Assembly (NCBI GenBank): GCA_025938035.1
Contig: JAICQE010000013.1
Location: forward strand, 1 to 41,580
DNA length: 41,580 nt
Reading direction: 5' to 3'
Origin: Vicinamibacteria bacterium
GTDB taxonomy: Bacteria; Acidobacteriota; Vicinamibacteria; Vicinamibacterales; UBA2999
The number at the start of each line of letters is the position of its first letter. The stretch's first letter is position 1. A program made the translations under genes and the position numbers. Under the pieces are notes generated by a model that had not been told where the DNA came from, made no database searches, and saw only the letters and a list, made by a program, of their open reading frames with translations. Shown here in pieces: positions 1 to 41,580 of the stretch.

Positions 1-96
1 CTCTCGTACATCGCGGCTGTCGGCATGCTTCGCACGCCGACCAATCGAACGGCGGCGTCTCCGTGCGTCCTCCGTTTCTCCGTGGCTCCGTGTTAA
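1..96 (+). CDS. possible 3' end of an upstream gene (partial)
   Basis: The first frame is open from the window edge to a TAA at 94-96 and would encode about 31 residues. No family can be recognised from so short a tail. The last dozen codons are read from the CTCCGTK tract that begins at 59, so the stop codon and C-terminus would come from that tract. It could equally be non-coding. Confidence 0.25.
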   Translation, partial: LSYIAAVGMLRTPTNRTAASPCVLRFSVAPC

Positions 97-125
97 AAAC
101 CGTTTCCTCCGTCCCCTCCGCGTGC
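59..125. repeat. short-period tract, CTCCGTKK unit
   Basis: CTCCGTG at 59-65 is followed by contiguous octamers CTCCGTTT (70-77), CTCCGTGG (78-85) and CTCCGTG (86-92). After TTAAAAACC come further degenerate TCCTCCGT/CCCTCCGC copies. The tract fills the gap before the acyltransferase gene. It belongs to the short-period tracts listed elsewhere in the window, each with its own unit. Confidence 0.7.
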
Positions 126-135
126 TCGGAGGCAC

Positions 136-828
136 GTGGCTGACATCCAGGACCGCACCGTTCACGCCGTTCACGGCCGGCGTGCCGTCGAGCCGGACCC
201 GCCGTTCGAGCGGGAGCTGTCCGAGGCCATGCGCTCCCGGTATGAACCGCGGGCGCTGCTCGAACTGTACGGACGATTCACGTACGGCGAGGGCGAGTTC
301 GACGCTATGATGCGCCGCGCCATCTGCCGGGCGATGACGCGGAGCTTCGGCGACGGGGTGCACGTCGGCCGCGGCGTCCTCTGGCGTCACCCTGAAACGT
401 TCGACGTCGGCTCAGGTGTCTTTATTGGCGATCAGGCGGTGCTGCAGGGGCGTTTCGACGGCAGTTGTGCGATACACGATCGGGTGTGGATCGGGCCGCA
501 AAGCTATTTCGATGCGCGCGACCTGGTCATCGAGGAATATGTTGGGTGGGGACCGGGGGCCCGGGTGCTTGGTTCGACGCACACCGGGATCCCGGCCGAC
601 GTCCCGATCATTCAGACCGATCTCACGATCAGCCCCGTGCGTATCGGTGCGTGGTCGGACATCGGCGTGAATGCGGTGGTGCTGCCGGGCGTGCACGTCG
701 GCAAGGGCGCGATTGTCGGCGCGGGTGCGGTGGTGACCACCGACGTCGAGCCGTTTACGATCGTCGCCGGGGTGCCGGCGAGGTTTCTACGTCGGCGCGA
801 AGGTGCTCCTGAAGCGGAGAAGGTGTGA
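136..828 (+). CDS. hexapeptide-repeat acyltransferase (left-handed beta-helix)
   Basis: A 230-residue protein predicted to transfer an acetyl or other acyl group to a sugar, probably from acyl-CoA in the cytoplasm. Residues about 95-220 show the loose [IV]-G-x-x-x-x hexapeptide periodicity of the maltose/galactoside O-acetyltransferase class, ending in the usual GVPAR tail. A GSTHTG segment carries a His in a position like the catalytic one. The N-terminal 70 residues are not a standard Mac domain. Start is GTG at 136 with GGAGG at 128-132. The stop overlaps the next gene's GTG by 4 nt, so the two are translationally coupled. Position at the head of a polysaccharide operon suggests modification of a repeat-unit sugar. 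The exact acceptor cannot be told. Confidence 0.85.
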   Translation: MADIQDRTVHAVHGRRAVEPDPPFERELSEAMRSRYEPRALLELYGRFTYGEGEFDAMMRRAICRAMTRSFGDGVHVGRGVLWRHPETFDVGSGVFIGDQAVLQGRFDGSCAIHDRVWIGPQSYFDARDLVIEEYVGWGPGARVLGSTHTGIPADVPIIQTDLTISPVRIGAWSDIGVNAVVLPGVHVGKGAIVGAGAVVTTDVEPFTIVAGVPARFLRRREGAPEAEKV

Positions 829-1793
829 GAATCGACGACTCGACAATCGTGGTCACTGGCGGCGCCGGTCTGATTGGATCAACGACCGTCGACCAGCTGC
901 TGCGCCTGCATGCGCCTCGGCGCATCGTCATCTTCGACGACTTCTCGCGCGGCACCCGCGCGAATCTCGCCACTTCCGCCACGGACGCACGCCTGGAGAT
1001 TGTGGAAGGGGACATCAGGGACCGTGACGCCGTCGCGCGTGTGGTCGAAGGCGCTGACGCGCTGATTCACATGGCGGCGCTTCGCATTACGGCCTGTGCG
1101 GCGGATCCACGCGCAGCATTCGACGTCATGTGCACGGGGTCGTTCAACGTCGTCGAAGCGGCGCACCAGGCAGGAGTCCAGAAAATCGTCGCCGCATCGA
1201 CCGCTTCGGTTTACGGCCTCGCCGACACGTTTCCCACCGGCGAGACGCATCACCCATACGGCAACCGGACGTGGTACGGCGCGGCCAAGCTCATGCTCGA
1301 AGGCCTGCTGCGCTCGTTCAACGACATGTACGGCTTGCCGTATGTGGCGCTGCGCTACTTCAACGTCTACGGTCCGCGCATGGACATCGACGGCAAGTAC
1401 ACCGAAGTGCTCATCCGCTGGATGGAGCGGCTCGATGCCGGCCAGCCGCCGCTGATTTACGGTGACGGCAGCCAGACGATGGATTTTGTCTACGTCGATG
1501 ATGCGGCGCGGGCGACCATCCTGGCGCTGGCCTCGAATGTCTCCGATGAGGTCTTCAACGTCGCCAGCGGTGTCGAGACAAGCCTCAACGAGCTCGCGGC
1601 CGCACTGTCGCATGTCATGAACGTGCGGCGCGCGTCCGAGCACGCGCTCGCGCGCACGGTGAATGCGGTGACGCGCCGCCTGGCGGCGACGGAACGGGCC
1701 GAGCGGATGCTCGGGTTCACGGCGGCGGTGTCGCTCGAGGAAGGCCTGGCCCGGCTGGTCGAATGGTGGCGCACGGAGCGCGTGCGCGTGTGA
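825..1793 (+). CDS. NAD-dependent nucleotide-sugar epimerase/dehydratase (extended SDR)
   Basis: A 322-residue extended short-chain dehydrogenase. The Rossmann loop TGGAGLIGS lies at residues 11-19 and the catalytic YGAAK (Y151, K155) is present, with the AASTASVYG strand before it. Members interconvert NDP-hexoses at C4 or C5. The sequence is closest in style to UDP-glucose 4-epimerase-like proteins of O-antigen loci, but the substrate is not determinable here. It starts at GTG 825, overlapping the acyltransferase stop by 4 nt, and ends by overlapping the aminotransferase start by 4 nt. This places it in one transcript with an acyltransferase and an aminotransferase, a set often used to make acylated amino sugars. 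Confidence 0.88.
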   Translation: MRIDDSTIVVTGGAGLIGSTTVDQLLRLHAPRRIVIFDDFSRGTRANLATSATDARLEIVEGDIRDRDAVARVVEGADALIHMAALRITACAADPRAAFDVMCTGSFNVVEAAHQAGVQKIVAASTASVYGLADTFPTGETHHPYGNRTWYGAAKLMLEGLLRSFNDMYGLPYVALRYFNVYGPRMDIDGKYTEVLIRWMERLDAGQPPLIYGDGSQTMDFVYVDDAARATILALASNVSDEVFNVASGVETSLNELAAALSHVMNVRRASEHALARTVNAVTRRLAATERAERMLGFTAAVSLEEGLARLVEWWRTERVRV

Positions 1794-2962
1794 CCGCGGT
1801 CCGCACGCTGATTCCCGTTGCCAGGCCGGCGCTCGGAGAGCGCGAGGCCGACGCAGCGCGGCGTGCGATTCTCTCCGGCTGGGTGTCGCAGGGGCCGGAG
1901 GTCGCGGCGTTCGAACAGGAGTTTGCCGCCGCGGTGGACGCGTCCCATGCCTGCGCGGTATCGAGCTGCACCACCGCACTCCATCTCGCCCTCGTCGCGT
2001 TGGGCGTCGGCCCGGGAGACGAAGTCGTCACGGTGAGCCATTCGTTCATCGCCACGGCCAACGCCATCCGGTACTGCGGCGCCACGCCGGTGTTCGTCGA
2101 TGTCGAGCTCGACACGTTCAATATGGACGTATCGCAGCTCGAGGCCGCCATCAGTCCACGGACCAGGGCGATCCTGGCCGTGCACCAGCTGGGAATGCCC
2201 TGCGATCTGCAGGCGATCACCGGCATCGCCCGCCGGCATAGCCTGCCCGTCATCGAGGATGCCGCCTGCGCCATTGGCAGCGAGATCCGTTGGGACGACG
2301 CATGGCAGCCGATCGGACGGCCCCACGGAGACATCGCCTGTTTTTCCTTTCATCCCCGCAAGCTGCTGTCGACGGGCGATGGCGGCATGCTGACGACACG
2401 CAGCGAGGAGCTCGATCGGCGTTTTCGTCTGCTGCGGCAGCACGGGATGAGCGTCCCCGATACGGTGCGGCATCAGGCGTCCCAGGTCACGTTCGAGGAC
2501 TACCTGATGGTTGGCTTCAACTACCGGATGACCGATATTCAGGGCGCCATTGGACGCGAGCAGATCAAGCGGCTGCCGTCGCTCGTGGCCCGGCGGCGTG
2601 AACGGGCGGCCCGGTATCACGCCGCATTCCGGACGGTCGCCGGCGTGAACGCGCCCGTCGAACCGCAGTGGGCTCGCAGCAACTGGCAAAGCTATGCGGT
2701 CCGCGTGGCCCGTGGCCGCCAGCGCCCGATCATGCAGGCGCTGCTCGACGAGGGGATCTCGACGCGCCGCGGCGTCATGAACGCGCACCGGGAGCAGGCG
2801 TATCCGGCAGGCACCTGGCGCGTTGCTTCGGGGCACGGTCTCGAACGAAGTGAAGAAGCGCAGGACACGGCGATCGTGCTGCCGCTCTTCCACGACCTCG
2901 ACGAAGCGGATCAGAACAGGGTGATCGACGCCGTCACGAAAGCCGTGTCAGCACACGCGTGA
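1790..2962 (+). CDS. DegT/DnrJ/EryC1-family sugar aminotransferase
   Basis: A PLP-dependent aminotransferase of 390 residues that would add an amino group to a keto nucleotide sugar. The PLP lysine is K191 in SFHPRKLLSTGDGG, and the pyridine-nitrogen aspartate is D157 in VIEDAA. I chose GTG at 1790, which overlaps the previous stop by 4 nt as elsewhere in this operon; the frame is open further upstream from 1763. C-terminally it overlaps the GT2 gene by 4 nt (GTGA). Together with the preceding epimerase and hexapeptide acyltransferase it could build an N-acylated amino sugar. The substrate is unknown. Confidence 0.92.
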   Translation: MTAVRTLIPVARPALGEREADAARRAILSGWVSQGPEVAAFEQEFAAAVDASHACAVSSCTTALHLALVALGVGPGDEVVTVSHSFIATANAIRYCGATPVFVDVELDTFNMDVSQLEAAISPRTRAILAVHQLGMPCDLQAITGIARRHSLPVIEDAACAIGSEIRWDDAWQPIGRPHGDIACFSFHPRKLLSTGDGGMLTTRSEELDRRFRLLRQHGMSVPDTVRHQASQVTFEDYLMVGFNYRMTDIQGAIGREQIKRLPSLVARRRERAARYHAAFRTVAGVNAPVEPQWARSNWQSYAVRVARGRQRPIMQALLDEGISTRRGVMNAHREQAYPAGTWRVASGHGLERSEEAQDTAIVLPLFHDLDEADQNRVIDAVTKAVSAHA

Positions 2963-3894
2963 TTTCCATCGTCACGCCGGCGTTCAACGAAGCCGGAAAC
3001 CTGCAGCGCCTTCATGCCCGCATCGCCGAAACGATGGCCGCGCTCGGGGTTGACTGGGAGTGGATCGTCGTTGACGACCATTCCCGCGACGACACGTTCG
3101 CGGTGATCCAGGGTCTGTCATCCACCGATCCACGTATCCGCGGCGTCCGGCTGGCGCGAAACAGCGGGTCACACGTCGCGATCGCGTGCGGCCTGCGTCT
3201 CACCAGCGGCGATGCCGTGGTGATGATGGCGTCGGACCTTCAGGATCCACCCGAGACGATTGCGGCGATGCTCGAGCGGTGGCGCCGCGGCGCCCAGATC
3301 GTCTGGGCCGTCCGCCGCGCGCGGCCGGGCGACCAGTCGCACGCCCGATTCGCCGCGGCCTATTACTGGATCGTCCGCCACGTCGTCGGGCTCCGCGACA
3401 TGCCGGCGAAGGGCACGGACTTCTTTCTCGCCGATCGCCGCGTCGTCGACGCGTTCCGCGCGTTCCCGGAGCGGACCACGAGCCTCTTCAATCACCTGAC
3501 GTGGATGGGATTCAAGCAGGAGTACGTCGAGTACGAGAAGCAGCCGCGTACGGCTGGAGCGTCCGGATGGACGCTGTCGCGGAAGATTCGGCTGGTCATC
3601 GACTCCGTGACGGCATTTTCCAACGCGCCGCTGCGATGGTGCGCGTATTTCGGCGCCGCGATGCTGGCCGTGGCGGCGGTGTTGACCGTCGTCGGCGTTC
3701 GGCTGCTGCCGGAGCTCGGCGGCGGGCTGCTGCTCGTGCTGGCGGTGCTCTTCGGCCTGTCGGGAGTGCAGATGCTTGCGCTGGCGATCGTCGGCGAGTA
3801 CGTCTGGAGCGCGCTCGCCGAGGCGAGGCGCCGCCCGCAGTTCGTCATCGAGGCCGCCACGTCGGACGACGTGCTGGCGATGACGGTAAAATAG
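2959..3894 (+). CDS. family 2 glycosyltransferase, GtrB/DPM1 type, membrane-anchored
   Basis: A 311-residue GT-A glycosyltransferase beginning MISIVTPAFNEAGN. D39/D40 and the DLQDPP motif (93-98) fit the nucleotide-sugar site of polyprenyl-phosphate sugar transferases. Two hydrophobic helices at about residues 220-275 are the usual C-terminal anchor. Members of this type move a sugar from NDP-sugar to undecaprenyl phosphate on the inner membrane face, for later O-antigen or lipid A modification. Start is GTG 2959 with a 4-nt overlap to the aminotransferase. The last codons also contain a TAAAAT hexamer (3887-3892) that may be the promoter of the next gene. Confidence 0.9.
   Translation: MISIVTPAFNEAGNLQRLHARIAETMAALGVDWEWIVVDDHSRDDTFAVIQGLSSTDPRIRGVRLARNSGSHVAIACGLRLTSGDAVVMMASDLQDPPETIAAMLERWRRGAQIVWAVRRARPGDQSHARFAAAYYWIVRHVVGLRDMPAKGTDFFLADRRVVDAFRAFPERTTSLFNHLTWMGFKQEYVEYEKQPRTAGASGWTLSRKIRLVIDSVTAFSNAPLRWCAYFGAAMLAVAAVLTVVGVRLLPELGGGLLLVLAVLFGLSGVQMLALAIVGEYVWSALAEARRRPQFVIEAATSDDVLAMTVK
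3887..3892 (+). promoter_or_regulatory. candidate -10 element TAAAAT for the gene at 3931
   Basis: TAAAAT overlaps the stop codon of the GT2 gene and stands about 38 nt before the next ATG. No good -35 hexamer is visible. The gap that follows holds CCCAGGACT and CCCAGGAAC (3902-3919), a 9-nt period repeated twice. Confidence 0.35.
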
Positions 3895-3930
3895 CCATTT
3901 CCCCAGGACTCCCAGGAACAGACCGCGCCC

Positions 3931-4854
3931 ATGATCGATTGCATCGCCGGCTACCACCTCAACCCGTGGACGTGCGGCATCGCCAAGTTCAACGCAATTC
4001 TGGCGAAGGAGCTCGACGTGCCCGTTGTCGGGCTTGCGTCGCCCGACCTGCGCAACTATGCGCGCCCCCTGCTCTCGATCAAGATGTCGGAGTTCACGGC
4101 AGACGACGCCCGCGCGCTGGCGTTGTGGGTCGATGCCAACGCCGGCCGCTTCGATCTGTTCCTGCATGCGTTCGACGGCACGCCGATCGAACAGCGGCTG
4201 CTGAAGGCGGCGGCGCACGTGTATTGCGGCAATCGCGAGCTGACGCACCAGCTGGCGCCGTCGCGCGCCGATATCGTCGAACTCTTCTGCCCGGGCACGC
4301 TGCTCAACTCGCAGCGGTTCCAGGACACCGAAGTGAAGGTGTTCACCTTCGGCATGGCGCACAAGATTCGCGTGCCGCTGTATCGGCGGCTGCGCGACCT
4401 GCTGGAAGCGACCGGAAAGAGCTACTCCGTCTACGTGTCAACGGCACTGCACGAGAACACCAGCTTCGACGGCTCGTTCGTCGTCCGCTTCGAGGAGCTG
4501 CAGTCGATCTTCGCCGGTCAGGTGTATTTCATGGGTTACCTGTCCGATACCGCCGTCTTCAACCATCTGATGGACTGCACGTTCCTCGCCGCCTTCTTCG
4601 AGAAGGGTCTGCGTGCCAACAATACGACGGTGAATGCGGCCATGGAATGCGGATGCGCGGTCATCACGAACCTCGATGAACACTCGCCGGCCGGCCTGAC
4701 GCACATGCGGAACGTGATCGACATCAACCTGTGCGACCGGCTCCCGGATTTCGAGCACGCGCAGCAGATTGGCCGGGCGGCGCGCGACATCGCGCACGGG
4801 CAGTACGGGTGGGACCGGCTCGTCAGCGAATTGCGGTCGGTGGTACGGACGTAG
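3931..4854 (+). CDS. putative glycosyltransferase-like protein, unassigned family
   Basis: A 307-residue protein with no confident family. The N-terminus (GYHLNPWTCGIAKFN) resembles the first loop of GT-B glycosyltransferases, where a glycine-rich turn contacts the donor. The later stretch AMECGCAVITNLDEHSP resembles the GT4 segment that follows the donor-binding glutamate. The usual EGFGFP motif is absent; EKGLRANNTT occupies that place. No membrane segments are seen. Start is ATG 3931, 36 nt after the GT2 stop, with AGGA at 3914-3917. Location in the cluster supports a role in glycan assembly. A non-catalytic or divergent GT-B fold is the best guess. Confidence 0.6.
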   Translation: MIDCIAGYHLNPWTCGIAKFNAILAKELDVPVVGLASPDLRNYARPLLSIKMSEFTADDARALALWVDANAGRFDLFLHAFDGTPIEQRLLKAAAHVYCGNRELTHQLAPSRADIVELFCPGTLLNSQRFQDTEVKVFTFGMAHKIRVPLYRRLRDLLEATGKSYSVYVSTALHENTSFDGSFVVRFEELQSIFAGQVYFMGYLSDTAVFNHLMDCTFLAAFFEKGLRANNTTVNAAMECGCAVITNLDEHSPAGLTHMRNVIDINLCDRLPDFEHAQQIGRAARDIAHGQYGWDRLVSELRSVVRT

Positions 4855-4888
4855 GCATGAATCCGCAGCCGGGACTCCACACAGGTTC

Positions 4889-6394
4889 ATGATCATCACC
4901 AAAGACGCACGCCGGCGCGCCGTCGATCTCTCGACGATTCCAACCGTCGTCCTCAATTCGATAGGCGGTGAGGAGGGGCCGGCGGCCGACGGACGCACCT
5001 TCGCGAAGGTGAATCCGGCCACCGGCCAGGAAATCTGCCGCGTGGTACGTTCCGGCGCGGCGGACGTGTCGCGGGCGGTCGACATCGCCAAGCGGGCGCA
5101 GCCCGGGTGGGCGGCACTGACGGCCGTGAAGCGCGGCGACATCCTGCGGCAGATTGCCCTCCTCATGCGGGAGCGGCGCGAGGCACTCGCCGAACTGGTC
5201 GCGCTCGAGACGGGGAAGTCGAAGAAGGACGCGCTCGGCGAGACCGATGCGGCCATCGAGATGGGCTTCTTCGTCGCGGGTGAGGGTCGTCGCTTCTACG
5301 GCCAGACCACCACCAGCGCGGTTCCGAACAAGGCGGCCATGGTCGTCCGGCAGCCGCTTGGAGTCGCCGGATTGATCATCGCGGCGAACACGCCGATCGC
5401 GAATGTCGCCTGGAAGGCGTTTCCGGCATTGCTGTGCGGCAACTCGGCGATTCTCAAGGCTGCGGAGGACACGCCGCTGTCGGCCTGGGCGTTCGCCCAG
5501 CTCGCCCGCGAGGCGGGTGTGCCGGAAGGCGTTTACACGACGATTCACGGGCTCGGGCCGGAGGCCGGCGCGCCGCTCGTCGAGCACCCGGACGTCGCGG
5601 TCGTCAGCTTCACCGGCTCGTGTGAGGTGGGGCGCTGGATCGCCGAAACAGCAGGCAGGCGGCTCGCCAAGACGTGCCTCGAACTGGGCGGCAAGAATCC
5701 GTTGATCGTGTGTGACGACGCCGATCTGACGAATGCGGTGACGTGGGCGATTGGCTCGGCGTTCAGCAACGCGGGGCAGCGGTGCGCGGCGGGCAGCCGG
5801 CTGATTGTGTTCGACGGCGTCTACGACCGGTTCCGGGCGATGCTCGTGGAGGCCACGGAACGTGTGAAGGTCGGGACCAGCGACGCCGATGATTACGGTC
5901 CGGTCATCAATCACGAGCAGATGACGAACATGCTGTCGGCAGTGGATCGTGCGAAGGCGGCCGGCGCGTCGGTGCTGACCGGGGGGCACCGCTTGACCGG
6001 GAGCGGCTACGGCGACGGCTACTTCGTGGCGCCGACGATCCTCGAGCACGTCGGCCCGAACGACGAGATTTCGCGCAGCGAGCTGTTCGGCCCGATTACG
6101 TGCCTCTATCGCGTGAAGACCTTCGACGAGGCGATCGCCCTCGCGAACGACTCGCCGTTTGGACTGACGGCGTCGATCCACACGCAGAACATCAACCGCG
6201 CGATGACGTTTCTCGGTCGCGTCCAGGCCGGCGTCGCCGTCGTCAACGGCGGCACCTACGGCAGCGAGCCGCACCTGCCGTTTGGCGGCCTGCGGCAGTC
6301 CGGCAACGGCTGGCGCGAAGCCGGGACACAGGCGCTGGACGTGTACTCGGACCTGAAAACCATCTATATCAATCACAACCCGGATGCTGTCTGA
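4889..6394 (+). CDS. NAD(P)-dependent aldehyde dehydrogenase
   Basis: A 501-residue aldehyde dehydrogenase. The catalytic glutamate is E265 (LELGGKNP), the catalytic cysteine is C299 (SNAGQRCAAGSR), and the cofactor loop FTGS is at 241-244. The oxyanion asparagine is N167 (AANTPIAN), so all catalytic residues are present. Length is normal. I chose ATG 4889 because family homology begins near VNPATG at residue 41; the frame is open upstream to 4769 but overlaps the previous gene. The gene sits inside a polysaccharide operon, next to a cytidylyltransferase and a transketolase, so it may oxidise a sugar aldehyde to a sugar acid. That role is inference; semialdehyde or betaine-aldehyde activity is equally possible from sequence alone. 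Confidence 0.92.
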   Translation: MIITKDARRRAVDLSTIPTVVLNSIGGEEGPAADGRTFAKVNPATGQEICRVVRSGAADVSRAVDIAKRAQPGWAALTAVKRGDILRQIALLMRERREALAELVALETGKSKKDALGETDAAIEMGFFVAGEGRRFYGQTTTSAVPNKAAMVVRQPLGVAGLIIAANTPIANVAWKAFPALLCGNSAILKAAEDTPLSAWAFAQLAREAGVPEGVYTTIHGLGPEAGAPLVEHPDVAVVSFTGSCEVGRWIAETAGRRLAKTCLELGGKNPLIVCDDADLTNAVTWAIGSAFSNAGQRCAAGSRLIVFDGVYDRFRAMLVEATERVKVGTSDADDYGPVINHEQMTNMLSAVDRAKAAGASVLTGGHRLTGSGYGDGYFVAPTILEHVGPNDEISRSELFGPITCLYRVKTFDEAIALANDSPFGLTASIHTQNINRAMTFLGRVQAGVAVVNGGTYGSEPHLPFGGLRQSGNGWREAGTQALDVYSDLKTIYINHNPDAV

Positions 6395-6419
6395 CCGCGG
6401 CCGTTCACGCTTCCACGTG

Positions 6420-6447
6420 CCCGGTTCCCGGTTCGTGTTCAGGTTCG
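6420..6447. repeat. short-period tract, CCCGGTT unit
   Basis: Two exact CCCGGTT heptamers (6420-6426 and 6427-6433) are followed by degenerate units CGTGTTC and AGGTTCG. The tract sits in the 85-nt gap between the aldehyde dehydrogenase and cytidylyltransferase genes. Confidence 0.5.
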
Positions 6448-6479
6448 GTGCTGCGTTCATCGTGCGGAGCCTGTAGTTC

Positions 6480-7238
6480 ATGCCATCGCCATCGGTCGTC
6501 GCACTGATTCCTGCGCGCCATGGTTCGAAACGAGTTCCGGGCAAGAACGTCCGGCTCCTCGCCGGCCATCCGGCGATTGCGTACACGATCGCACCCGCAC
6601 TCGAGAGCGGCGTGTTCGCCTCGGTGATTGTCTCGACGGACTCGGAGGAGGTTGCCGCCATCGCCCGACACTACGGCGCCGAGGTGCCGTTCCTGCGTCC
6701 GGCGGCGTTCTCCGGCGACACCTCGCCGGACATCGAATGGGTGGAGCACACGCTGTCCGAGCTGAAGCGGATGGGACGCACCTGGGACTGTTTCAGCCTG
6801 CTGCGGCCGACCAGCCCCTTCCGGTCCGCCGACACGATCCGGCGCGCGTGGGCGCTGTTTCTCGCCCGGGACGGCGTCGATTCACTGCGCGCGATTGAGA
6901 AATGTGCGCAGCATCCCGGGAAGATGTGGGTGATCCGCGGCGATCGCATGTTCCCGCTGCTGCCGTTCGGTGGGACTCAGCCGTGGCACAGCACGCCGTA
7001 TCAGGCGCTGCCGCCGGTCTACGTGCAGAATGCGTCGCTCGAGATCGCGTGGAGCCGCGTGGTGTTCGACAGCCGCTCGATCGCCGGCGACGTGATGATC
7101 CCGTTCATCACCGAAGGACACGAAGGGTTCGACATCAACGATCCGCACGACTGGATGATTGCCGAGCGGTTGATTGCGGACGGAGCGGTCCAGCTTCCGC
7201 CTGTTCGTCAGGCGCCGTACGCGGCGGTCAGCACATAG
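6480..7238 (+). CDS. acylneuraminate (CMP-sugar) cytidylyltransferase family protein
   Basis: A 252-residue nucleotidyltransferase with the signature ALIPARHGSKRVPGKN at residues 8-23, the CTP-binding loop of NeuA/PseF/LegF/KdsB-type enzymes. It would couple CTP to an acidic sugar (sialic, legionaminic, pseudaminic or a related ulosonic acid), giving a CMP-sugar donor. The family-typical aspartates appear as STDSEE. It starts at ATG 6480 with GGAG at 6466-6469 and is followed 6 nt later by the transketolase. No NeuB-type synthase, the usual partner, is present in the window. The activated sugar may therefore not be a classical nonulosonate, or the synthase may lie outside. Confidence 0.87.
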   Translation: MPSPSVVALIPARHGSKRVPGKNVRLLAGHPAIAYTIAPALESGVFASVIVSTDSEEVAAIARHYGAEVPFLRPAAFSGDTSPDIEWVEHTLSELKRMGRTWDCFSLLRPTSPFRSADTIRRAWALFLARDGVDSLRAIEKCAQHPGKMWVIRGDRMFPLLPFGGTQPWHSTPYQALPPVYVQNASLEIAWSRVVFDSRSIAGDVMIPFITEGHEGFDINDPHDWMIAERLIADGAVQLPPVRQAPYAAVST

Positions 7239-7244
7239 ACATGC

Positions 7245-9218
7245 ATGGGTGACATACAGACCGATCAGGGCGAATCGCTCGAACTCCAGTACGTTCCCGT
7301 CGCCGAGTTCCAGCGTCTGCTGAGCTCCGATGCCGATGCGGTCGTGCGGGCGCGCGCCTTTGCGGCGCTGGCGCGCATCAACACGCTCTACATGATTGCC
7401 GGAGCGTGGTCCGGGCACATCGGGACGAGCTTCAGCTCGCTCGAGATCATGAGCTGGCTGTTCCTCAACGAGCTGCGCGATCTCGACAAGGGACCGGAGG
7501 GTTGTGACGTCTTCTTTTCCTCGAAGGGGCACGACGCGCCGGCGTTGTACAACGTGCTCATCGGTCTCGGTCTGCTGCCGGCCGAGAAGCTTCACCACCT
7601 GCGGCGGCTGCACGGCCTGCCCGGACACCCGCACGTCGAAACGCCGTTCATCCAGGCGAACACCGGCTCGCTCGGCATGGGGATCTCGAAGGCGAAGGGG
7701 ATGGTGCTGGCCAACCGCCTGAACGGGCGCGAGCGGCGCGTGTATGTTCTGACCGGCGACGGTGAGCTGCAGGAAGGCCAGCTCTGGGAATCGCTCGGGT
7801 CGGCGGCCAACAACGGCCTCGGCGAGATCGTCGCGATTGTCGACCACAACAAGATTCAGTCCGATACCTGGGTATCGTCGGTCAGCCATCTCGGCGACGT
7901 CGAAGCCAAGTTCCGCGCCTTCGGCTGGCACGTCGCCCGCTGTGACGGTCACGACGTTGCCGCGCTGCAGCGCATCGTCCGGACGTTCGACCGCGTGACT
8001 GAGCAGCCCAAAGTGCTGATCGCGGATACCGTGAAGGGCAAGGGCGTCAGCTTCATGGAAGGGCCTGCGACAAAAGCCGGCGAGCTCTACGGATTCCATT
8101 CCGGTGCGCCCAGCGAGCACAGTTACACCGCCGGCGTTCAGGAACTGATCGATGCCGCGAACACGCTGCTTGGCGAGCTGGGACTCGGCACGGTTCGCAC
8201 CGAAGCGCGGACGCGAAATCCGCGCCGCGAACCCCGCCAGACCGACAACCTCATCGCCGCGTACGAACGCGCGCTCGTGGAGCAGGCCGAACGCCACCCG
8301 CATGTGATGGCGCTCGACGCCGACTTGGTGAAGGACTGCGGCCTCATCACGTTCGCCCGCCGTTTTCCCGAGCGCTTCGTCGAATGCGGGATCGCGGAGC
8401 AGGACATGGTGTCGATGGCGGCGGGCATGGCGCGCCGCGGCGTGCTGCCGATCGCCCACTCCTTCGCCTGTTTCCTCGCCGCCCGGCCCAACGAGCAGAT
8501 CTACAACCAGTGCAGCGAACGCTCGAAGGTGATTTACGTCGGATCGCTTGCCGGTCTACTGCCTGGCGGACCAGGCCATTCGCACCAGTCCGTGCGCGAC
8601 ATCGGCGCGCTGGGATCGGTACCGAATCTTCTCCTCGCGGAGCCGTGCTGCGAGGCCGAAGTCGCCGCGCTCATTGACACGCTGGTCAACGGCGTGAGCG
8701 AGAGCGCCTACCTGCGGCTCGTCTCCGTCAAGTGGCCGATGCCGTTTGCCTACCCGCCGCAGCACGCCGTCCGCGTGGGTGCGGGTTGGACGATCACCGG
8801 CGGGGAGGACCTTGTCGTCATCGGTTACGGCCCGTGGATGCTCGCCAATGCGTTCGAGGCAGCACGACGGCTGCAAGAGGGCACCGGCACGAGCGTCCGC
8901 CTCGTCAACCTTCCGTGGCTCAATCGTGTTGATGCCGATTGGCTGCGTGACACCGTTGGCAGCTGTCGATCGGTCGTGACGCTCGACAACCACTACCTGC
9001 ACGGCGGCCAGGGCGAGATGATTGCCGCCGCGATCGCCGGGCTCGGACTCGAACGATCGCCGCGCGTCACGCGCGTGGGCGTCACGGAGCTGCCGGAGTG
9101 CGGCACCAACGATGAGGTGCTCGCCTACCATCGGCTGGACGTTCCATCTCTGGTCGAGGCGTTCCGCGGGGCGCTGTCGCACCGTGACGTCAAACGCCGG
9201 GAGACCCAGCTGACATGA
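7245..9218 (+). CDS. transketolase (full length, single chain)
   Basis: A 657-residue thiamine-diphosphate enzyme with both halves fused. The TPP motif runs from GDGE (171-174) to N202. The pyrimidine-domain glutamate is E385 in CGIAEQDM. Histidine-bearing loops (GHIGTS, SSKGHD, GLPGHPH) match the donor/acceptor site. Length is close to ordinary transketolases (about 660). It transfers a two-carbon ketol unit between sugars. Its place between a cytidylyltransferase and a HAD phosphatase in a polysaccharide operon, with a 4-nt overlap to the latter, suggests specialised duty in building a chain-extended or branched sugar rather than central metabolism. That is inference. Confidence 0.93.
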   Translation: MGDIQTDQGESLELQYVPVAEFQRLLSSDADAVVRARAFAALARINTLYMIAGAWSGHIGTSFSSLEIMSWLFLNELRDLDKGPEGCDVFFSSKGHDAPALYNVLIGLGLLPAEKLHHLRRLHGLPGHPHVETPFIQANTGSLGMGISKAKGMVLANRLNGRERRVYVLTGDGELQEGQLWESLGSAANNGLGEIVAIVDHNKIQSDTWVSSVSHLGDVEAKFRAFGWHVARCDGHDVAALQRIVRTFDRVTEQPKVLIADTVKGKGVSFMEGPATKAGELYGFHSGAPSEHSYTAGVQELIDAANTLLGELGLGTVRTEARTRNPRREPRQTDNLIAAYERALVEQAERHPHVMALDADLVKDCGLITFARRFPERFVECGIAEQDMVSMAAGMARRGVLPIAHSFACFLAARPNEQIYNQCSERSKVIYVGSLAGLLPGGPGHSHQSVRDIGALGSVPNLLLAEPCCEAEVAALIDTLVNGVSESAYLRLVSVKWPMPFAYPPQHAVRVGAGWTITGGEDLVVIGYGPWMLANAFEAARRLQEGTGTSVRLVNLPWLNRVDADWLRDTVGSCRSVVTLDNHYLHGGQGEMIAAAIAGLGLERSPRVTRVGVTELPECGTNDEVLAYHRLDVPSLVEAFRGALSHRDVKRRETQLT

Positions 9219-9940
9219 CCGTCCTCTTCTGGGACATCGACGGGACGCTGCTGACGACCGGGAAGGCCGGCGTGCCGGCATGGGAAGAGGCCGTTCGGGA
9301 AGTGATCGGGCGCGATTTCGAGCTCTCGTCGATTCGCGTTGCCGGACTGACCGACTATCAAATTGCCGTGCGGACGTTCGAAATGCTTGGCGTCGACGCC
9401 GACGAGGGGACCGTGCGGGCGATGGTGCGGCGGTACGAGGAGCTGCTGCCCTCGTCTCTGCCGCTGAAGCGCGGCTCGGTGTTGCCGAACGTCCGTGAGA
9501 TTCTCGAGCACCTCGAAGGCCGCAGCGATGTGCGGTCCTACTTGCTGACGGGCAATACGCGCGGCGGAGCGCGGGCGAAGCTGACTCACTATCAGCTGTC
9601 GCATTTCTTTTCCGACGGAGCGTTTGCCGAAGACGCCGGGGAGCGCGCGACGATCGCCGCGCGCGCGCTCGCGCTGGCGCGACGTGCCGGGCCGGTTGCC
9701 GACCACTCGGTGTTCGTCATCGGCGATACGCCGCACGATATCCACTGCGCCAAGGCGATCGGGGCGCGCACGATTGCCGTCGGAACAGGCGGCTACACGG
9801 TTGAGGAGCTGGGCGCGCATCAGCCATGGCAGGTCTTCGCCGAGCTGCCGCCGGTGGACGAATTCGTGCGCCTGATTGAACGCGGCCGCTCGGAACCGGC
9901 AGCGGCCAGCGCGAGCGGAGCGGGAGATCTGCGGCCGTGA
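9215..9940 (+). CDS. HAD-superfamily phosphatase, phosphoglycolate phosphatase-like
   Basis: A 241-residue haloacid-dehalogenase hydrolase. Motif I is DIDGT with nucleophile D7 and acid/base D9, motif II is T112 in LLTGNTRGG, and motif IV is GDTPHD (D171, D175). An alpha-helical cap lies between motifs I and II (C1 cap). It would remove phosphate from a small sugar phosphate. It begins at ATG 9215, overlapping the transketolase stop, with GGGAG at 9199-9203, and overlaps the next gene by 4 nt. Context suggests it dephosphorylates an intermediate of the transketolase/cytidylyltransferase route. Confidence 0.88.
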   Translation: MTVLFWDIDGTLLTTGKAGVPAWEEAVREVIGRDFELSSIRVAGLTDYQIAVRTFEMLGVDADEGTVRAMVRRYEELLPSSLPLKRGSVLPNVREILEHLEGRSDVRSYLLTGNTRGGARAKLTHYQLSHFFSDGAFAEDAGERATIAARALALARRAGPVADHSVFVIGDTPHDIHCAKAIGARTIAVGTGGYTVEELGAHQPWQVFAELPPVDEFVRLIERGRSEPAAASASGAGDLRP

Positions 9941-11661
9941 GACTCCAGCGCGTCCTGCGCCGATTTCCACGGCTGTGGCGAATGACACGGCTGGCCCGCC
10001 GCTGGTACTACGCGCGCTACGACGCGTATCCCGACTGGCGCGAGATTCTGGCGGCAAACAGCGAACTCTGGAACTCGGCGCGGGCGTCCGCGCAGGGTGG
10101 GCCCCGCGTGCTGATGGCCACGGCGATCGGCTCCTACGCCCATGCGGTGACGCTGGAAAGCGCGCTCGCCGCCGCGCTGACGTTCCGCGGCGCCGAGGTG
10201 CACGCGCTGCTGTGCGACGGATCGATGTCCGCCTGCGCCGAGTGCGAGGCATCGTTGTATCCGGACATCGAGCGCTTTGTCCGCTACGGTCCGTCACGCG
10301 ACTTGTGCCGGAACTGCCTGCAGCCGGCGGAGCGCGTGTACCGGCAGTTGGGGATTACCGTCCACAAGTACGGCGACTGGCTGACGCCCGAGGATCGCGA
10401 CAACGCGCGCCGCATCGCCCAGGGCGTGTCGGTGCGTGACGTTCGCACGTTCACCGTTGACGGGCTGGCGCTCGGCGAGCATGCCTATGCCGGCGCGCTG
10501 CGGTTCTTCGCGACCGGAACCCTGGACGAAGAGCCTCAGGCGGAGGCCGTAGTCAGGCGCTATCTCGAGTCCGCCTTGCTGACGGCATACGCCACGCGGC
10601 GTCTGCTGCGCGCCAGGCAGTTCACGTCCACGGTGGTGACCCACGGCATTTACGTGCCGTGGGGCATCGTGTCCGAAGTGTCGCGGCAGGAGAACGTGCA
10701 CGTCGCGACATGGAACGTCGCCTACCGCAAGCGCCGTTTCATCTTCAGCCACGACGACACCTACCATCACACGCTGCTCAGCGAATCTCCCGGTCATTGG
10801 GAAAACATGCCGCTGTCGGAGACGCAGGAACGTGACCTGATGACCTACCTGCGCAGCCGGCGGGAAGGCCTGTTCGACTGGATCGTCTTCCATCGGCCGA
10901 ACCGTCTGGAGCCGCAGGAAATGGTGCGGCGGGTAGGCCTGGACAGAAACAAACCGATCGTGGGCCTGCTGACCAACGTGTCGTGGGACGCGCAGATCCA
11001 CTATCCGGCCAACGCGTTTCCGAACATGCTCGAGTGGCTGGTGCAGACGTGCGAATACTTCGCGACGCGTCCCGACCTCCAGCTCCTCATCCGTGTGCAT
11101 CCGGCGGAGATCAGCGGATTCCCGCCCTCACGGCAGCCGATCCTCCGCGAGCTGCAACGGCGGATCCCGCGGCTGGCACCGAATATCTACATCGTGCCGC
11201 CGGAGAGCGCCCTCAGCACCTACGGGCTGATGTCCGAGTGCAACGCCGCGATCATCTACGGCACCAAGATGGGCGTCGAATTGAGCAGCGTCGGGATTCC
11301 CGTCATCGTCGCCGGAGAAGCGTGGGTCAGGAACAAGGGCATCACCTACGACGCGACCTCGCGCGAGGAGTACTTCGACATTCTCCGCCGGCTGCCGTTC
11401 ACCGAGGGGCTCGGGCCGGCACAGCTGGCCCGGGCACGGCGCTACGCCTACCACTTCTTCTTCAACCGGATGATTCCGCTGCCGTTCATCGAGCCGAGCG
11501 CGGGCTTCCCCGTCTACCGGCTCGAGTTGAATCGGCTGCAGCAGCTGCTGCCCGGCGATAACGGTCTCGACACCATTTGCAACGGCATTCTCGGCCGGAC
11601 GCCGTTCGTACTCGGCCGTCACGAAGCGCCGGCACGGCACCCCGAACTGGTCGCTCCCTAG
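9937..11661 (+). CDS. capsule/surface polysaccharide biosynthesis-type protein with cysteine cluster
   Basis: A 574-residue protein. The C-terminal half has a GT-B-like look: PIVGLLTNVSWDAQ, LLIRVHPAE and a SECNAAIIYGTKMGVE segment. These resemble capsule-synthesis (KpsS/LipB-like) or polysialyltransferase-type folds in which an RVHP histidine and a late glutamate matter. Near the N-terminus five cysteines (C93, C100, C103, C124, C127) form two CxxC pairs that could bind zinc. No signal peptide is obvious, but residues 1-25 are strongly basic. Start GTG 9937 overlaps the HAD gene by 4 nt. It is probably a glycosyltransferase or a polymer-processing enzyme; donor and acceptor are unknown. Confidence 0.65.
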   Translation: MRLQRVLRRFPRLWRMTRLARRWYYARYDAYPDWREILAANSELWNSARASAQGGPRVLMATAIGSYAHAVTLESALAAALTFRGAEVHALLCDGSMSACAECEASLYPDIERFVRYGPSRDLCRNCLQPAERVYRQLGITVHKYGDWLTPEDRDNARRIAQGVSVRDVRTFTVDGLALGEHAYAGALRFFATGTLDEEPQAEAVVRRYLESALLTAYATRRLLRARQFTSTVVTHGIYVPWGIVSEVSRQENVHVATWNVAYRKRRFIFSHDDTYHHTLLSESPGHWENMPLSETQERDLMTYLRSRREGLFDWIVFHRPNRLEPQEMVRRVGLDRNKPIVGLLTNVSWDAQIHYPANAFPNMLEWLVQTCEYFATRPDLQLLIRVHPAEISGFPPSRQPILRELQRRIPRLAPNIYIVPPESALSTYGLMSECNAAIIYGTKMGVELSSVGIPVIVAGEAWVRNKGITYDATSREEYFDILRRLPFTEGLGPAQLARARRYAYHFFFNRMIPLPFIEPSAGFPVYRLELNRLQQLLPGDNGLDTICNGILGRTPFVLGRHEAPARHPELVAP

Positions 11662-11663
11662 AA

Positions 11664-11740
11664 ACTCCCAACTCCCAAAGTCCCAACTCCCAGCGCTCGA
11701 GGGCCGGCTTTTTGGGAATTGGAAGTTGGGCGTTGGGAGT
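11664..11740. repeat. inverted pair of heptamer tracts (ACTCCCA / TGGGAGT)
   Basis: ACTCCCA occurs at 11664-11670, 11671-11677 and 11686-11692, with the variant AAGTCCCA between. The opposite-sense heptamers TGGGAAT, TGGAAGT, TGGGCGT and TGGGAGT follow at 11713-11740. The two arms can pair as a long imperfect hairpin around a GC-rich loop. Placed 3 nt after a stop codon, it may act as a transcription terminator or stabilise the 3' end. It also leaves little room for a promoter of the next gene. Confidence 0.75.
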
Positions 11741-11755
11741 TAGTCTGTACCCGCA

Positions 11756-13543
11756 TTGCTGATCGCCGCTGCCTTCGTGGTCGCCACGGCGGCCTCACTG
11801 GCGCTCGGAGCCGTCGTCCGCCGGTTCGCTCCGTCGATTGGTGCGGTCGTTCCCCCACGACCCGATCGATGGCATCGCGCCCCGACGCCGACCATGGGGG
11901 GGGTCGCCATCGGGTTGGCGACGGTCATCGGATTCCTCGTGGTCGTCGCGCGGCCGTCGGTGGTCGGCGACCTTCTGCCCTGGGTTCCGGTGTTGGCGGC
12001 GTCGCTGGCAATGTTCGTCGTCGGCGTCCTCGACGATCGGCTGCAGCTGTCGCCGACGGCGAAGCTCGTCGCGTCGCTCGCCATCGGCGCGTTTCTGGTG
12101 TTCGCGCTGGCGGGCACCGAACCTGATGCCGCCAGGCAGGCGCTGCACACGCTGATTGCCATCGTGTGGTTCGCCGGCGTCTGCCATGCGTTCAATCTGC
12201 TCGACAACATGGACGGACTGGCCGCCGGCGTCGCGTTCATCGCCACCGCTTTCTTCGCGTACCTGCTGGCGAACGAGCTCGGCACGGCGATGGTCGTGCT
12301 GCTGGCGTCGCTGGCAGGTGCCTTGATCGGATTTCTGTTCTGGAACCGTCCGACGGCGCGGCTGTTCATGGGGGATTCCGGGAGCCTCTTCATCGGCGCG
12401 ATGCTGGCATCCACGTCGCTCGTTCCCATCCTTCGCGGCGGGGTGGCGTTATCGAGTCCGATCGTGCCGATCGCGTTGATTCTCGCCGTGCCGTTGTTCG
12501 ACACGGCCTTCGTCCTCGTGCTGCGCCGCCTTGCCGGCCGCAAGGCCAGCAAGGGCGGCACGGACCACGTGTCGCATCGGCTCGTCTCGCTGGGATTCTC
12601 CGAGCGGACGGCCGTCCGTTTTCTCTACCTGCTCGGACTCATTGCCGGTGGCGTGGCGGCCGTGATGGTCCTGAACGACCGTCCGGAGCCGCAGCTGCCG
12701 ATCATCGCCGCGGTTGGCGTCGTGATGACGCTGGTTGGCATTTACCTGGCGCGCGTGCCCGCTTACAACGCCGAGGATTTTCTTGCGCTCCAGAAGTCGT
12801 CGTTCGCGCCGTTCCTCAAGGACCTGGCGTTCAAGTGGCACGCTGGTCAGGTCCTGCTCGACCTCATCCTGATCACCGTCTGCTATTACGCCGCATACCG
12901 GCTTCGGTTCGAGGGCGAGAACTTCGACTTCCTGCAGTCCTTCATGGTGTCGCTGCCGGTCGTGCTCGGCTGCAAGTTGGCGGCGCTGTACGCGTCGGGC
13001 CTCTACCAACGCTCCTGGGACACGTTCGGACTGCGCGATCTGTCCGTCGTCGCCCGCGGCGTGGCGGTCGGATCGCTGCTGTCGGTGGCGGCAGCGTTCT
13101 ATCTGTATCGCAACGTGGTCGCGTCTCGCGCCGTGTTCGTCTTCGACGCGACCCTGCTGGCCATCGCCATCGTCGCCACGCGCGTCTCGTTCCGGATGAT
13201 GAATCTGGCCGCCGCCACCCGCAATAAACGGAGCCGCCGGGTGCTGGTGTACGGCGCCGGCAACTTCGGGCGTCTGCTCGTCCGCGAAATGCGCGCAAAT
13301 ACGGCCTGGAACATGAACCCGGTCGCCTTCATCGATGACGATGCGGCGAAGATCCACCGCTGGATCGTCGGCGTGCCGGTTCGCGGTTCGATCGACAGCC
13401 TCGAGACGACGATGCGCCAGTACGGTGTGGACGAGGTGATTCTGAGCAGCCGCGCGATCAACGGCAACGTCGAGACGCGCATCCGCGAAATCTGCACTCG
13501 CGCCAACCGTCCTGTGCGCCGGTTGTACATGGAGATTCAGTAA
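11756..13543 (+). CDS. fusion: MraY/WecA-type phosphoglycosyltransferase plus CapD/FlaA1-type N-terminal module
   Basis: A 595-residue two-part protein. Residues 1-330 are a polytopic polyprenyl-phosphate N-acetylhexosamine-1-phosphate transferase: D93/D94 in VLDDR, the NLLDNMDG signature at 147-154, GDSGS at 206-210 and a histidine loop GTDHVSHR at 268-275. It would start repeat-unit synthesis on undecaprenyl phosphate. Residues about 345-595 match the start of CapD/WbpM-type dehydratases: four membrane segments, then a Rossmann fold (YGAGNFG, 499-505; AFIDDD). The protein ends before the catalytic SDR domain, so the second part probably only binds nucleotide or regulates. The start codon is uncertain: TTG 11756 or GTG 11777, neither with a clear ribosome-binding site. 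Confidence 0.88.
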   Translation: MLIAAAFVVATAASLALGAVVRRFAPSIGAVVPPRPDRWHRAPTPTMGGVAIGLATVIGFLVVVARPSVVGDLLPWVPVLAASLAMFVVGVLDDRLQLSPTAKLVASLAIGAFLVFALAGTEPDAARQALHTLIAIVWFAGVCHAFNLLDNMDGLAAGVAFIATAFFAYLLANELGTAMVVLLASLAGALIGFLFWNRPTARLFMGDSGSLFIGAMLASTSLVPILRGGVALSSPIVPIALILAVPLFDTAFVLVLRRLAGRKASKGGTDHVSHRLVSLGFSERTAVRFLYLLGLIAGGVAAVMVLNDRPEPQLPIIAAVGVVMTLVGIYLARVPAYNAEDFLALQKSSFAPFLKDLAFKWHAGQVLLDLILITVCYYAAYRLRFEGENFDFLQSFMVSLPVVLGCKLAALYASGLYQRSWDTFGLRDLSVVARGVAVGSLLSVAAAFYLYRNVVASRAVFVFDATLLAIAIVATRVSFRMMNLAAATRNKRSRRVLVYGAGNFGRLLVREMRANTAWNMNPVAFIDDDAAKIHRWIVGVPVRGSIDSLETTMRQYGVDEVILSSRAINGNVETRIREICTRANRPVRRLYMEIQ

Positions 13544-13546
13544 TTC

Positions 13547-13593
13547 AAAAGGCAAAAGGCAAAAGGCAAAAGGCAAAAGGCAAAAGGCAAAAG
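13547..13593. repeat. heptamer tract, AAAAGGC x6.7
   Basis: Six exact tandem copies of AAAAGGC (13547-13588) plus AAAAG start 4 nt after the stop of the WecA-like fusion. On the minus strand the tract reads as a repeating FAFCLLP-like peptide in any frame, which explains long spurious reading frames there. Heptanucleotide tandem repeats are known in cyanobacteria as STRR sequences. Here the tract is next to a second, different heptamer tract. Confidence 0.92.
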
Positions 13594-13605
13594 AACACGG
13601 CCGCG

Positions 13606-13633
13606 TTTTGAATTTTGAATATTGAATCTTGCA
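13606..13633. repeat. heptamer tract, TTTTGAA unit
   Basis: Four contiguous heptamers, TTTTGAA, TTTTGAA, TATTGAA and TCTTGCA, fill the gap up to the next gene. The most upstream usable start of that gene, TTG 13629, lies inside the fourth unit. Confidence 0.8.
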
Positions 13634-14783
13634 TTCCACCAATCAGCGAAGTCTGAGGGTTGGTATAGATGGCCGGGCCTTTACCTCGCCCGCACCGGGC
13701 ATCCGGCGCTATGTCGAAGGTCTGGTGCCGGCGCTCCTGGCCCTCGCGGATGCACCGGACATCGTTGTCCTCGGTGGGCAGCCCGACGCGGCGCCGCCGC
13801 ACCTCGAACGCATAGCCGAGCGGGCACACCCGCCGACCAACGCCGGGTGGACGCTCGTCGGGCTCCCCCGCGCTGCCGCCGGCGCCAGGCTCGACGTCCT
13901 CCATGCCCCGGCGTATACCGCGCCATTCTGGTCGCCTGCGCCGGTCGTGCTGACGATCCACGACATCAGCTACGAACGTAATCCGGAGTGGTACCCGTAT
14001 CGGCGCGACTGGCTACGCCGGGCCTTTTACCGTTGGAGCGCACACGCGGCGGATCACATCATGGCCACCTCGTCGTTCTCGGCATCGGAGATCGCGGAGA
14101 TGTACGGACTCGATGCCAGCCGAGTGACGGTGGTGCCGCTCGGCGTTTCAAGTGACTTCGCAGGCCCGCGTGGGGGGCTGCCGTGCGCGCTGCCAGTCGA
14201 GGTCGCCACGCCGTTTCTCCTGCACGTCGGTGACATTCACGAGCGGCGGAACCTGTCCGTTGCGGTCACCGCCGTGCTCGAGGCGCGGCGGCATTTTGGC
14301 GCGCTCCCTGCGTTATCGCTCGTCCTGGCGGGAACGGATCGTGGAACCGGCGACGCGTTGTGTGCGCTCGCTGCCGACGCCGGCGCGCCGGAGGCGGTCG
14401 TGCGGCTCGGCCGAGTCGAGGAGCCGCTGCTGCATTCGCTCTACCGGTGTGCAACCGCCTTCGTCTACCCGTCGCGGTACGAAGGCTTTGGTTTCCCCGT
14501 TCTGGAAGCGATGGCCTGCGGCACACCGGTCATCGCCTCCCGCGCCGCCTCGATTCCCGAGTTGACCGGCGACGCTGCCATCCTGCTCGATCCCGATGAT
14601 GACCGGGGCTGGACGGACGCAGTGATGCGCATCGTGACCGACGACGAGCTGCGCAGCGAGCTGGCGACACGCGGTGTTGCGCGCGCGGGTCTGTTCACAT
14701 GGGCGCGGACCGCGCGCGCGACGATGGACGTGTATCAGAGGTGTCTGGCCGAAGCGGCGAATCGGCGAGGGCGGAGGCCCTGA
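13629..14783 (+). CDS. family 4 (GT-B) glycosyltransferase
   Basis: A protein of up to 384 residues. An N-terminal donor-independent half (VGIDGRAFTSPAPGIRRYVEGL) is followed by a Rossmann half with the EX7E signature EGFGFPVLE (E285, E293) and CGTPVIASRAASIPE, as in mannosyl- and rhamnosyltransferases. It would use an NDP-sugar to extend the repeat unit in the cytoplasm. The start is unclear. TTG 13629 lies within the TTTTGAA tract, and the conserved fold begins about ten residues later with no other ATG/GTG/TTG close by (only a CTG). The gene may use a weak start or depend on upstream translation. GDP-mannose or GDP-6-deoxyhexose is a plausible donor given gmd nearby. Confidence 0.9.
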   Translation: MHSTNQRSLRVGIDGRAFTSPAPGIRRYVEGLVPALLALADAPDIVVLGGQPDAAPPHLERIAERAHPPTNAGWTLVGLPRAAAGARLDVLHAPAYTAPFWSPAPVVLTIHDISYERNPEWYPYRRDWLRRAFYRWSAHAADHIMATSSFSASEIAEMYGLDASRVTVVPLGVSSDFAGPRGGLPCALPVEVATPFLLHVGDIHERRNLSVAVTAVLEARRHFGALPALSLVLAGTDRGTGDALCALAADAGAPEAVVRLGRVEEPLLHSLYRCATAFVYPSRYEGFGFPVLEAMACGTPVIASRAASIPELTGDAAILLDPDDDRGWTDAVMRIVTDDELRSELATRGVARAGLFTWARTARATMDVYQRCLAEAANRRGRRP

Positions 14784-14790
14784 AGCGCCG

Positions 14791-15795
14791 GTGAACGCCC
14801 CCGACGTGTCCGTGATTGTCGTGACGTGGAACGGCCGTCAGCATCTGGACGCGTGCCTCGAAGCCGTCGCCGCGCAGAGGGGCGTCAGACTGGAGACGGT
14901 GCTCGTCGATAACGCGTCTACCGACGGCACGGTCGACTACGTGCGGGGCCGGCACCCCGCGGTCCGCATCGTGGCGCTGCCGGACAACCGCGGTTTCGCC
15001 GGTGGAAACAATGCCGGCGTTGCAGACGCACGCGCCCCGATCGTGGCGTTTCTGAACAACGACACGATTGCCGATCCCGGGTGGCTGCAGGCCCTTGTCG
15101 CCGGTCTCGATCAGGCCAGCGGATTTGCGCTGGTGACGTCGCGCATCGTCTATATGCACGACCCGCAGATTATCGACAGCGCCGGCGACGGTTTCCTCCG
15201 TGCCGGCGGTGCGTTCAAGCGGCTGCACGGAATGCCGGCCGCCGATGCGGCGGAGCCGCTGGAGGTCTTCGGCATGTGCGGCGCGGCCTGCCTGATGCCG
15301 AAATCCGTGTTCCACGAGCTGGGCGGCTTCGACGAGGATTTCTTCGCGTCCCACGAGGACGTCGACCTGTCCTATCGTGCGCGGCTTCGCGGATACCGTG
15401 TGCGATATGTCCCGGATGCGATCGTCCGTCATCAAGGCAGCGCGACGCTCGGCCGGCAGAGCGCGCGCGCGGTGTATTACGGCCAGCGGAATCTCGAGTG
15501 GGTCTACCTGAAGAACTCGCCGGCGTCGATCCTGTTTCGCACTGCGGCCGCACACGTCGCCTACAACGTTGCCGCGGCCGTCCACTTCGCGCGGGCGGGC
15601 CAGGGCCTGGCGTTCATTCGCGCCAAGGGGGCGGCCCTCGCGGCGCTGCCAGCGACATTGCGGAAGCGCGCCGCCGTCCAGCGCGCACGCCGCGTCACGG
15701 CCGGAGAGATCTGGCGCGTGCTGGAACCGCGGTGGCTTGGCCTCAAGAGGCGCGAAAAGCGCTTCGATGAGGGCGTCGCGCGCGTCGGGCCATGA
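14791..15795 (+). CDS. family 2 glycosyltransferase (rhamnosyltransferase type)
   Basis: A 334-residue GT-A enzyme starting at GTG 14791, 7 nt after the previous stop, with GGAGG at 14773-14777. The fold begins VSVIVVTWNG, includes DNASTDGT (40-47) and the metal-binding LNND (88-91), and ends its catalytic part with HEDVDLSYRARLRGYRV. This arrangement is typical of dTDP-rhamnosyl and related transferases. A basic tail of about 80 residues follows. The reading frame is open to 14674, but the upstream part overlaps the GT4 gene and shows no family similarity. The gene overlaps the following GT2 gene by 4 nt (ATGA). Confidence 0.9.
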   Translation: MNAPDVSVIVVTWNGRQHLDACLEAVAAQRGVRLETVLVDNASTDGTVDYVRGRHPAVRIVALPDNRGFAGGNNAGVADARAPIVAFLNNDTIADPGWLQALVAGLDQASGFALVTSRIVYMHDPQIIDSAGDGFLRAGGAFKRLHGMPAADAAEPLEVFGMCGAACLMPKSVFHELGGFDEDFFASHEDVDLSYRARLRGYRVRYVPDAIVRHQGSATLGRQSARAVYYGQRNLEWVYLKNSPASILFRTAAAHVAYNVAAAVHFARAGQGLAFIRAKGAALAALPATLRKRAAVQRARRVTAGEIWRVLEPRWLGLKRREKRFDEGVARVGP

Positions 15796-16643
15796 CACCC
15801 CCGCTGGGCGCCGTCATCGTGAATTACAACGCAGGTCCGGAACTGCGGCGCGCGCTCCAGTCGATCGACCGCGAGGCGGGCGGATCGTGGCAGGGCGTCG
15901 TCGTCGACAACGCATCTGCCGACGGCAGCGAGGCCGCGGCCATGGAGTTTGCCCAGGTCCGTCTCGTGCGCAACTCCGAGAACGTGGGCTTTGCCCGCGG
16001 GGTGAATCAGGCGATTCGTGAGTGTCCAGCCGATCGCATCGTCATCATGAACCCCGACTGCCAGCTGATGCCGGGCTCACTGCCTCCGCTCATGGCGGTG
16101 CTGGACTCCGACCCGCGGTGCGCGATCGTCGCACCGCTCGTCCGCGATCCCGATGGGTCGCCGCAGGGGAATGCGCGCGGCGATCCCGACATGCTCACCG
16201 GCTTGTTTGGACGTTCGAGTGCGCTCCGTCGAACGCTTCCGGCACTGGAAGTCGCACGCCGCAACGTGATCGTCGGCACGGCGGACGATGCCTCGACCAC
16301 CGTGGATTGGGTCTCCGGAGCGTGCATGCTCGTGCGTCGCGACGCCTTTGTCGGCGTCGGCGGCTTCGACGAGCGGTATTTCATGTATTGGGAGGACGCC
16401 GACCTGTGCCGTCGCCTTCGGGCGCGTGGCCACACGATCCGTTTCGCGCCGGCCGCCGCGGCCGTGCATCGGGTCGGCCAGTCGAGCCGAACGGCGCGGG
16501 CCCAATCCGTTCGGGCCTTTCATGACAGCGCCTACCTTTACTATTCGACGCACGTCGCCCCGGGGGTGCTCAACCCCAAACGATGGATCGCGCGCGCGCT
16601 GCTGGCGAGCCGCTGCTGGTGGAAGCTGGCACGGGGCGCGTAG
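15792..16643 (+). CDS. family 2 glycosyltransferase
   Basis: A 283-residue GT-A enzyme paralogous to the gene before it: GAVIVNYNAG at the N-terminus, VVDNASADGS (37-46), metal-binding MNPD (86-89), and YWEDADLCRRLRARG near the acceptor site. It starts at ATG 15792 inside the preceding stop, so the pair is translationally coupled, and is shorter at the C-terminus. It ends 1 nt before the stop of the convergent flavoprotein gene, closing the long + strand run. Donor and linkage are unknown. Confidence 0.9.
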   Translation: MTPPLGAVIVNYNAGPELRRALQSIDREAGGSWQGVVVDNASADGSEAAAMEFAQVRLVRNSENVGFARGVNQAIRECPADRIVIMNPDCQLMPGSLPPLMAVLDSDPRCAIVAPLVRDPDGSPQGNARGDPDMLTGLFGRSSALRRTLPALEVARRNVIVGTADDASTTVDWVSGACMLVRRDAFVGVGGFDERYFMYWEDADLCRRLRARGHTIRFAPAAAAVHRVGQSSRTARAQSVRAFHDSAYLYYSTHVAPGVLNPKRWIARALLASRCWWKLARGA

Positions 16644-16644
16644 G

Positions 16645-17736
16645 TTAGAGGATTTCGTCGACCAGATTCGCGACGTGGAGACCGATCGACAGGCACGACG
16701 TCAGACCGGGGGATTCAATGCCGGCGGCGTGGACGACCCGCGGTGACAGCGTGTCCCGGGCAATGAAGAAGTCCGCATAGGACACGTCCGGCGGATGAAA
16801 CTTGGGCCGGATCCCGCTGCCGCCCAACCGGAGGTCGGCGAGCGACAGCTCCGGCAGCAAGAGACGCGCCGGCGCGAGGAAGTCCTCGACCGGGATCCGA
16901 TGCTCTTCGTAGTCGTCCTTGCGATCGAGATAGCAAACGGTCGGACCGAGCGTGACGTTGCCGTGAATGGTCTTGCTCAGGTGCACCCCTAGTCCGTGTG
17001 TGTGCGGCAACGGATAGACCAGGGCGTTCACCATCTGCCGTCTGGCCGGTACCAGTTCGGCGTACTCGCCGCGGCACGGATAGATCCGGAACCGCTCCCC
17101 GCCGAGCGCCGCGGCGACGTCGTCCGCGTAGAGTCCGGCCGCGTTGACCACGGAGCGCGCCAGAATGCGCTCGGCCGGTGTGTGCAGTTCGATTCCATCC
17201 GGTCGCACGTCACTTCCCGTCAGTGGCGTGCCGGTGAGAAGCGCTACATCGCCATCGACGCACAGCCGCGCCAGGGTTCTGACGAGTGCTTCGGCCTCGA
17301 GGATGCCGGAGTGCGGGGAGAACAGTGCCGCATGCGCATGGACATGCGGCTCTCGACCCTTTATGAACGCGGCATCGACGATGGCGAGGTCTTCGACGCC
17401 GTTGGCGGCGCCTCGCTCGCGAAGCGTTTCGAGCGCGGCGATCTCCGCGTCGTGGTGCACGACGACCAGTTTTCCGCAGCGCTTGAAGGGAATGTTGTAG
17501 GCCTCGCAGAACGCGTACAGCAGCCGCGCGCCAGCGACACAGTGTTGTGCCTTCAGCGATCCGGGCGGGTAGTAGATCCCGGCATGGATCACCTGACTGT
17601 TCCGCGTGCTGGTAGCGGCGCCCGGCCGCGGCTCACGTTCGAGCACACACACGCTGCGGCCCCGCTCCGCAAGCGCTCTCGCCGCGGCGAGGCCGACGAC
17701 GCCGGCGCCGATAACGGCCGTATCGACTGTTTCCAT
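16645..17736 (-). CDS. FAD-dependent oxidoreductase, L-2-hydroxyglutarate oxidase (LhgO)-like
   Basis: A 363-residue flavoprotein of the D-amino-acid-oxidase-like family. The FAD loop GAGVVG is at residues 10-15, and the sequence [21 protein letters not shown] region (43 onward, with H51) is characteristic of LhgO/L2HGDH proteins. The C-terminal [14 protein letters not shown] binds the flavin. It would oxidise a 2-hydroxyacid such as L-2-hydroxyglutarate and pass electrons to quinone or oxygen. It is the only - strand gene in the polysaccharide region. A role in glycan chemistry is not evident; it may be a housekeeping repair enzyme. AGGGG directly precedes its ATG, only 8 nt from the ATG of the divergent reductase. 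Confidence 0.87.
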
Positions 17737-17740
17737 CCCC

Positions 17741-17746
17741 TACAAT
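17741..17746 (+). promoter_or_regulatory. candidate -10 element TACAAT overlapping a start region
   Basis: TACAAT lies in the gap between two divergent genes and contains part of the first ATG (17745) of the + gene. An in-frame TTG at 17754 stands exactly 7 nt after it. If this is the -10 box, transcription would begin at that TTG and the mRNA would be leaderless. Confidence 0.4.
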
Positions 17747-18638
17747 GAGACCGTTGCAGCAGTCTAACGCGACCGCGTTGCGCGTGCTCGTGACCGGGGC
17801 CGCCGGACGGCTTGGCGCCGCGATCGTCGAGGCGTTTGCCGACGCGCAGGTCATCGCCCATGCCCGCTCGTCGCTGGACATCACCGACGCCGCGGCCGTG
17901 TCCGGCGCGGTCCGAGCGGCGCGTCCCGACGTGATCATCAACTGCGCGGCGTTCAACGATGTCGACGGAGCCGAATCGGCGCCGCTGGCCGCGCTCGCGG
18001 TCAATGCCTTTGCGCCGAGAAATCTTGCGCGCGCGGCGCGGGACGCGGGCGCCACCTTCGTCCACTACGGCACCGATTTCGTCTTCGATGGCAAGACCAC
18101 GGAGCCCCGGGACGAGACGGCGCAGCCGTCGCCGCAGAGTACGTACGCCGCGTCGAAGCTGCTCGGCGAATGGTTCGCCCTCGATGCGCCACGTGCGTAC
18201 GTGCTGCGCGTGGAGAGCCTCTTTGGCGCCGTCAGCAACTGGACCGGCCGAACCGGGACGATGGATTCGATCGTCGCGGGACTCGAGAACGGCCGCGAAG
18301 TACGAGTCTTCACCGATCGAATCGTGTCGCCGAGCTATGTGCCCGATATCGCCGCGGCCACTCGTCATTTGATCCTGCACGAAACACCGCCCGGTCTGTA
18401 TCACTGCGTCAATGCCGGTCAGGCAACGTGGTACGAAGTGGCGCAGACGGCCGCGGAGCTCCTGCGCGTCGAACCGAGGTTGGTGCCCGTCAGCGTGAAC
18501 GACGTGCAGTTGAAGGCCCGTCGTCCACAGTTCTGCGCGCTGAGTCCGCGGAAGCTCGCCTCCGCCGGTTTTGTGATGCCGTCCTGGCAGGACGCGATGC
18601 GCCGATGGCTGGAGGGCCGGGCGATCCCGGCGGCATAA
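17745..18638 (+). CDS. NAD(P)-dependent sugar 4-reductase, RmlD/RMD-like
   Basis: Up to 297 residues. This SDR has the GAAGRLG nucleotide loop (18-24), YGTDFVFDG (108-116, the RmlD strand before the active site) and YAASK with Y134 and K138. RmlD reduces dTDP-4-keto-rhamnose; the related RMD and Fcl-type enzymes reduce GDP-4-keto-6-deoxymannose. Because the next gene is GDP-mannose 4,6-dehydratase and no rmlA, rmlB or rmlC is in view, I favour a GDP-linked product such as GDP-rhamnose. The start is ambiguous: ATG 17745 sits in a TACAAT box, and TTG 17754 or TTG 17778 may be the true start. Confidence 0.85.
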
Positions 18639-18641
18639 AAT
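18636..18641 (+). promoter_or_regulatory. candidate -10 element TAAAAT before gmd
   Basis: TAAAAT begins at the stop of the reductase gene and ends 8 nt before the gmd ATG. A GGGGAG (18642-18647) lies between, only 2 nt from the ATG, too close for an ideal ribosome-binding site. A nearly leaderless transcript is possible. Confidence 0.35.
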
Positions 18642-18649
18642 GGGGAGCG

Positions 18650-19642
18650 ATGGGTAAACGCGCGGTCATCACCGGCATCACCGGTCAGGACGGGTCGTAC
18701 CTCGCGGAGCTCCTGCTCGCCAACGGCTACGACGTGATCGGCGTCGTCCGTCGATCGAGCGCGCCGAATTACTGGCGGATCGAGCACCTGCTCGATCGCA
18801 TCACGCTCCGTCCCGCCGATCTGCTCGACCAGCTGTCGCTGCTTCGCCTCATCCAGGACGTGCGCCCGCACGAGTTCTACAACCTGGCCGCGATGTCGTT
18901 CGTCCCCGCGTCGTGGGACCAGCCGCTGCTGACCGGCGATTTCAACGCCATGGGCGTCACGCGTCTGCTCGAGGCCGTGCGTCAGGTCGATCCCGGGATC
19001 AAGATTTATCAGGCCTCGTCCAGCGAGATGTATGGGCGCGTGCGGGAGGTCCCGCAGACGGAGATGACGCCGTTTTACCCGCGCAGTCCCTACGGCGTGT
19101 CGAAAGTGTTCGGCCACTACATCACCGTGAACTACCGCGAAAGCTACGGGCTGTTCGCCGTCTCCGGCATCCTGTTCAACCACGAGTCGCCGCGGCGGGG
19201 CGTAGAGTTCGTCACGCGAAAAGTGACCGATGGCGTCGCCCGCATCAAGCTTGGCCTGGCGGACCACCTGGCCCTTGGCAACCTGGACGCGATGCGCGAC
19301 TGGGGATTTGCAGGCGACTACGTCCGGGCGATGTGGTTGATGCTCCAGCAGCCTCACGCCGATGACTACGTCATCGCCACAGGCATCTCGCATTCGGTCA
19401 AGGACCTGGTGGAGGTCGCGTTCGGACACGCTGGTCTCGAGTGGAAAAAATACGTCCGGACTGATCCGGCGCTGCTTCGGCCCGCCGAGGTCGATCACCT
19501 CATCGGCGATGCCGGAAAGGCGAAACGTGTCCTCGGCTGGCAGCCGAAGATGACGTTCGAGGGCCTCATTCAGATGATGGTTGACGAGGATCTCAGGAGA
19601 CTCTCGCAGCCGCATCCGGGGCCGGCGGCGGCCTACCGGTAA
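18650..19642 (+). CDS. gmd: GDP-mannose 4,6-dehydratase
   Basis: A 330-residue extended SDR that converts GDP-D-mannose to GDP-4-keto-6-deoxy-D-mannose. It has the family hallmark [10 protein letters not shown] (9-18), RRSS at 34-37 (NADP ribose-phosphate contact), SSSEMYG (123-129, with catalytic S/T and E), YGVSK (Y148, K152), and the NHESPRRG segment for GDP-mannose. Start is ATG 18650; an open frame continues upstream to 18170 but runs through the reductase gene. With the reductase just upstream it can supply a GDP-6-deoxyhexose to the glycosyltransferases. No mannose-1-phosphate guanylyltransferase is in the window. Confidence 0.95.
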
Positions 19643-19669
19643 GACCTCTATCCCCATACGGAGACGCAA

Positions 19670-20959
19670 TTGCACCTGAAGGAGAAGCTCGAAAATCGGC
19701 AAGCCAGGATCGGCGTCATTGGTCTCGGCTACGTCGGGCTGCCGCTGGCGGTCGAGTTCGCGCGGGCCGGGTTCGATGTCACCGGCTTCGACGTCGACGA
19801 ATCGAAGGTGTCTGAGCTCAACGCCGGCCGCAGCTACATCCTCGACGTCAGGTCCGAGGACGTCGCGAACTGCGTGAACGCCGGCAAGCTGCGCGCGACG
19901 ACGGAGATGTCGAAGCTGGGCGAGATGGACGCGGTCGATATCTGCGTGCCGACGCCGCTGCGCAAGACGAAAGATCCCGACATGTCGTATGTCGTGTCCG
20001 CCGCCGAGCAGATTGCCAGATACCTGCATCCGGGGATGTTGATCGTCCTCGAATCGACGACGTATCCCGGCACGACGGCCGAGGTGCTGCAGCCGATGTT
20101 CGAGGCGCGCGGGCTGACGGTCGGCAAGGACTTCTACCTGGCCTTTTCGCCCGAACGGGTCGATCCGGCGAACGAGAAGTTCAACACCCGGAATACCCCG
20201 AAGGTCGTGGGCGGAACAACGCCTGTCTGCTCGGAAGTGGCCGCCGCGCTGTACTCCGCTGCGGTGGACACGGTCGTTCCCGTCAGCTCCACACAGGTCG
20301 CCGAGATGGTGAAGCTGCTGGAGAACACGTTTCGCGCGGTGAACATTGGGCTCGTCAACGAGATAGCGCTGATGTCACACCGGATGAACATCGACGTCTG
20401 GGAGGTCATCGACGCCGCCAAGACAAAGCCGTTCGGCTTCATGCCGTTCTATCCGGGTCCGGGCCTCGGCGGCCATTGCATTCCGATCGACCCGTTCTAT
20501 CTGTCCTGGAAGGCGAAGCAGTCGGGCTTCGAGTGCCGCTTCATCGAGCTGGCCGGCCATGTCAACGGCTCCATGCCGGAGTACGTGGTCGAGCGCATCA
20601 GCGAGGCGTTGAACACGAAGAAGAAAGCGATCAACGGCGCGCGCATTCACCTGTTCGGCATTGCCTACAAGAAGGACGTCAGCGACATGCGCGAGTCGCC
20701 CGCGCTGGACATTTTGCAGCTGCTGCACCGGCGCGGAGCGGAGCTGAGCTACACCGATCCCTACGTGCCGTCGCTCCAGGAGGGCGAGGTGTGCCTGCAG
20801 TCGATTGCCGAAGACGCCGTGGACGGGATTGACTGCGCGGTGATCGCGACGGACCACAAGGGATTCAACTATGCGGCGATGCCAGGACGATTCCCGCTCG
20901 TCGTCGACACGCGCAACGCGCTGAAGGGGAACGCGGCGAAGAATATTTTCCGCTTGTGA
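19670..20959 (+). CDS. nucleotide-sugar dehydrogenase, UDP-N-acetylglucosamine 6-dehydrogenase (WbpA/TviB) type
   Basis: A 429-residue NAD-dependent enzyme that oxidises C6 of a UDP-N-acetylhexosamine to the uronic acid in two steps. The NAD loop GLGYVGLP is at 18-25, and the catalytic cysteine is C270 in GGHCIPIDP. The C-terminal UDP-binding domain contains GIAYKKDVSDMRESPA. The length and the FVDTR-like ending match the WbpA/WbpO/TviB branch rather than the UDP-glucose dehydrogenase branch. Start is TTG 19670, supported by GGAG at 19660-19663. Together with the aminotransferase and acyltransferase upstream it could feed an acetamido-uronic acid pathway, but the WbpB-type oxidoreductase is not in view. 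Confidence 0.93.
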   Translation: MHLKEKLENRQARIGVIGLGYVGLPLAVEFARAGFDVTGFDVDESKVSELNAGRSYILDVRSEDVANCVNAGKLRATTEMSKLGEMDAVDICVPTPLRKTKDPDMSYVVSAAEQIARYLHPGMLIVLESTTYPGTTAEVLQPMFEARGLTVGKDFYLAFSPERVDPANEKFNTRNTPKVVGGTTPVCSEVAAALYSAAVDTVVPVSSTQVAEMVKLLENTFRAVNIGLVNEIALMSHRMNIDVWEVIDAAKTKPFGFMPFYPGPGLGGHCIPIDPFYLSWKAKQSGFECRFIELAGHVNGSMPEYVVERISEALNTKKKAINGARIHLFGIAYKKDVSDMRESPALDILQLLHRRGAELSYTDPYVPSLQEGEVCLQSIAEDAVDGIDCAVIATDHKGFNYAAMPGRFPLVVDTRNALKGNAAKNIFRL

Positions 20960-20985
20960 AAGGGACGTAAACGTCGGCCTCTACC
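20957..20985 (-). repeat. REP-like palindrome containing both convergent stop codons
   Basis: Read on the minus strand this begins GGTAGAGGCCGAC and ends CTTTCA, the same ends as the copies at 22040 and 38227, but the stem centre is changed to GACGT-AA-ACGTC. The TGA of the dehydrogenase (20957-20959) and the TAG of thiG (complement of 20981-20983) both lie inside. It may serve as a bidirectional terminator. Confidence 0.65.
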
Positions 20986-21760
20986 GGCCCACCATCCCTT
21001 CGACGGGGCTGCTCGCCGTGGCGTACATCTTGCGCGGAATGCGGCCGGCGAGATGCGCGAGCCGGCCGGCCAGCACGGCGTGTTTCATCGCGGTGGCCAT
21101 GGCGACCGGGTCTTCCGCGCCGGCAATCGCCGTGTTCATCAGCACACCGTCGGCGCCGAGCTCCATTGCGATAGCCGCATCCGACGCTGTGCCGACGCCG
21201 GCATCGACGATCACCGGCACCCGCGCGAACTCCCGGATGATCCGCATGTTGTTCGGATTCTGAATGCCGAGGCCTGATCCGATCGGCGCGCCGAGCGGCA
21301 TCACGGCCGCCGCTCCGGCATCCTGCAGCTTCCGGCAGGCGATCGGATCGTCGTTCGTGTAGGGCAGCACGACGAAGCCTTCGCGGACCAGCACCTGCGT
21401 CGCCTCGATGAGCGCTTCGTTGTCGGGGAACAGCGTCCGCTCATCGCCGATCACTTCGAGCTTGACCCAGTTGGACAGGCCGGCCTCGCGCCCGAGGCGC
21501 GCCGTCCTGATCGCCTCGTCGGCGGTGTAGCAGCCCGCCGTATTCGGAAGGATGAACATCCGGTTCGTGTCGATGTAGTCGAGGAGCGACTCGCGCGATC
21601 GATCGGAGATGTTCACGCGCCGCACCGCCACGGTGACCATGTCGGCGCCCGACGCTTCGTGCGCCCGTGCCATCACGGCGTGCGACGAGTACTTGCCGGT
21701 TCCGATGATCAGTCGCGACGCGAACGTGCGGCCGGCAATGACGAACGGTGAATCAGTCAT
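20981..21760 (-). CDS. thiG: thiazole synthase
   Basis: A 259-residue TIM-barrel protein that builds the thiazole phosphate of thiamine from deoxyxylulose-5-phosphate, ThiS thiocarboxylate and dehydroglycine. It starts [24 protein letters not shown], the usual first strand. The Schiff-base lysine is in [22 protein letters not shown] and [11 protein letters not shown] are the phosphate loops. Length is normal. It lies downstream of thiS with a 48-nt gap made of a C-rich tract, probably in one transcript. No thiH/thiO, thiF or thiE is in the window. Confidence 0.96.
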
Positions 21761-21765
21761 TCAGC

Positions 21766-21807
21766 AATCCCAAAGCCCGACCCAACCCCAATCCCCAACC
21801 CCGAACT
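21766..21807. repeat. C-rich heptamer tract filling the thiS-thiG gap
   Basis: Six degenerate heptamers (AATCCCA, AAGCCCG, ACCCAAC, CCCAATC, CCCAACC, CCGAACT) take up almost the whole space between thiS and thiG. On the thiG transcript the tract would be G-rich and lie directly before the thiG start, where it could affect ribosome access. Confidence 0.55.
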
Positions 21808-21808
21808 G

Positions 21809-22009
21809 CTATCCACCGCCGACGAAATTCACGATCTCCACCGAATCGCCATCGTTGACGATCACTTCGGGAAACCGCTGGCGCTTGATGATGGTGAGGT
21901 TGTGCTCGACGGCAACCCGCCGCGCGTCGATCTCCAGCCTGTCGAGCAGGGCGACCACCGAGAGGGGCTGCTCGATTTCGAACGGCTCACCGTTGAGGGT
22001 AATCTGCAC
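21809..22009 (-). CDS. thiS: sulfur carrier protein ThiS
   Basis: A 66-residue ubiquitin-like protein ending in VGGG, whose terminal Gly-Gly is adenylated and thiocarboxylated to deliver sulfur to ThiG. The sequence ITLNGEPFE at the start and EHNLTIIKRQ in the middle are typical. Start is GTG at 22009. No TPP riboswitch can be recognised in the 150 nt upstream; that space holds two palindromes instead. Confidence 0.95.
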   Translation of the reverse strand: MQITLNGEPFEIEQPLSVVALLDRLEIDARRVAVEHNLTIIKRQRFPEVIVNDGDSVEIVNFVGGG

Positions 22010-22039
22010 CTGATTCGTCCAACGATTGGTGGTCCAACT

Positions 22040-22070
22040 GGTAGAGGCCGACCTTCAGGTCGGCCTTTCA
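22040..22070 (+). repeat. REP-like palindrome, copy A
   Basis: A 31-nt element with stem AGGCCGACC/GGTCGGCCT (22045-22066) and loop TTCA. It matches the copy at 38227-38257 at 30 of 31 positions and shares both ends with the element at 20957-20985. It lies in the leader between divergent thiS and the GltD-PyrK fusion. Confidence 0.85.
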
Positions 22071-22080
22071 TCGTTTTAGT

Positions 22081-22098
22081 CTCCGGCTTCGGCCGGAG
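22081..22098. repeat. short palindrome CTCCGGC-TTCG-GCCGGAG
   Basis: A perfect 7-bp stem with a TTCG tetraloop immediately follows REP copy A. A very stable RNA hairpin in either direction; function unknown. Confidence 0.7.
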
Positions 22099-22121
22099 CC
22101 TGTCAAACGCCCCCGCCTTGG

Positions 22122-22138
22122 TAGAATCGAAAGATTCT
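22122..22138 (+). promoter_or_regulatory. candidate -10 TAGAAT overlapping an inverted repeat operator
   Basis: TAGAAT (22122-22127) overlaps the perfect inverted repeat AGAATC-GAAA-GATTCT (22123-22138), 26 nt before the ATG of the GltD-PyrK fusion. A regulator binding the repeat would block the promoter. No convincing -35 box is seen. Confidence 0.4.
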
Positions 22139-22163
22139 GCCATTCGCTGATTTCGACACCTAG

Positions 22164-25100
22164 ATGGACCGATCTCTGAACACGATGCCGCTGGGCATCG
22201 CCGAGTTTACCTACGCCGACCTGTACCAGCCTTCCTGCCTCCGCGACCTGCATGACCTGTTCTGTAAGCGCGTGGCGGCCGAGGATCCCTCGCTGTGGGC
22301 GGCTTGGGACGTCTATCGCACGGCTCCCGAATCCGTCACCTCGCCGATCGAGCGTTCCGATCTCATCGTGCGCATGGCGCCGCACCTCAGCAGGTTCGTG
22401 GCGGCGCTGTTCAACGTCGGCGACGCGGCCGCCGGGGTGATGAGCACGACCGCGAGCCTCGAACCGCTGTTCCGATTCAAGATCGATTTCGTGCGCAAGC
22501 GGGCGCTGCCGCTGGTCAAGGGCGGCACCCGGGTCACGCCGACCGCCGGCGATCTGGCCACGGTCAGGGAACTCGCGCGCCCCTGGGCGCACCTCGATCA
22601 CGAACAGGCGATCGCCATGGCCGGCTGCGGCCTGCTCGATCGTGAAGCGGCCGCCCGCGAGCAGGGCAGCGAACAGGAGAAGGCGGAGATTGCCGCCACG
22701 GTCGACGCGCTGAAACGCTGGTGCGCCGCCTGTCTGCATGACCACGACTACAAGTCGTGGGTGATCTTCCGATTTCCCGAAACGCTCGACTACTTCAACC
22801 TCGTCCACGTCCAGCGGCCCCGCCCGGATCTGCCCGAAGCGATGCTCGGTCCGGACAGCCGCCTGCGGCGGCGCGATGGGTTCGCGCTGACCGATCCGCG
22901 CTGGACGCCGCGCGAAAACGTCAGCGAAATCCACTACTGCGTGTTGTGCCACGAGCGCGACAAGGATTCGTGCTCGAAGGGCCTGCGCGACAAGGAAGGG
23001 AAGATCGTCAGCAATCCGCTCGGCATCCCGCTGCCCGGCTGCCCGCTGGACGAGAAGATTTCCGAGATGCACATGGTCCGGAAATCGGGAGACGCGATCG
23101 GCGCCCTGGCCATAATCGTGGTCGATAACCCGATGTGCCCGGGCACGGGCCACCGCATCTGCAACGACTGCATGAAGGCCTGCATCTACCAGAAGCAGGA
23201 GCCGGTCAACATTCCTCAGATCGAGACCGGCGTGCTGACGGACGTGCTGCGCATGCCGTGGGGCGTCGAGATCTACGGGTTGCTGACGCGATGGAACCCG
23301 CTCAACATCCGCCGGCCGTACGCGCTGCCTTACAACGGGCGGAACGTCCTCGTCGTCGGCCTCGGACCGGCCGGCTACACGCTCGCGCACTACCTGCTCA
23401 ACGAAGGCTTCGGCGTGGTGGCGATCGACGGGCTGAAGATCGAACCGCTGCCGGCCGAATTGACCGGCGACGGTGGCCGGACACCGCGCCCGATCGAGCA
23501 ATGGGACGACGTCTACCGGCAGCTGGATGAGCGCGTGCTCGAGGGATTCGGCGGCGTCTCCGAGTACGGCATCACCGTCCGCTGGGACAAGAACTTCCTG
23601 ACGCTGCTGCACCTGACGCTCGCCCGGCGCGATCGGCTGCGCATCTACGGCGGCGTCCGCTTCGGCGGGACGATTCCTGTCGACGACGCGTGGGGCTACG
23701 GGTTCGACCATGTGGCGATTGCGGCAGGCGCGGGGCGCCCGACCGTGATCGACATGAAGAACAACCTCGTGCGCGGCGTCCGCAAGGCCAGCGACTTCCT
23801 GATGGCGCTTCAGCTGACGGGTGCGTTCAAGCGGGGTGCGTTGCCCAACCTGCAGGCGCGGCTTCCCGCCGTCGTCATCGGCGGCGGCCTGACCGGCATC
23901 GACACGGCCACCGAGCTGTTCGCGTATTACACGGTCCAGGTCGAGAAGACGCTCGAGCGCTACGAGCTGTTGTGCGGCGAGTCCGGTGAGCAGTCCGTCA
24001 GATCGGGCTACGACGCGGAAGAACTGCAGGTCCTCGACGAGTTCCTCGAGCACGGACGTGCCGTTCGGGCAGAGCGGGCGCGCGCGAAGACCGCCGGAGA
24101 ACAGCCGGATTTCATCCCGCTCGTTCGCAGCTGGGGCGGCGTGACCCTCGCGTATCGGAAACGGATGATCGATTCACCGGCCTACCGCCTCAATCACGAG
24201 GAGGTGGTGAAAGCGCTCGAAGAGGGGATTTGGTTCGCCGAAAACCTGGATCCGCGCGAGATCGTCGTCGACGGGTCCGACCACGCGAAGGCGCTGGTGT
24301 TCAAAGGACCGAACGGGCCCGTCGAGCTGCCTGCCCGCACGATTCTCGTCGCGGCTGGCACCTCGCCGAACGTGACCTACGAGAAGGAACAGCCAGGCAC
24401 GTTCCAGCTCGACTCGAAACGGCGTTTCTTCCAGGGCTATCGCGCCGAAGGGTCCGGATCGAGCGTTTCGCTGCAGCCCGATTCCTCGGGATTCTTCACG
24501 TCCTACAACAACGGCGGGCGGCTCGTTTCGTACTACGGCGACAACCATCCGCTGTACGCCGGCAACGTCGTCAAGGCGATGGCGTCGGCCAAGGATGGGT
24601 ATCCGAAGGTGACGGCTCTCTTTTCCGGCGAGCTGTCCCAACTGGATCCGGCGAAACAGCCCGAACGGGAAGAGGCATGGTCGTCTCTGGTGAAGCGGCT
24701 CGACGACGACCTGCTGGCACGCGTCGAGTACGTTCAGCGCCTGACCGAGACCATTGTCGAAGTCGTCGTGCGGGCGCCTGCCGCGGCGCGCCACTTCCGG
24801 CCGGGACAGTTCTATCGGCTGCAGAACTACGAGGCGCTCGCTCCACGGGCCAGCAACGGCACCGAGTCGCCGCTGCTGATGGAAGGCATCGCTCTGACCG
24901 GTGCGTGGGTCGACCGCGACAAGGGGCTGCTGTCGCTGATCGCGCTCGAAATGGGCGTCTCCAGCCGGTTGTGCGCGTACCTGCGCGCGGGCGAGCCGGT
25001 CGTGGTCATGGGACCGACCGGTACGCCGACCGAGATTCCACGAGGCACCGACGTGCTGCTCGCCGGAGGCGGTCTCGGCAATGCCGTGCTGTTCTCGATC

Positions 25101-25694
25101 GCGAAGGCGTTGCGGGAAAACGGCAATCGGGTGCTCTATTTCGCCGGTTACAGGAAGGGCGAGGACCTCTTCAAGCGGGAAGAGATCGAGGCGGCGACCG
25201 ACCAGGTGATTTGGAGCACGGACATGGGCGCGGCAATCGAGCCCGGGCGTCCGCAGGACGCGCACTTCCGCGGCAACATCGTGCAGGCGATGGTCGCCTA
25301 CGCCGAGGGCCGTCTCGGCTCGCCGCGCGTGCCGCTGTCCGGTGTGTCGCGAATCATCGCGATCGGCTCAGACCGGATGATGGCCGCGGTCAAAGCGGCC
25401 CGCTACGGCGTGCTGGCGCCGCACATCCCGCGCGAACATGTCGGCATTGCCAGCATCAACTCGCCGATGCAGTGCATGATGAAAGAGATCTGCGCGCAGT
25501 GCCTGCAGAAGCACGTGGACCCGGCGACCGGGCGCGAGGAGTTCATCTTCTCGTGCTTCAACCAGGATCAGGAGATGGATCGCGTCGACTTTCCGAACCT
25601 GAACATGCGGCTGCGACAGAACACCGTGCAGGAGAAGCTGTCCAGCCGCTGGCTCGACCACCTGCTGGACACGGGCGATCTGCCGCATATATGA
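22164..25694 (+). CDS. GltD-PyrK fusion flavoprotein, NfnAB-like NAD(P) oxidoreductase
   Basis: A 1176-residue multidomain redox protein. Residues 1-250 are an unassigned helical region. Cysteines at 259, 262 and 270, one near 291, and C325, C333, C336, C340 resemble the two [4Fe-4S] sites of glutamate-synthase small subunits. FAD loop VGLGPAG lies at about 397-403 and a second NAD(P) loop GGGLTGID at about 571-578 (GltD-like). From about 845 on, a ferredoxin-reductase-type FAD/NAD module with AGGGLGNA (about 967) ends in C1104-x5-C1110-x2-C1113-x17-C1131, a PyrK-type [2Fe-2S] site. NfnB is GltD-like and NfnA PyrK-like, so this could be a one-chain version. Electron bifurcation is inference. 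Confidence 0.85.
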   Translation: MDRSLNTMPLGIAEFTYADLYQPSCLRDLHDLFCKRVAAEDPSLWAAWDVYRTAPESVTSPIERSDLIVRMAPHLSRFVAALFNVGDAAAGVMSTTASLEPLFRFKIDFVRKRALPLVKGGTRVTPTAGDLATVRELARPWAHLDHEQAIAMAGCGLLDREAAAREQGSEQEKAEIAATVDALKRWCAACLHDHDYKSWVIFRFPETLDYFNLVHVQRPRPDLPEAMLGPDSRLRRRDGFALTDPRWTPRENVSEIHYCVLCHERDKDSCSKGLRDKEGKIVSNPLGIPLPGCPLDEKISEMHMVRKSGDAIGALAIIVVDNPMCPGTGHRICNDCMKACIYQKQEPVNIPQIETGVLTDVLRMPWGVEIYGLLTRWNPLNIRRPYALPYNGRNVLVVGLGPAGYTLAHYLLNEGFGVVAIDGLKIEPLPAELTGDGGRTPRPIEQWDDVYRQLDERVLEGFGGVSEYGITVRWDKNFLTLLHLTLARRDRLRIYGGVRFGGTIPVDDAWGYGFDHVAIAAGAGRPTVIDMKNNLVRGVRKASDFLMALQLTGAFKRGALPNLQARLPAVVIGGGLTGIDTATELFAYYTVQVEKTLERYELLCGESGEQSVRSGYDAEELQVLDEFLEHGRAVRAERARAKTAGEQPDFIPLVRSWGGVTLAYRKRMIDSPAYRLNHEEVVKALEEGIWFAENLDPREIVVDGSDHAKALVFKGPNGPVELPARTILVAAGTSPNVTYEKEQPGTFQLDSKRRFFQGYRAEGSGSSVSLQPDSSGFFTSYNNGGRLVSYYGDNHPLYAGNVVKAMASAKDGYPKVTALFSGELSQLDPAKQPEREEAWSSLVKRLDDDLLARVEYVQRLTETIVEVVVRAPAAARHFRPGQFYRLQNYEALAPRASNGTESPLLMEGIALTGAWVDRDKGLLSLIALEMGVSSRLCAYLRAGEPVVVMGPTGTPTEIPRGTDVLLAGGGLGNAVLFSIAKALRENGNRVLYFAGYRKGEDLFKREEIEAATDQVIWSTDMGAAIEPGRPQDAHFRGNIVQAMVAYAEGRLGSPRVPLSGVSRIIAIGSDRMMAAVKAARYGVLAPHIPREHVGIASINSPMQCMMKEICAQCLQKHVDPATGREEFIFSCFNQDQEMDRVDFPNLNMRLRQNTVQEKLSSRWLDHLLDTGDLPHI

Positions 25695-25710
25695 AATGCA
25701 GAATCTTGCA

Positions 25711-26691
25711 TTACGTGCGCATCATGATGTCTTGCGCCCGTACCGCCGCGCCGACGAGGCCGGCCTCCGGGTTCAGGATCACCTTCACCGGGACTTTCTC
25801 CACGAGCTCGCGCAGCGGGTCCTTGGCCCTGAACGCGTCCATGAAGGTCCCCGTCTTCAGCGCCGGAAGGATCTTCGGCGCAATCCCTCCACCGACGTAC
25901 AGCCCTGCCGTTGCCACAGCCCGCAGCGCCAGGTTTCCCGCCTCCGCACCGTACGCGCTGACGAACATCCGCAGCGCTTCCACGCACTGCTGACACCGCC
26001 CGCCGAGTCCGGCCTGTGAGATGCGCGCGGGAGCGTCCGCGTCGCTGACGCCTTCGAGCATTTCGCACTCGCCGCCGCGGTGGGTGAAGCGGTGCAGGTT
26101 GACGAGGCCGGGGCCGCTGAGCACCTGTTCGACTTCCACCCGCCCGAACTGATCGCGGAGCGTTTTCACCAGCTCGATCTCGCGATCCGTCCGCGCCGCG
26201 TAGTCGGCGTGTCCGCCCTCCGAGGGCACCGGCCTGAGGCGGCCGTTCACGCGGTGCAGGTAGGCCTGTCCGAGGCCGGTCCCGGCGGCGATCACCGCGG
26301 CATTTCCATCGGCGCGCGCGGCGCCGGCCTGCAGCACCGCCACTTCATCAGCCGTCAGGACCTCGACGCTCATCGCCATCGCCTCGAGATCGTTGAGCAG
26401 CGCGACGCGCGGTGTGCCGAGATGCGCGGCAATCTCGGCGGCCGAAATGTCCCACGTCACGTTGGTCAGCCGCGAGACGCCGCCGATGACCGGTCCGGCG
26501 ACGCCGACGGCCGCCGCATCCACCGCGCCCGTGCGTCCGACGGCTCGATCGAACTCCGCGAGGATCTCGACGAGGCTGCCGTACCTGTTCGTGACGTAAC
26601 TGCGCGTCCCGACCAGGCGCGGACGCGGCGCGGCTGGTTCGAAAACGCCGAGAAGCGTTTTGGTGCCGCCAACATCGCCGCCCACAATCAT
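25711..26691 (-). CDS. glk: glucokinase
   Basis: A 326-residue ATP-dependent hexokinase of the bacterial Glk family, phosphorylating glucose at C6. The phosphate loop GGDVGGTKT (4-12), VAGPV, LLNDLEAMAMSV (catalytic Asp), AAGTGLGQAYL (adenosine loop) and SEGGHADYA are all present. Start is ATG 26691; the frame is open upstream to 26952 but that part overlaps the divergent gene. A perfect TATAAT ends 7 nt before the ATG, so the message is probably leaderless. It faces the HTH-TPR gene across 24 nt and converges on the GltD-PyrK fusion with a 16-nt gap. Confidence 0.93.
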   Translation of the reverse strand: MIVGGDVGGTKTLLGVFEPAAPRPRLVGTRSYVTNRYGSLVEILAEFDRAVGRTGAVDAAAVGVAGPVIGGVSRLTNVTWDISAAEIAAHLGTPRVALLNDLEAMAMSVEVLTADEVAVLQAGAARADGNAAVIAAGTGLGQAYLHRVNGRLRPVPSEGGHADYAARTDREIELVKTLRDQFGRVEVEQVLSGPGLVNLHRFTHRGGECEMLEGVSDADAPARISQAGLGGRCQQCVEALRMFVSAYGAEAGNLALRAVATAGLYVGGGIAPKILPALKTGTFMDAFRAKDPLRELVEKVPVKVILNPEAGLVGAAVRAQDIMMRT

Positions 26692-26698
26692 CGACTGG

Positions 26699-26706
26699 AT
26701 TATATT
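26699..26706. promoter_or_regulatory. overlapping divergent -10 elements (TATAAT on -, TATATT on +)
   Basis: The minus strand reads TATAAT at 26704-26699, 7 nt before the glk ATG. The plus strand reads TATATT at 26701-26706, 9 nt before GTG 26716. Two promoters would share the same melted bases, so the genes may be expressed in competition, and both mRNAs would lack a leader. Confidence 0.5.
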
Positions 26707-26715
26707 GGTCACGTC

Positions 26716-27528
26716 GTGACGAGCACTGGTGCACCCGCGCTTTCCCGTCGGCAGCTGCTCGAGCGGTACACGCACCTGCGCGATGATCATCTGCGCTACA
26801 TGCAGAAGTGGGGGCTGATCCGGCCCGCGCACCGCGCCCATGGCGAGACGTTCTACGCCTTTCCCGATCTCACCGTCATTCGCGAAGCCGACGCCGACCT
26901 GGGGAATGGGGCGACGTTCCGCGCGGTCCTGCGGAATCTGCTCGCCTCGCATCAGGGTCAGCTGACGCTGGATTTCCGGATTGAAGCGCAGCCGGCAAAG
27001 GTCCTGCAGCTCAGGCGGCCCGAGCCGCCGCCGCTGGCGGCGCTGCTGGAAACGCCGCTCATCGACCGGTCCTCGTCCGCGGAGCAGTACTTCACCGCCG
27101 CCTCAATCCTCGACAACGGCGACCCGGCGAACTTCGATTCCGCTGCCGCGGCGTACCGGCGCGCGCTCGAAATCGATCCGTACCTCGTGCCCGCCCTCAT
27201 CAACCTGGCGAATATCCACTACGCGCGGGACCAGATTGCCGAGGCTCAGGCGCTCTACGAGCGCGCCGTTTCGCTCGAGGGCGACATCTTCGAATCCCAC
27301 TTCAACCTCGGCAACATCTTTCACGACCTCGGCCGGTACATCGAGGCGCAGCGCTGCTACCGCGATGCCCTCCGCCTGAACCCGACGTTTGCCGACGCGC
27401 ATTTCTATCTGGCGGTGACGCTGGAGAAGAACGGGCAGTCGTCCGAAGCGCGCCCGCACTGGCGCGCATATCAGCAGCTCGCTCCCAACGGCGAGTGGGT
27501 GCACCTGGCGAAGGAATTCTCGGACTAG
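26716..27528 (+). CDS. HTH-type N-terminus plus TPR-repeat protein
   Basis: A 270-residue protein with two parts. Residues about 10-60 (LSRRQLLERYTHLRDDHLRYMQKWGLI) resemble a MerR-like winged helix. Residues about 130-265 contain at least three tetratricopeptide repeats (YRRALEIDPYLVPALINLAN; YERAVSLEGDIFESHFNLGN; YRDALRLNPTFADAHFYLAV). The start is taken as GTG 26716 because the frame upstream runs antisense through glk. TPR arrays bind partner proteins, and such HTH-TPR proteins may be regulators. No enzyme motif is seen. The shared promoter region with glk hints at co-regulation, not shared function. Confidence 0.75.
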   Translation: MTSTGAPALSRRQLLERYTHLRDDHLRYMQKWGLIRPAHRAHGETFYAFPDLTVIREADADLGNGATFRAVLRNLLASHQGQLTLDFRIEAQPAKVLQLRRPEPPPLAALLETPLIDRSSSAEQYFTAASILDNGDPANFDSAAAAYRRALEIDPYLVPALINLANIHYARDQIAEAQALYERAVSLEGDIFESHFNLGNIFHDLGRYIEAQRCYRDALRLNPTFADAHFYLAVTLEKNGQSSEARPHWRAYQQLAPNGEWVHLAKEFSD

Positions 27529-27545
27529 CTGTTGCTGGTTTGAAC

Positions 27546-27563
27546 CGCGAAGCCCGCGAAGCC
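27546..27563. repeat. 9-mer tract, CGCGAAGCC x2
   Basis: Two exact copies of CGCGAAGCC stand just after the stop of the HTH-TPR gene. Their complement, GGCTTCGCG, matches the pattern of the tract at 27716-27742. Confidence 0.6.
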
Positions 27564-27715
27564 GGCTTGCCCGAGCCAGTGGACGCTGGTGTGCGCGCGA
27601 GGCTGGCCTTGTCCAAAGCGAGGGTGCGTCACGTCTCCCTTTCCCAGCGATCCGGTTAGGCGGTGGCGGGATCGACGTTGTGCCGCGCACCTGCCCGATA
27701 GAAGAGTGTTCTTCG

Positions 27716-27742
27716 GTCTTAGCGTCCTTCGCGACCTTTGCG
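27716..27742. repeat. 9-mer tract, NYCTTNGCG pattern
   Basis: Three 9-mers, GTCTTAGCG, TCCTTCGCG and ACCTTTGCG, are in register. Each ends in GCG with a variable base before it. Confidence 0.65.
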
Positions 27743-27776
27743 TAAAGGCCGGTGAACGAGGCACCCGACGATCCGG

Positions 27777-27794
27777 GTCCGCCTGAAGGCGGAC
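27777..27794. repeat. palindrome GTCCGCCTGAAGGCGGAC
   Basis: An 8-bp perfect stem with a GA loop. The identical 18-nt palindrome occurs in the opposite orientation at 38549-38566, and the match extends to about 21 nt. Confidence 0.8.
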
Positions 27795-27823
27795 ACTACG
27801 AACTATCCAACTACGAACTAGTA
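27795..27823. repeat. heptamer tract, ACTACGA unit
   Basis: ACTACGA, ACTATCC, ACTACGA and ACTAGTA are arranged with one extra A. The stop codon and last residues of the minus-strand Cys protein are read from this tract. Confidence 0.6.
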
Positions 27824-28216
27824 CGAGTATTCGTCGCGCGGCTCGCGCTTCTTCGGCGCGCGGCGCAGCTTGTAGTACTGGCACTCCGGGCACCACGCGT
27901 CGGCGTCGAAGCCGGCGGTGCCGGCGTAGGGTTTGACTTCCCGGTGTGTGCAGAACGCCGCGTTGCCGTCCTCGGCAGGCTGCTGCCATCGGCACGAACC
28001 AAACCGCACGAACGCGGCGGATTGCGGATTGTCCGACGTCACAGTGCTTGCTGTCGAGGTGCTTGCTGTCGAGGCAGTGCTGGCCGTCGACGCGGCCGAT
28101 CCAGGCGCAACCGCCGGGGCTTCCGGTGCCGTGGGAGAGGACGCCGACATCGGCGCCCGGGCGCTGTCACCCGGCGCACCCTGATTGATCGGATTGTTAT
28201 TGAAGTTGAACCCCAA
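27818..28216 (-). CDS. small four-cysteine protein with AST-rich linker
   Basis: A 132-residue protein of unknown function. Residues 1-70 are low-complexity and rich in Ala, Ser, Thr and Pro, with an AST repeat (about 42-58) encoded by a 15-nt DNA repeat (28044-28058 and 28059-28073 are identical). The C-terminal half contains C75, C89, C109 and C112 (the last pair CPEC) with aromatic neighbours, suggesting a small zinc-binding or iron-sulfur fold, followed by a basic KLRRAPKKR tail. Start is TTG 28216, overlapping the helicase 3' end by 20 nt. Downstream position to the helicase suggests co-transcription. An RNA-associated role is possible but unproven. Confidence 0.6.
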   Translation of the reverse strand: MGFNFNNNPINQGAPGDSARAPMSASSPTAPEAPAVAPGSAASTASTASTASTSTASTVTSDNPQSAAFVRFGSCRWQQPAEDGNAAFCTHREVKPYAGTAGFDADAWCPECQYYKLRRAPKKREPRDEYSY

Positions 28217-29516
28217 CGGCTTTCTCCAGCGCGCGCAGGGCGCGCAATTCTTCAGGAGCCACCAGCGTCAGCGCGCTCCCGGTTGATTCCGCGCGGCCGG
28301 TACGGCCGACGCGATGGACATACGCCTCGGGCGTGTCCGGAACTTCGAAATTCACGACGTGCGCGATGCCCTCGATGTCGAGGCCGCGCGCGGCGACATC
28401 CGTGGCGACCAGCACCGGATACGTTCCCGTGCGGAATCCTTCCACGGCTGACATCCGCTGCTGCTGGGTGCGATCGGCGTGCAGCGCGGCGGCGCGGACC
28501 CCCAGCGTGGTCAGGCGCGTCGCCAGTCGATCGGCGCCGATTTTCGTCCGGCAGAACACAAGAACCGGACCCGTGGCTTCCTCGCGCAGCCAGTGCGCGA
28601 GCCACTGTGTCTTTTCGTTCGCGGCCACCGTCTGCACGGCATGCGAGATCGTCTGCGCCGGCCCGCCTCGTCTCCCGACCTGGACCAGTTTCGGATCGGC
28701 GAGAAACTCCTCGGTCAGCTTCAGCACTTCAGCCGGCATCGTGGCCGAGAACAGGAGCGTTTGCCGTTTGGGCGGCAGCGTGGCCATGATTCGCCGGACG
28801 TCTGGCCAGAACCCCATGTCGAGCATGCGGTCCGCTTCGTCGAGCACCAGGATCTCGAGGCCGCGCAGCTCCACCGAGTCGTGGCGCATGTGGTCCATCA
28901 GGCGGCCCGGCGTCGCGACGACGATATCGACGCCGGCGCGCAGCGCGCGCTCCTGAATGTCCATCGGCACGCCGCCGTACACGGCGATGCTCGAGATCGT
29001 CGTGTGGTAGGTCAGGCCCTGAACCTGATCCTCGATCTGGACCGCCAGCTCCCGCGTCGGCGCCAGGATGAGCGCACGCGTTCGCGGCGGCTGCGGCGCG
29101 GGCTCGTGGAGGAATCGCTGCAGAATCGGGACGAGAAAGGCGGCTGTCTTGCCGGTGCCGGTTTCCGCGCAGGCGATGACGTCCACGCCGGAGAGCGCAA
29201 TCGGGATCACGCCGCTCTGGATCGCGCGCGTCTCGGACCAGCCGAGATCGCGGACGCCGCTCAGCAGGCGCGTATCCAGCGACAGCTGGTCGAACGGAAT
29301 GGGCGCGGGATCGAATGGCGACGGCTCGTAGGGCAGCACGGCCGGCTCGGGCCGGGGCTGCATCTCCGGCCGGAACCGGTGCCGGCGCTGTCCGCCCGGC
29401 GCCTTGCCCGAGGCGGGCCCGCGTCGGCGGCGATTGCGCGAGGAAGATGTAGTGTGGGTACTCAAAGCAGAAGCGTCATCTCGCTCGGAACGTAATGATT
29501 CCGCGGACAGGGTCAT
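28197..29516 (-). CDS. DEAD-box ATP-dependent RNA helicase (RhlE type)
   Basis: A 439-residue RNA helicase. In order: Walker A AETGTGKT (117-124), PTRELA (153-158), ATPGRL, DEAD (226-229), SAT (257-259), ATDVAARGLD and HRVGRTGR. The first 65 residues are basic and disordered. It unwinds RNA duplexes, for example in ribosome assembly or mRNA decay at low temperature. The ATG at 29516 would overlap infA by 41 nt; an in-frame TTG at 29465 just after infA is an alternative start, and homology begins only near residue 70. Coupling to infA puts two translation-related genes in one transcript. Confidence 0.94.
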   Translation of the reverse strand: MTLSAESLRSERDDASALSTHTTSSSRNRRRRGPASGKAPGGQRRHRFRPEMQPRPEPAVLPYEPSPFDPAPIPFDQLSLDTRLLSGVRDLGWSETRAIQSGVIPIALSGVDVIACAETGTGKTAAFLVPILQRFLHEPAPQPPRTRALILAPTRELAVQIEDQVQGLTYHTTISSIAVYGGVPMDIQERALRAGVDIVVATPGRLMDHMRHDSVELRGLEILVLDEADRMLDMGFWPDVRRIMATLPPKRQTLLFSATMPAEVLKLTEEFLADPKLVQVGRRGGPAQTISHAVQTVAANEKTQWLAHWLREEATGPVLVFCRTKIGADRLATRLTTLGVRAAALHADRTQQQRMSAVEGFRTGTYPVLVATDVAARGLDIEGIAHVVNFEVPDTPEAYVHRVGRTGRAESTGSALTLVAPEELRALRALEKAVGVQLQ

Positions 29517-29694
29517 ACGGAGAGACGCCGACGGTCACACGGTCGCCAGGCACCACCTTGATACGGAAACGGCGCATCCGGCCGCTCAACTGCGCCAGCA
29601 CTTCGTGTCCGGCGTCGCATTGCACGCGATACAGCCCGCCCGAATGAACGGCCACGACCGTTCCCTGCATATCTATGAGATCGTCCTTGCTCAA
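29476..29694 (-). CDS. infA: translation initiation factor IF-1
   Basis: A 72-residue S1/OB-fold protein with the classical length and sequence (MQGTVVAVHSGGLYRV, LSGRMRRFRIKVVPGDRVTV, SPYDPVRGIITFR). It binds the 30S A site during initiation. Start is TTG 29694 with AAAGGATGAG a few bases upstream as the ribosome-binding region. The gene is not in a ribosomal-protein operon here but leads a two- or three-gene unit with the DEAD-box helicase and the Cys protein. Confidence 0.96.
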   Translation of the reverse strand: MSKDDLIDMQGTVVAVHSGGLYRVQCDAGHEVLAQLSGRMRRFRIKVVPGDRVTVGVSPYDPVRGIITFRAR

Positions 29695-29853
29695 TCAGCT
29701 CATCCTTTCACCGAATCGTAGCAACGAGTGTGCCATAGCTGGTGAATACGTGCAACGTACTGACGTACAGGAATTTGTAGGATTTTCAGTCCAATTCGAA
29801 TGGCCGCTGAACGACAGCGAGTGAGAGCCGTGCTGCTCATCGATGGAACACGA

Positions 29854-32358
29854 TCACAACGTCCTCACGGCCTGTTCGACCCGTGCGGCCAGAGCCGCAT
29901 AGTCGTCTCCGCGCAGCCGGAGCGGAGCTCCGAACGCGACGCGAACACGTCCGGGACGAATGAACGTCGAACCGACCGGCATCAACCGATCGACGTGCTC
30001 CAGCTTCACCGGCACGACCGGCAGGTCGAGTCGTGATGCGATCATTCCGATGCCGCCGCGAAACGGCTTGAGCTGCCCCGTCGGCGATCGCACGCCTTCG
30101 GGGAAGAGCAGGATCGACATCCCGCTGCCCGTCACCTCTCCCATGTATCGCAGCGAATGCCGGGCGCCCGCTTCACGCTGCGGTATCGGGAACGCGTTGA
30201 AGTAGAAGCACGCCAGGTAGTAGTTCAGCGAGTTCGTGAACACTTCGCGCCACGTGTGCTCATCGGGGTGGAAGTGCGCCTCGAAGAACTCCTTGAGCAT
30301 CGCCGGCGCCACGCGGCTCCGCCAGCGACCAGGCAGCGCGGACAGAATCACCGGCACGTCCATGTGACTCTGGTGATTCGACGCGAAGATCACCGGGCCG
30401 TCGAGTGCGGCCAGATGCTCATGGCCCTCGACGCGTAGGTACGCGAACAGGCGCGTCAGCGGGACGATCCACGTCGCCTGCGACAGCCGGCGGATCAGCC
30501 GCACGGGCTGGCGGCGGTTCCAGGCCGGGAAGTCGACCGGCTCCTCGACTGCCGCGGCGGCCGGCGGCGCCTCGACCAGCTGTTTCAGATCGGCGATGCT
30601 TGCGGCGTCCGAGAAGCGGGCTTCGTCGATTCGCGTCTGGAATCGATCCTCGAGTGCGACCATCAGCTCGACGCGCTCCAGCGAACTGAGGCCGAGTTCC
30701 TCCAGCGTCGTTCCGGCACCGACCTGCCGGCCGCGCGCGTACCGCGCAATCAGCGCCTCCAGCGAGTCGCCCTGCGGCGCTGTCGGCGACTGACCGCCCG
30801 TTCGCACCCAGTCGCGAATCGCCGCCCGTTTCAGCTTGCGTGTGCCCTCCGTGCGTGGCAGTTGCGCGGCGCCCCAGACCGAGATCGTGCGAATGCGCTG
30901 GTGATCCTGCAAGCGGGCGTTCGCCTCGCGGATGACTCGATCGGGATCGACGCCCGGTTCCAATACGACCACGGCGTGGACACGTTCCTGGGCGCCTTCC
31001 GCCACCCCGACCACCGCCGACTCGCGAACGCCGGCGACGTCGTTGACCGCCCGCTCGACATCCTCCGGAAAGACATTCAGCCCTTCCGGCGTGACGATCA
31101 TTTCCTTCTTCCGCCCGCGAATGAACAGCCGGCCCTGCTCGTCGAGCCCGCCGATGTCGCCAGTGTGGAACCATCCATCCGCGTCGAATACGCCTTCCTG
31201 CAACTTGTCACTGGCCACTTGTGACTTGCCACTTTCGTAATACCCGCTGGTGACGTTCTCCCCACGCACGAGGATCTCGCCATCCTCGGCGATCTTCACG
31301 TCCACGCCGGCTATCGGCGTCCCGACCGATCCCTTGCTCGTCCTGAACGGATGGTTCAGCGTGACGATCGGCGCCGTTTCCGTCAGCCCGTATCCCTGAA
31401 TGACTGCGAATCCCAGCCGGCGCCAGAACTCCTCGAGGTCCGGCGCGAGCGGCGCCGCGCCGACGACGAACGCCCAGAACTTCAGGCCGAACGCCGAGTG
31501 AACACGGCGATAGCGCCACCATCGGCCCGGAATGGAAATGCCGGCGGGCGGCGGCTCCTGTGTCTCCGGCATCGTCCGCACGACGTGTTCGCGCAGCACG
31601 TCGAGGATCTTCGGCACGCACACGAGGACCGACACGCGCCGCGACCTGATCAAACGGACGATGTCGTGCGGGTTGAAGCTGCGCGTGAAGATGGCCGTCC
31701 CGCGAATCATCGGCGGCACATTCGTCGCCATCGACTGGCCGAACATGTGGCTCAGCGGAAGCAGGTTGACGAAGCGGATCGGATGAAACGGCCGTGCATA
31801 CTTCCGGTACTTCAGGATCTCGCGCTCGACCGGCACGATGTTCGCCAGCACATTGCGGTGCCTGATCACCACTCCCTTCGGCTCGGCGGTGGCGCCCGAT
31901 GTGAAGATGATCTGCGTGACGTCGTCGCGCGTCATCGGGACGTCCGGCATCGGCCCGTCGCCGCGCCAGTCGAGATCGGAAAGCCGCCAGTGCTCCGGTC
32001 CTGACAGGTCGCCGGGCGTGACGTCGTCGCCGAGGAGCGTCAGTCTCGCCGCCACGATTCCCGCGACCTTGCGCACGAATTCGGCGGACGACCGGTAGTC
32101 GATCGGGACGACGATGATTCCGGCGATGAGGCAGCCCCAGTAGCAGGCAATCCACTCCGGCCGGTTTTCGCCCCAGAAGATCACCTTGTCGCCCTGGCGG
32201 ATGCCGGCGGCGCTCAGGCGTGCGGCGAAGCCGCGCGCGGCGCGGCCCACCTCCGCGTAGGAGTGCACCCGGCGCTTGTAGCCGTCGTCATAGACGAGGA
32301 AATCGCCGCGGATCGTGATGAGATCCGCGAAAAAGTCGACCAGCGTCTCACGGCGCAC
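29854..32358 (-). CDS. tri-domain acyl-AMP ligase, acyl carrier protein and PlsC-type acyltransferase
   Basis: An 834-residue fusion. Residues 1-520 are an AMP-binding fatty-acid ligase: TSGATAEPKG (153-162), YGLTETAP (323-330), FHTGD (397-401), and a late catalytic lysine near 508-510. Residues about 530-595 are an acyl carrier domain with phosphopantetheine serine S559 in GLSSLE. Residues 615-834 are a lysophospholipid acyltransferase with HX4D (H662, D667 in NHQSHMD) and FPEG (752-755). The chain could activate a free fatty acid, load it on its own carrier and transfer it to a lysolipid. Start is GTG 32358, 6 nt after CATAAT, so possibly leaderless. Residues 376-390 are an unusual insertion from a repeat tract. 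Confidence 0.92.
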   Translation of the reverse strand: MRRETLVDFFADLITIRGDFLVYDDGYKRRVHSYAEVGRAARGFAARLSAAGIRQGDKVIFWGENRPEWIACYWGCLIAGIIVVPIDYRSSAEFVRKVAGIVAARLTLLGDDVTPGDLSGPEHWRLSDLDWRGDGPMPDVPMTRDDVTQIIFTSGATAEPKGVVIRHRNVLANIVPVEREILKYRKYARPFHPIRFVNLLPLSHMFGQSMATNVPPMIRGTAIFTRSFNPHDIVRLIRSRRVSVLVCVPKILDVLREHVVRTMPETQEPPPAGISIPGRWWRYRRVHSAFGLKFWAFVVGAAPLAPDLEEFWRRLGFAVIQGYGLTETAPIVTLNHPFRTSKGSVGTPIAGVDVKIAEDGEILVRGENVTSGYYESGKSQVASDKLQEGVFDADGWFHTGDIGGLDEQGRLFIRGRKKEMIVTPEGLNVFPEDVERAVNDVAGVRESAVVGVAEGAQERVHAVVVLEPGVDPDRVIREANARLQDHQRIRTISVWGAAQLPRTEGTRKLKRAAIRDWVRTGGQSPTAPQGDSLEALIARYARGRQVGAGTTLEELGLSSLERVELMVALEDRFQTRIDEARFSDAASIADLKQLVEAPPAAAAVEEPVDFPAWNRRQPVRLIRRLSQATWIVPLTRLFAYLRVEGHEHLAALDGPVIFASNHQSHMDVPVILSALPGRWRSRVAPAMLKEFFEAHFHPDEHTWREVFTNSLNYYLACFYFNAFPIPQREAGARHSLRYMGEVTGSGMSILLFPEGVRSPTGQLKPFRGGIGMIASRLDLPVVPVKLEHVDRLMPVGSTFIRPGRVRVAFGAPLRLRGDDYAALAARVEQAVRTL
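31203..31234. repeat. heptamer tract ACTTGNC inside a coding region
   Basis: Units ACTTGTC, ACTGGCC, ACTTGTG, ACTTGCC and ACTT run without a gap. On the coding strand they read in frame as residues of SGKSQVASDKLQ in the ligase, between the adenylation-domain YYE and FDADGWFHTGD motifs. About six residues are extra compared with usual spacing in this family. Confidence 0.8.
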
Positions 32359-32364
32359 CGGTAA

Positions 32365-32370
32365 ATTATG
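32365..32370 (-). promoter_or_regulatory. candidate -10 CATAAT for the ligase fusion
   Basis: On the minus strand CATAAT is followed by 6 nt and then the GTG start at 32358, the same tight geometry as glk and the TAXI protein. No leader or ribosome-binding site fits between. Confidence 0.4.
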
Positions 32371-32383
32371 ATTCGTTCCCTGA

Positions 32384-32427
32384 CGGCATTCGGCATTCAG
32401 TACGCTGAATTCCTCTGATCCTCTGAA
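32384..32427. repeat. heptamer/octamer tract forming the leader of the DAC-like gene
   Basis: CGGCATT x2 (32384-32397), CAGTACG and CTGAATT are followed by octamers CCTCTGAT and CCTCTGAA, then CTT and the ATG. The tract occupies the whole space where a ribosome-binding site would be expected, and none is visible. Confidence 0.7.
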
Positions 32428-32430
32428 CTT

Positions 32431-33786
32431 ATGATGGACGCAAGCCCCGTCGGCGCCTTATACGACAGCCTGCTGCAGTCCGCGCTCCGTCAGTTCTTCG
32501 AGCGCGCGACCTTTGACGCGGAGCCGACGTCGTCGGCCGCGATTGACGGCCGCCTGGCCATTGAACCGTCCGCCAATCCGTCGGCGCTGACCATCCGATG
32601 GTTCGGGACGCGGTATACGCTCCGTGTGCCCGCGCGATGGCCGTTTACGGCTCACGAAATCCGGCTCGCCCAGGCGATCGGTGCCGTGCTCGCGGCACGT
32701 TACCGCGCCATCCAGAACCCGCGGATCCTGGCCGAGCGCGTCGATCTGTTCAGCGGCGCGATCGAGGATCGATACGTCGGCGCCTTTCTGGATCCGCGTT
32801 CGTATGCCACGGACGCGCGGGCCACGCGCGCCGACCGGATTGCGTTGATCATCGAGATGCTGCGCGTCGCGGCGCTCTCCAGCTACGAGAATCGCCCGAT
32901 CTCGACCGGCGTGCTCCTGCTGGGCACCACCGCCGATCCTGTCCAGCCGGGAGTTCCCCCCACGTCCGTGGTGATGTCGTATGACGAGTCGCTGGCGCGG
33001 AGCAAAAGCTTCTTCCGTCTGGCGGAGGGCGTCCATACGCTGCACCTGGCGAGTGCGGAGGGACGGCTCCTCAACATCATCGACATCAGGCGGTGGGCCA
33101 GCGGCGCCCGTCACAATTCGCTGACGCCACGGGCGTTTCAGCCCCATGCGCGGGCGACGCTGCAGCACGGGCACGTCTGCGCCGTGCTCAGCCCCTCGCG
33201 CGAGATCAAGATCTTCGCGGAAGGCACCGAGATGTTCACCTTCCGCGGCGCGGCCTGGCACCTGGTGGACGCGCAGGCGAAATACCGTCTGTGGGCCGAT
33301 GCGGTCGGCAACGAGCCGGTCGCCGCGCGGATTTTTCAGACCGCCCGCGACCTGTCGGACGCGCGCGAAGGCGCGCTATTCGTGGTGGTTCGTGAGCCGG
33401 ACGTGGCCGTGTCGCAGCTGGTCCCGACGGCGGATCGTCTCGATTTGCCCATCCGGGAGCTCGACGAACGCGAAGATGGATCGGAAGGGCCGACGAGACG
33501 CCATCTCCTTCATTTGCTGGAACGTCGCACGATCATCGATCTGGATCCGAGCGTCTTCATGGGCCTCGCGGCACTCGATGGCGCCACCGTCACGGACAGG
33601 TCCGGCCGCCTTCTTGCCGCGGGCGCCATTCTCCGCCATCCGCCGTCGCAGCAACTGGATGCGGGCGCAGTCGAGGGCGCCCGGACGACCGCGGCAATGG
33701 GCGCCAGTCAGTTCGGGCCGGTGCTGAAGGTGAGCGAAGACGGCGTCATCACGTTCTTCGATCGGGAGCGCGTGTGGGACATTTGA
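32431..33786 (+). CDS. protein with degenerate diadenylate-cyclase-like (DAC) C-terminal domain
   Basis: A 451-residue soluble protein. The C-terminus resembles DisA/CdaA DAC domains: LDGATVTDRSGRLLAAGAIL (382-401; DGA at 383-385) and later EGARTTAAMGAS with LKVSEDGVITFF. Active cyclases carry GTRHRAA in the second motif; here the site reads GARTTAA (416-422), so the RHR residues needed for ATP handling are gone. The domain may bind rather than make c-di-AMP. Pfam includes DAC-related predicted sensor domains (for example DACNV), which is a possible name. Residues 1-370 are unassigned. The leader is the tract at 32384; a downstream SDR gene follows 24 nt later. Confidence 0.6.
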   Translation: MMDASPVGALYDSLLQSALRQFFERATFDAEPTSSAAIDGRLAIEPSANPSALTIRWFGTRYTLRVPARWPFTAHEIRLAQAIGAVLAARYRAIQNPRILAERVDLFSGAIEDRYVGAFLDPRSYATDARATRADRIALIIEMLRVAALSSYENRPISTGVLLLGTTADPVQPGVPPTSVVMSYDESLARSKSFFRLAEGVHTLHLASAEGRLLNIIDIRRWASGARHNSLTPRAFQPHARATLQHGHVCAVLSPSREIKIFAEGTEMFTFRGAAWHLVDAQAKYRLWADAVGNEPVAARIFQTARDLSDAREGALFVVVREPDVAVSQLVPTADRLDLPIRELDEREDGSEGPTRRHLLHLLERRTIIDLDPSVFMGLAALDGATVTDRSGRLLAAGAILRHPPSQQLDAGAVEGARTTAAMGASQFGPVLKVSEDGVITFFDRERVWDI

Positions 33787-33788
33787 AA

Positions 33789-33794
33789 TAGAAT
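33789..33794 (+). promoter_or_regulatory. candidate -10 TAGAAT before the SDR gene
   Basis: TAGAAT lies 2 nt after the stop of the DAC-like gene and 16 nt before ATG 33811, giving a leader of about 9-10 nt. No clear -35 is present within the upstream coding sequence. Confidence 0.35.
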
Positions 33795-33810
33795 TAGCGC
33801 TCTTTCCCCG

Positions 33811-34719
33811 ATGCGGATCTTTCTCACGGGCGCAACCGGCTACATCGGTTCTGCCGTCATGGACGCGCTGATGCGCAGCGGCCATGAGGTCACGGCACTG
33901 GTTCGCGATCCGGAAAAGGCGGAACAGGTATCCCGGCGAGGGGTTCGTCCGATCCTCGGCGAGTTGTCGCGTCCAGCATCGTATTCGGCTGCCGCCGAGA
34001 GCGCCGATTCCATCGTCCACACCGCGCTCGAGAGCTCCAAGCGGTCGCAGAAGGTCGATCGTGTGGCGGTTGATACGCTGATTGCCGCCGCGGCACGGCG
34101 CAGGGCCGCCGGCGCTCCCGCCAGCGTCGTGTACACCTCCAACGCGTGGGTACTTGGGGAAGCGCGCGGCGCGACCGAAGAGACGCCGGTGAACCCGATA
34201 CCGCTCGTCGCATGGCTTCCGGAACACGAGCAGGCGGTGCTCGAGTCCAGAGGCGAGGGCGTGCGCGCCGTCGTGATCCGTCCAGGCGTTGTCTACGGCG
34301 GTGCGCGTGGAATCGTCGGCGATCTGTTGAAAGACGCGGCCAACGGACTGGTCCGTGTCGTCGGCAAGGGACGAAACCACTGGGCGTGCATCTACGATCG
34401 GGACCTCGCCGATCTCTACGTGCGCGTTGCCACCATGGACGACGCGGCGGGCGTGTTTCACGCCAACGACGAAGCGGACGAATCGGTGGACGACATCGTG
34501 GCGGCCATCGCCGAGCACGCCAAGATGCCGCCGGACGTCCGCCATATGCCGATTGAAGAGGCGCGAAAGAAGATGGGCGCGTATGCGGACGCGCTGGCGC
34601 TCGACCAAATCGTGCGCAGCCCGCGCGCCCGCGCGCTCGGCTGGGCGCCTACGCTGCGGTCGGTCGCGGGGAGCGTGGCCAGGCTGCTGGAAGAGTTCAG
34701 GACCGCGCGCGCCGCCTAG
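33811..34719 (+). CDS. atypical NAD(P)-binding SDR protein
   Basis: A 302-residue Rossmann protein with GATGYIG at residues 7-13 (MRIFLTGATGYIGSAVMDAL) and a typical NADP strand, so it belongs with epimerase/NmrA-like atypical SDRs. The expected YxxxK active site is missing; the corresponding stretch reads VAWLPEHEQAVL after TSNAWVLGE. VIRPGVVYGGARG is the usual substrate-side loop. It may bind a dinucleotide without standard SDR chemistry, or use a different acid/base. It probably follows its own short-leader promoter. Confidence 0.8.
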   Translation: MRIFLTGATGYIGSAVMDALMRSGHEVTALVRDPEKAEQVSRRGVRPILGELSRPASYSAAAESADSIVHTALESSKRSQKVDRVAVDTLIAAAARRRAAGAPASVVYTSNAWVLGEARGATEETPVNPIPLVAWLPEHEQAVLESRGEGVRAVVIRPGVVYGGARGIVGDLLKDAANGLVRVVGKGRNHWACIYDRDLADLYVRVATMDDAAGVFHANDEADESVDDIVAAIAEHAKMPPDVRHMPIEEARKKMGAYADALALDQIVRSPRARALGWAPTLRSVAGSVARLLEEFRTARAA

Positions 34720-34772
34720 GTTGACGGAACTCGCCGCGGAAGACTTGCTCCACCCGATTTCCTGCTTCGCAC

Positions 34773-35129
34773 TTAAGTGGCGCTAGCTTCCGCGTCCGCC
34801 GATCGGCATCCCATTCGCCCAGCGTAGTTTTCGATTTGCTTGTAGCGACGGTGGCCGTTCCGCCCAGCCTGGGAACGTGGAGAGCCACAGGTGATCAGCG
34901 TCGCCGATCCCGCTCGCTGGCGCGGAAAAACGCGACTCCGGCTGTCGAAGCGCTGATCGCGCCGCTCGAAGGGATCGTCGACGCTGATCACCTGTGTCTC
35001 CCCATTGCGGCCAACGGTGTGGCCGTCGCCAGGGCCAGACGCGGCGGCAGGTGTCTCGCGCAGCCGGCCGACTCGGTCGCCGGGGCCGGATGCGGCGGTC
35101 GCAGATGGGTGACGCCGATCGCACGAGAG
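34773..35129 (-). pseudogene. possible sortase-family remnant
   Basis: One open minus-strand frame from 35129 to a TAA at 34773 reads, near its end, GSATLITCGSPRS followed about ten residues later by GHRRYKQIENYAG. This is like the TLxTC active-site strand and trailing arginine region of class D/E/F sortases. Another frame just upstream reads SRAIGVTHLRPP, reminiscent of the IPAIGV strand that opens these enzymes, suggesting a frameshift. No start codon before GTG 34991 and no complete His-Cys-Arg set can be shown. The assignment rests on short motifs only. Confidence 0.3.
34886..34996. repeat. 18-bp inverted repeat with 75-nt spacer
   Basis: CACAGGTGATCAGCGTCG (34886-34903) and its exact complement CGACGCTGATCACCTGTG (34979-34996) face each other. 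Both arms lie inside the decayed reading frame on the minus strand. The core TGATCA is itself palindromic. Confidence 0.75.
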
Positions 35130-35322
35130 CTACCTGTGACGATCTCGAACGTCACGAGTGTCGACTAGGCCAGTCGAACCTCCGCCGGCGTGCCGAGCGG
35201 CCGGCGGAGCCGAGATACCTGCTGACGCGGCCTGGCCCGCCGGCCTGACCGTTAGACCAATCTGAAAAACGCGCTAACCTAATCCGATATCCGGCGCGAA
35301 CGACTCGAATGTCTCGAACGAT

Positions 35323-36012
35323 TTATCCCTCGACGACCGCGTCGATCAACCCGTATTCAATCGCTTTCTGCGCGTCGAGGTAGAAGTCCGTCCGCTTCGT
35401 ATCTCTGATGATCTTCGCCAGCGGCCGTCCGGATCGCCTGGCGAGGATCTGATAGATCTGCCCCTGCATCTGCTTCAGGCGATCGAGATGCTGCGCCGCC
35501 GCGGAGGTGGATTGCCAGCCCGCCCACTTGGCAGGCTCGTGAATCATGATCCACGAGTGCGGCAGCGCCAGCCGTCGTCCCTCGCTTGCGGCCTGGAGGA
35601 CGACCGAGCCCATTGAGTACGCCATCCCCTGAACGACGATCGTCACCTCGATGCCGCGGGCGACGATCTGGCGAATCGAGTCGTGAATGGCGAGCCCGTC
35701 GGTGACATTCCCGCCGGCGCTGTTGATGTACACGGTGATCGGCTTGCCGTTGTCGTTGGCGAGCTCGCGGAGCCGCTCGATGACGGCCCTGGCGACGTCC
35801 TTCTCGATATCGCCGATCAAGTACACGTCGCGGAGCCGATCCGCGGATTCCTTGCGAAGGATGCCTTTGACGGCGTCGATCAGATCGAGAAGAAGCTTGT
35901 CGCTCAGATCGCGCGGCGCCGGAAACGGCGTCACCGGCGATCGGCTCGCGCTGTGAGAAGGTTCCGATTCCGCCACCGGTTCAGTTGGTTGATGAACGGT
36001 CGAGTCGGCCAC
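35323..36012 (-). CDS. ClpP-type serine protease
   Basis: A 229-residue ClpP/crotonase-fold peptidase. The nucleophile serine lies in GMAYSMGS, the catalytic histidine in SWIMIHEP, and the acidic residue probably in the DFYLDAQKAIEYGLIDAV segment, which matches the ClpP ending. INSAGGNVTDGLAIHDSI is the typical oxyanion strand. An N-terminal extension of about 35 Ser/Pro-rich residues and the replacement of the common ASMGA by YSMGS mark it as a divergent paralogue rather than the main housekeeping ClpP. No clpX or clpA is adjacent. Start is GTG 36012; it is divergent from the riboswitch-kup unit. Confidence 0.9.
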   Translation of the reverse strand: MADSTVHQPTEPVAESEPSHSASRSPVTPFPAPRDLSDKLLLDLIDAVKGILRKESADRLRDVYLIGDIEKDVARAVIERLRELANDNGKPITVYINSAGGNVTDGLAIHDSIRQIVARGIEVTIVVQGMAYSMGSVVLQAASEGRRLALPHSWIMIHEPAKWAGWQSTSAAAQHLDRLKQMQGQIYQILARRSGRPLAKIIRDTKRTDFYLDAQKAIEYGLIDAVVEG

Positions 36013-36083
36013 GACTCAGTATGCCTGCAAATAAACCGCCGCTCCACCACGTCGAGCGCCGGGCGCTGATGACGTTCGTGTGT

Positions 36084-36112
36084 TTGACGCAGCCGGCGCG
36101 AAGGAGTAGCGT
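36084..36112 (+). promoter_or_regulatory. candidate sigma70-type promoter for the riboswitch-kup transcript
   Basis: TTGACG (36084-36089) and TAGCGT (36107-36112) are separated by 17 nt, giving a start near 36119, just before the aptamer. The -10 matches only three of six consensus positions. Confidence 0.4.
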
Positions 36113-36128
36113 CAGGGAATACGCCTAA

Positions 36129-36315
36129 GACGCCGTTACGCGGCGTCACGGGGGACCCACGAAGGAACGCCGCTACGGCGTTCCGGTAGACACACTGCCT
36201 GGGGCGAATTCTGTTTAGTGGCGGACCTGTCGCGCCGACGCGCGCGCAGGCCCGTGCGCGAAGGCGGATAGAGGACTTCCAACCTCGAGCCCGACAGCTA
36301 ACCCCGTCGGCGTGA
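36129..36315 (+). ncRNA. c-di-AMP (ydaO/yuaA) riboswitch
   Basis: The leader carries the conserved blocks of the ydaO aptamer in order: GCCGTTACG near the 5' end, CACGGGGGACCCACG, TGGGGCGAATTCTG, and the hallmark GAGCCCGACAGCTAACCCCG closing with TCGGCGT. Outer helix P1 can form between ACGCC (about 36130) and GGCGT (about 36309). Extra hairpins expand the variable arms. It ends 13 nt before the kup start and just before GGAGG (36318-36322), so ligand binding could hide the ribosome-binding site or stop transcription. ydaO RNAs bind c-di-AMP and commonly switch off potassium uptake genes. Confidence 0.9.
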
Positions 36316-36328
36316 TTGGAGGCCCTCC

Positions 36329-38191
36329 GTGTCTTCTTCCGGCCATCCACGGGCGTTGCTGCCCGTGACGCTTGCCGCCGTCGGTGTCGTCTACGGCGAC
36401 ATCGGGACCAGCCCGCTGTACGCGATGCGGGAATGCTTCTTCGGGTCGCACTCGGTCCCGCCGACACACGACAACGTACTCGGCGTGCTGTCCCTGATTG
36501 TCTATTCGCTGCTGCTCGTCATCTCGGTGAAGTACATCGTCATCGTGATGCGCGCCGACAACCAGGGAGAGGGCGGCATCCTCGCGCTCACGGCGCTGAT
36601 CCCGGGAGCGGGAAAACGGCGCGGCATATTGATCCTGCTCGGCATCTTCGGGGCGGCGCTGCTGTACGGCGACGGCATGATTACTCCGGCCGTCACGGTG
36701 CTGGGCGCCGTGGAAGGCTTGAAGGTGGCGAGCCCGGTTCTCCATCGCTACGTCGTGCCGGCCGCCGTGACCGTCCTCGTCGTGATCTTCGCCATCCAGC
36801 GTCACGGCACACACCGCGTGGGCCGCCTCTTCGGCCCGATTATGGTCGGATGGTTTGCGGTGCTCGCGCTGCTCGGAATCATCTGGATCGCGAGATACCC
36901 CGACGTGCTCACGGCCATCGATCCGCGACACGCCGTGCGCTTTCTGATCGAGAACCGCGGGCTCGGCTTTGCCGTCCTCGGTGCCGTCTTTCTCGTCGTC
37001 ACCGGCGGCGAAGCGCTGTATGCCGACATGGGGCACTTCGGTGCGCGCCCGATTCGCGTCGCCTGGTTTGCGATCGTGCTGCCGGCGCTGCTGCTCAACT
37101 ATTTCGGGCAGGGTGCGCTGCTGCTTCACGTTCCCGAGACTCGCGATCCGTTCTTCCAGCTCGCGCCGGCGTGGACCTTGCCGCCGCTCGTCATTCTGGC
37201 GACGGCCGCGGCGATCATTGCTTCGCAGGCGCTCATTTCGGGGGCGTTCTCGCTGACACGGCAGGCCATTCAGCTCGGCTATGCGCCGCGTCTCACCGTT
37301 GAACACACGGCGTCCTGGCAGATGGGGCAGATCTACGTGCCGCAGGTGAACTGGGTTCTCGCCATCGGCACGATTCTGATTGTGATCGGCTTCGGGTCGT
37401 CCGGAGCACTTGCCGCGGCTTACGGCATCGCCGTGGCACTGACGATGATCATCACGGCGATTCTGCTGCACGTGATTGCCGTGGAGCGCTGGCGCTGGCC
37501 ATTGCCGGCGGCGCTTGCGGTGACCGCAACGTTTCTGGCGATTGATGTGACGTTCTTCTCGGCCAACCTCCTGAAGTTCGTCCAGGGCGGCTGGCTGCCG
37601 ATTGCCATCGGCATCTCGCTGTTCACGCTGATGACCACGTGGAAGACAGGACGGCGAATCCTCTACGAGCGCCTGTCGGCCCGCGCCTTCCCGCTCGAGG
37701 CCTTCGTGACGGCGGTGCGAACCGCGCCGCCCACGCGCGTGTCTGGCACGGCGATCTTCATGACCGCGCAGCCGACCGGCACGCCGGCGGCCCTCGTGCA
37801 CAACCTGCACTACAACAAGATGCTGCACGAGCACGTCGTCGTCCTGACGGTGGCGACGGTACCCACGCCGCACGTTGATCCGGACGAGCGCCTGACCGTG
37901 CGCTCGATGGGCGCCAGCATCTACAACGCGCGCATCCAGTACGGGTTCATGGAGGATCCGGATATTCCCGCGGTCCTGGGACAGCTGCGCGACGCCGGTG
38001 TCCCGATTGACGAGGACGATCTGACCTTCTTCCTCGGCCGCGAGACGATCGTCGTCGGGCGGCGGCCGGGGATGGCGACGTGGCGCGAGAAGTTGTTCGT
38101 GCTGATGTCGCGCAACTCGGTCCGGGCCACGGCCTTCTTCAACCTCCCGCCCGAGCGTGTCGTCGAACTGGGCGTGCAGGTGGAAATGTAA
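36329..38191 (+). CDS. kup: KUP-family potassium uptake transporter
   Basis: A 620-residue potassium/proton symporter. The signature GVVYGDIGTSPLY is at residues 19-31, and RADNQGEGGILAL follows in the first loop. About twelve hydrophobic helices fill the first 430 residues, then a cytosolic C-terminal domain ends HVTF-like segments such as LHYNKMLHEHVVVLTV and TFFLGRET, as usual for KUP. Start is GTG 36329 with GGAGG at 36318-36322. Control by the c-di-AMP riboswitch upstream fits the known role of that messenger in potassium balance. A REP-like hairpin follows the stop. Confidence 0.96.
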   Translation: MSSSGHPRALLPVTLAAVGVVYGDIGTSPLYAMRECFFGSHSVPPTHDNVLGVLSLIVYSLLLVISVKYIVIVMRADNQGEGGILALTALIPGAGKRRGILILLGIFGAALLYGDGMITPAVTVLGAVEGLKVASPVLHRYVVPAAVTVLVVIFAIQRHGTHRVGRLFGPIMVGWFAVLALLGIIWIARYPDVLTAIDPRHAVRFLIENRGLGFAVLGAVFLVVTGGEALYADMGHFGARPIRVAWFAIVLPALLLNYFGQGALLLHVPETRDPFFQLAPAWTLPPLVILATAAAIIASQALISGAFSLTRQAIQLGYAPRLTVEHTASWQMGQIYVPQVNWVLAIGTILIVIGFGSSGALAAAYGIAVALTMIITAILLHVIAVERWRWPLPAALAVTATFLAIDVTFFSANLLKFVQGGWLPIAIGISLFTLMTTWKTGRRILYERLSARAFPLEAFVTAVRTAPPTRVSGTAIFMTAQPTGTPAALVHNLHYNKMLHEHVVVLTVATVPTPHVDPDERLTVRSMGASIYNARIQYGFMEDPDIPAVLGQLRDAGVPIDEDDLTFFLGRETIVVGRRPGMATWREKLFVLMSRNSVRATAFFNLPPERVVELGVQVEM

Positions 38192-38226
38192 CGGCGGATA
38201 GGGGGCGAATATTGGACCGGTAGACC

Positions 38227-38257
38227 GGTAGAGGCCGACCTTCCGGTCGGCCTTTCA
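38227..38257. repeat. REP-like palindrome, copy B (probable bidirectional terminator)
   Basis: Stem AGGCCGACC/GGTCGGCCT with loop TTCC (38232-38253). It differs from copy A at 22040-22070 by a single loop base. It lies between convergent kup and a small gene, where a two-way terminator would be expected, although the T-run is short. Confidence 0.85.
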
Positions 38258-38488
38258 GGAATCGTCGAAATCGCGCTTGTCTTCGTCGGATGCACCGGGC
38301 AGGAATTCGAAATATGCGTCGAGACTGCGATCCAGCGCGCGGCGCAGCTGCGGGATGGTGCCGTCAATCGTGTGCAGCGTTACGCCAGCGCTCTCGCCGG
38401 ACTTCAGCTTGAGCGTAACCTCATCGGCGGATACCAGCGCGCCTTCCGGCACCAGCCGCAAACCGTAAACCAGCGTGTAACGGGCCAT
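38255..38488 (-). CDS. small conserved-looking hypothetical protein
   Basis: A 77-residue acidic protein starting at ATG 38488 (MARYTLVYGLRLVPEGALVSADEVTLKLK) with a C-terminal helix rich in Asp and Glu. It has no transmembrane segment or cysteine cluster and I do not recognise a family. A TATATT box stands 5 nt before the ATG, so it may be a leaderless gene. A longer minus-strand frame covering it is a shadow of the TRAP permease. It converges on kup across the REP-like hairpin. Confidence 0.6.
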   Translation of the reverse strand: MARYTLVYGLRLVPEGALVSADEVTLKLKSGESAGVTLHTIDGTIPQLRRALDRSLDAYFEFLPGASDEDKRDFDDS

Positions 38489-38548
38489 ATCCAAATATAG
38501 ACCGCCGGGCACGCCGCGTCTCGTACGGAGCCGGGTCTCGTGGGTCGT

Positions 38549-38566
38549 GTCCGCCTTCAGGCGGAC
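38549..38566. repeat. palindrome GTCCGCCTTCAGGCGGAC
   Basis: The reverse orientation of the 27777-27794 element, located 2 nt after the stop of the TRAP permease (minus strand). It may act as a 3'-end stabilising hairpin. Confidence 0.8.
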
Positions 38567-38568
38567 CA

Positions 38569-40434
38569 TCAGACCGATCTCGACTGCTTCAGCATTGCGA
38601 TGGTCGCGCAGGCCACCCCGGCAAGCCGTGCCGTGGTCTGCGGAAGAAACAGCAGGACGGCGGCGGCGACGAGCAGACACCGTTCGCCGACAGTCGCCTG
38701 GCGCCGCAGCCAGCCTGAAATTCCGATCGACAGCGCGGCGGTACCCAGCACAGCGGCAGCCGATGTCGAAACAATATGAACGACGCTGCCCTGGAGCAGC
38801 ACGCCACTCCCGCCGGGACTCAGCGTGAATACGAACGGCACCACGAAGGCGGGCACCACGTACTTCCACGAAATCATCGTCGTCCGAAACGGATTCCCGC
38901 CGGTGATGGCCGCGGCAGCGAAGGGCGACAACGCCGTCGGTGGGCTCACTTCCGATAACACGGCGTAATAGAAGATGAACATGTGGGCGGCGGCCGCCGG
39001 GATGCCGACGCTCGTCAGCGCCGGCGCAATCATCACCGCTGAGATGATGTACGAGGCGGTGACAGGAACCGCCAGCCCCAGCACCCACACGGCGAGCGCG
39101 GCGTAGACGGCCGTCAGGATGACGTTTCCCGCCGCGAGCGAGACGATCACGCCAGCCACCTTCAGGCCGAGTCCCGTCAGCGTGACGACCCCGACGATGA
39201 TGCCGGCTGTGGCCGTCGTGGCGGCAACCGGAAGAACACTGCGGGCGCCGGCGGCGAGTGCCCGGCCCAGGCGCCGTGGAACAAGGGCCGTTTCGCGGCG
39301 CAGAAAGCTTGCGGCGACCGCCAGGACCGTAGCCCAGAACACCGCCCGAAATGCGGTGAGCCCGCGGGTCATGAGCACGACGATCGCCACGAGCGACCCG
39401 AAGTGGTGCCACCCCTGTTTCGTGACCGCCCACGGGCTCGGCACGGCCACGTCGATCTCACGAACCGCCAGCCGCCTGGAATCGCCTTCGACCATCAGGA
39501 AGACCGAGAGGTAGTAGAGGAGGGCAGGCACCGCGGCCATGGCGATCACCTCGAGGTAGGTGATCTTCAGATACTCAGCGATGAGAAACGCGGCGGCGCC
39601 CATCGCGGGCGGGGCCAGGATGGCGCCGATACCCGATGCGGCGAGCATCGCACCGCCGGTATCCGGCGGGTAACCCGCCCGGCGCATCATCGGCCAGGCG
39701 ACGGCGCCGAGCATGACCGTGTTCGCGACACCGCTGCCGGAGACGGCGCCGAGGAGGTAGCCGGCGACGGTGACGGTGCGGCCGGCGCCGGAGCCGCTCC
39801 TCGTACGGCCTACGGTTGACGCTGCCCAGTCGATGAAGAACCGGCCCGCGCCGCTGTATTCGAGCACCGCGCCATAGATCGTGAACAACACGATGTAGGT
39901 CGCCGTGACGTCGAGCGGCACGCCGAAGATTCCCTCGAGCGTCATGTACAGCGTCCCGAGAATCCGCGACAGGCTGTAGCCGCGATGCGCGATGAGCGAC
40001 AGGCCAGCCTGATCGAGCAGCGATCCAAAATACGCGTAGGCGAGGAAGATCACGGCGGTCACCGGAAGAATCCAGCCGGTCGTCCTCCGTGTGGCGTCGA
40101 GGACCAGCAGCGTTGCGATCGCACCCAGGACCAGATCGACGGTGGTGGGCGTCGCGGCGCGCAGCACGAATGCGTCGAAGTCGACGATCGGCCAGGCGAG
40201 CGCGATGACGGTGAGGACGATACACAGGCCATCGACGGTGTGGCGTACTGCAGCCGGCAGTCTCTTTGAAGTAAGTGGATAGATGAGAAACGTGGCGGCA
40301 AGTGCGATCAGCAGGAAGCTGACCCTGTAGATCTGCGGATCGACAATGCCGACGACCCAGTAGAGCGCGTAGGCGGCGAGGGCGAAGGCGAGGACGTCCC
40401 CCGCGCGCTCCCGCCAGCCCGTTACTGCGGCCAC
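38569..40434 (-). CDS. TRAP transporter fused permease (DctQM-type, TAXI class)
   Basis: A 621-residue integral membrane protein. Four N-terminal helices (small DctQ-like part) are followed by a large module of about twelve helices with GAVSGSGVANTVMLGAV and GGAMLAASGIGAILAPPAMGAAAF, the repeated loops that bind substrate and sodium in TRAP large subunits. This 4TM/12TM fusion is the normal form in TAXI-type TRAP systems. GTG 40434 overlaps the stop of the binding-protein gene by 13 nt, so the two are coupled. It imports a carboxylate-type solute with sodium; substrate not determinable. Confidence 0.94.
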   Translation of the reverse strand: MAAVTGWRERAGDVLAFALAAYALYWVVGIVDPQIYRVSFLLIALAATFLIYPLTSKRLPAAVRHTVDGLCIVLTVIALAWPIVDFDAFVLRAATPTTVDLVLGAIATLLVLDATRRTTGWILPVTAVIFLAYAYFGSLLDQAGLSLIAHRGYSLSRILGTLYMTLEGIFGVPLDVTATYIVLFTIYGAVLEYSGAGRFFIDWAASTVGRTRSGSGAGRTVTVAGYLLGAVSGSGVANTVMLGAVAWPMMRRAGYPPDTGGAMLAASGIGAILAPPAMGAAAFLIAEYLKITYLEVIAMAAVPALLYYLSVFLMVEGDSRRLAVREIDVAVPSPWAVTKQGWHHFGSLVAIVVLMTRGLTAFRAVFWATVLAVAASFLRRETALVPRRLGRALAAGARSVLPVAATTATAGIIVGVVTLTGLGLKVAGVIVSLAAGNVILTAVYAALAVWVLGLAVPVTASYIISAVMIAPALTSVGIPAAAAHMFIFYYAVLSEVSPPTALSPFAAAAITGGNPFRTTMISWKYVVPAFVVPFVFTLSPGGSGVLLQGSVVHIVSTSAAAVLGTAALSIGISGWLRRQATVGERCLLVAAAVLLFLPQTTARLAGVACATIAMLKQSRSV

Positions 40435-41396
40435 ACCTGCCGTTCGCGGTAGTAGCGCTCTGCCCCGGGATGGAACGGAATCGGCGATCCCTTCAACGCG
40501 GTTTCGATCGCCAGCTCAGTGGCCTGCGGGTGAATGGCGGCGAGCTCGGTCTTCTTGTCGAAGAGCAGCTGCGTGATGTCGTGCGCGAGCGTCTCGGGCA
40601 TCGACTCGGACACCACGAGCAGATTCGCCACGGCGACGACCGGTACGTCTGGATTCGTTTTGTACGTGCCCTTGGGAATGACAGCCGTGTAGTACAGCGC
40701 AGGACCGTAGGTGCGCTGCAGCAGCGGCACGATCTCGTCTGTGGCGATGAAACGCGCCCGGATGCCGGGCGTGTTGACCAGGTCGAGGATCGACGCCGTC
40801 GGCAGGCCCGCGTTCCAGAAGAAGGCGTCGATCTTTCCGTCCTTCAGCGCGTCGACGGACTGGGCGACCCCCAGGCTCTGCGCGCGGATGTCGCGTTCCG
40901 GATTGAGACCGGCGGCGTGCAGCATGCGATTGGCCAGAACGGTCGTCCCGGAGCCCGCCGCGCCGGTCGAGACCGTGCGTCCGCGAAGATCTGAGAGGCG
41001 CTGGATTCCCGACTCCTCCAGCGTGACCAGATGTACGTAGCTCGCATAGAGTACCGCGAGCGTCCGCACCGGAACCGCGCCGATCCCTTCGAATCCCTCT
41101 TTCCCGGCGAGCGCGTCCTGCGCAGTATCGGCCATCGTAAAGGCGATGTCGGACGTGCCCTGCTTGAGGAACTTCAAGTTATCCACCGACGCGGCAGTCA
41201 CTTCGGCGGTCGCCTCAATGCCGGGCAGATTTTCGCTGATGACCTTGGCGATGCCGCCCCCGTACGGGTAGAAGACTCCGCCGGTGCCGCCCGTTGCGAT
41301 GGACAGGCGCTGCTTCGGCGTCGACGAGGATCCACTGGAGCAGGCGGCGATCGAAAGCGCGGCGATCCACGCACCGGCGAGGCGCAGGAATTTCAC
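40422..41396 (-). CDS. TAXI-family TRAP solute-binding lipoprotein
   Basis: A 324-residue periplasmic binding protein. The N-terminus has a lipoprotein signal: basic KFLR, a hydrophobic core and lipobox SIAAC with the lipidated cysteine at residue 19. The mature part opens RLSIATGGTGGVFYPYGGGIAKVI, the TAXI signature that gives the family its name. LNPERDIRAQSLG and DAFFWNAGLPTASI follow as in other members. It captures the substrate for the fused permease. Start is GTG 41396, 7 nt after TATAGT. Confidence 0.93.
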   Translation of the reverse strand: MKFLRLAGAWIAALSIAACSSGSSSTPKQRLSIATGGTGGVFYPYGGGIAKVISENLPGIEATAEVTAASVDNLKFLKQGTSDIAFTMADTAQDALAGKEGFEGIGAVPVRTLAVLYASYVHLVTLEESGIQRLSDLRGRTVSTGAAGSGTTVLANRMLHAAGLNPERDIRAQSLGVAQSVDALKDGKIDAFFWNAGLPTASILDLVNTPGIRARFIATDEIVPLLQRTYGPALYYTAVIPKGTYKTNPDVPVVAVANLLVVSESMPETLAHDITQLLFDKKTELAAIHPQATELAIETALKGSPIPFHPGAERYYRERQVWPQ

Positions 41397-41403
41397 GGCG
41401 AAA

Positions 41404-41409
41404 ACTATA
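41404..41409 (-). promoter_or_regulatory. candidate -10 TATAGT for the TAXI-TRAP operon
   Basis: TATAGT on the minus strand ends 7 nt before the GTG start at 41396, the same distance as for glk, consistent with a leaderless message. Confidence 0.45.
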
Positions 41410-41413
41410 CGTG

Positions 41414-41435
41414 GCTTCCGCCTTAAGGCGGAAGC
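41414..41435. repeat. 22-bp perfect palindrome (GCTTCCGCC/GGCGGAAGC arms)
   Basis: A perfect palindrome centred on TTAA lies in the 90-nt divergent gap before the TAXI gene. It resembles the 27777 and 38549 palindromes (CCGCCT/AGGCGG core). Confidence 0.8.
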
Positions 41436-41457
41436 TACGATGAAGATAGGCTACGAA

Positions 41458-41473
41458 TCCGGCTGAAGCCGGA
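41458..41473. repeat. palindrome TCCGGCTGAAGCCGGA
   Basis: A 7-bp perfect stem with a GA loop, 22 nt after the previous palindrome. The pair of hairpins separates the divergent TAXI and dehydratase genes. Confidence 0.75.
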
Positions 41474-41486
41474 CTCCACCAAGAGA

Positions 41487-41580
41487 ATGGTCACACTCGA
41501 CGACGTGAGGGCGGCCGCCGTGCGGATTCGCGGCGTGGCCGTGAGGACCCCCCTCCTCGAGGCGGGCCCGCTGGCGTTGA
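41487..41580 (+). CDS. threonine dehydratase-like PLP enzyme (partial, runs off the window)
   Basis: The first 31 codons start at ATG 41487 and read MVTLDDVRAAAVRIRGVAVRTPLLEA, the usual opening of threonine ammonia-lyases and serine/threonine racemases of PLP fold type II, where an RTPLL strand precedes the cofactor lysine. The lysine and the rest of the protein lie outside the window. Catabolic versus biosynthetic type cannot be told. Confidence 0.75.
   Translation, partial: MVTLDDVRAAAVRIRGVAVRTPLLEAGPLAL

What the first reader, a model, noticed from the sequence alone, without database searches (positions are those of the whole stretch)
59..32427. Short-period tandem tracts with a different unit at each gene border
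At least eleven tracts share a 7-nt (sometimes 8- or 9-nt) period but not a sequence: CTCCGTKK (59), CCCAGGAMY (3902), CCCGGTT (6420), ACTCCCA/TGGGAGT (11664), AAAAGGC (13547), TTTTGAA (13606), a C-rich unit (21766), CGCGAAGCC (27546), NYCTTNGCG (27716), ACTACGA (27795), ACTTGNC (31203) and CGGCATT (32384). All but one sit directly at the end or start of a gene. A common process that expands heptamers regardless of sequence would explain this better than a mobile element. Heptanucleotide STRRs of cyanobacteria are the nearest known analogue.
Basis: partly seen in the sequence, partly recalled or inferred. Interest (0 to 1): 0.78.

Follow-up and report, generated by a model that had tools for sequence, protein, structure and literature searches.

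The report
Heptamer-armed hairpin repeats at gene borders
The short 7-letter tandem repeats wedged between genes in this soil bacterium are real; many repeats of this kind are the arms of inverted, hairpin-shaped repeats that come in families and turn over quickly at gene ends, a broader version of something reported before for single repeat units in Xanthomonas and Nostoc.

Summary
In detail: 11 lag-7-to-9 segments in the window's 19 gaps, 0.44 expected. In 81 acidobacterial loci the excess is concentrated at lags 7, 8 and their multiples, and in intergenic DNA.

The AACTCCC...GGGAGTT pair at 11662-11741 belongs to a dispersed family, with 2-49 matches in 8 of 10 window-clade genomes and none in ten others. 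Its arms are conserved, its loops near chance, and its arms do not covary. Sister species carry different heptamers, or hairpin versus none, at one border. Inside one protein linker four orthologs carry four different heptamers.

So heptamers do arise locally whatever their sequence, but that alone does not explain the inverted pairing and dispersed families. SbcCD loss and stop-codon units were tested and not supported; RAYT transposition is unlikely. Closest known: inverted GGGAATC/GGGGAYT heptamers of Xanthomonas and Nostoc. New variant of a known kind; how arms spread is unknown.

The parts
70..92 (+). 8-nt array CTCCGTGG just before the gene at 136
   Evidence: lag 8, score 9
3902..3918 (+). 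CCCAGGA, under 2 copies; below threshold, may be chance
   Evidence: not found at score 8 or more
6420..6434 (+). CCCGGTT x2.1 in the gap 6395-6479; weak alone
11662..11692 (+). left arm AACTCCC x4 (imperfect) of an inverted pair, beginning directly after the stop codon at 11661
11712..11741 (+). right arm GGGAATT GGAAGTT GGGCGTT GGGAGTT; 11656-11745 folds to -41.1 kcal/mol (z -3.3); member of a dispersed family in window-clade genomes
13546..13593 (+). CAAAAGG x6.9, perfect, directly after the stop codon at 13543
   Evidence: only 0-9 partial matches per genome in 20 genomes
13606..13631 (+). TTTTGAA x3.7, imperfect; partial inverse (CAAAA/TTTTG) of 13546-13593; fold weak (z -1.4)
21765..21806 (+). 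C-rich heptads (CCCCAAT/CCCCAAC) in the 48-bp gap between thiG and thiS
27545..27563 (+). CCGCGAAGC x2.1 in the convergent gap 27529-27817; perhaps the left arm of a decayed pair with 27716
   Evidence: pairing read by eye; fold of 27529-27660 no better than shuffles
27716..27740 (+). imperfect 9-nt units TTNGCGNCC; below threshold
27795..27820 (+). ACTACGA x3.6 ending at the stop of the minus-strand ORF 27818-28216
   Evidence: lag 15
31199..31234 (-). intragenic heptads (CAAGTGG-like in sense) in a length-variable linker of the AMP-binding/acyltransferase protein; three orthologs have other heptamers there
32384..32398 (+). CGGCATT x2.1 in the divergent gap 32359-32430; weak alone
32411..32426 (+). 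TCCTCTGA x2 in the same gap
38215..38232 (+).

Best explanation
These are short-period (7 nt; also 8 and 9) tandem arrays that arise mainly at gene borders and, in this part of the Acidobacteriota, often exist as the two arms of an inverted pair able to fold into a hairpin between one gene and the next. Shown: period-specific enrichment in intergenic DNA, inverted pairing, closeness to gene ends, scarcity in divergent (promoter) gaps, genome- or clade-specific dispersed families, and turnover between relatives. Inferred: (1) an array is seeded by local slippage of 7-8 nt and grows one or two units at a time; (2) a second, inverted array arises by fold-back or template switching; (3) arm sequences are then copied to other borders by ectopic template switching or conversion between arrays, which keeps arms similar while loops and flanks stay unrelated; (4) they persist where an insertion does least harm: 3' ends, convergent gaps, protein linkers. 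A regulatory role for individual copies is possible but not shown.
For: Period: lag 7 58 segments and lag 8 29 in intergenic DNA of 81 loci, 0.3 in shuffles, 4.4 and 1.3 in coding DNA scaled to the same length; 43, 26, 19, 11, 11 at lags 14, 16, 21, 24, 28. Pairing: 95 of 251 tracts have an inverted partner of score 14 or more, 39 of 251 a direct one, 3 of 251 in a random-flank control. Place: array-bearing gaps 52/226 convergent against 25/217 divergent, p = 0.0016; copies of the 11656 family lie a median 5 nt from a gene end, 26 of 30 within 12 nt. Dispersal: the window's 11656-11745 hairpin has 49, 48, 32, 20, 19, 6, 2, 2 matches in 8 of 10 window-clade genomes, 0 in the ten others searched; the L022 element has 94 matches in its genome, 45 in its sister, 1, 0, 0 in three congeners. 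Turnover: a 271-bp hairpin gap in L022 is 30 bp in L062 and about 25 bp in L015; AAGAAGG in L017 against GATTTCA/GACTTCG in L025 at the same gap; four heptamers in one linker of four orthologs. Arms against loops: mean identity 0.68 and 0.71 against 0.29 in 41 rows; shuffled loops give 0.27. Stepwise growth: 47 of 77 arrays.
Against: Step 3 has no direct evidence and no enzyme. Arms of one element are no more complementary to each other than to other copies' arms (22.21 against 22.27 pairs of 30, p = 0.54, 34 of 41 rows), so fold-back copying, if it happened, is old. Arm and loop similarity are weakly correlated over pairs of copies (Spearman 0.19, pairs not independent), which hints that some copies did move with their loops. 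In the L022 family the inner part matches too (about 72-77% identity over most of 271 nt), like copying of a whole element. Copies were found by similarity to the arms, which favours conserved arms. Arrays with a partner are a minority (95/251). The CAAAAGG tract has few relatives and may be purely local. Small excesses also occur at other lags (10, 13, 15, 17, 20, 26: 5, 5, 10, 5, 6, 5).
Confidence: 0.55

Rival explanations
1. Sequence-blind local slippage alone: replication slips by 7 nt anywhere tolerated, each tract independent.
For: 98 distinct heptamers in 151 tracts; neighbouring units more alike than distant; different units at one border in L017/L025; in one protein linker the window, L001, L002 and L037 carry CAAGTGG-like, CGGATCC, CCCAAGT/CCCCAAT and CCCGAAG units, while 14 of 18 aligned orthologs have no lag-7, -8, -9 or -14 segment of score 8 there; arrays after the same orthologous stop codon in 4 of 47 loci at score 10 or more (one more at score 9), each with its own unit.
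Against: Dispersed families, up to 94 matches in a genome; within-genome recurrence of units; inverted pairing of 95/251 tracts, which simple slippage does not make.
Confidence: 0.22
2. Conventional non-autonomous mobile elements (REPIN- or MITE-like), moved as whole hairpins by a transposase.
For: Dispersion, genome specificity, gain of a 271-bp hairpin gap in L022, conserved interior in that family, inverted doublets with single-arm matches also present, weak arm-loop correlation.
Against: Loops of the 11656 family near chance identity and 0-31 nt long; no arm compensation, whereas REPINs have a characteristic spacing and common compensatory changes (PMC3116915, passages); Y1_Tnp not found in 4 of 15 genomes, among them array-rich G002 and G011.
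Confidence: 0.15
3. Transcription terminators or mRNA 3'-end hairpins kept by selection for pairing.
For: Position near stop codons, excess in convergent over divergent gaps, strong predicted folds of many pairs, G-rich sense strand at stop ends 92 against 39, p = 4e-6, and no bias at start ends, 37 against 41.
Against: No covariation between arms; most tracts lack a partner; sister species lack one at the same border; an ordinary hairpin followed by Ts is present at 22045-22066; the 11656 family reads C-rich first, against the G-rich rule.
Confidence: 0.05
4. Arrays of binding sites for a protein or RNA-binding factor with a 7-nt footprint, with arms constrained and loop free.
For: Arms conserved, loops not; about four units per arm; similar proposals for TAACTGA repeats (PMC4679880, abstract).
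Against: The unit differs from border to border in the same genome, so no single sequence-specific factor could read them all.
Confidence: 0.03

Closest known systems
GGGAATC (Xanthomonas) and GGGGA(C/T)T (Nostoc) intergenic heptameric repeats, PMC4692102
   Same: Period 7, intergenic, close to ORF ends, under-represented between divergent genes, 70 and 75 inverted pairs in two Xanthomonas genomes, mostly four units, G-rich on the coding strand downstream of ORFs, length and sequence variation between related species (sections 10 and 16 read).
   Different: There one unit type is studied per genome; here many units and periods 7, 8, 9 occur in one genome, and sister species have different units at one border.
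Heptanucleotide STRRs of cyanobacteria
   Same: Tandem heptamers; the window's C-rich unit CCCCAAT is, rotated, the reverse complement of Nostoc GGGGATT.
   Different: Not compared in detail: no cyanobacterial DNA was analysed here (one search found no record). The STRR name is recalled; PMC4692102 mentions three heptanucleotides in Calothrix.
REP/REPIN elements, PMC3116915, PMC3733652
   Same: Dispersed extragenic inverted doublets that can form hairpins, plus single arms.
   Different: REPINs: characteristic spacing, conserved 16-mers, compensatory changes, RAYT transposase (passages). Here heptad arms, near-random loops, no compensation, Y1_Tnp not found in some rich genomes.
TAACTGA repeats of Beggiatoaceae, PMC4679880
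   Same: Intergenic heptamer direct repeats next to genes, patchy across phyla (abstract).
   Different: One unit, mostly upstream of start codons, direct.
Borg tandem repeats, PMC9879509
   Same: Each locus has its own unit, recent and fast evolving, thought to arise from local sequence (passages).
   Different: Perfect repeats, archaeal extrachromosomal elements, about half in ORFs; no inverted pairing or fixed 7-nt period in the passages seen.

Membership tests
Xanthomonas/Nostoc inverted heptameric repeats | period-7 arrays enriched in intergenic DNA | tested here: met
Xanthomonas/Nostoc inverted heptameric repeats | inverted pairs in close proximity | tested here: met
   95/251 against 3/251 control
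Xanthomonas/Nostoc inverted heptameric repeats | under-represented in divergent gaps; G-rich on coding strand downstream of ORFs | tested here: met
   but the window's 11656 family is C-rich first
Xanthomonas/Nostoc inverted heptameric repeats | one G-rich, G4-forming unit (GGGNATC, GGGGAYT) | tested here: not met
   98 distinct heptamers, many without G3
REPIN | inverted doublet dispersed in extragenic DNA | tested here: met
   (3 of 40 copies were called inside an ORF)
REPIN | characteristic spacing and compensatory stem changes | tested here: not met
   loops 0-31 nt; own against swapped arms p = 0.54
REPIN | RAYT (Y1_Tnp) in the genome | tested here: inconclusive
   found in 11 of 15 genomes; not in array-rich G002 and G011; MAGs may be incomplete
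MITE-type element | target-site duplication and conserved ends with conserved interior | tested here: inconclusive
   clean gain in L022 with ends GCTCATTG...CAATGAGC, no duplication evident by eye; interior similar in that family, loops not in the 11656 family
Intrinsic terminator | stem kept by pairing | tested here: not met
   no covariation in the one family tested
Intrinsic terminator | RNA 3' ends map to the hairpin | not testable with these tools
   no RNA data
Cyanobacterial STRR | tandem heptanucleotides in a cyanobacterial genome, copy-number variable | not tested
   no cyanobacterial sequence obtained

The most novel reading that the evidence does not exclude
A class of dispersed bacterial elements defined by period and fold rather than sequence: each genome breeds its own families of heptad- or octad-armed hairpins, which occupy gene 3' borders, keep arms but not loops, and are replaced by other families at the same border within the divergence of sister species, driven by a polymerase-slippage and template-switching process that needs no dedicated transposase.
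Probability: 0.3. Interest if true: 0.8.

Novelty: new variant of a known kind. Interest (0 to 1): 0.6.

Why it matters
Why heptamers are over-represented among bacterial tandem repeats is open (polymerase contact size was suggested, as quoted in PMC4692102). Here are genomes in which about a quarter to a third of the gaps carry such arrays (29/86 and 53/198), next to a related genome with a 6.1-Mb chromosome and none at lags 7 and 8 in 35.5 kb of sampled intergenic DNA. The trait varies within one phylum, so its genetic cause could be mapped. A single protein linker in which four orthologs carry four different heptamers is a compact natural record of the process. The conserved-arm, free-loop, non-covarying design separates dispersal from selection on RNA folding.

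Tried and rejected
Chance or composition: rejected by shuffles and coding controls; E. coli K-12 50 kb gave none at any lag 2-17.

Frame-independent stop cassettes (unit contains a stop codon): observed 0.34, expected 0.34 at stop ends; rejected.

SbcCD loss as the permissive cause: promising in 15 genomes but not in 65. sbcD over cut-off in 8 (10 more genomes have only matches below it); arrays in the fetched locus in 3 of those 8 against 26 of 57 without (tallied by hand). recA control, run on 50 of the 65: a match in 49, over cut-off in 44. Rejected as determinant. The one rich sbcD-positive genome sampled, G012, has fewer and shorter inverted pairs (16/74 at score 14, 5/74 at score 18) than G003+G011+G010+G002 (40/86, 22/86; p = 0.0015 each): one genome only.

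RAYT transposase: not found in 4 of 15 genomes. MAGs may miss genes.

Selection for RNA pairing: own against swapped arms equal in the 11656 family; other families not tested.

Patchiness on a tree of the query protein: 18 of 69 loci have two or more arrays, 12 changes against 16.1 shuffled: clustered but patchy. Locus counts are noisy: L062 scores 0, yet its genome G004 holds 45 matches to the L022 element.

Limits. No genome is held for the window, so dispersal in its own genome is untested. Gene calls are my own codon-model calls, not annotation; the window gene set was typed by hand with some starts moved inward (e.g. 13629 to 13670). Two Dadabacteria loci (L036, L047) got almost no gene calls: they counted as intergenic and nearly drop out later, so their zeros in the sbcD tally are unreliable. 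L027 (99.6% identical to L039) was dropped from then on. One search looked at 47 of the 80 loci, at 17. The 40 copies were picked by hand, mostly from the top's list, thus biased to full-length ones; a few were split wrongly into arm and loop (e.g. L292, L320), and without seven doubtful rows loop identity is still 0.29; one search used 34 of 41 rows (L292 and rows with arms under 30 nt dropped) and 30 of 40 contexts (contig-edge cases dropped). blastn matches count both strands and single arms, and first-look candidates were capped at 40, so they are neither element counts nor full tallies. Metagenome collections and other phyla were not examined.

This favours local, sequence-blind origin; I raised that rival from 0.20 to 0.22, lowered the terminator rival from 0.07 to 0.05 and raised interest from 0.58 to 0.60.

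Literature: listings showed no report of this in Acidobacteriota; one search held one paper, one search listed 12 of 3,708; only open-licence PMC papers are held, so absence is weak. Read: PMC4692102 sections 10 and 16 plus passages; PMC4679880 outline and abstract; PMC9879509, PMC12699852, PMC4666352, PMC3116915, PMC3733652 passages only. The 2007 study of simple repeats in prokaryotes is known here only as quoted in PMC4692102.
Full report
WHAT THE WINDOW IS. The 41.6 kb come from an acidobacterium near the Vicinamibacteria: the best relatives of the protein at 29854-32358 are mostly acidobacterial MAGs at up to 75% identity. It carries glycan, thiamine and transport genes and others. No whole genome is held for it, so relatives carry the argument.

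THE OBSERVATION. In the 19 gaps (2,962 bp), lags 7-9 give 11 segments of score 8 or more against a mean of 0.44 and a maximum of 3 in 300 first-order shuffles. Lags 3-6 and 10-12 give none, lags 13-15 four. This is not a composition effect.

A PROPERTY OF THE CLADE, NOT OF ONE GENOME, BUT PATCHY. Over 81 loci (1.46 Mb), intergenic DNA has 58 lag-7 and 29 lag-8 segments of score 11 or more against 0.3 in shuffles; coding DNA, scaled, gives 4.4 and 1.3. Lags 14, 16, 21, 24, 28 give 43, 26, 19, 11, 11; lag 9 gives 9; lags 10-13 give 3-5 each and lag 15 gives 10; lags 2-6 give 3 in all. In samples of single genomes the lag-7/lag-8 counts are 21/5 (G011), 33/11 (G012), 10/13 (G003), 9/2 (G002), 4/0 (G010) and 0/0 in G001 (6.1-Mb chromosome, 400 kb sampled, 35.5 kb intergenic); shuffles give 0 at these lags. 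Arrays sit in 29 of 86, 53 of 198, 12 of 58 and 5 of 72 gaps of G011, G012, G002 and G010. E. coli K-12 gives none in 50 kb. On a protein tree the trait is clustered but patchy.

Of 251 unique tracts, 95 have a reverse-complement partner of score 14 or more within 200 bp, 39 a direct one, and 3 in a random-flank control. An earlier count at score 12 gave 66 of 144 inverted, 31 direct, and 19 with the best of up to ten random flanks. Many pairs fill the whole gap from stop codon to next gene and fold strongly. In the window the pair at 11662-11692 and 11712-11741 starts on the stop codon at 11661 and folds to -41.1 kcal/mol, z -3.3. CAAAAGG x6.9 at 13546 and TTTTGAA at 13606 are a half-matching pair with a weak fold.

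PLACE. Arrays are in 23% of convergent, 20-22% of co-directional and 11.5% of divergent gaps of at least 40 bp (p = 0.0016 convergent against divergent, G001 left out). In gaps of at least 120 bp, 51 of 148 tracts lie within 12 nt of a gene end (mean distance 42, expected 58). At stop-codon ends arrays are G-rich in the sense direction, 92 against 39; at start ends 37 against 41. The window's own 11656 family runs the other way, C-rich first.

UNITS. 98 distinct canonical heptamers occur among 151 period-7 tracts. Within a genome, tracts of different gaps match to one mismatch in 9.7% of pairs, between genomes 3.0%, in shuffled units 1.9%; for period 8 it is 22.9% against 3.3%. So the unit is free, yet families exist in each genome.

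DISPERSED FAMILIES. The L022 element (271 bp) has 94 matches in G003, 45 in sister G004, 1 in G017 and none in G016 and G018. Queries spanning arrays of L017, L021 and L034 have 23, 50 and 44 matches in their own genomes, most of them to the array parts. The window's 11656-11745 hairpin matches, often nearly end to end, in G021 (49), G022 (48), G009 (32), G010 (20), G020 (19), G024 (6), G019 (2) and G041 (2), with none in G023 and G029 and none in ten genomes outside the window's close clade. In 41 rows (40 copies and the window) each arm has about four heptads; mean identity is 0.68 (left), 0.71 (right) and 0.29 in loops of 0-31 nt, where shuffled loops give 0.27. Own arms pair no better than swapped ones, 22.21 against 22.27 of 30, p = 0.54; arm and loop similarity correlate weakly, Spearman 0.19. 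The CAAAAGG tract has only partial matches (0-9 per genome).

TURNOVER AT BORDERS. The L022 gap 14333-14603 is 30 bp in sister L062 and about 25 bp in L015, a gain in L022; the next gap holds a roughly 300-bp hairpin in L022 and a 42-bp one with a similar outer stem in L062; a third gap has both. In L017 and L025 (86% identical) one gap with near-identical flanks holds AAGAAGG units in one and GATTTCA/GACTTCG units in the other; another differs by exactly 16 nt (two octamers); one array is conserved over 35 nt. After the same orthologous stop codon, 4 of 47 loci examined carry arrays at score 10 or more, all of different units.

THE INTRAGENIC EXCEPTION. The window's one intragenic tract lies in a variable linker of the AMP-binding domain. 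Of 18 orthologs aligned, L002 carries 86 nt of CCCAAGT/CCCCAAT units (lag-7 score 52), L001 CGGATCC x4.3, perfect (score 23), L037 CCCGAAG x2.4 (score 10), and the window CAAGTGG-like units (lag-14 score 12); the other 14 have no segment of score 8 at lags 7, 8, 9 or 14. Coding DNA of the 81 loci has 0.02 lag-7 segments of score 10 per kb (27 in 1.25 Mb), so three in 18 linkers of 50-140 bp is far above chance. Four different units at one site speak for local, sequence-blind origin. Units side by side are more alike than distant ones in 47 of 77 arrays.

HOW IT LIKELY WORKS. The 7-8-nt step, the unit gradients and the linker point to slippage as the source. Inverted pairing and dispersal need more: fold-back or template switching, then copying between borders. 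Near-random loops and absent covariation argue against a whole-element transposon and against selection on RNA pairing in the 11656 family; the L022 family, with its similar interior, fits whole-element copying better. Scarcity near promoters and in most coding DNA argues for retention where harmless. The copying step is inference.

COMPARISON. The nearest published case is the GGGAATC/GGGGAYT heptamers of Xanthomonas and Nostoc, with inverted pairs, four units, ORF-end placement and coding-strand G-richness (PMC4692102). The difference is unit diversity within a genome and unit replacement between sisters. REPIN membership fails on spacing and compensation.

VERDICT. Observation confirmed; interpretation partly supported; new variant of a known kind.

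Noticed in passing
window 27777-27794, 38549-38566, 41416-41433: A short palindrome GTCCGCCTNNAGGCGGAC occurs three times in the window (third copy with 2 mismatches; 0.02 expected), and matches overlapping the first copy (query part about 27769-27804) are common in relatives, e.g. 53 in G021 and 41 in G019; a separate, non-heptad dispersed hairpin.
   Followed up: partly
window 34870-35012: A 34-bp near-perfect stem without heptads, -82.4 kcal/mol, z -6.5, in the 603-bp gap before a ClpP-like gene; looks like a MITE-type inverted repeat.
   Followed up: no
window 36112-36326: c-di-AMP riboswitch (RF00379, 62.3 bits) directly upstream of a K_trans (potassium transporter) gene at 36329-38191, with a weak DAC-domain match (below cut-off) in 32431-33786 of the same window.
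   Followed up: partly
window 22045-22066: Ordinary hairpin followed by Ts, a conventional terminator by its look.
   Followed up: no
L025 4116-4143 and 4674-4708; L017 4816-4852: Octamer arrays in inverted orientation lie about 500 bp apart around a small called ORF, like terminal arrays of a larger unit.
   Followed up: no
L025 about 16194-16292: The array starts with GACTTC straight after the flank GAAGTCAAGG, as if seeded by fold-back of the flank.
   Followed up: no
window 28044-28074: A perfect 15-nt unit GTGCTTGCTGTCGAG in 2.1 copies inside ORF 27818-28216, which has no Pfam match.
   Followed up: no
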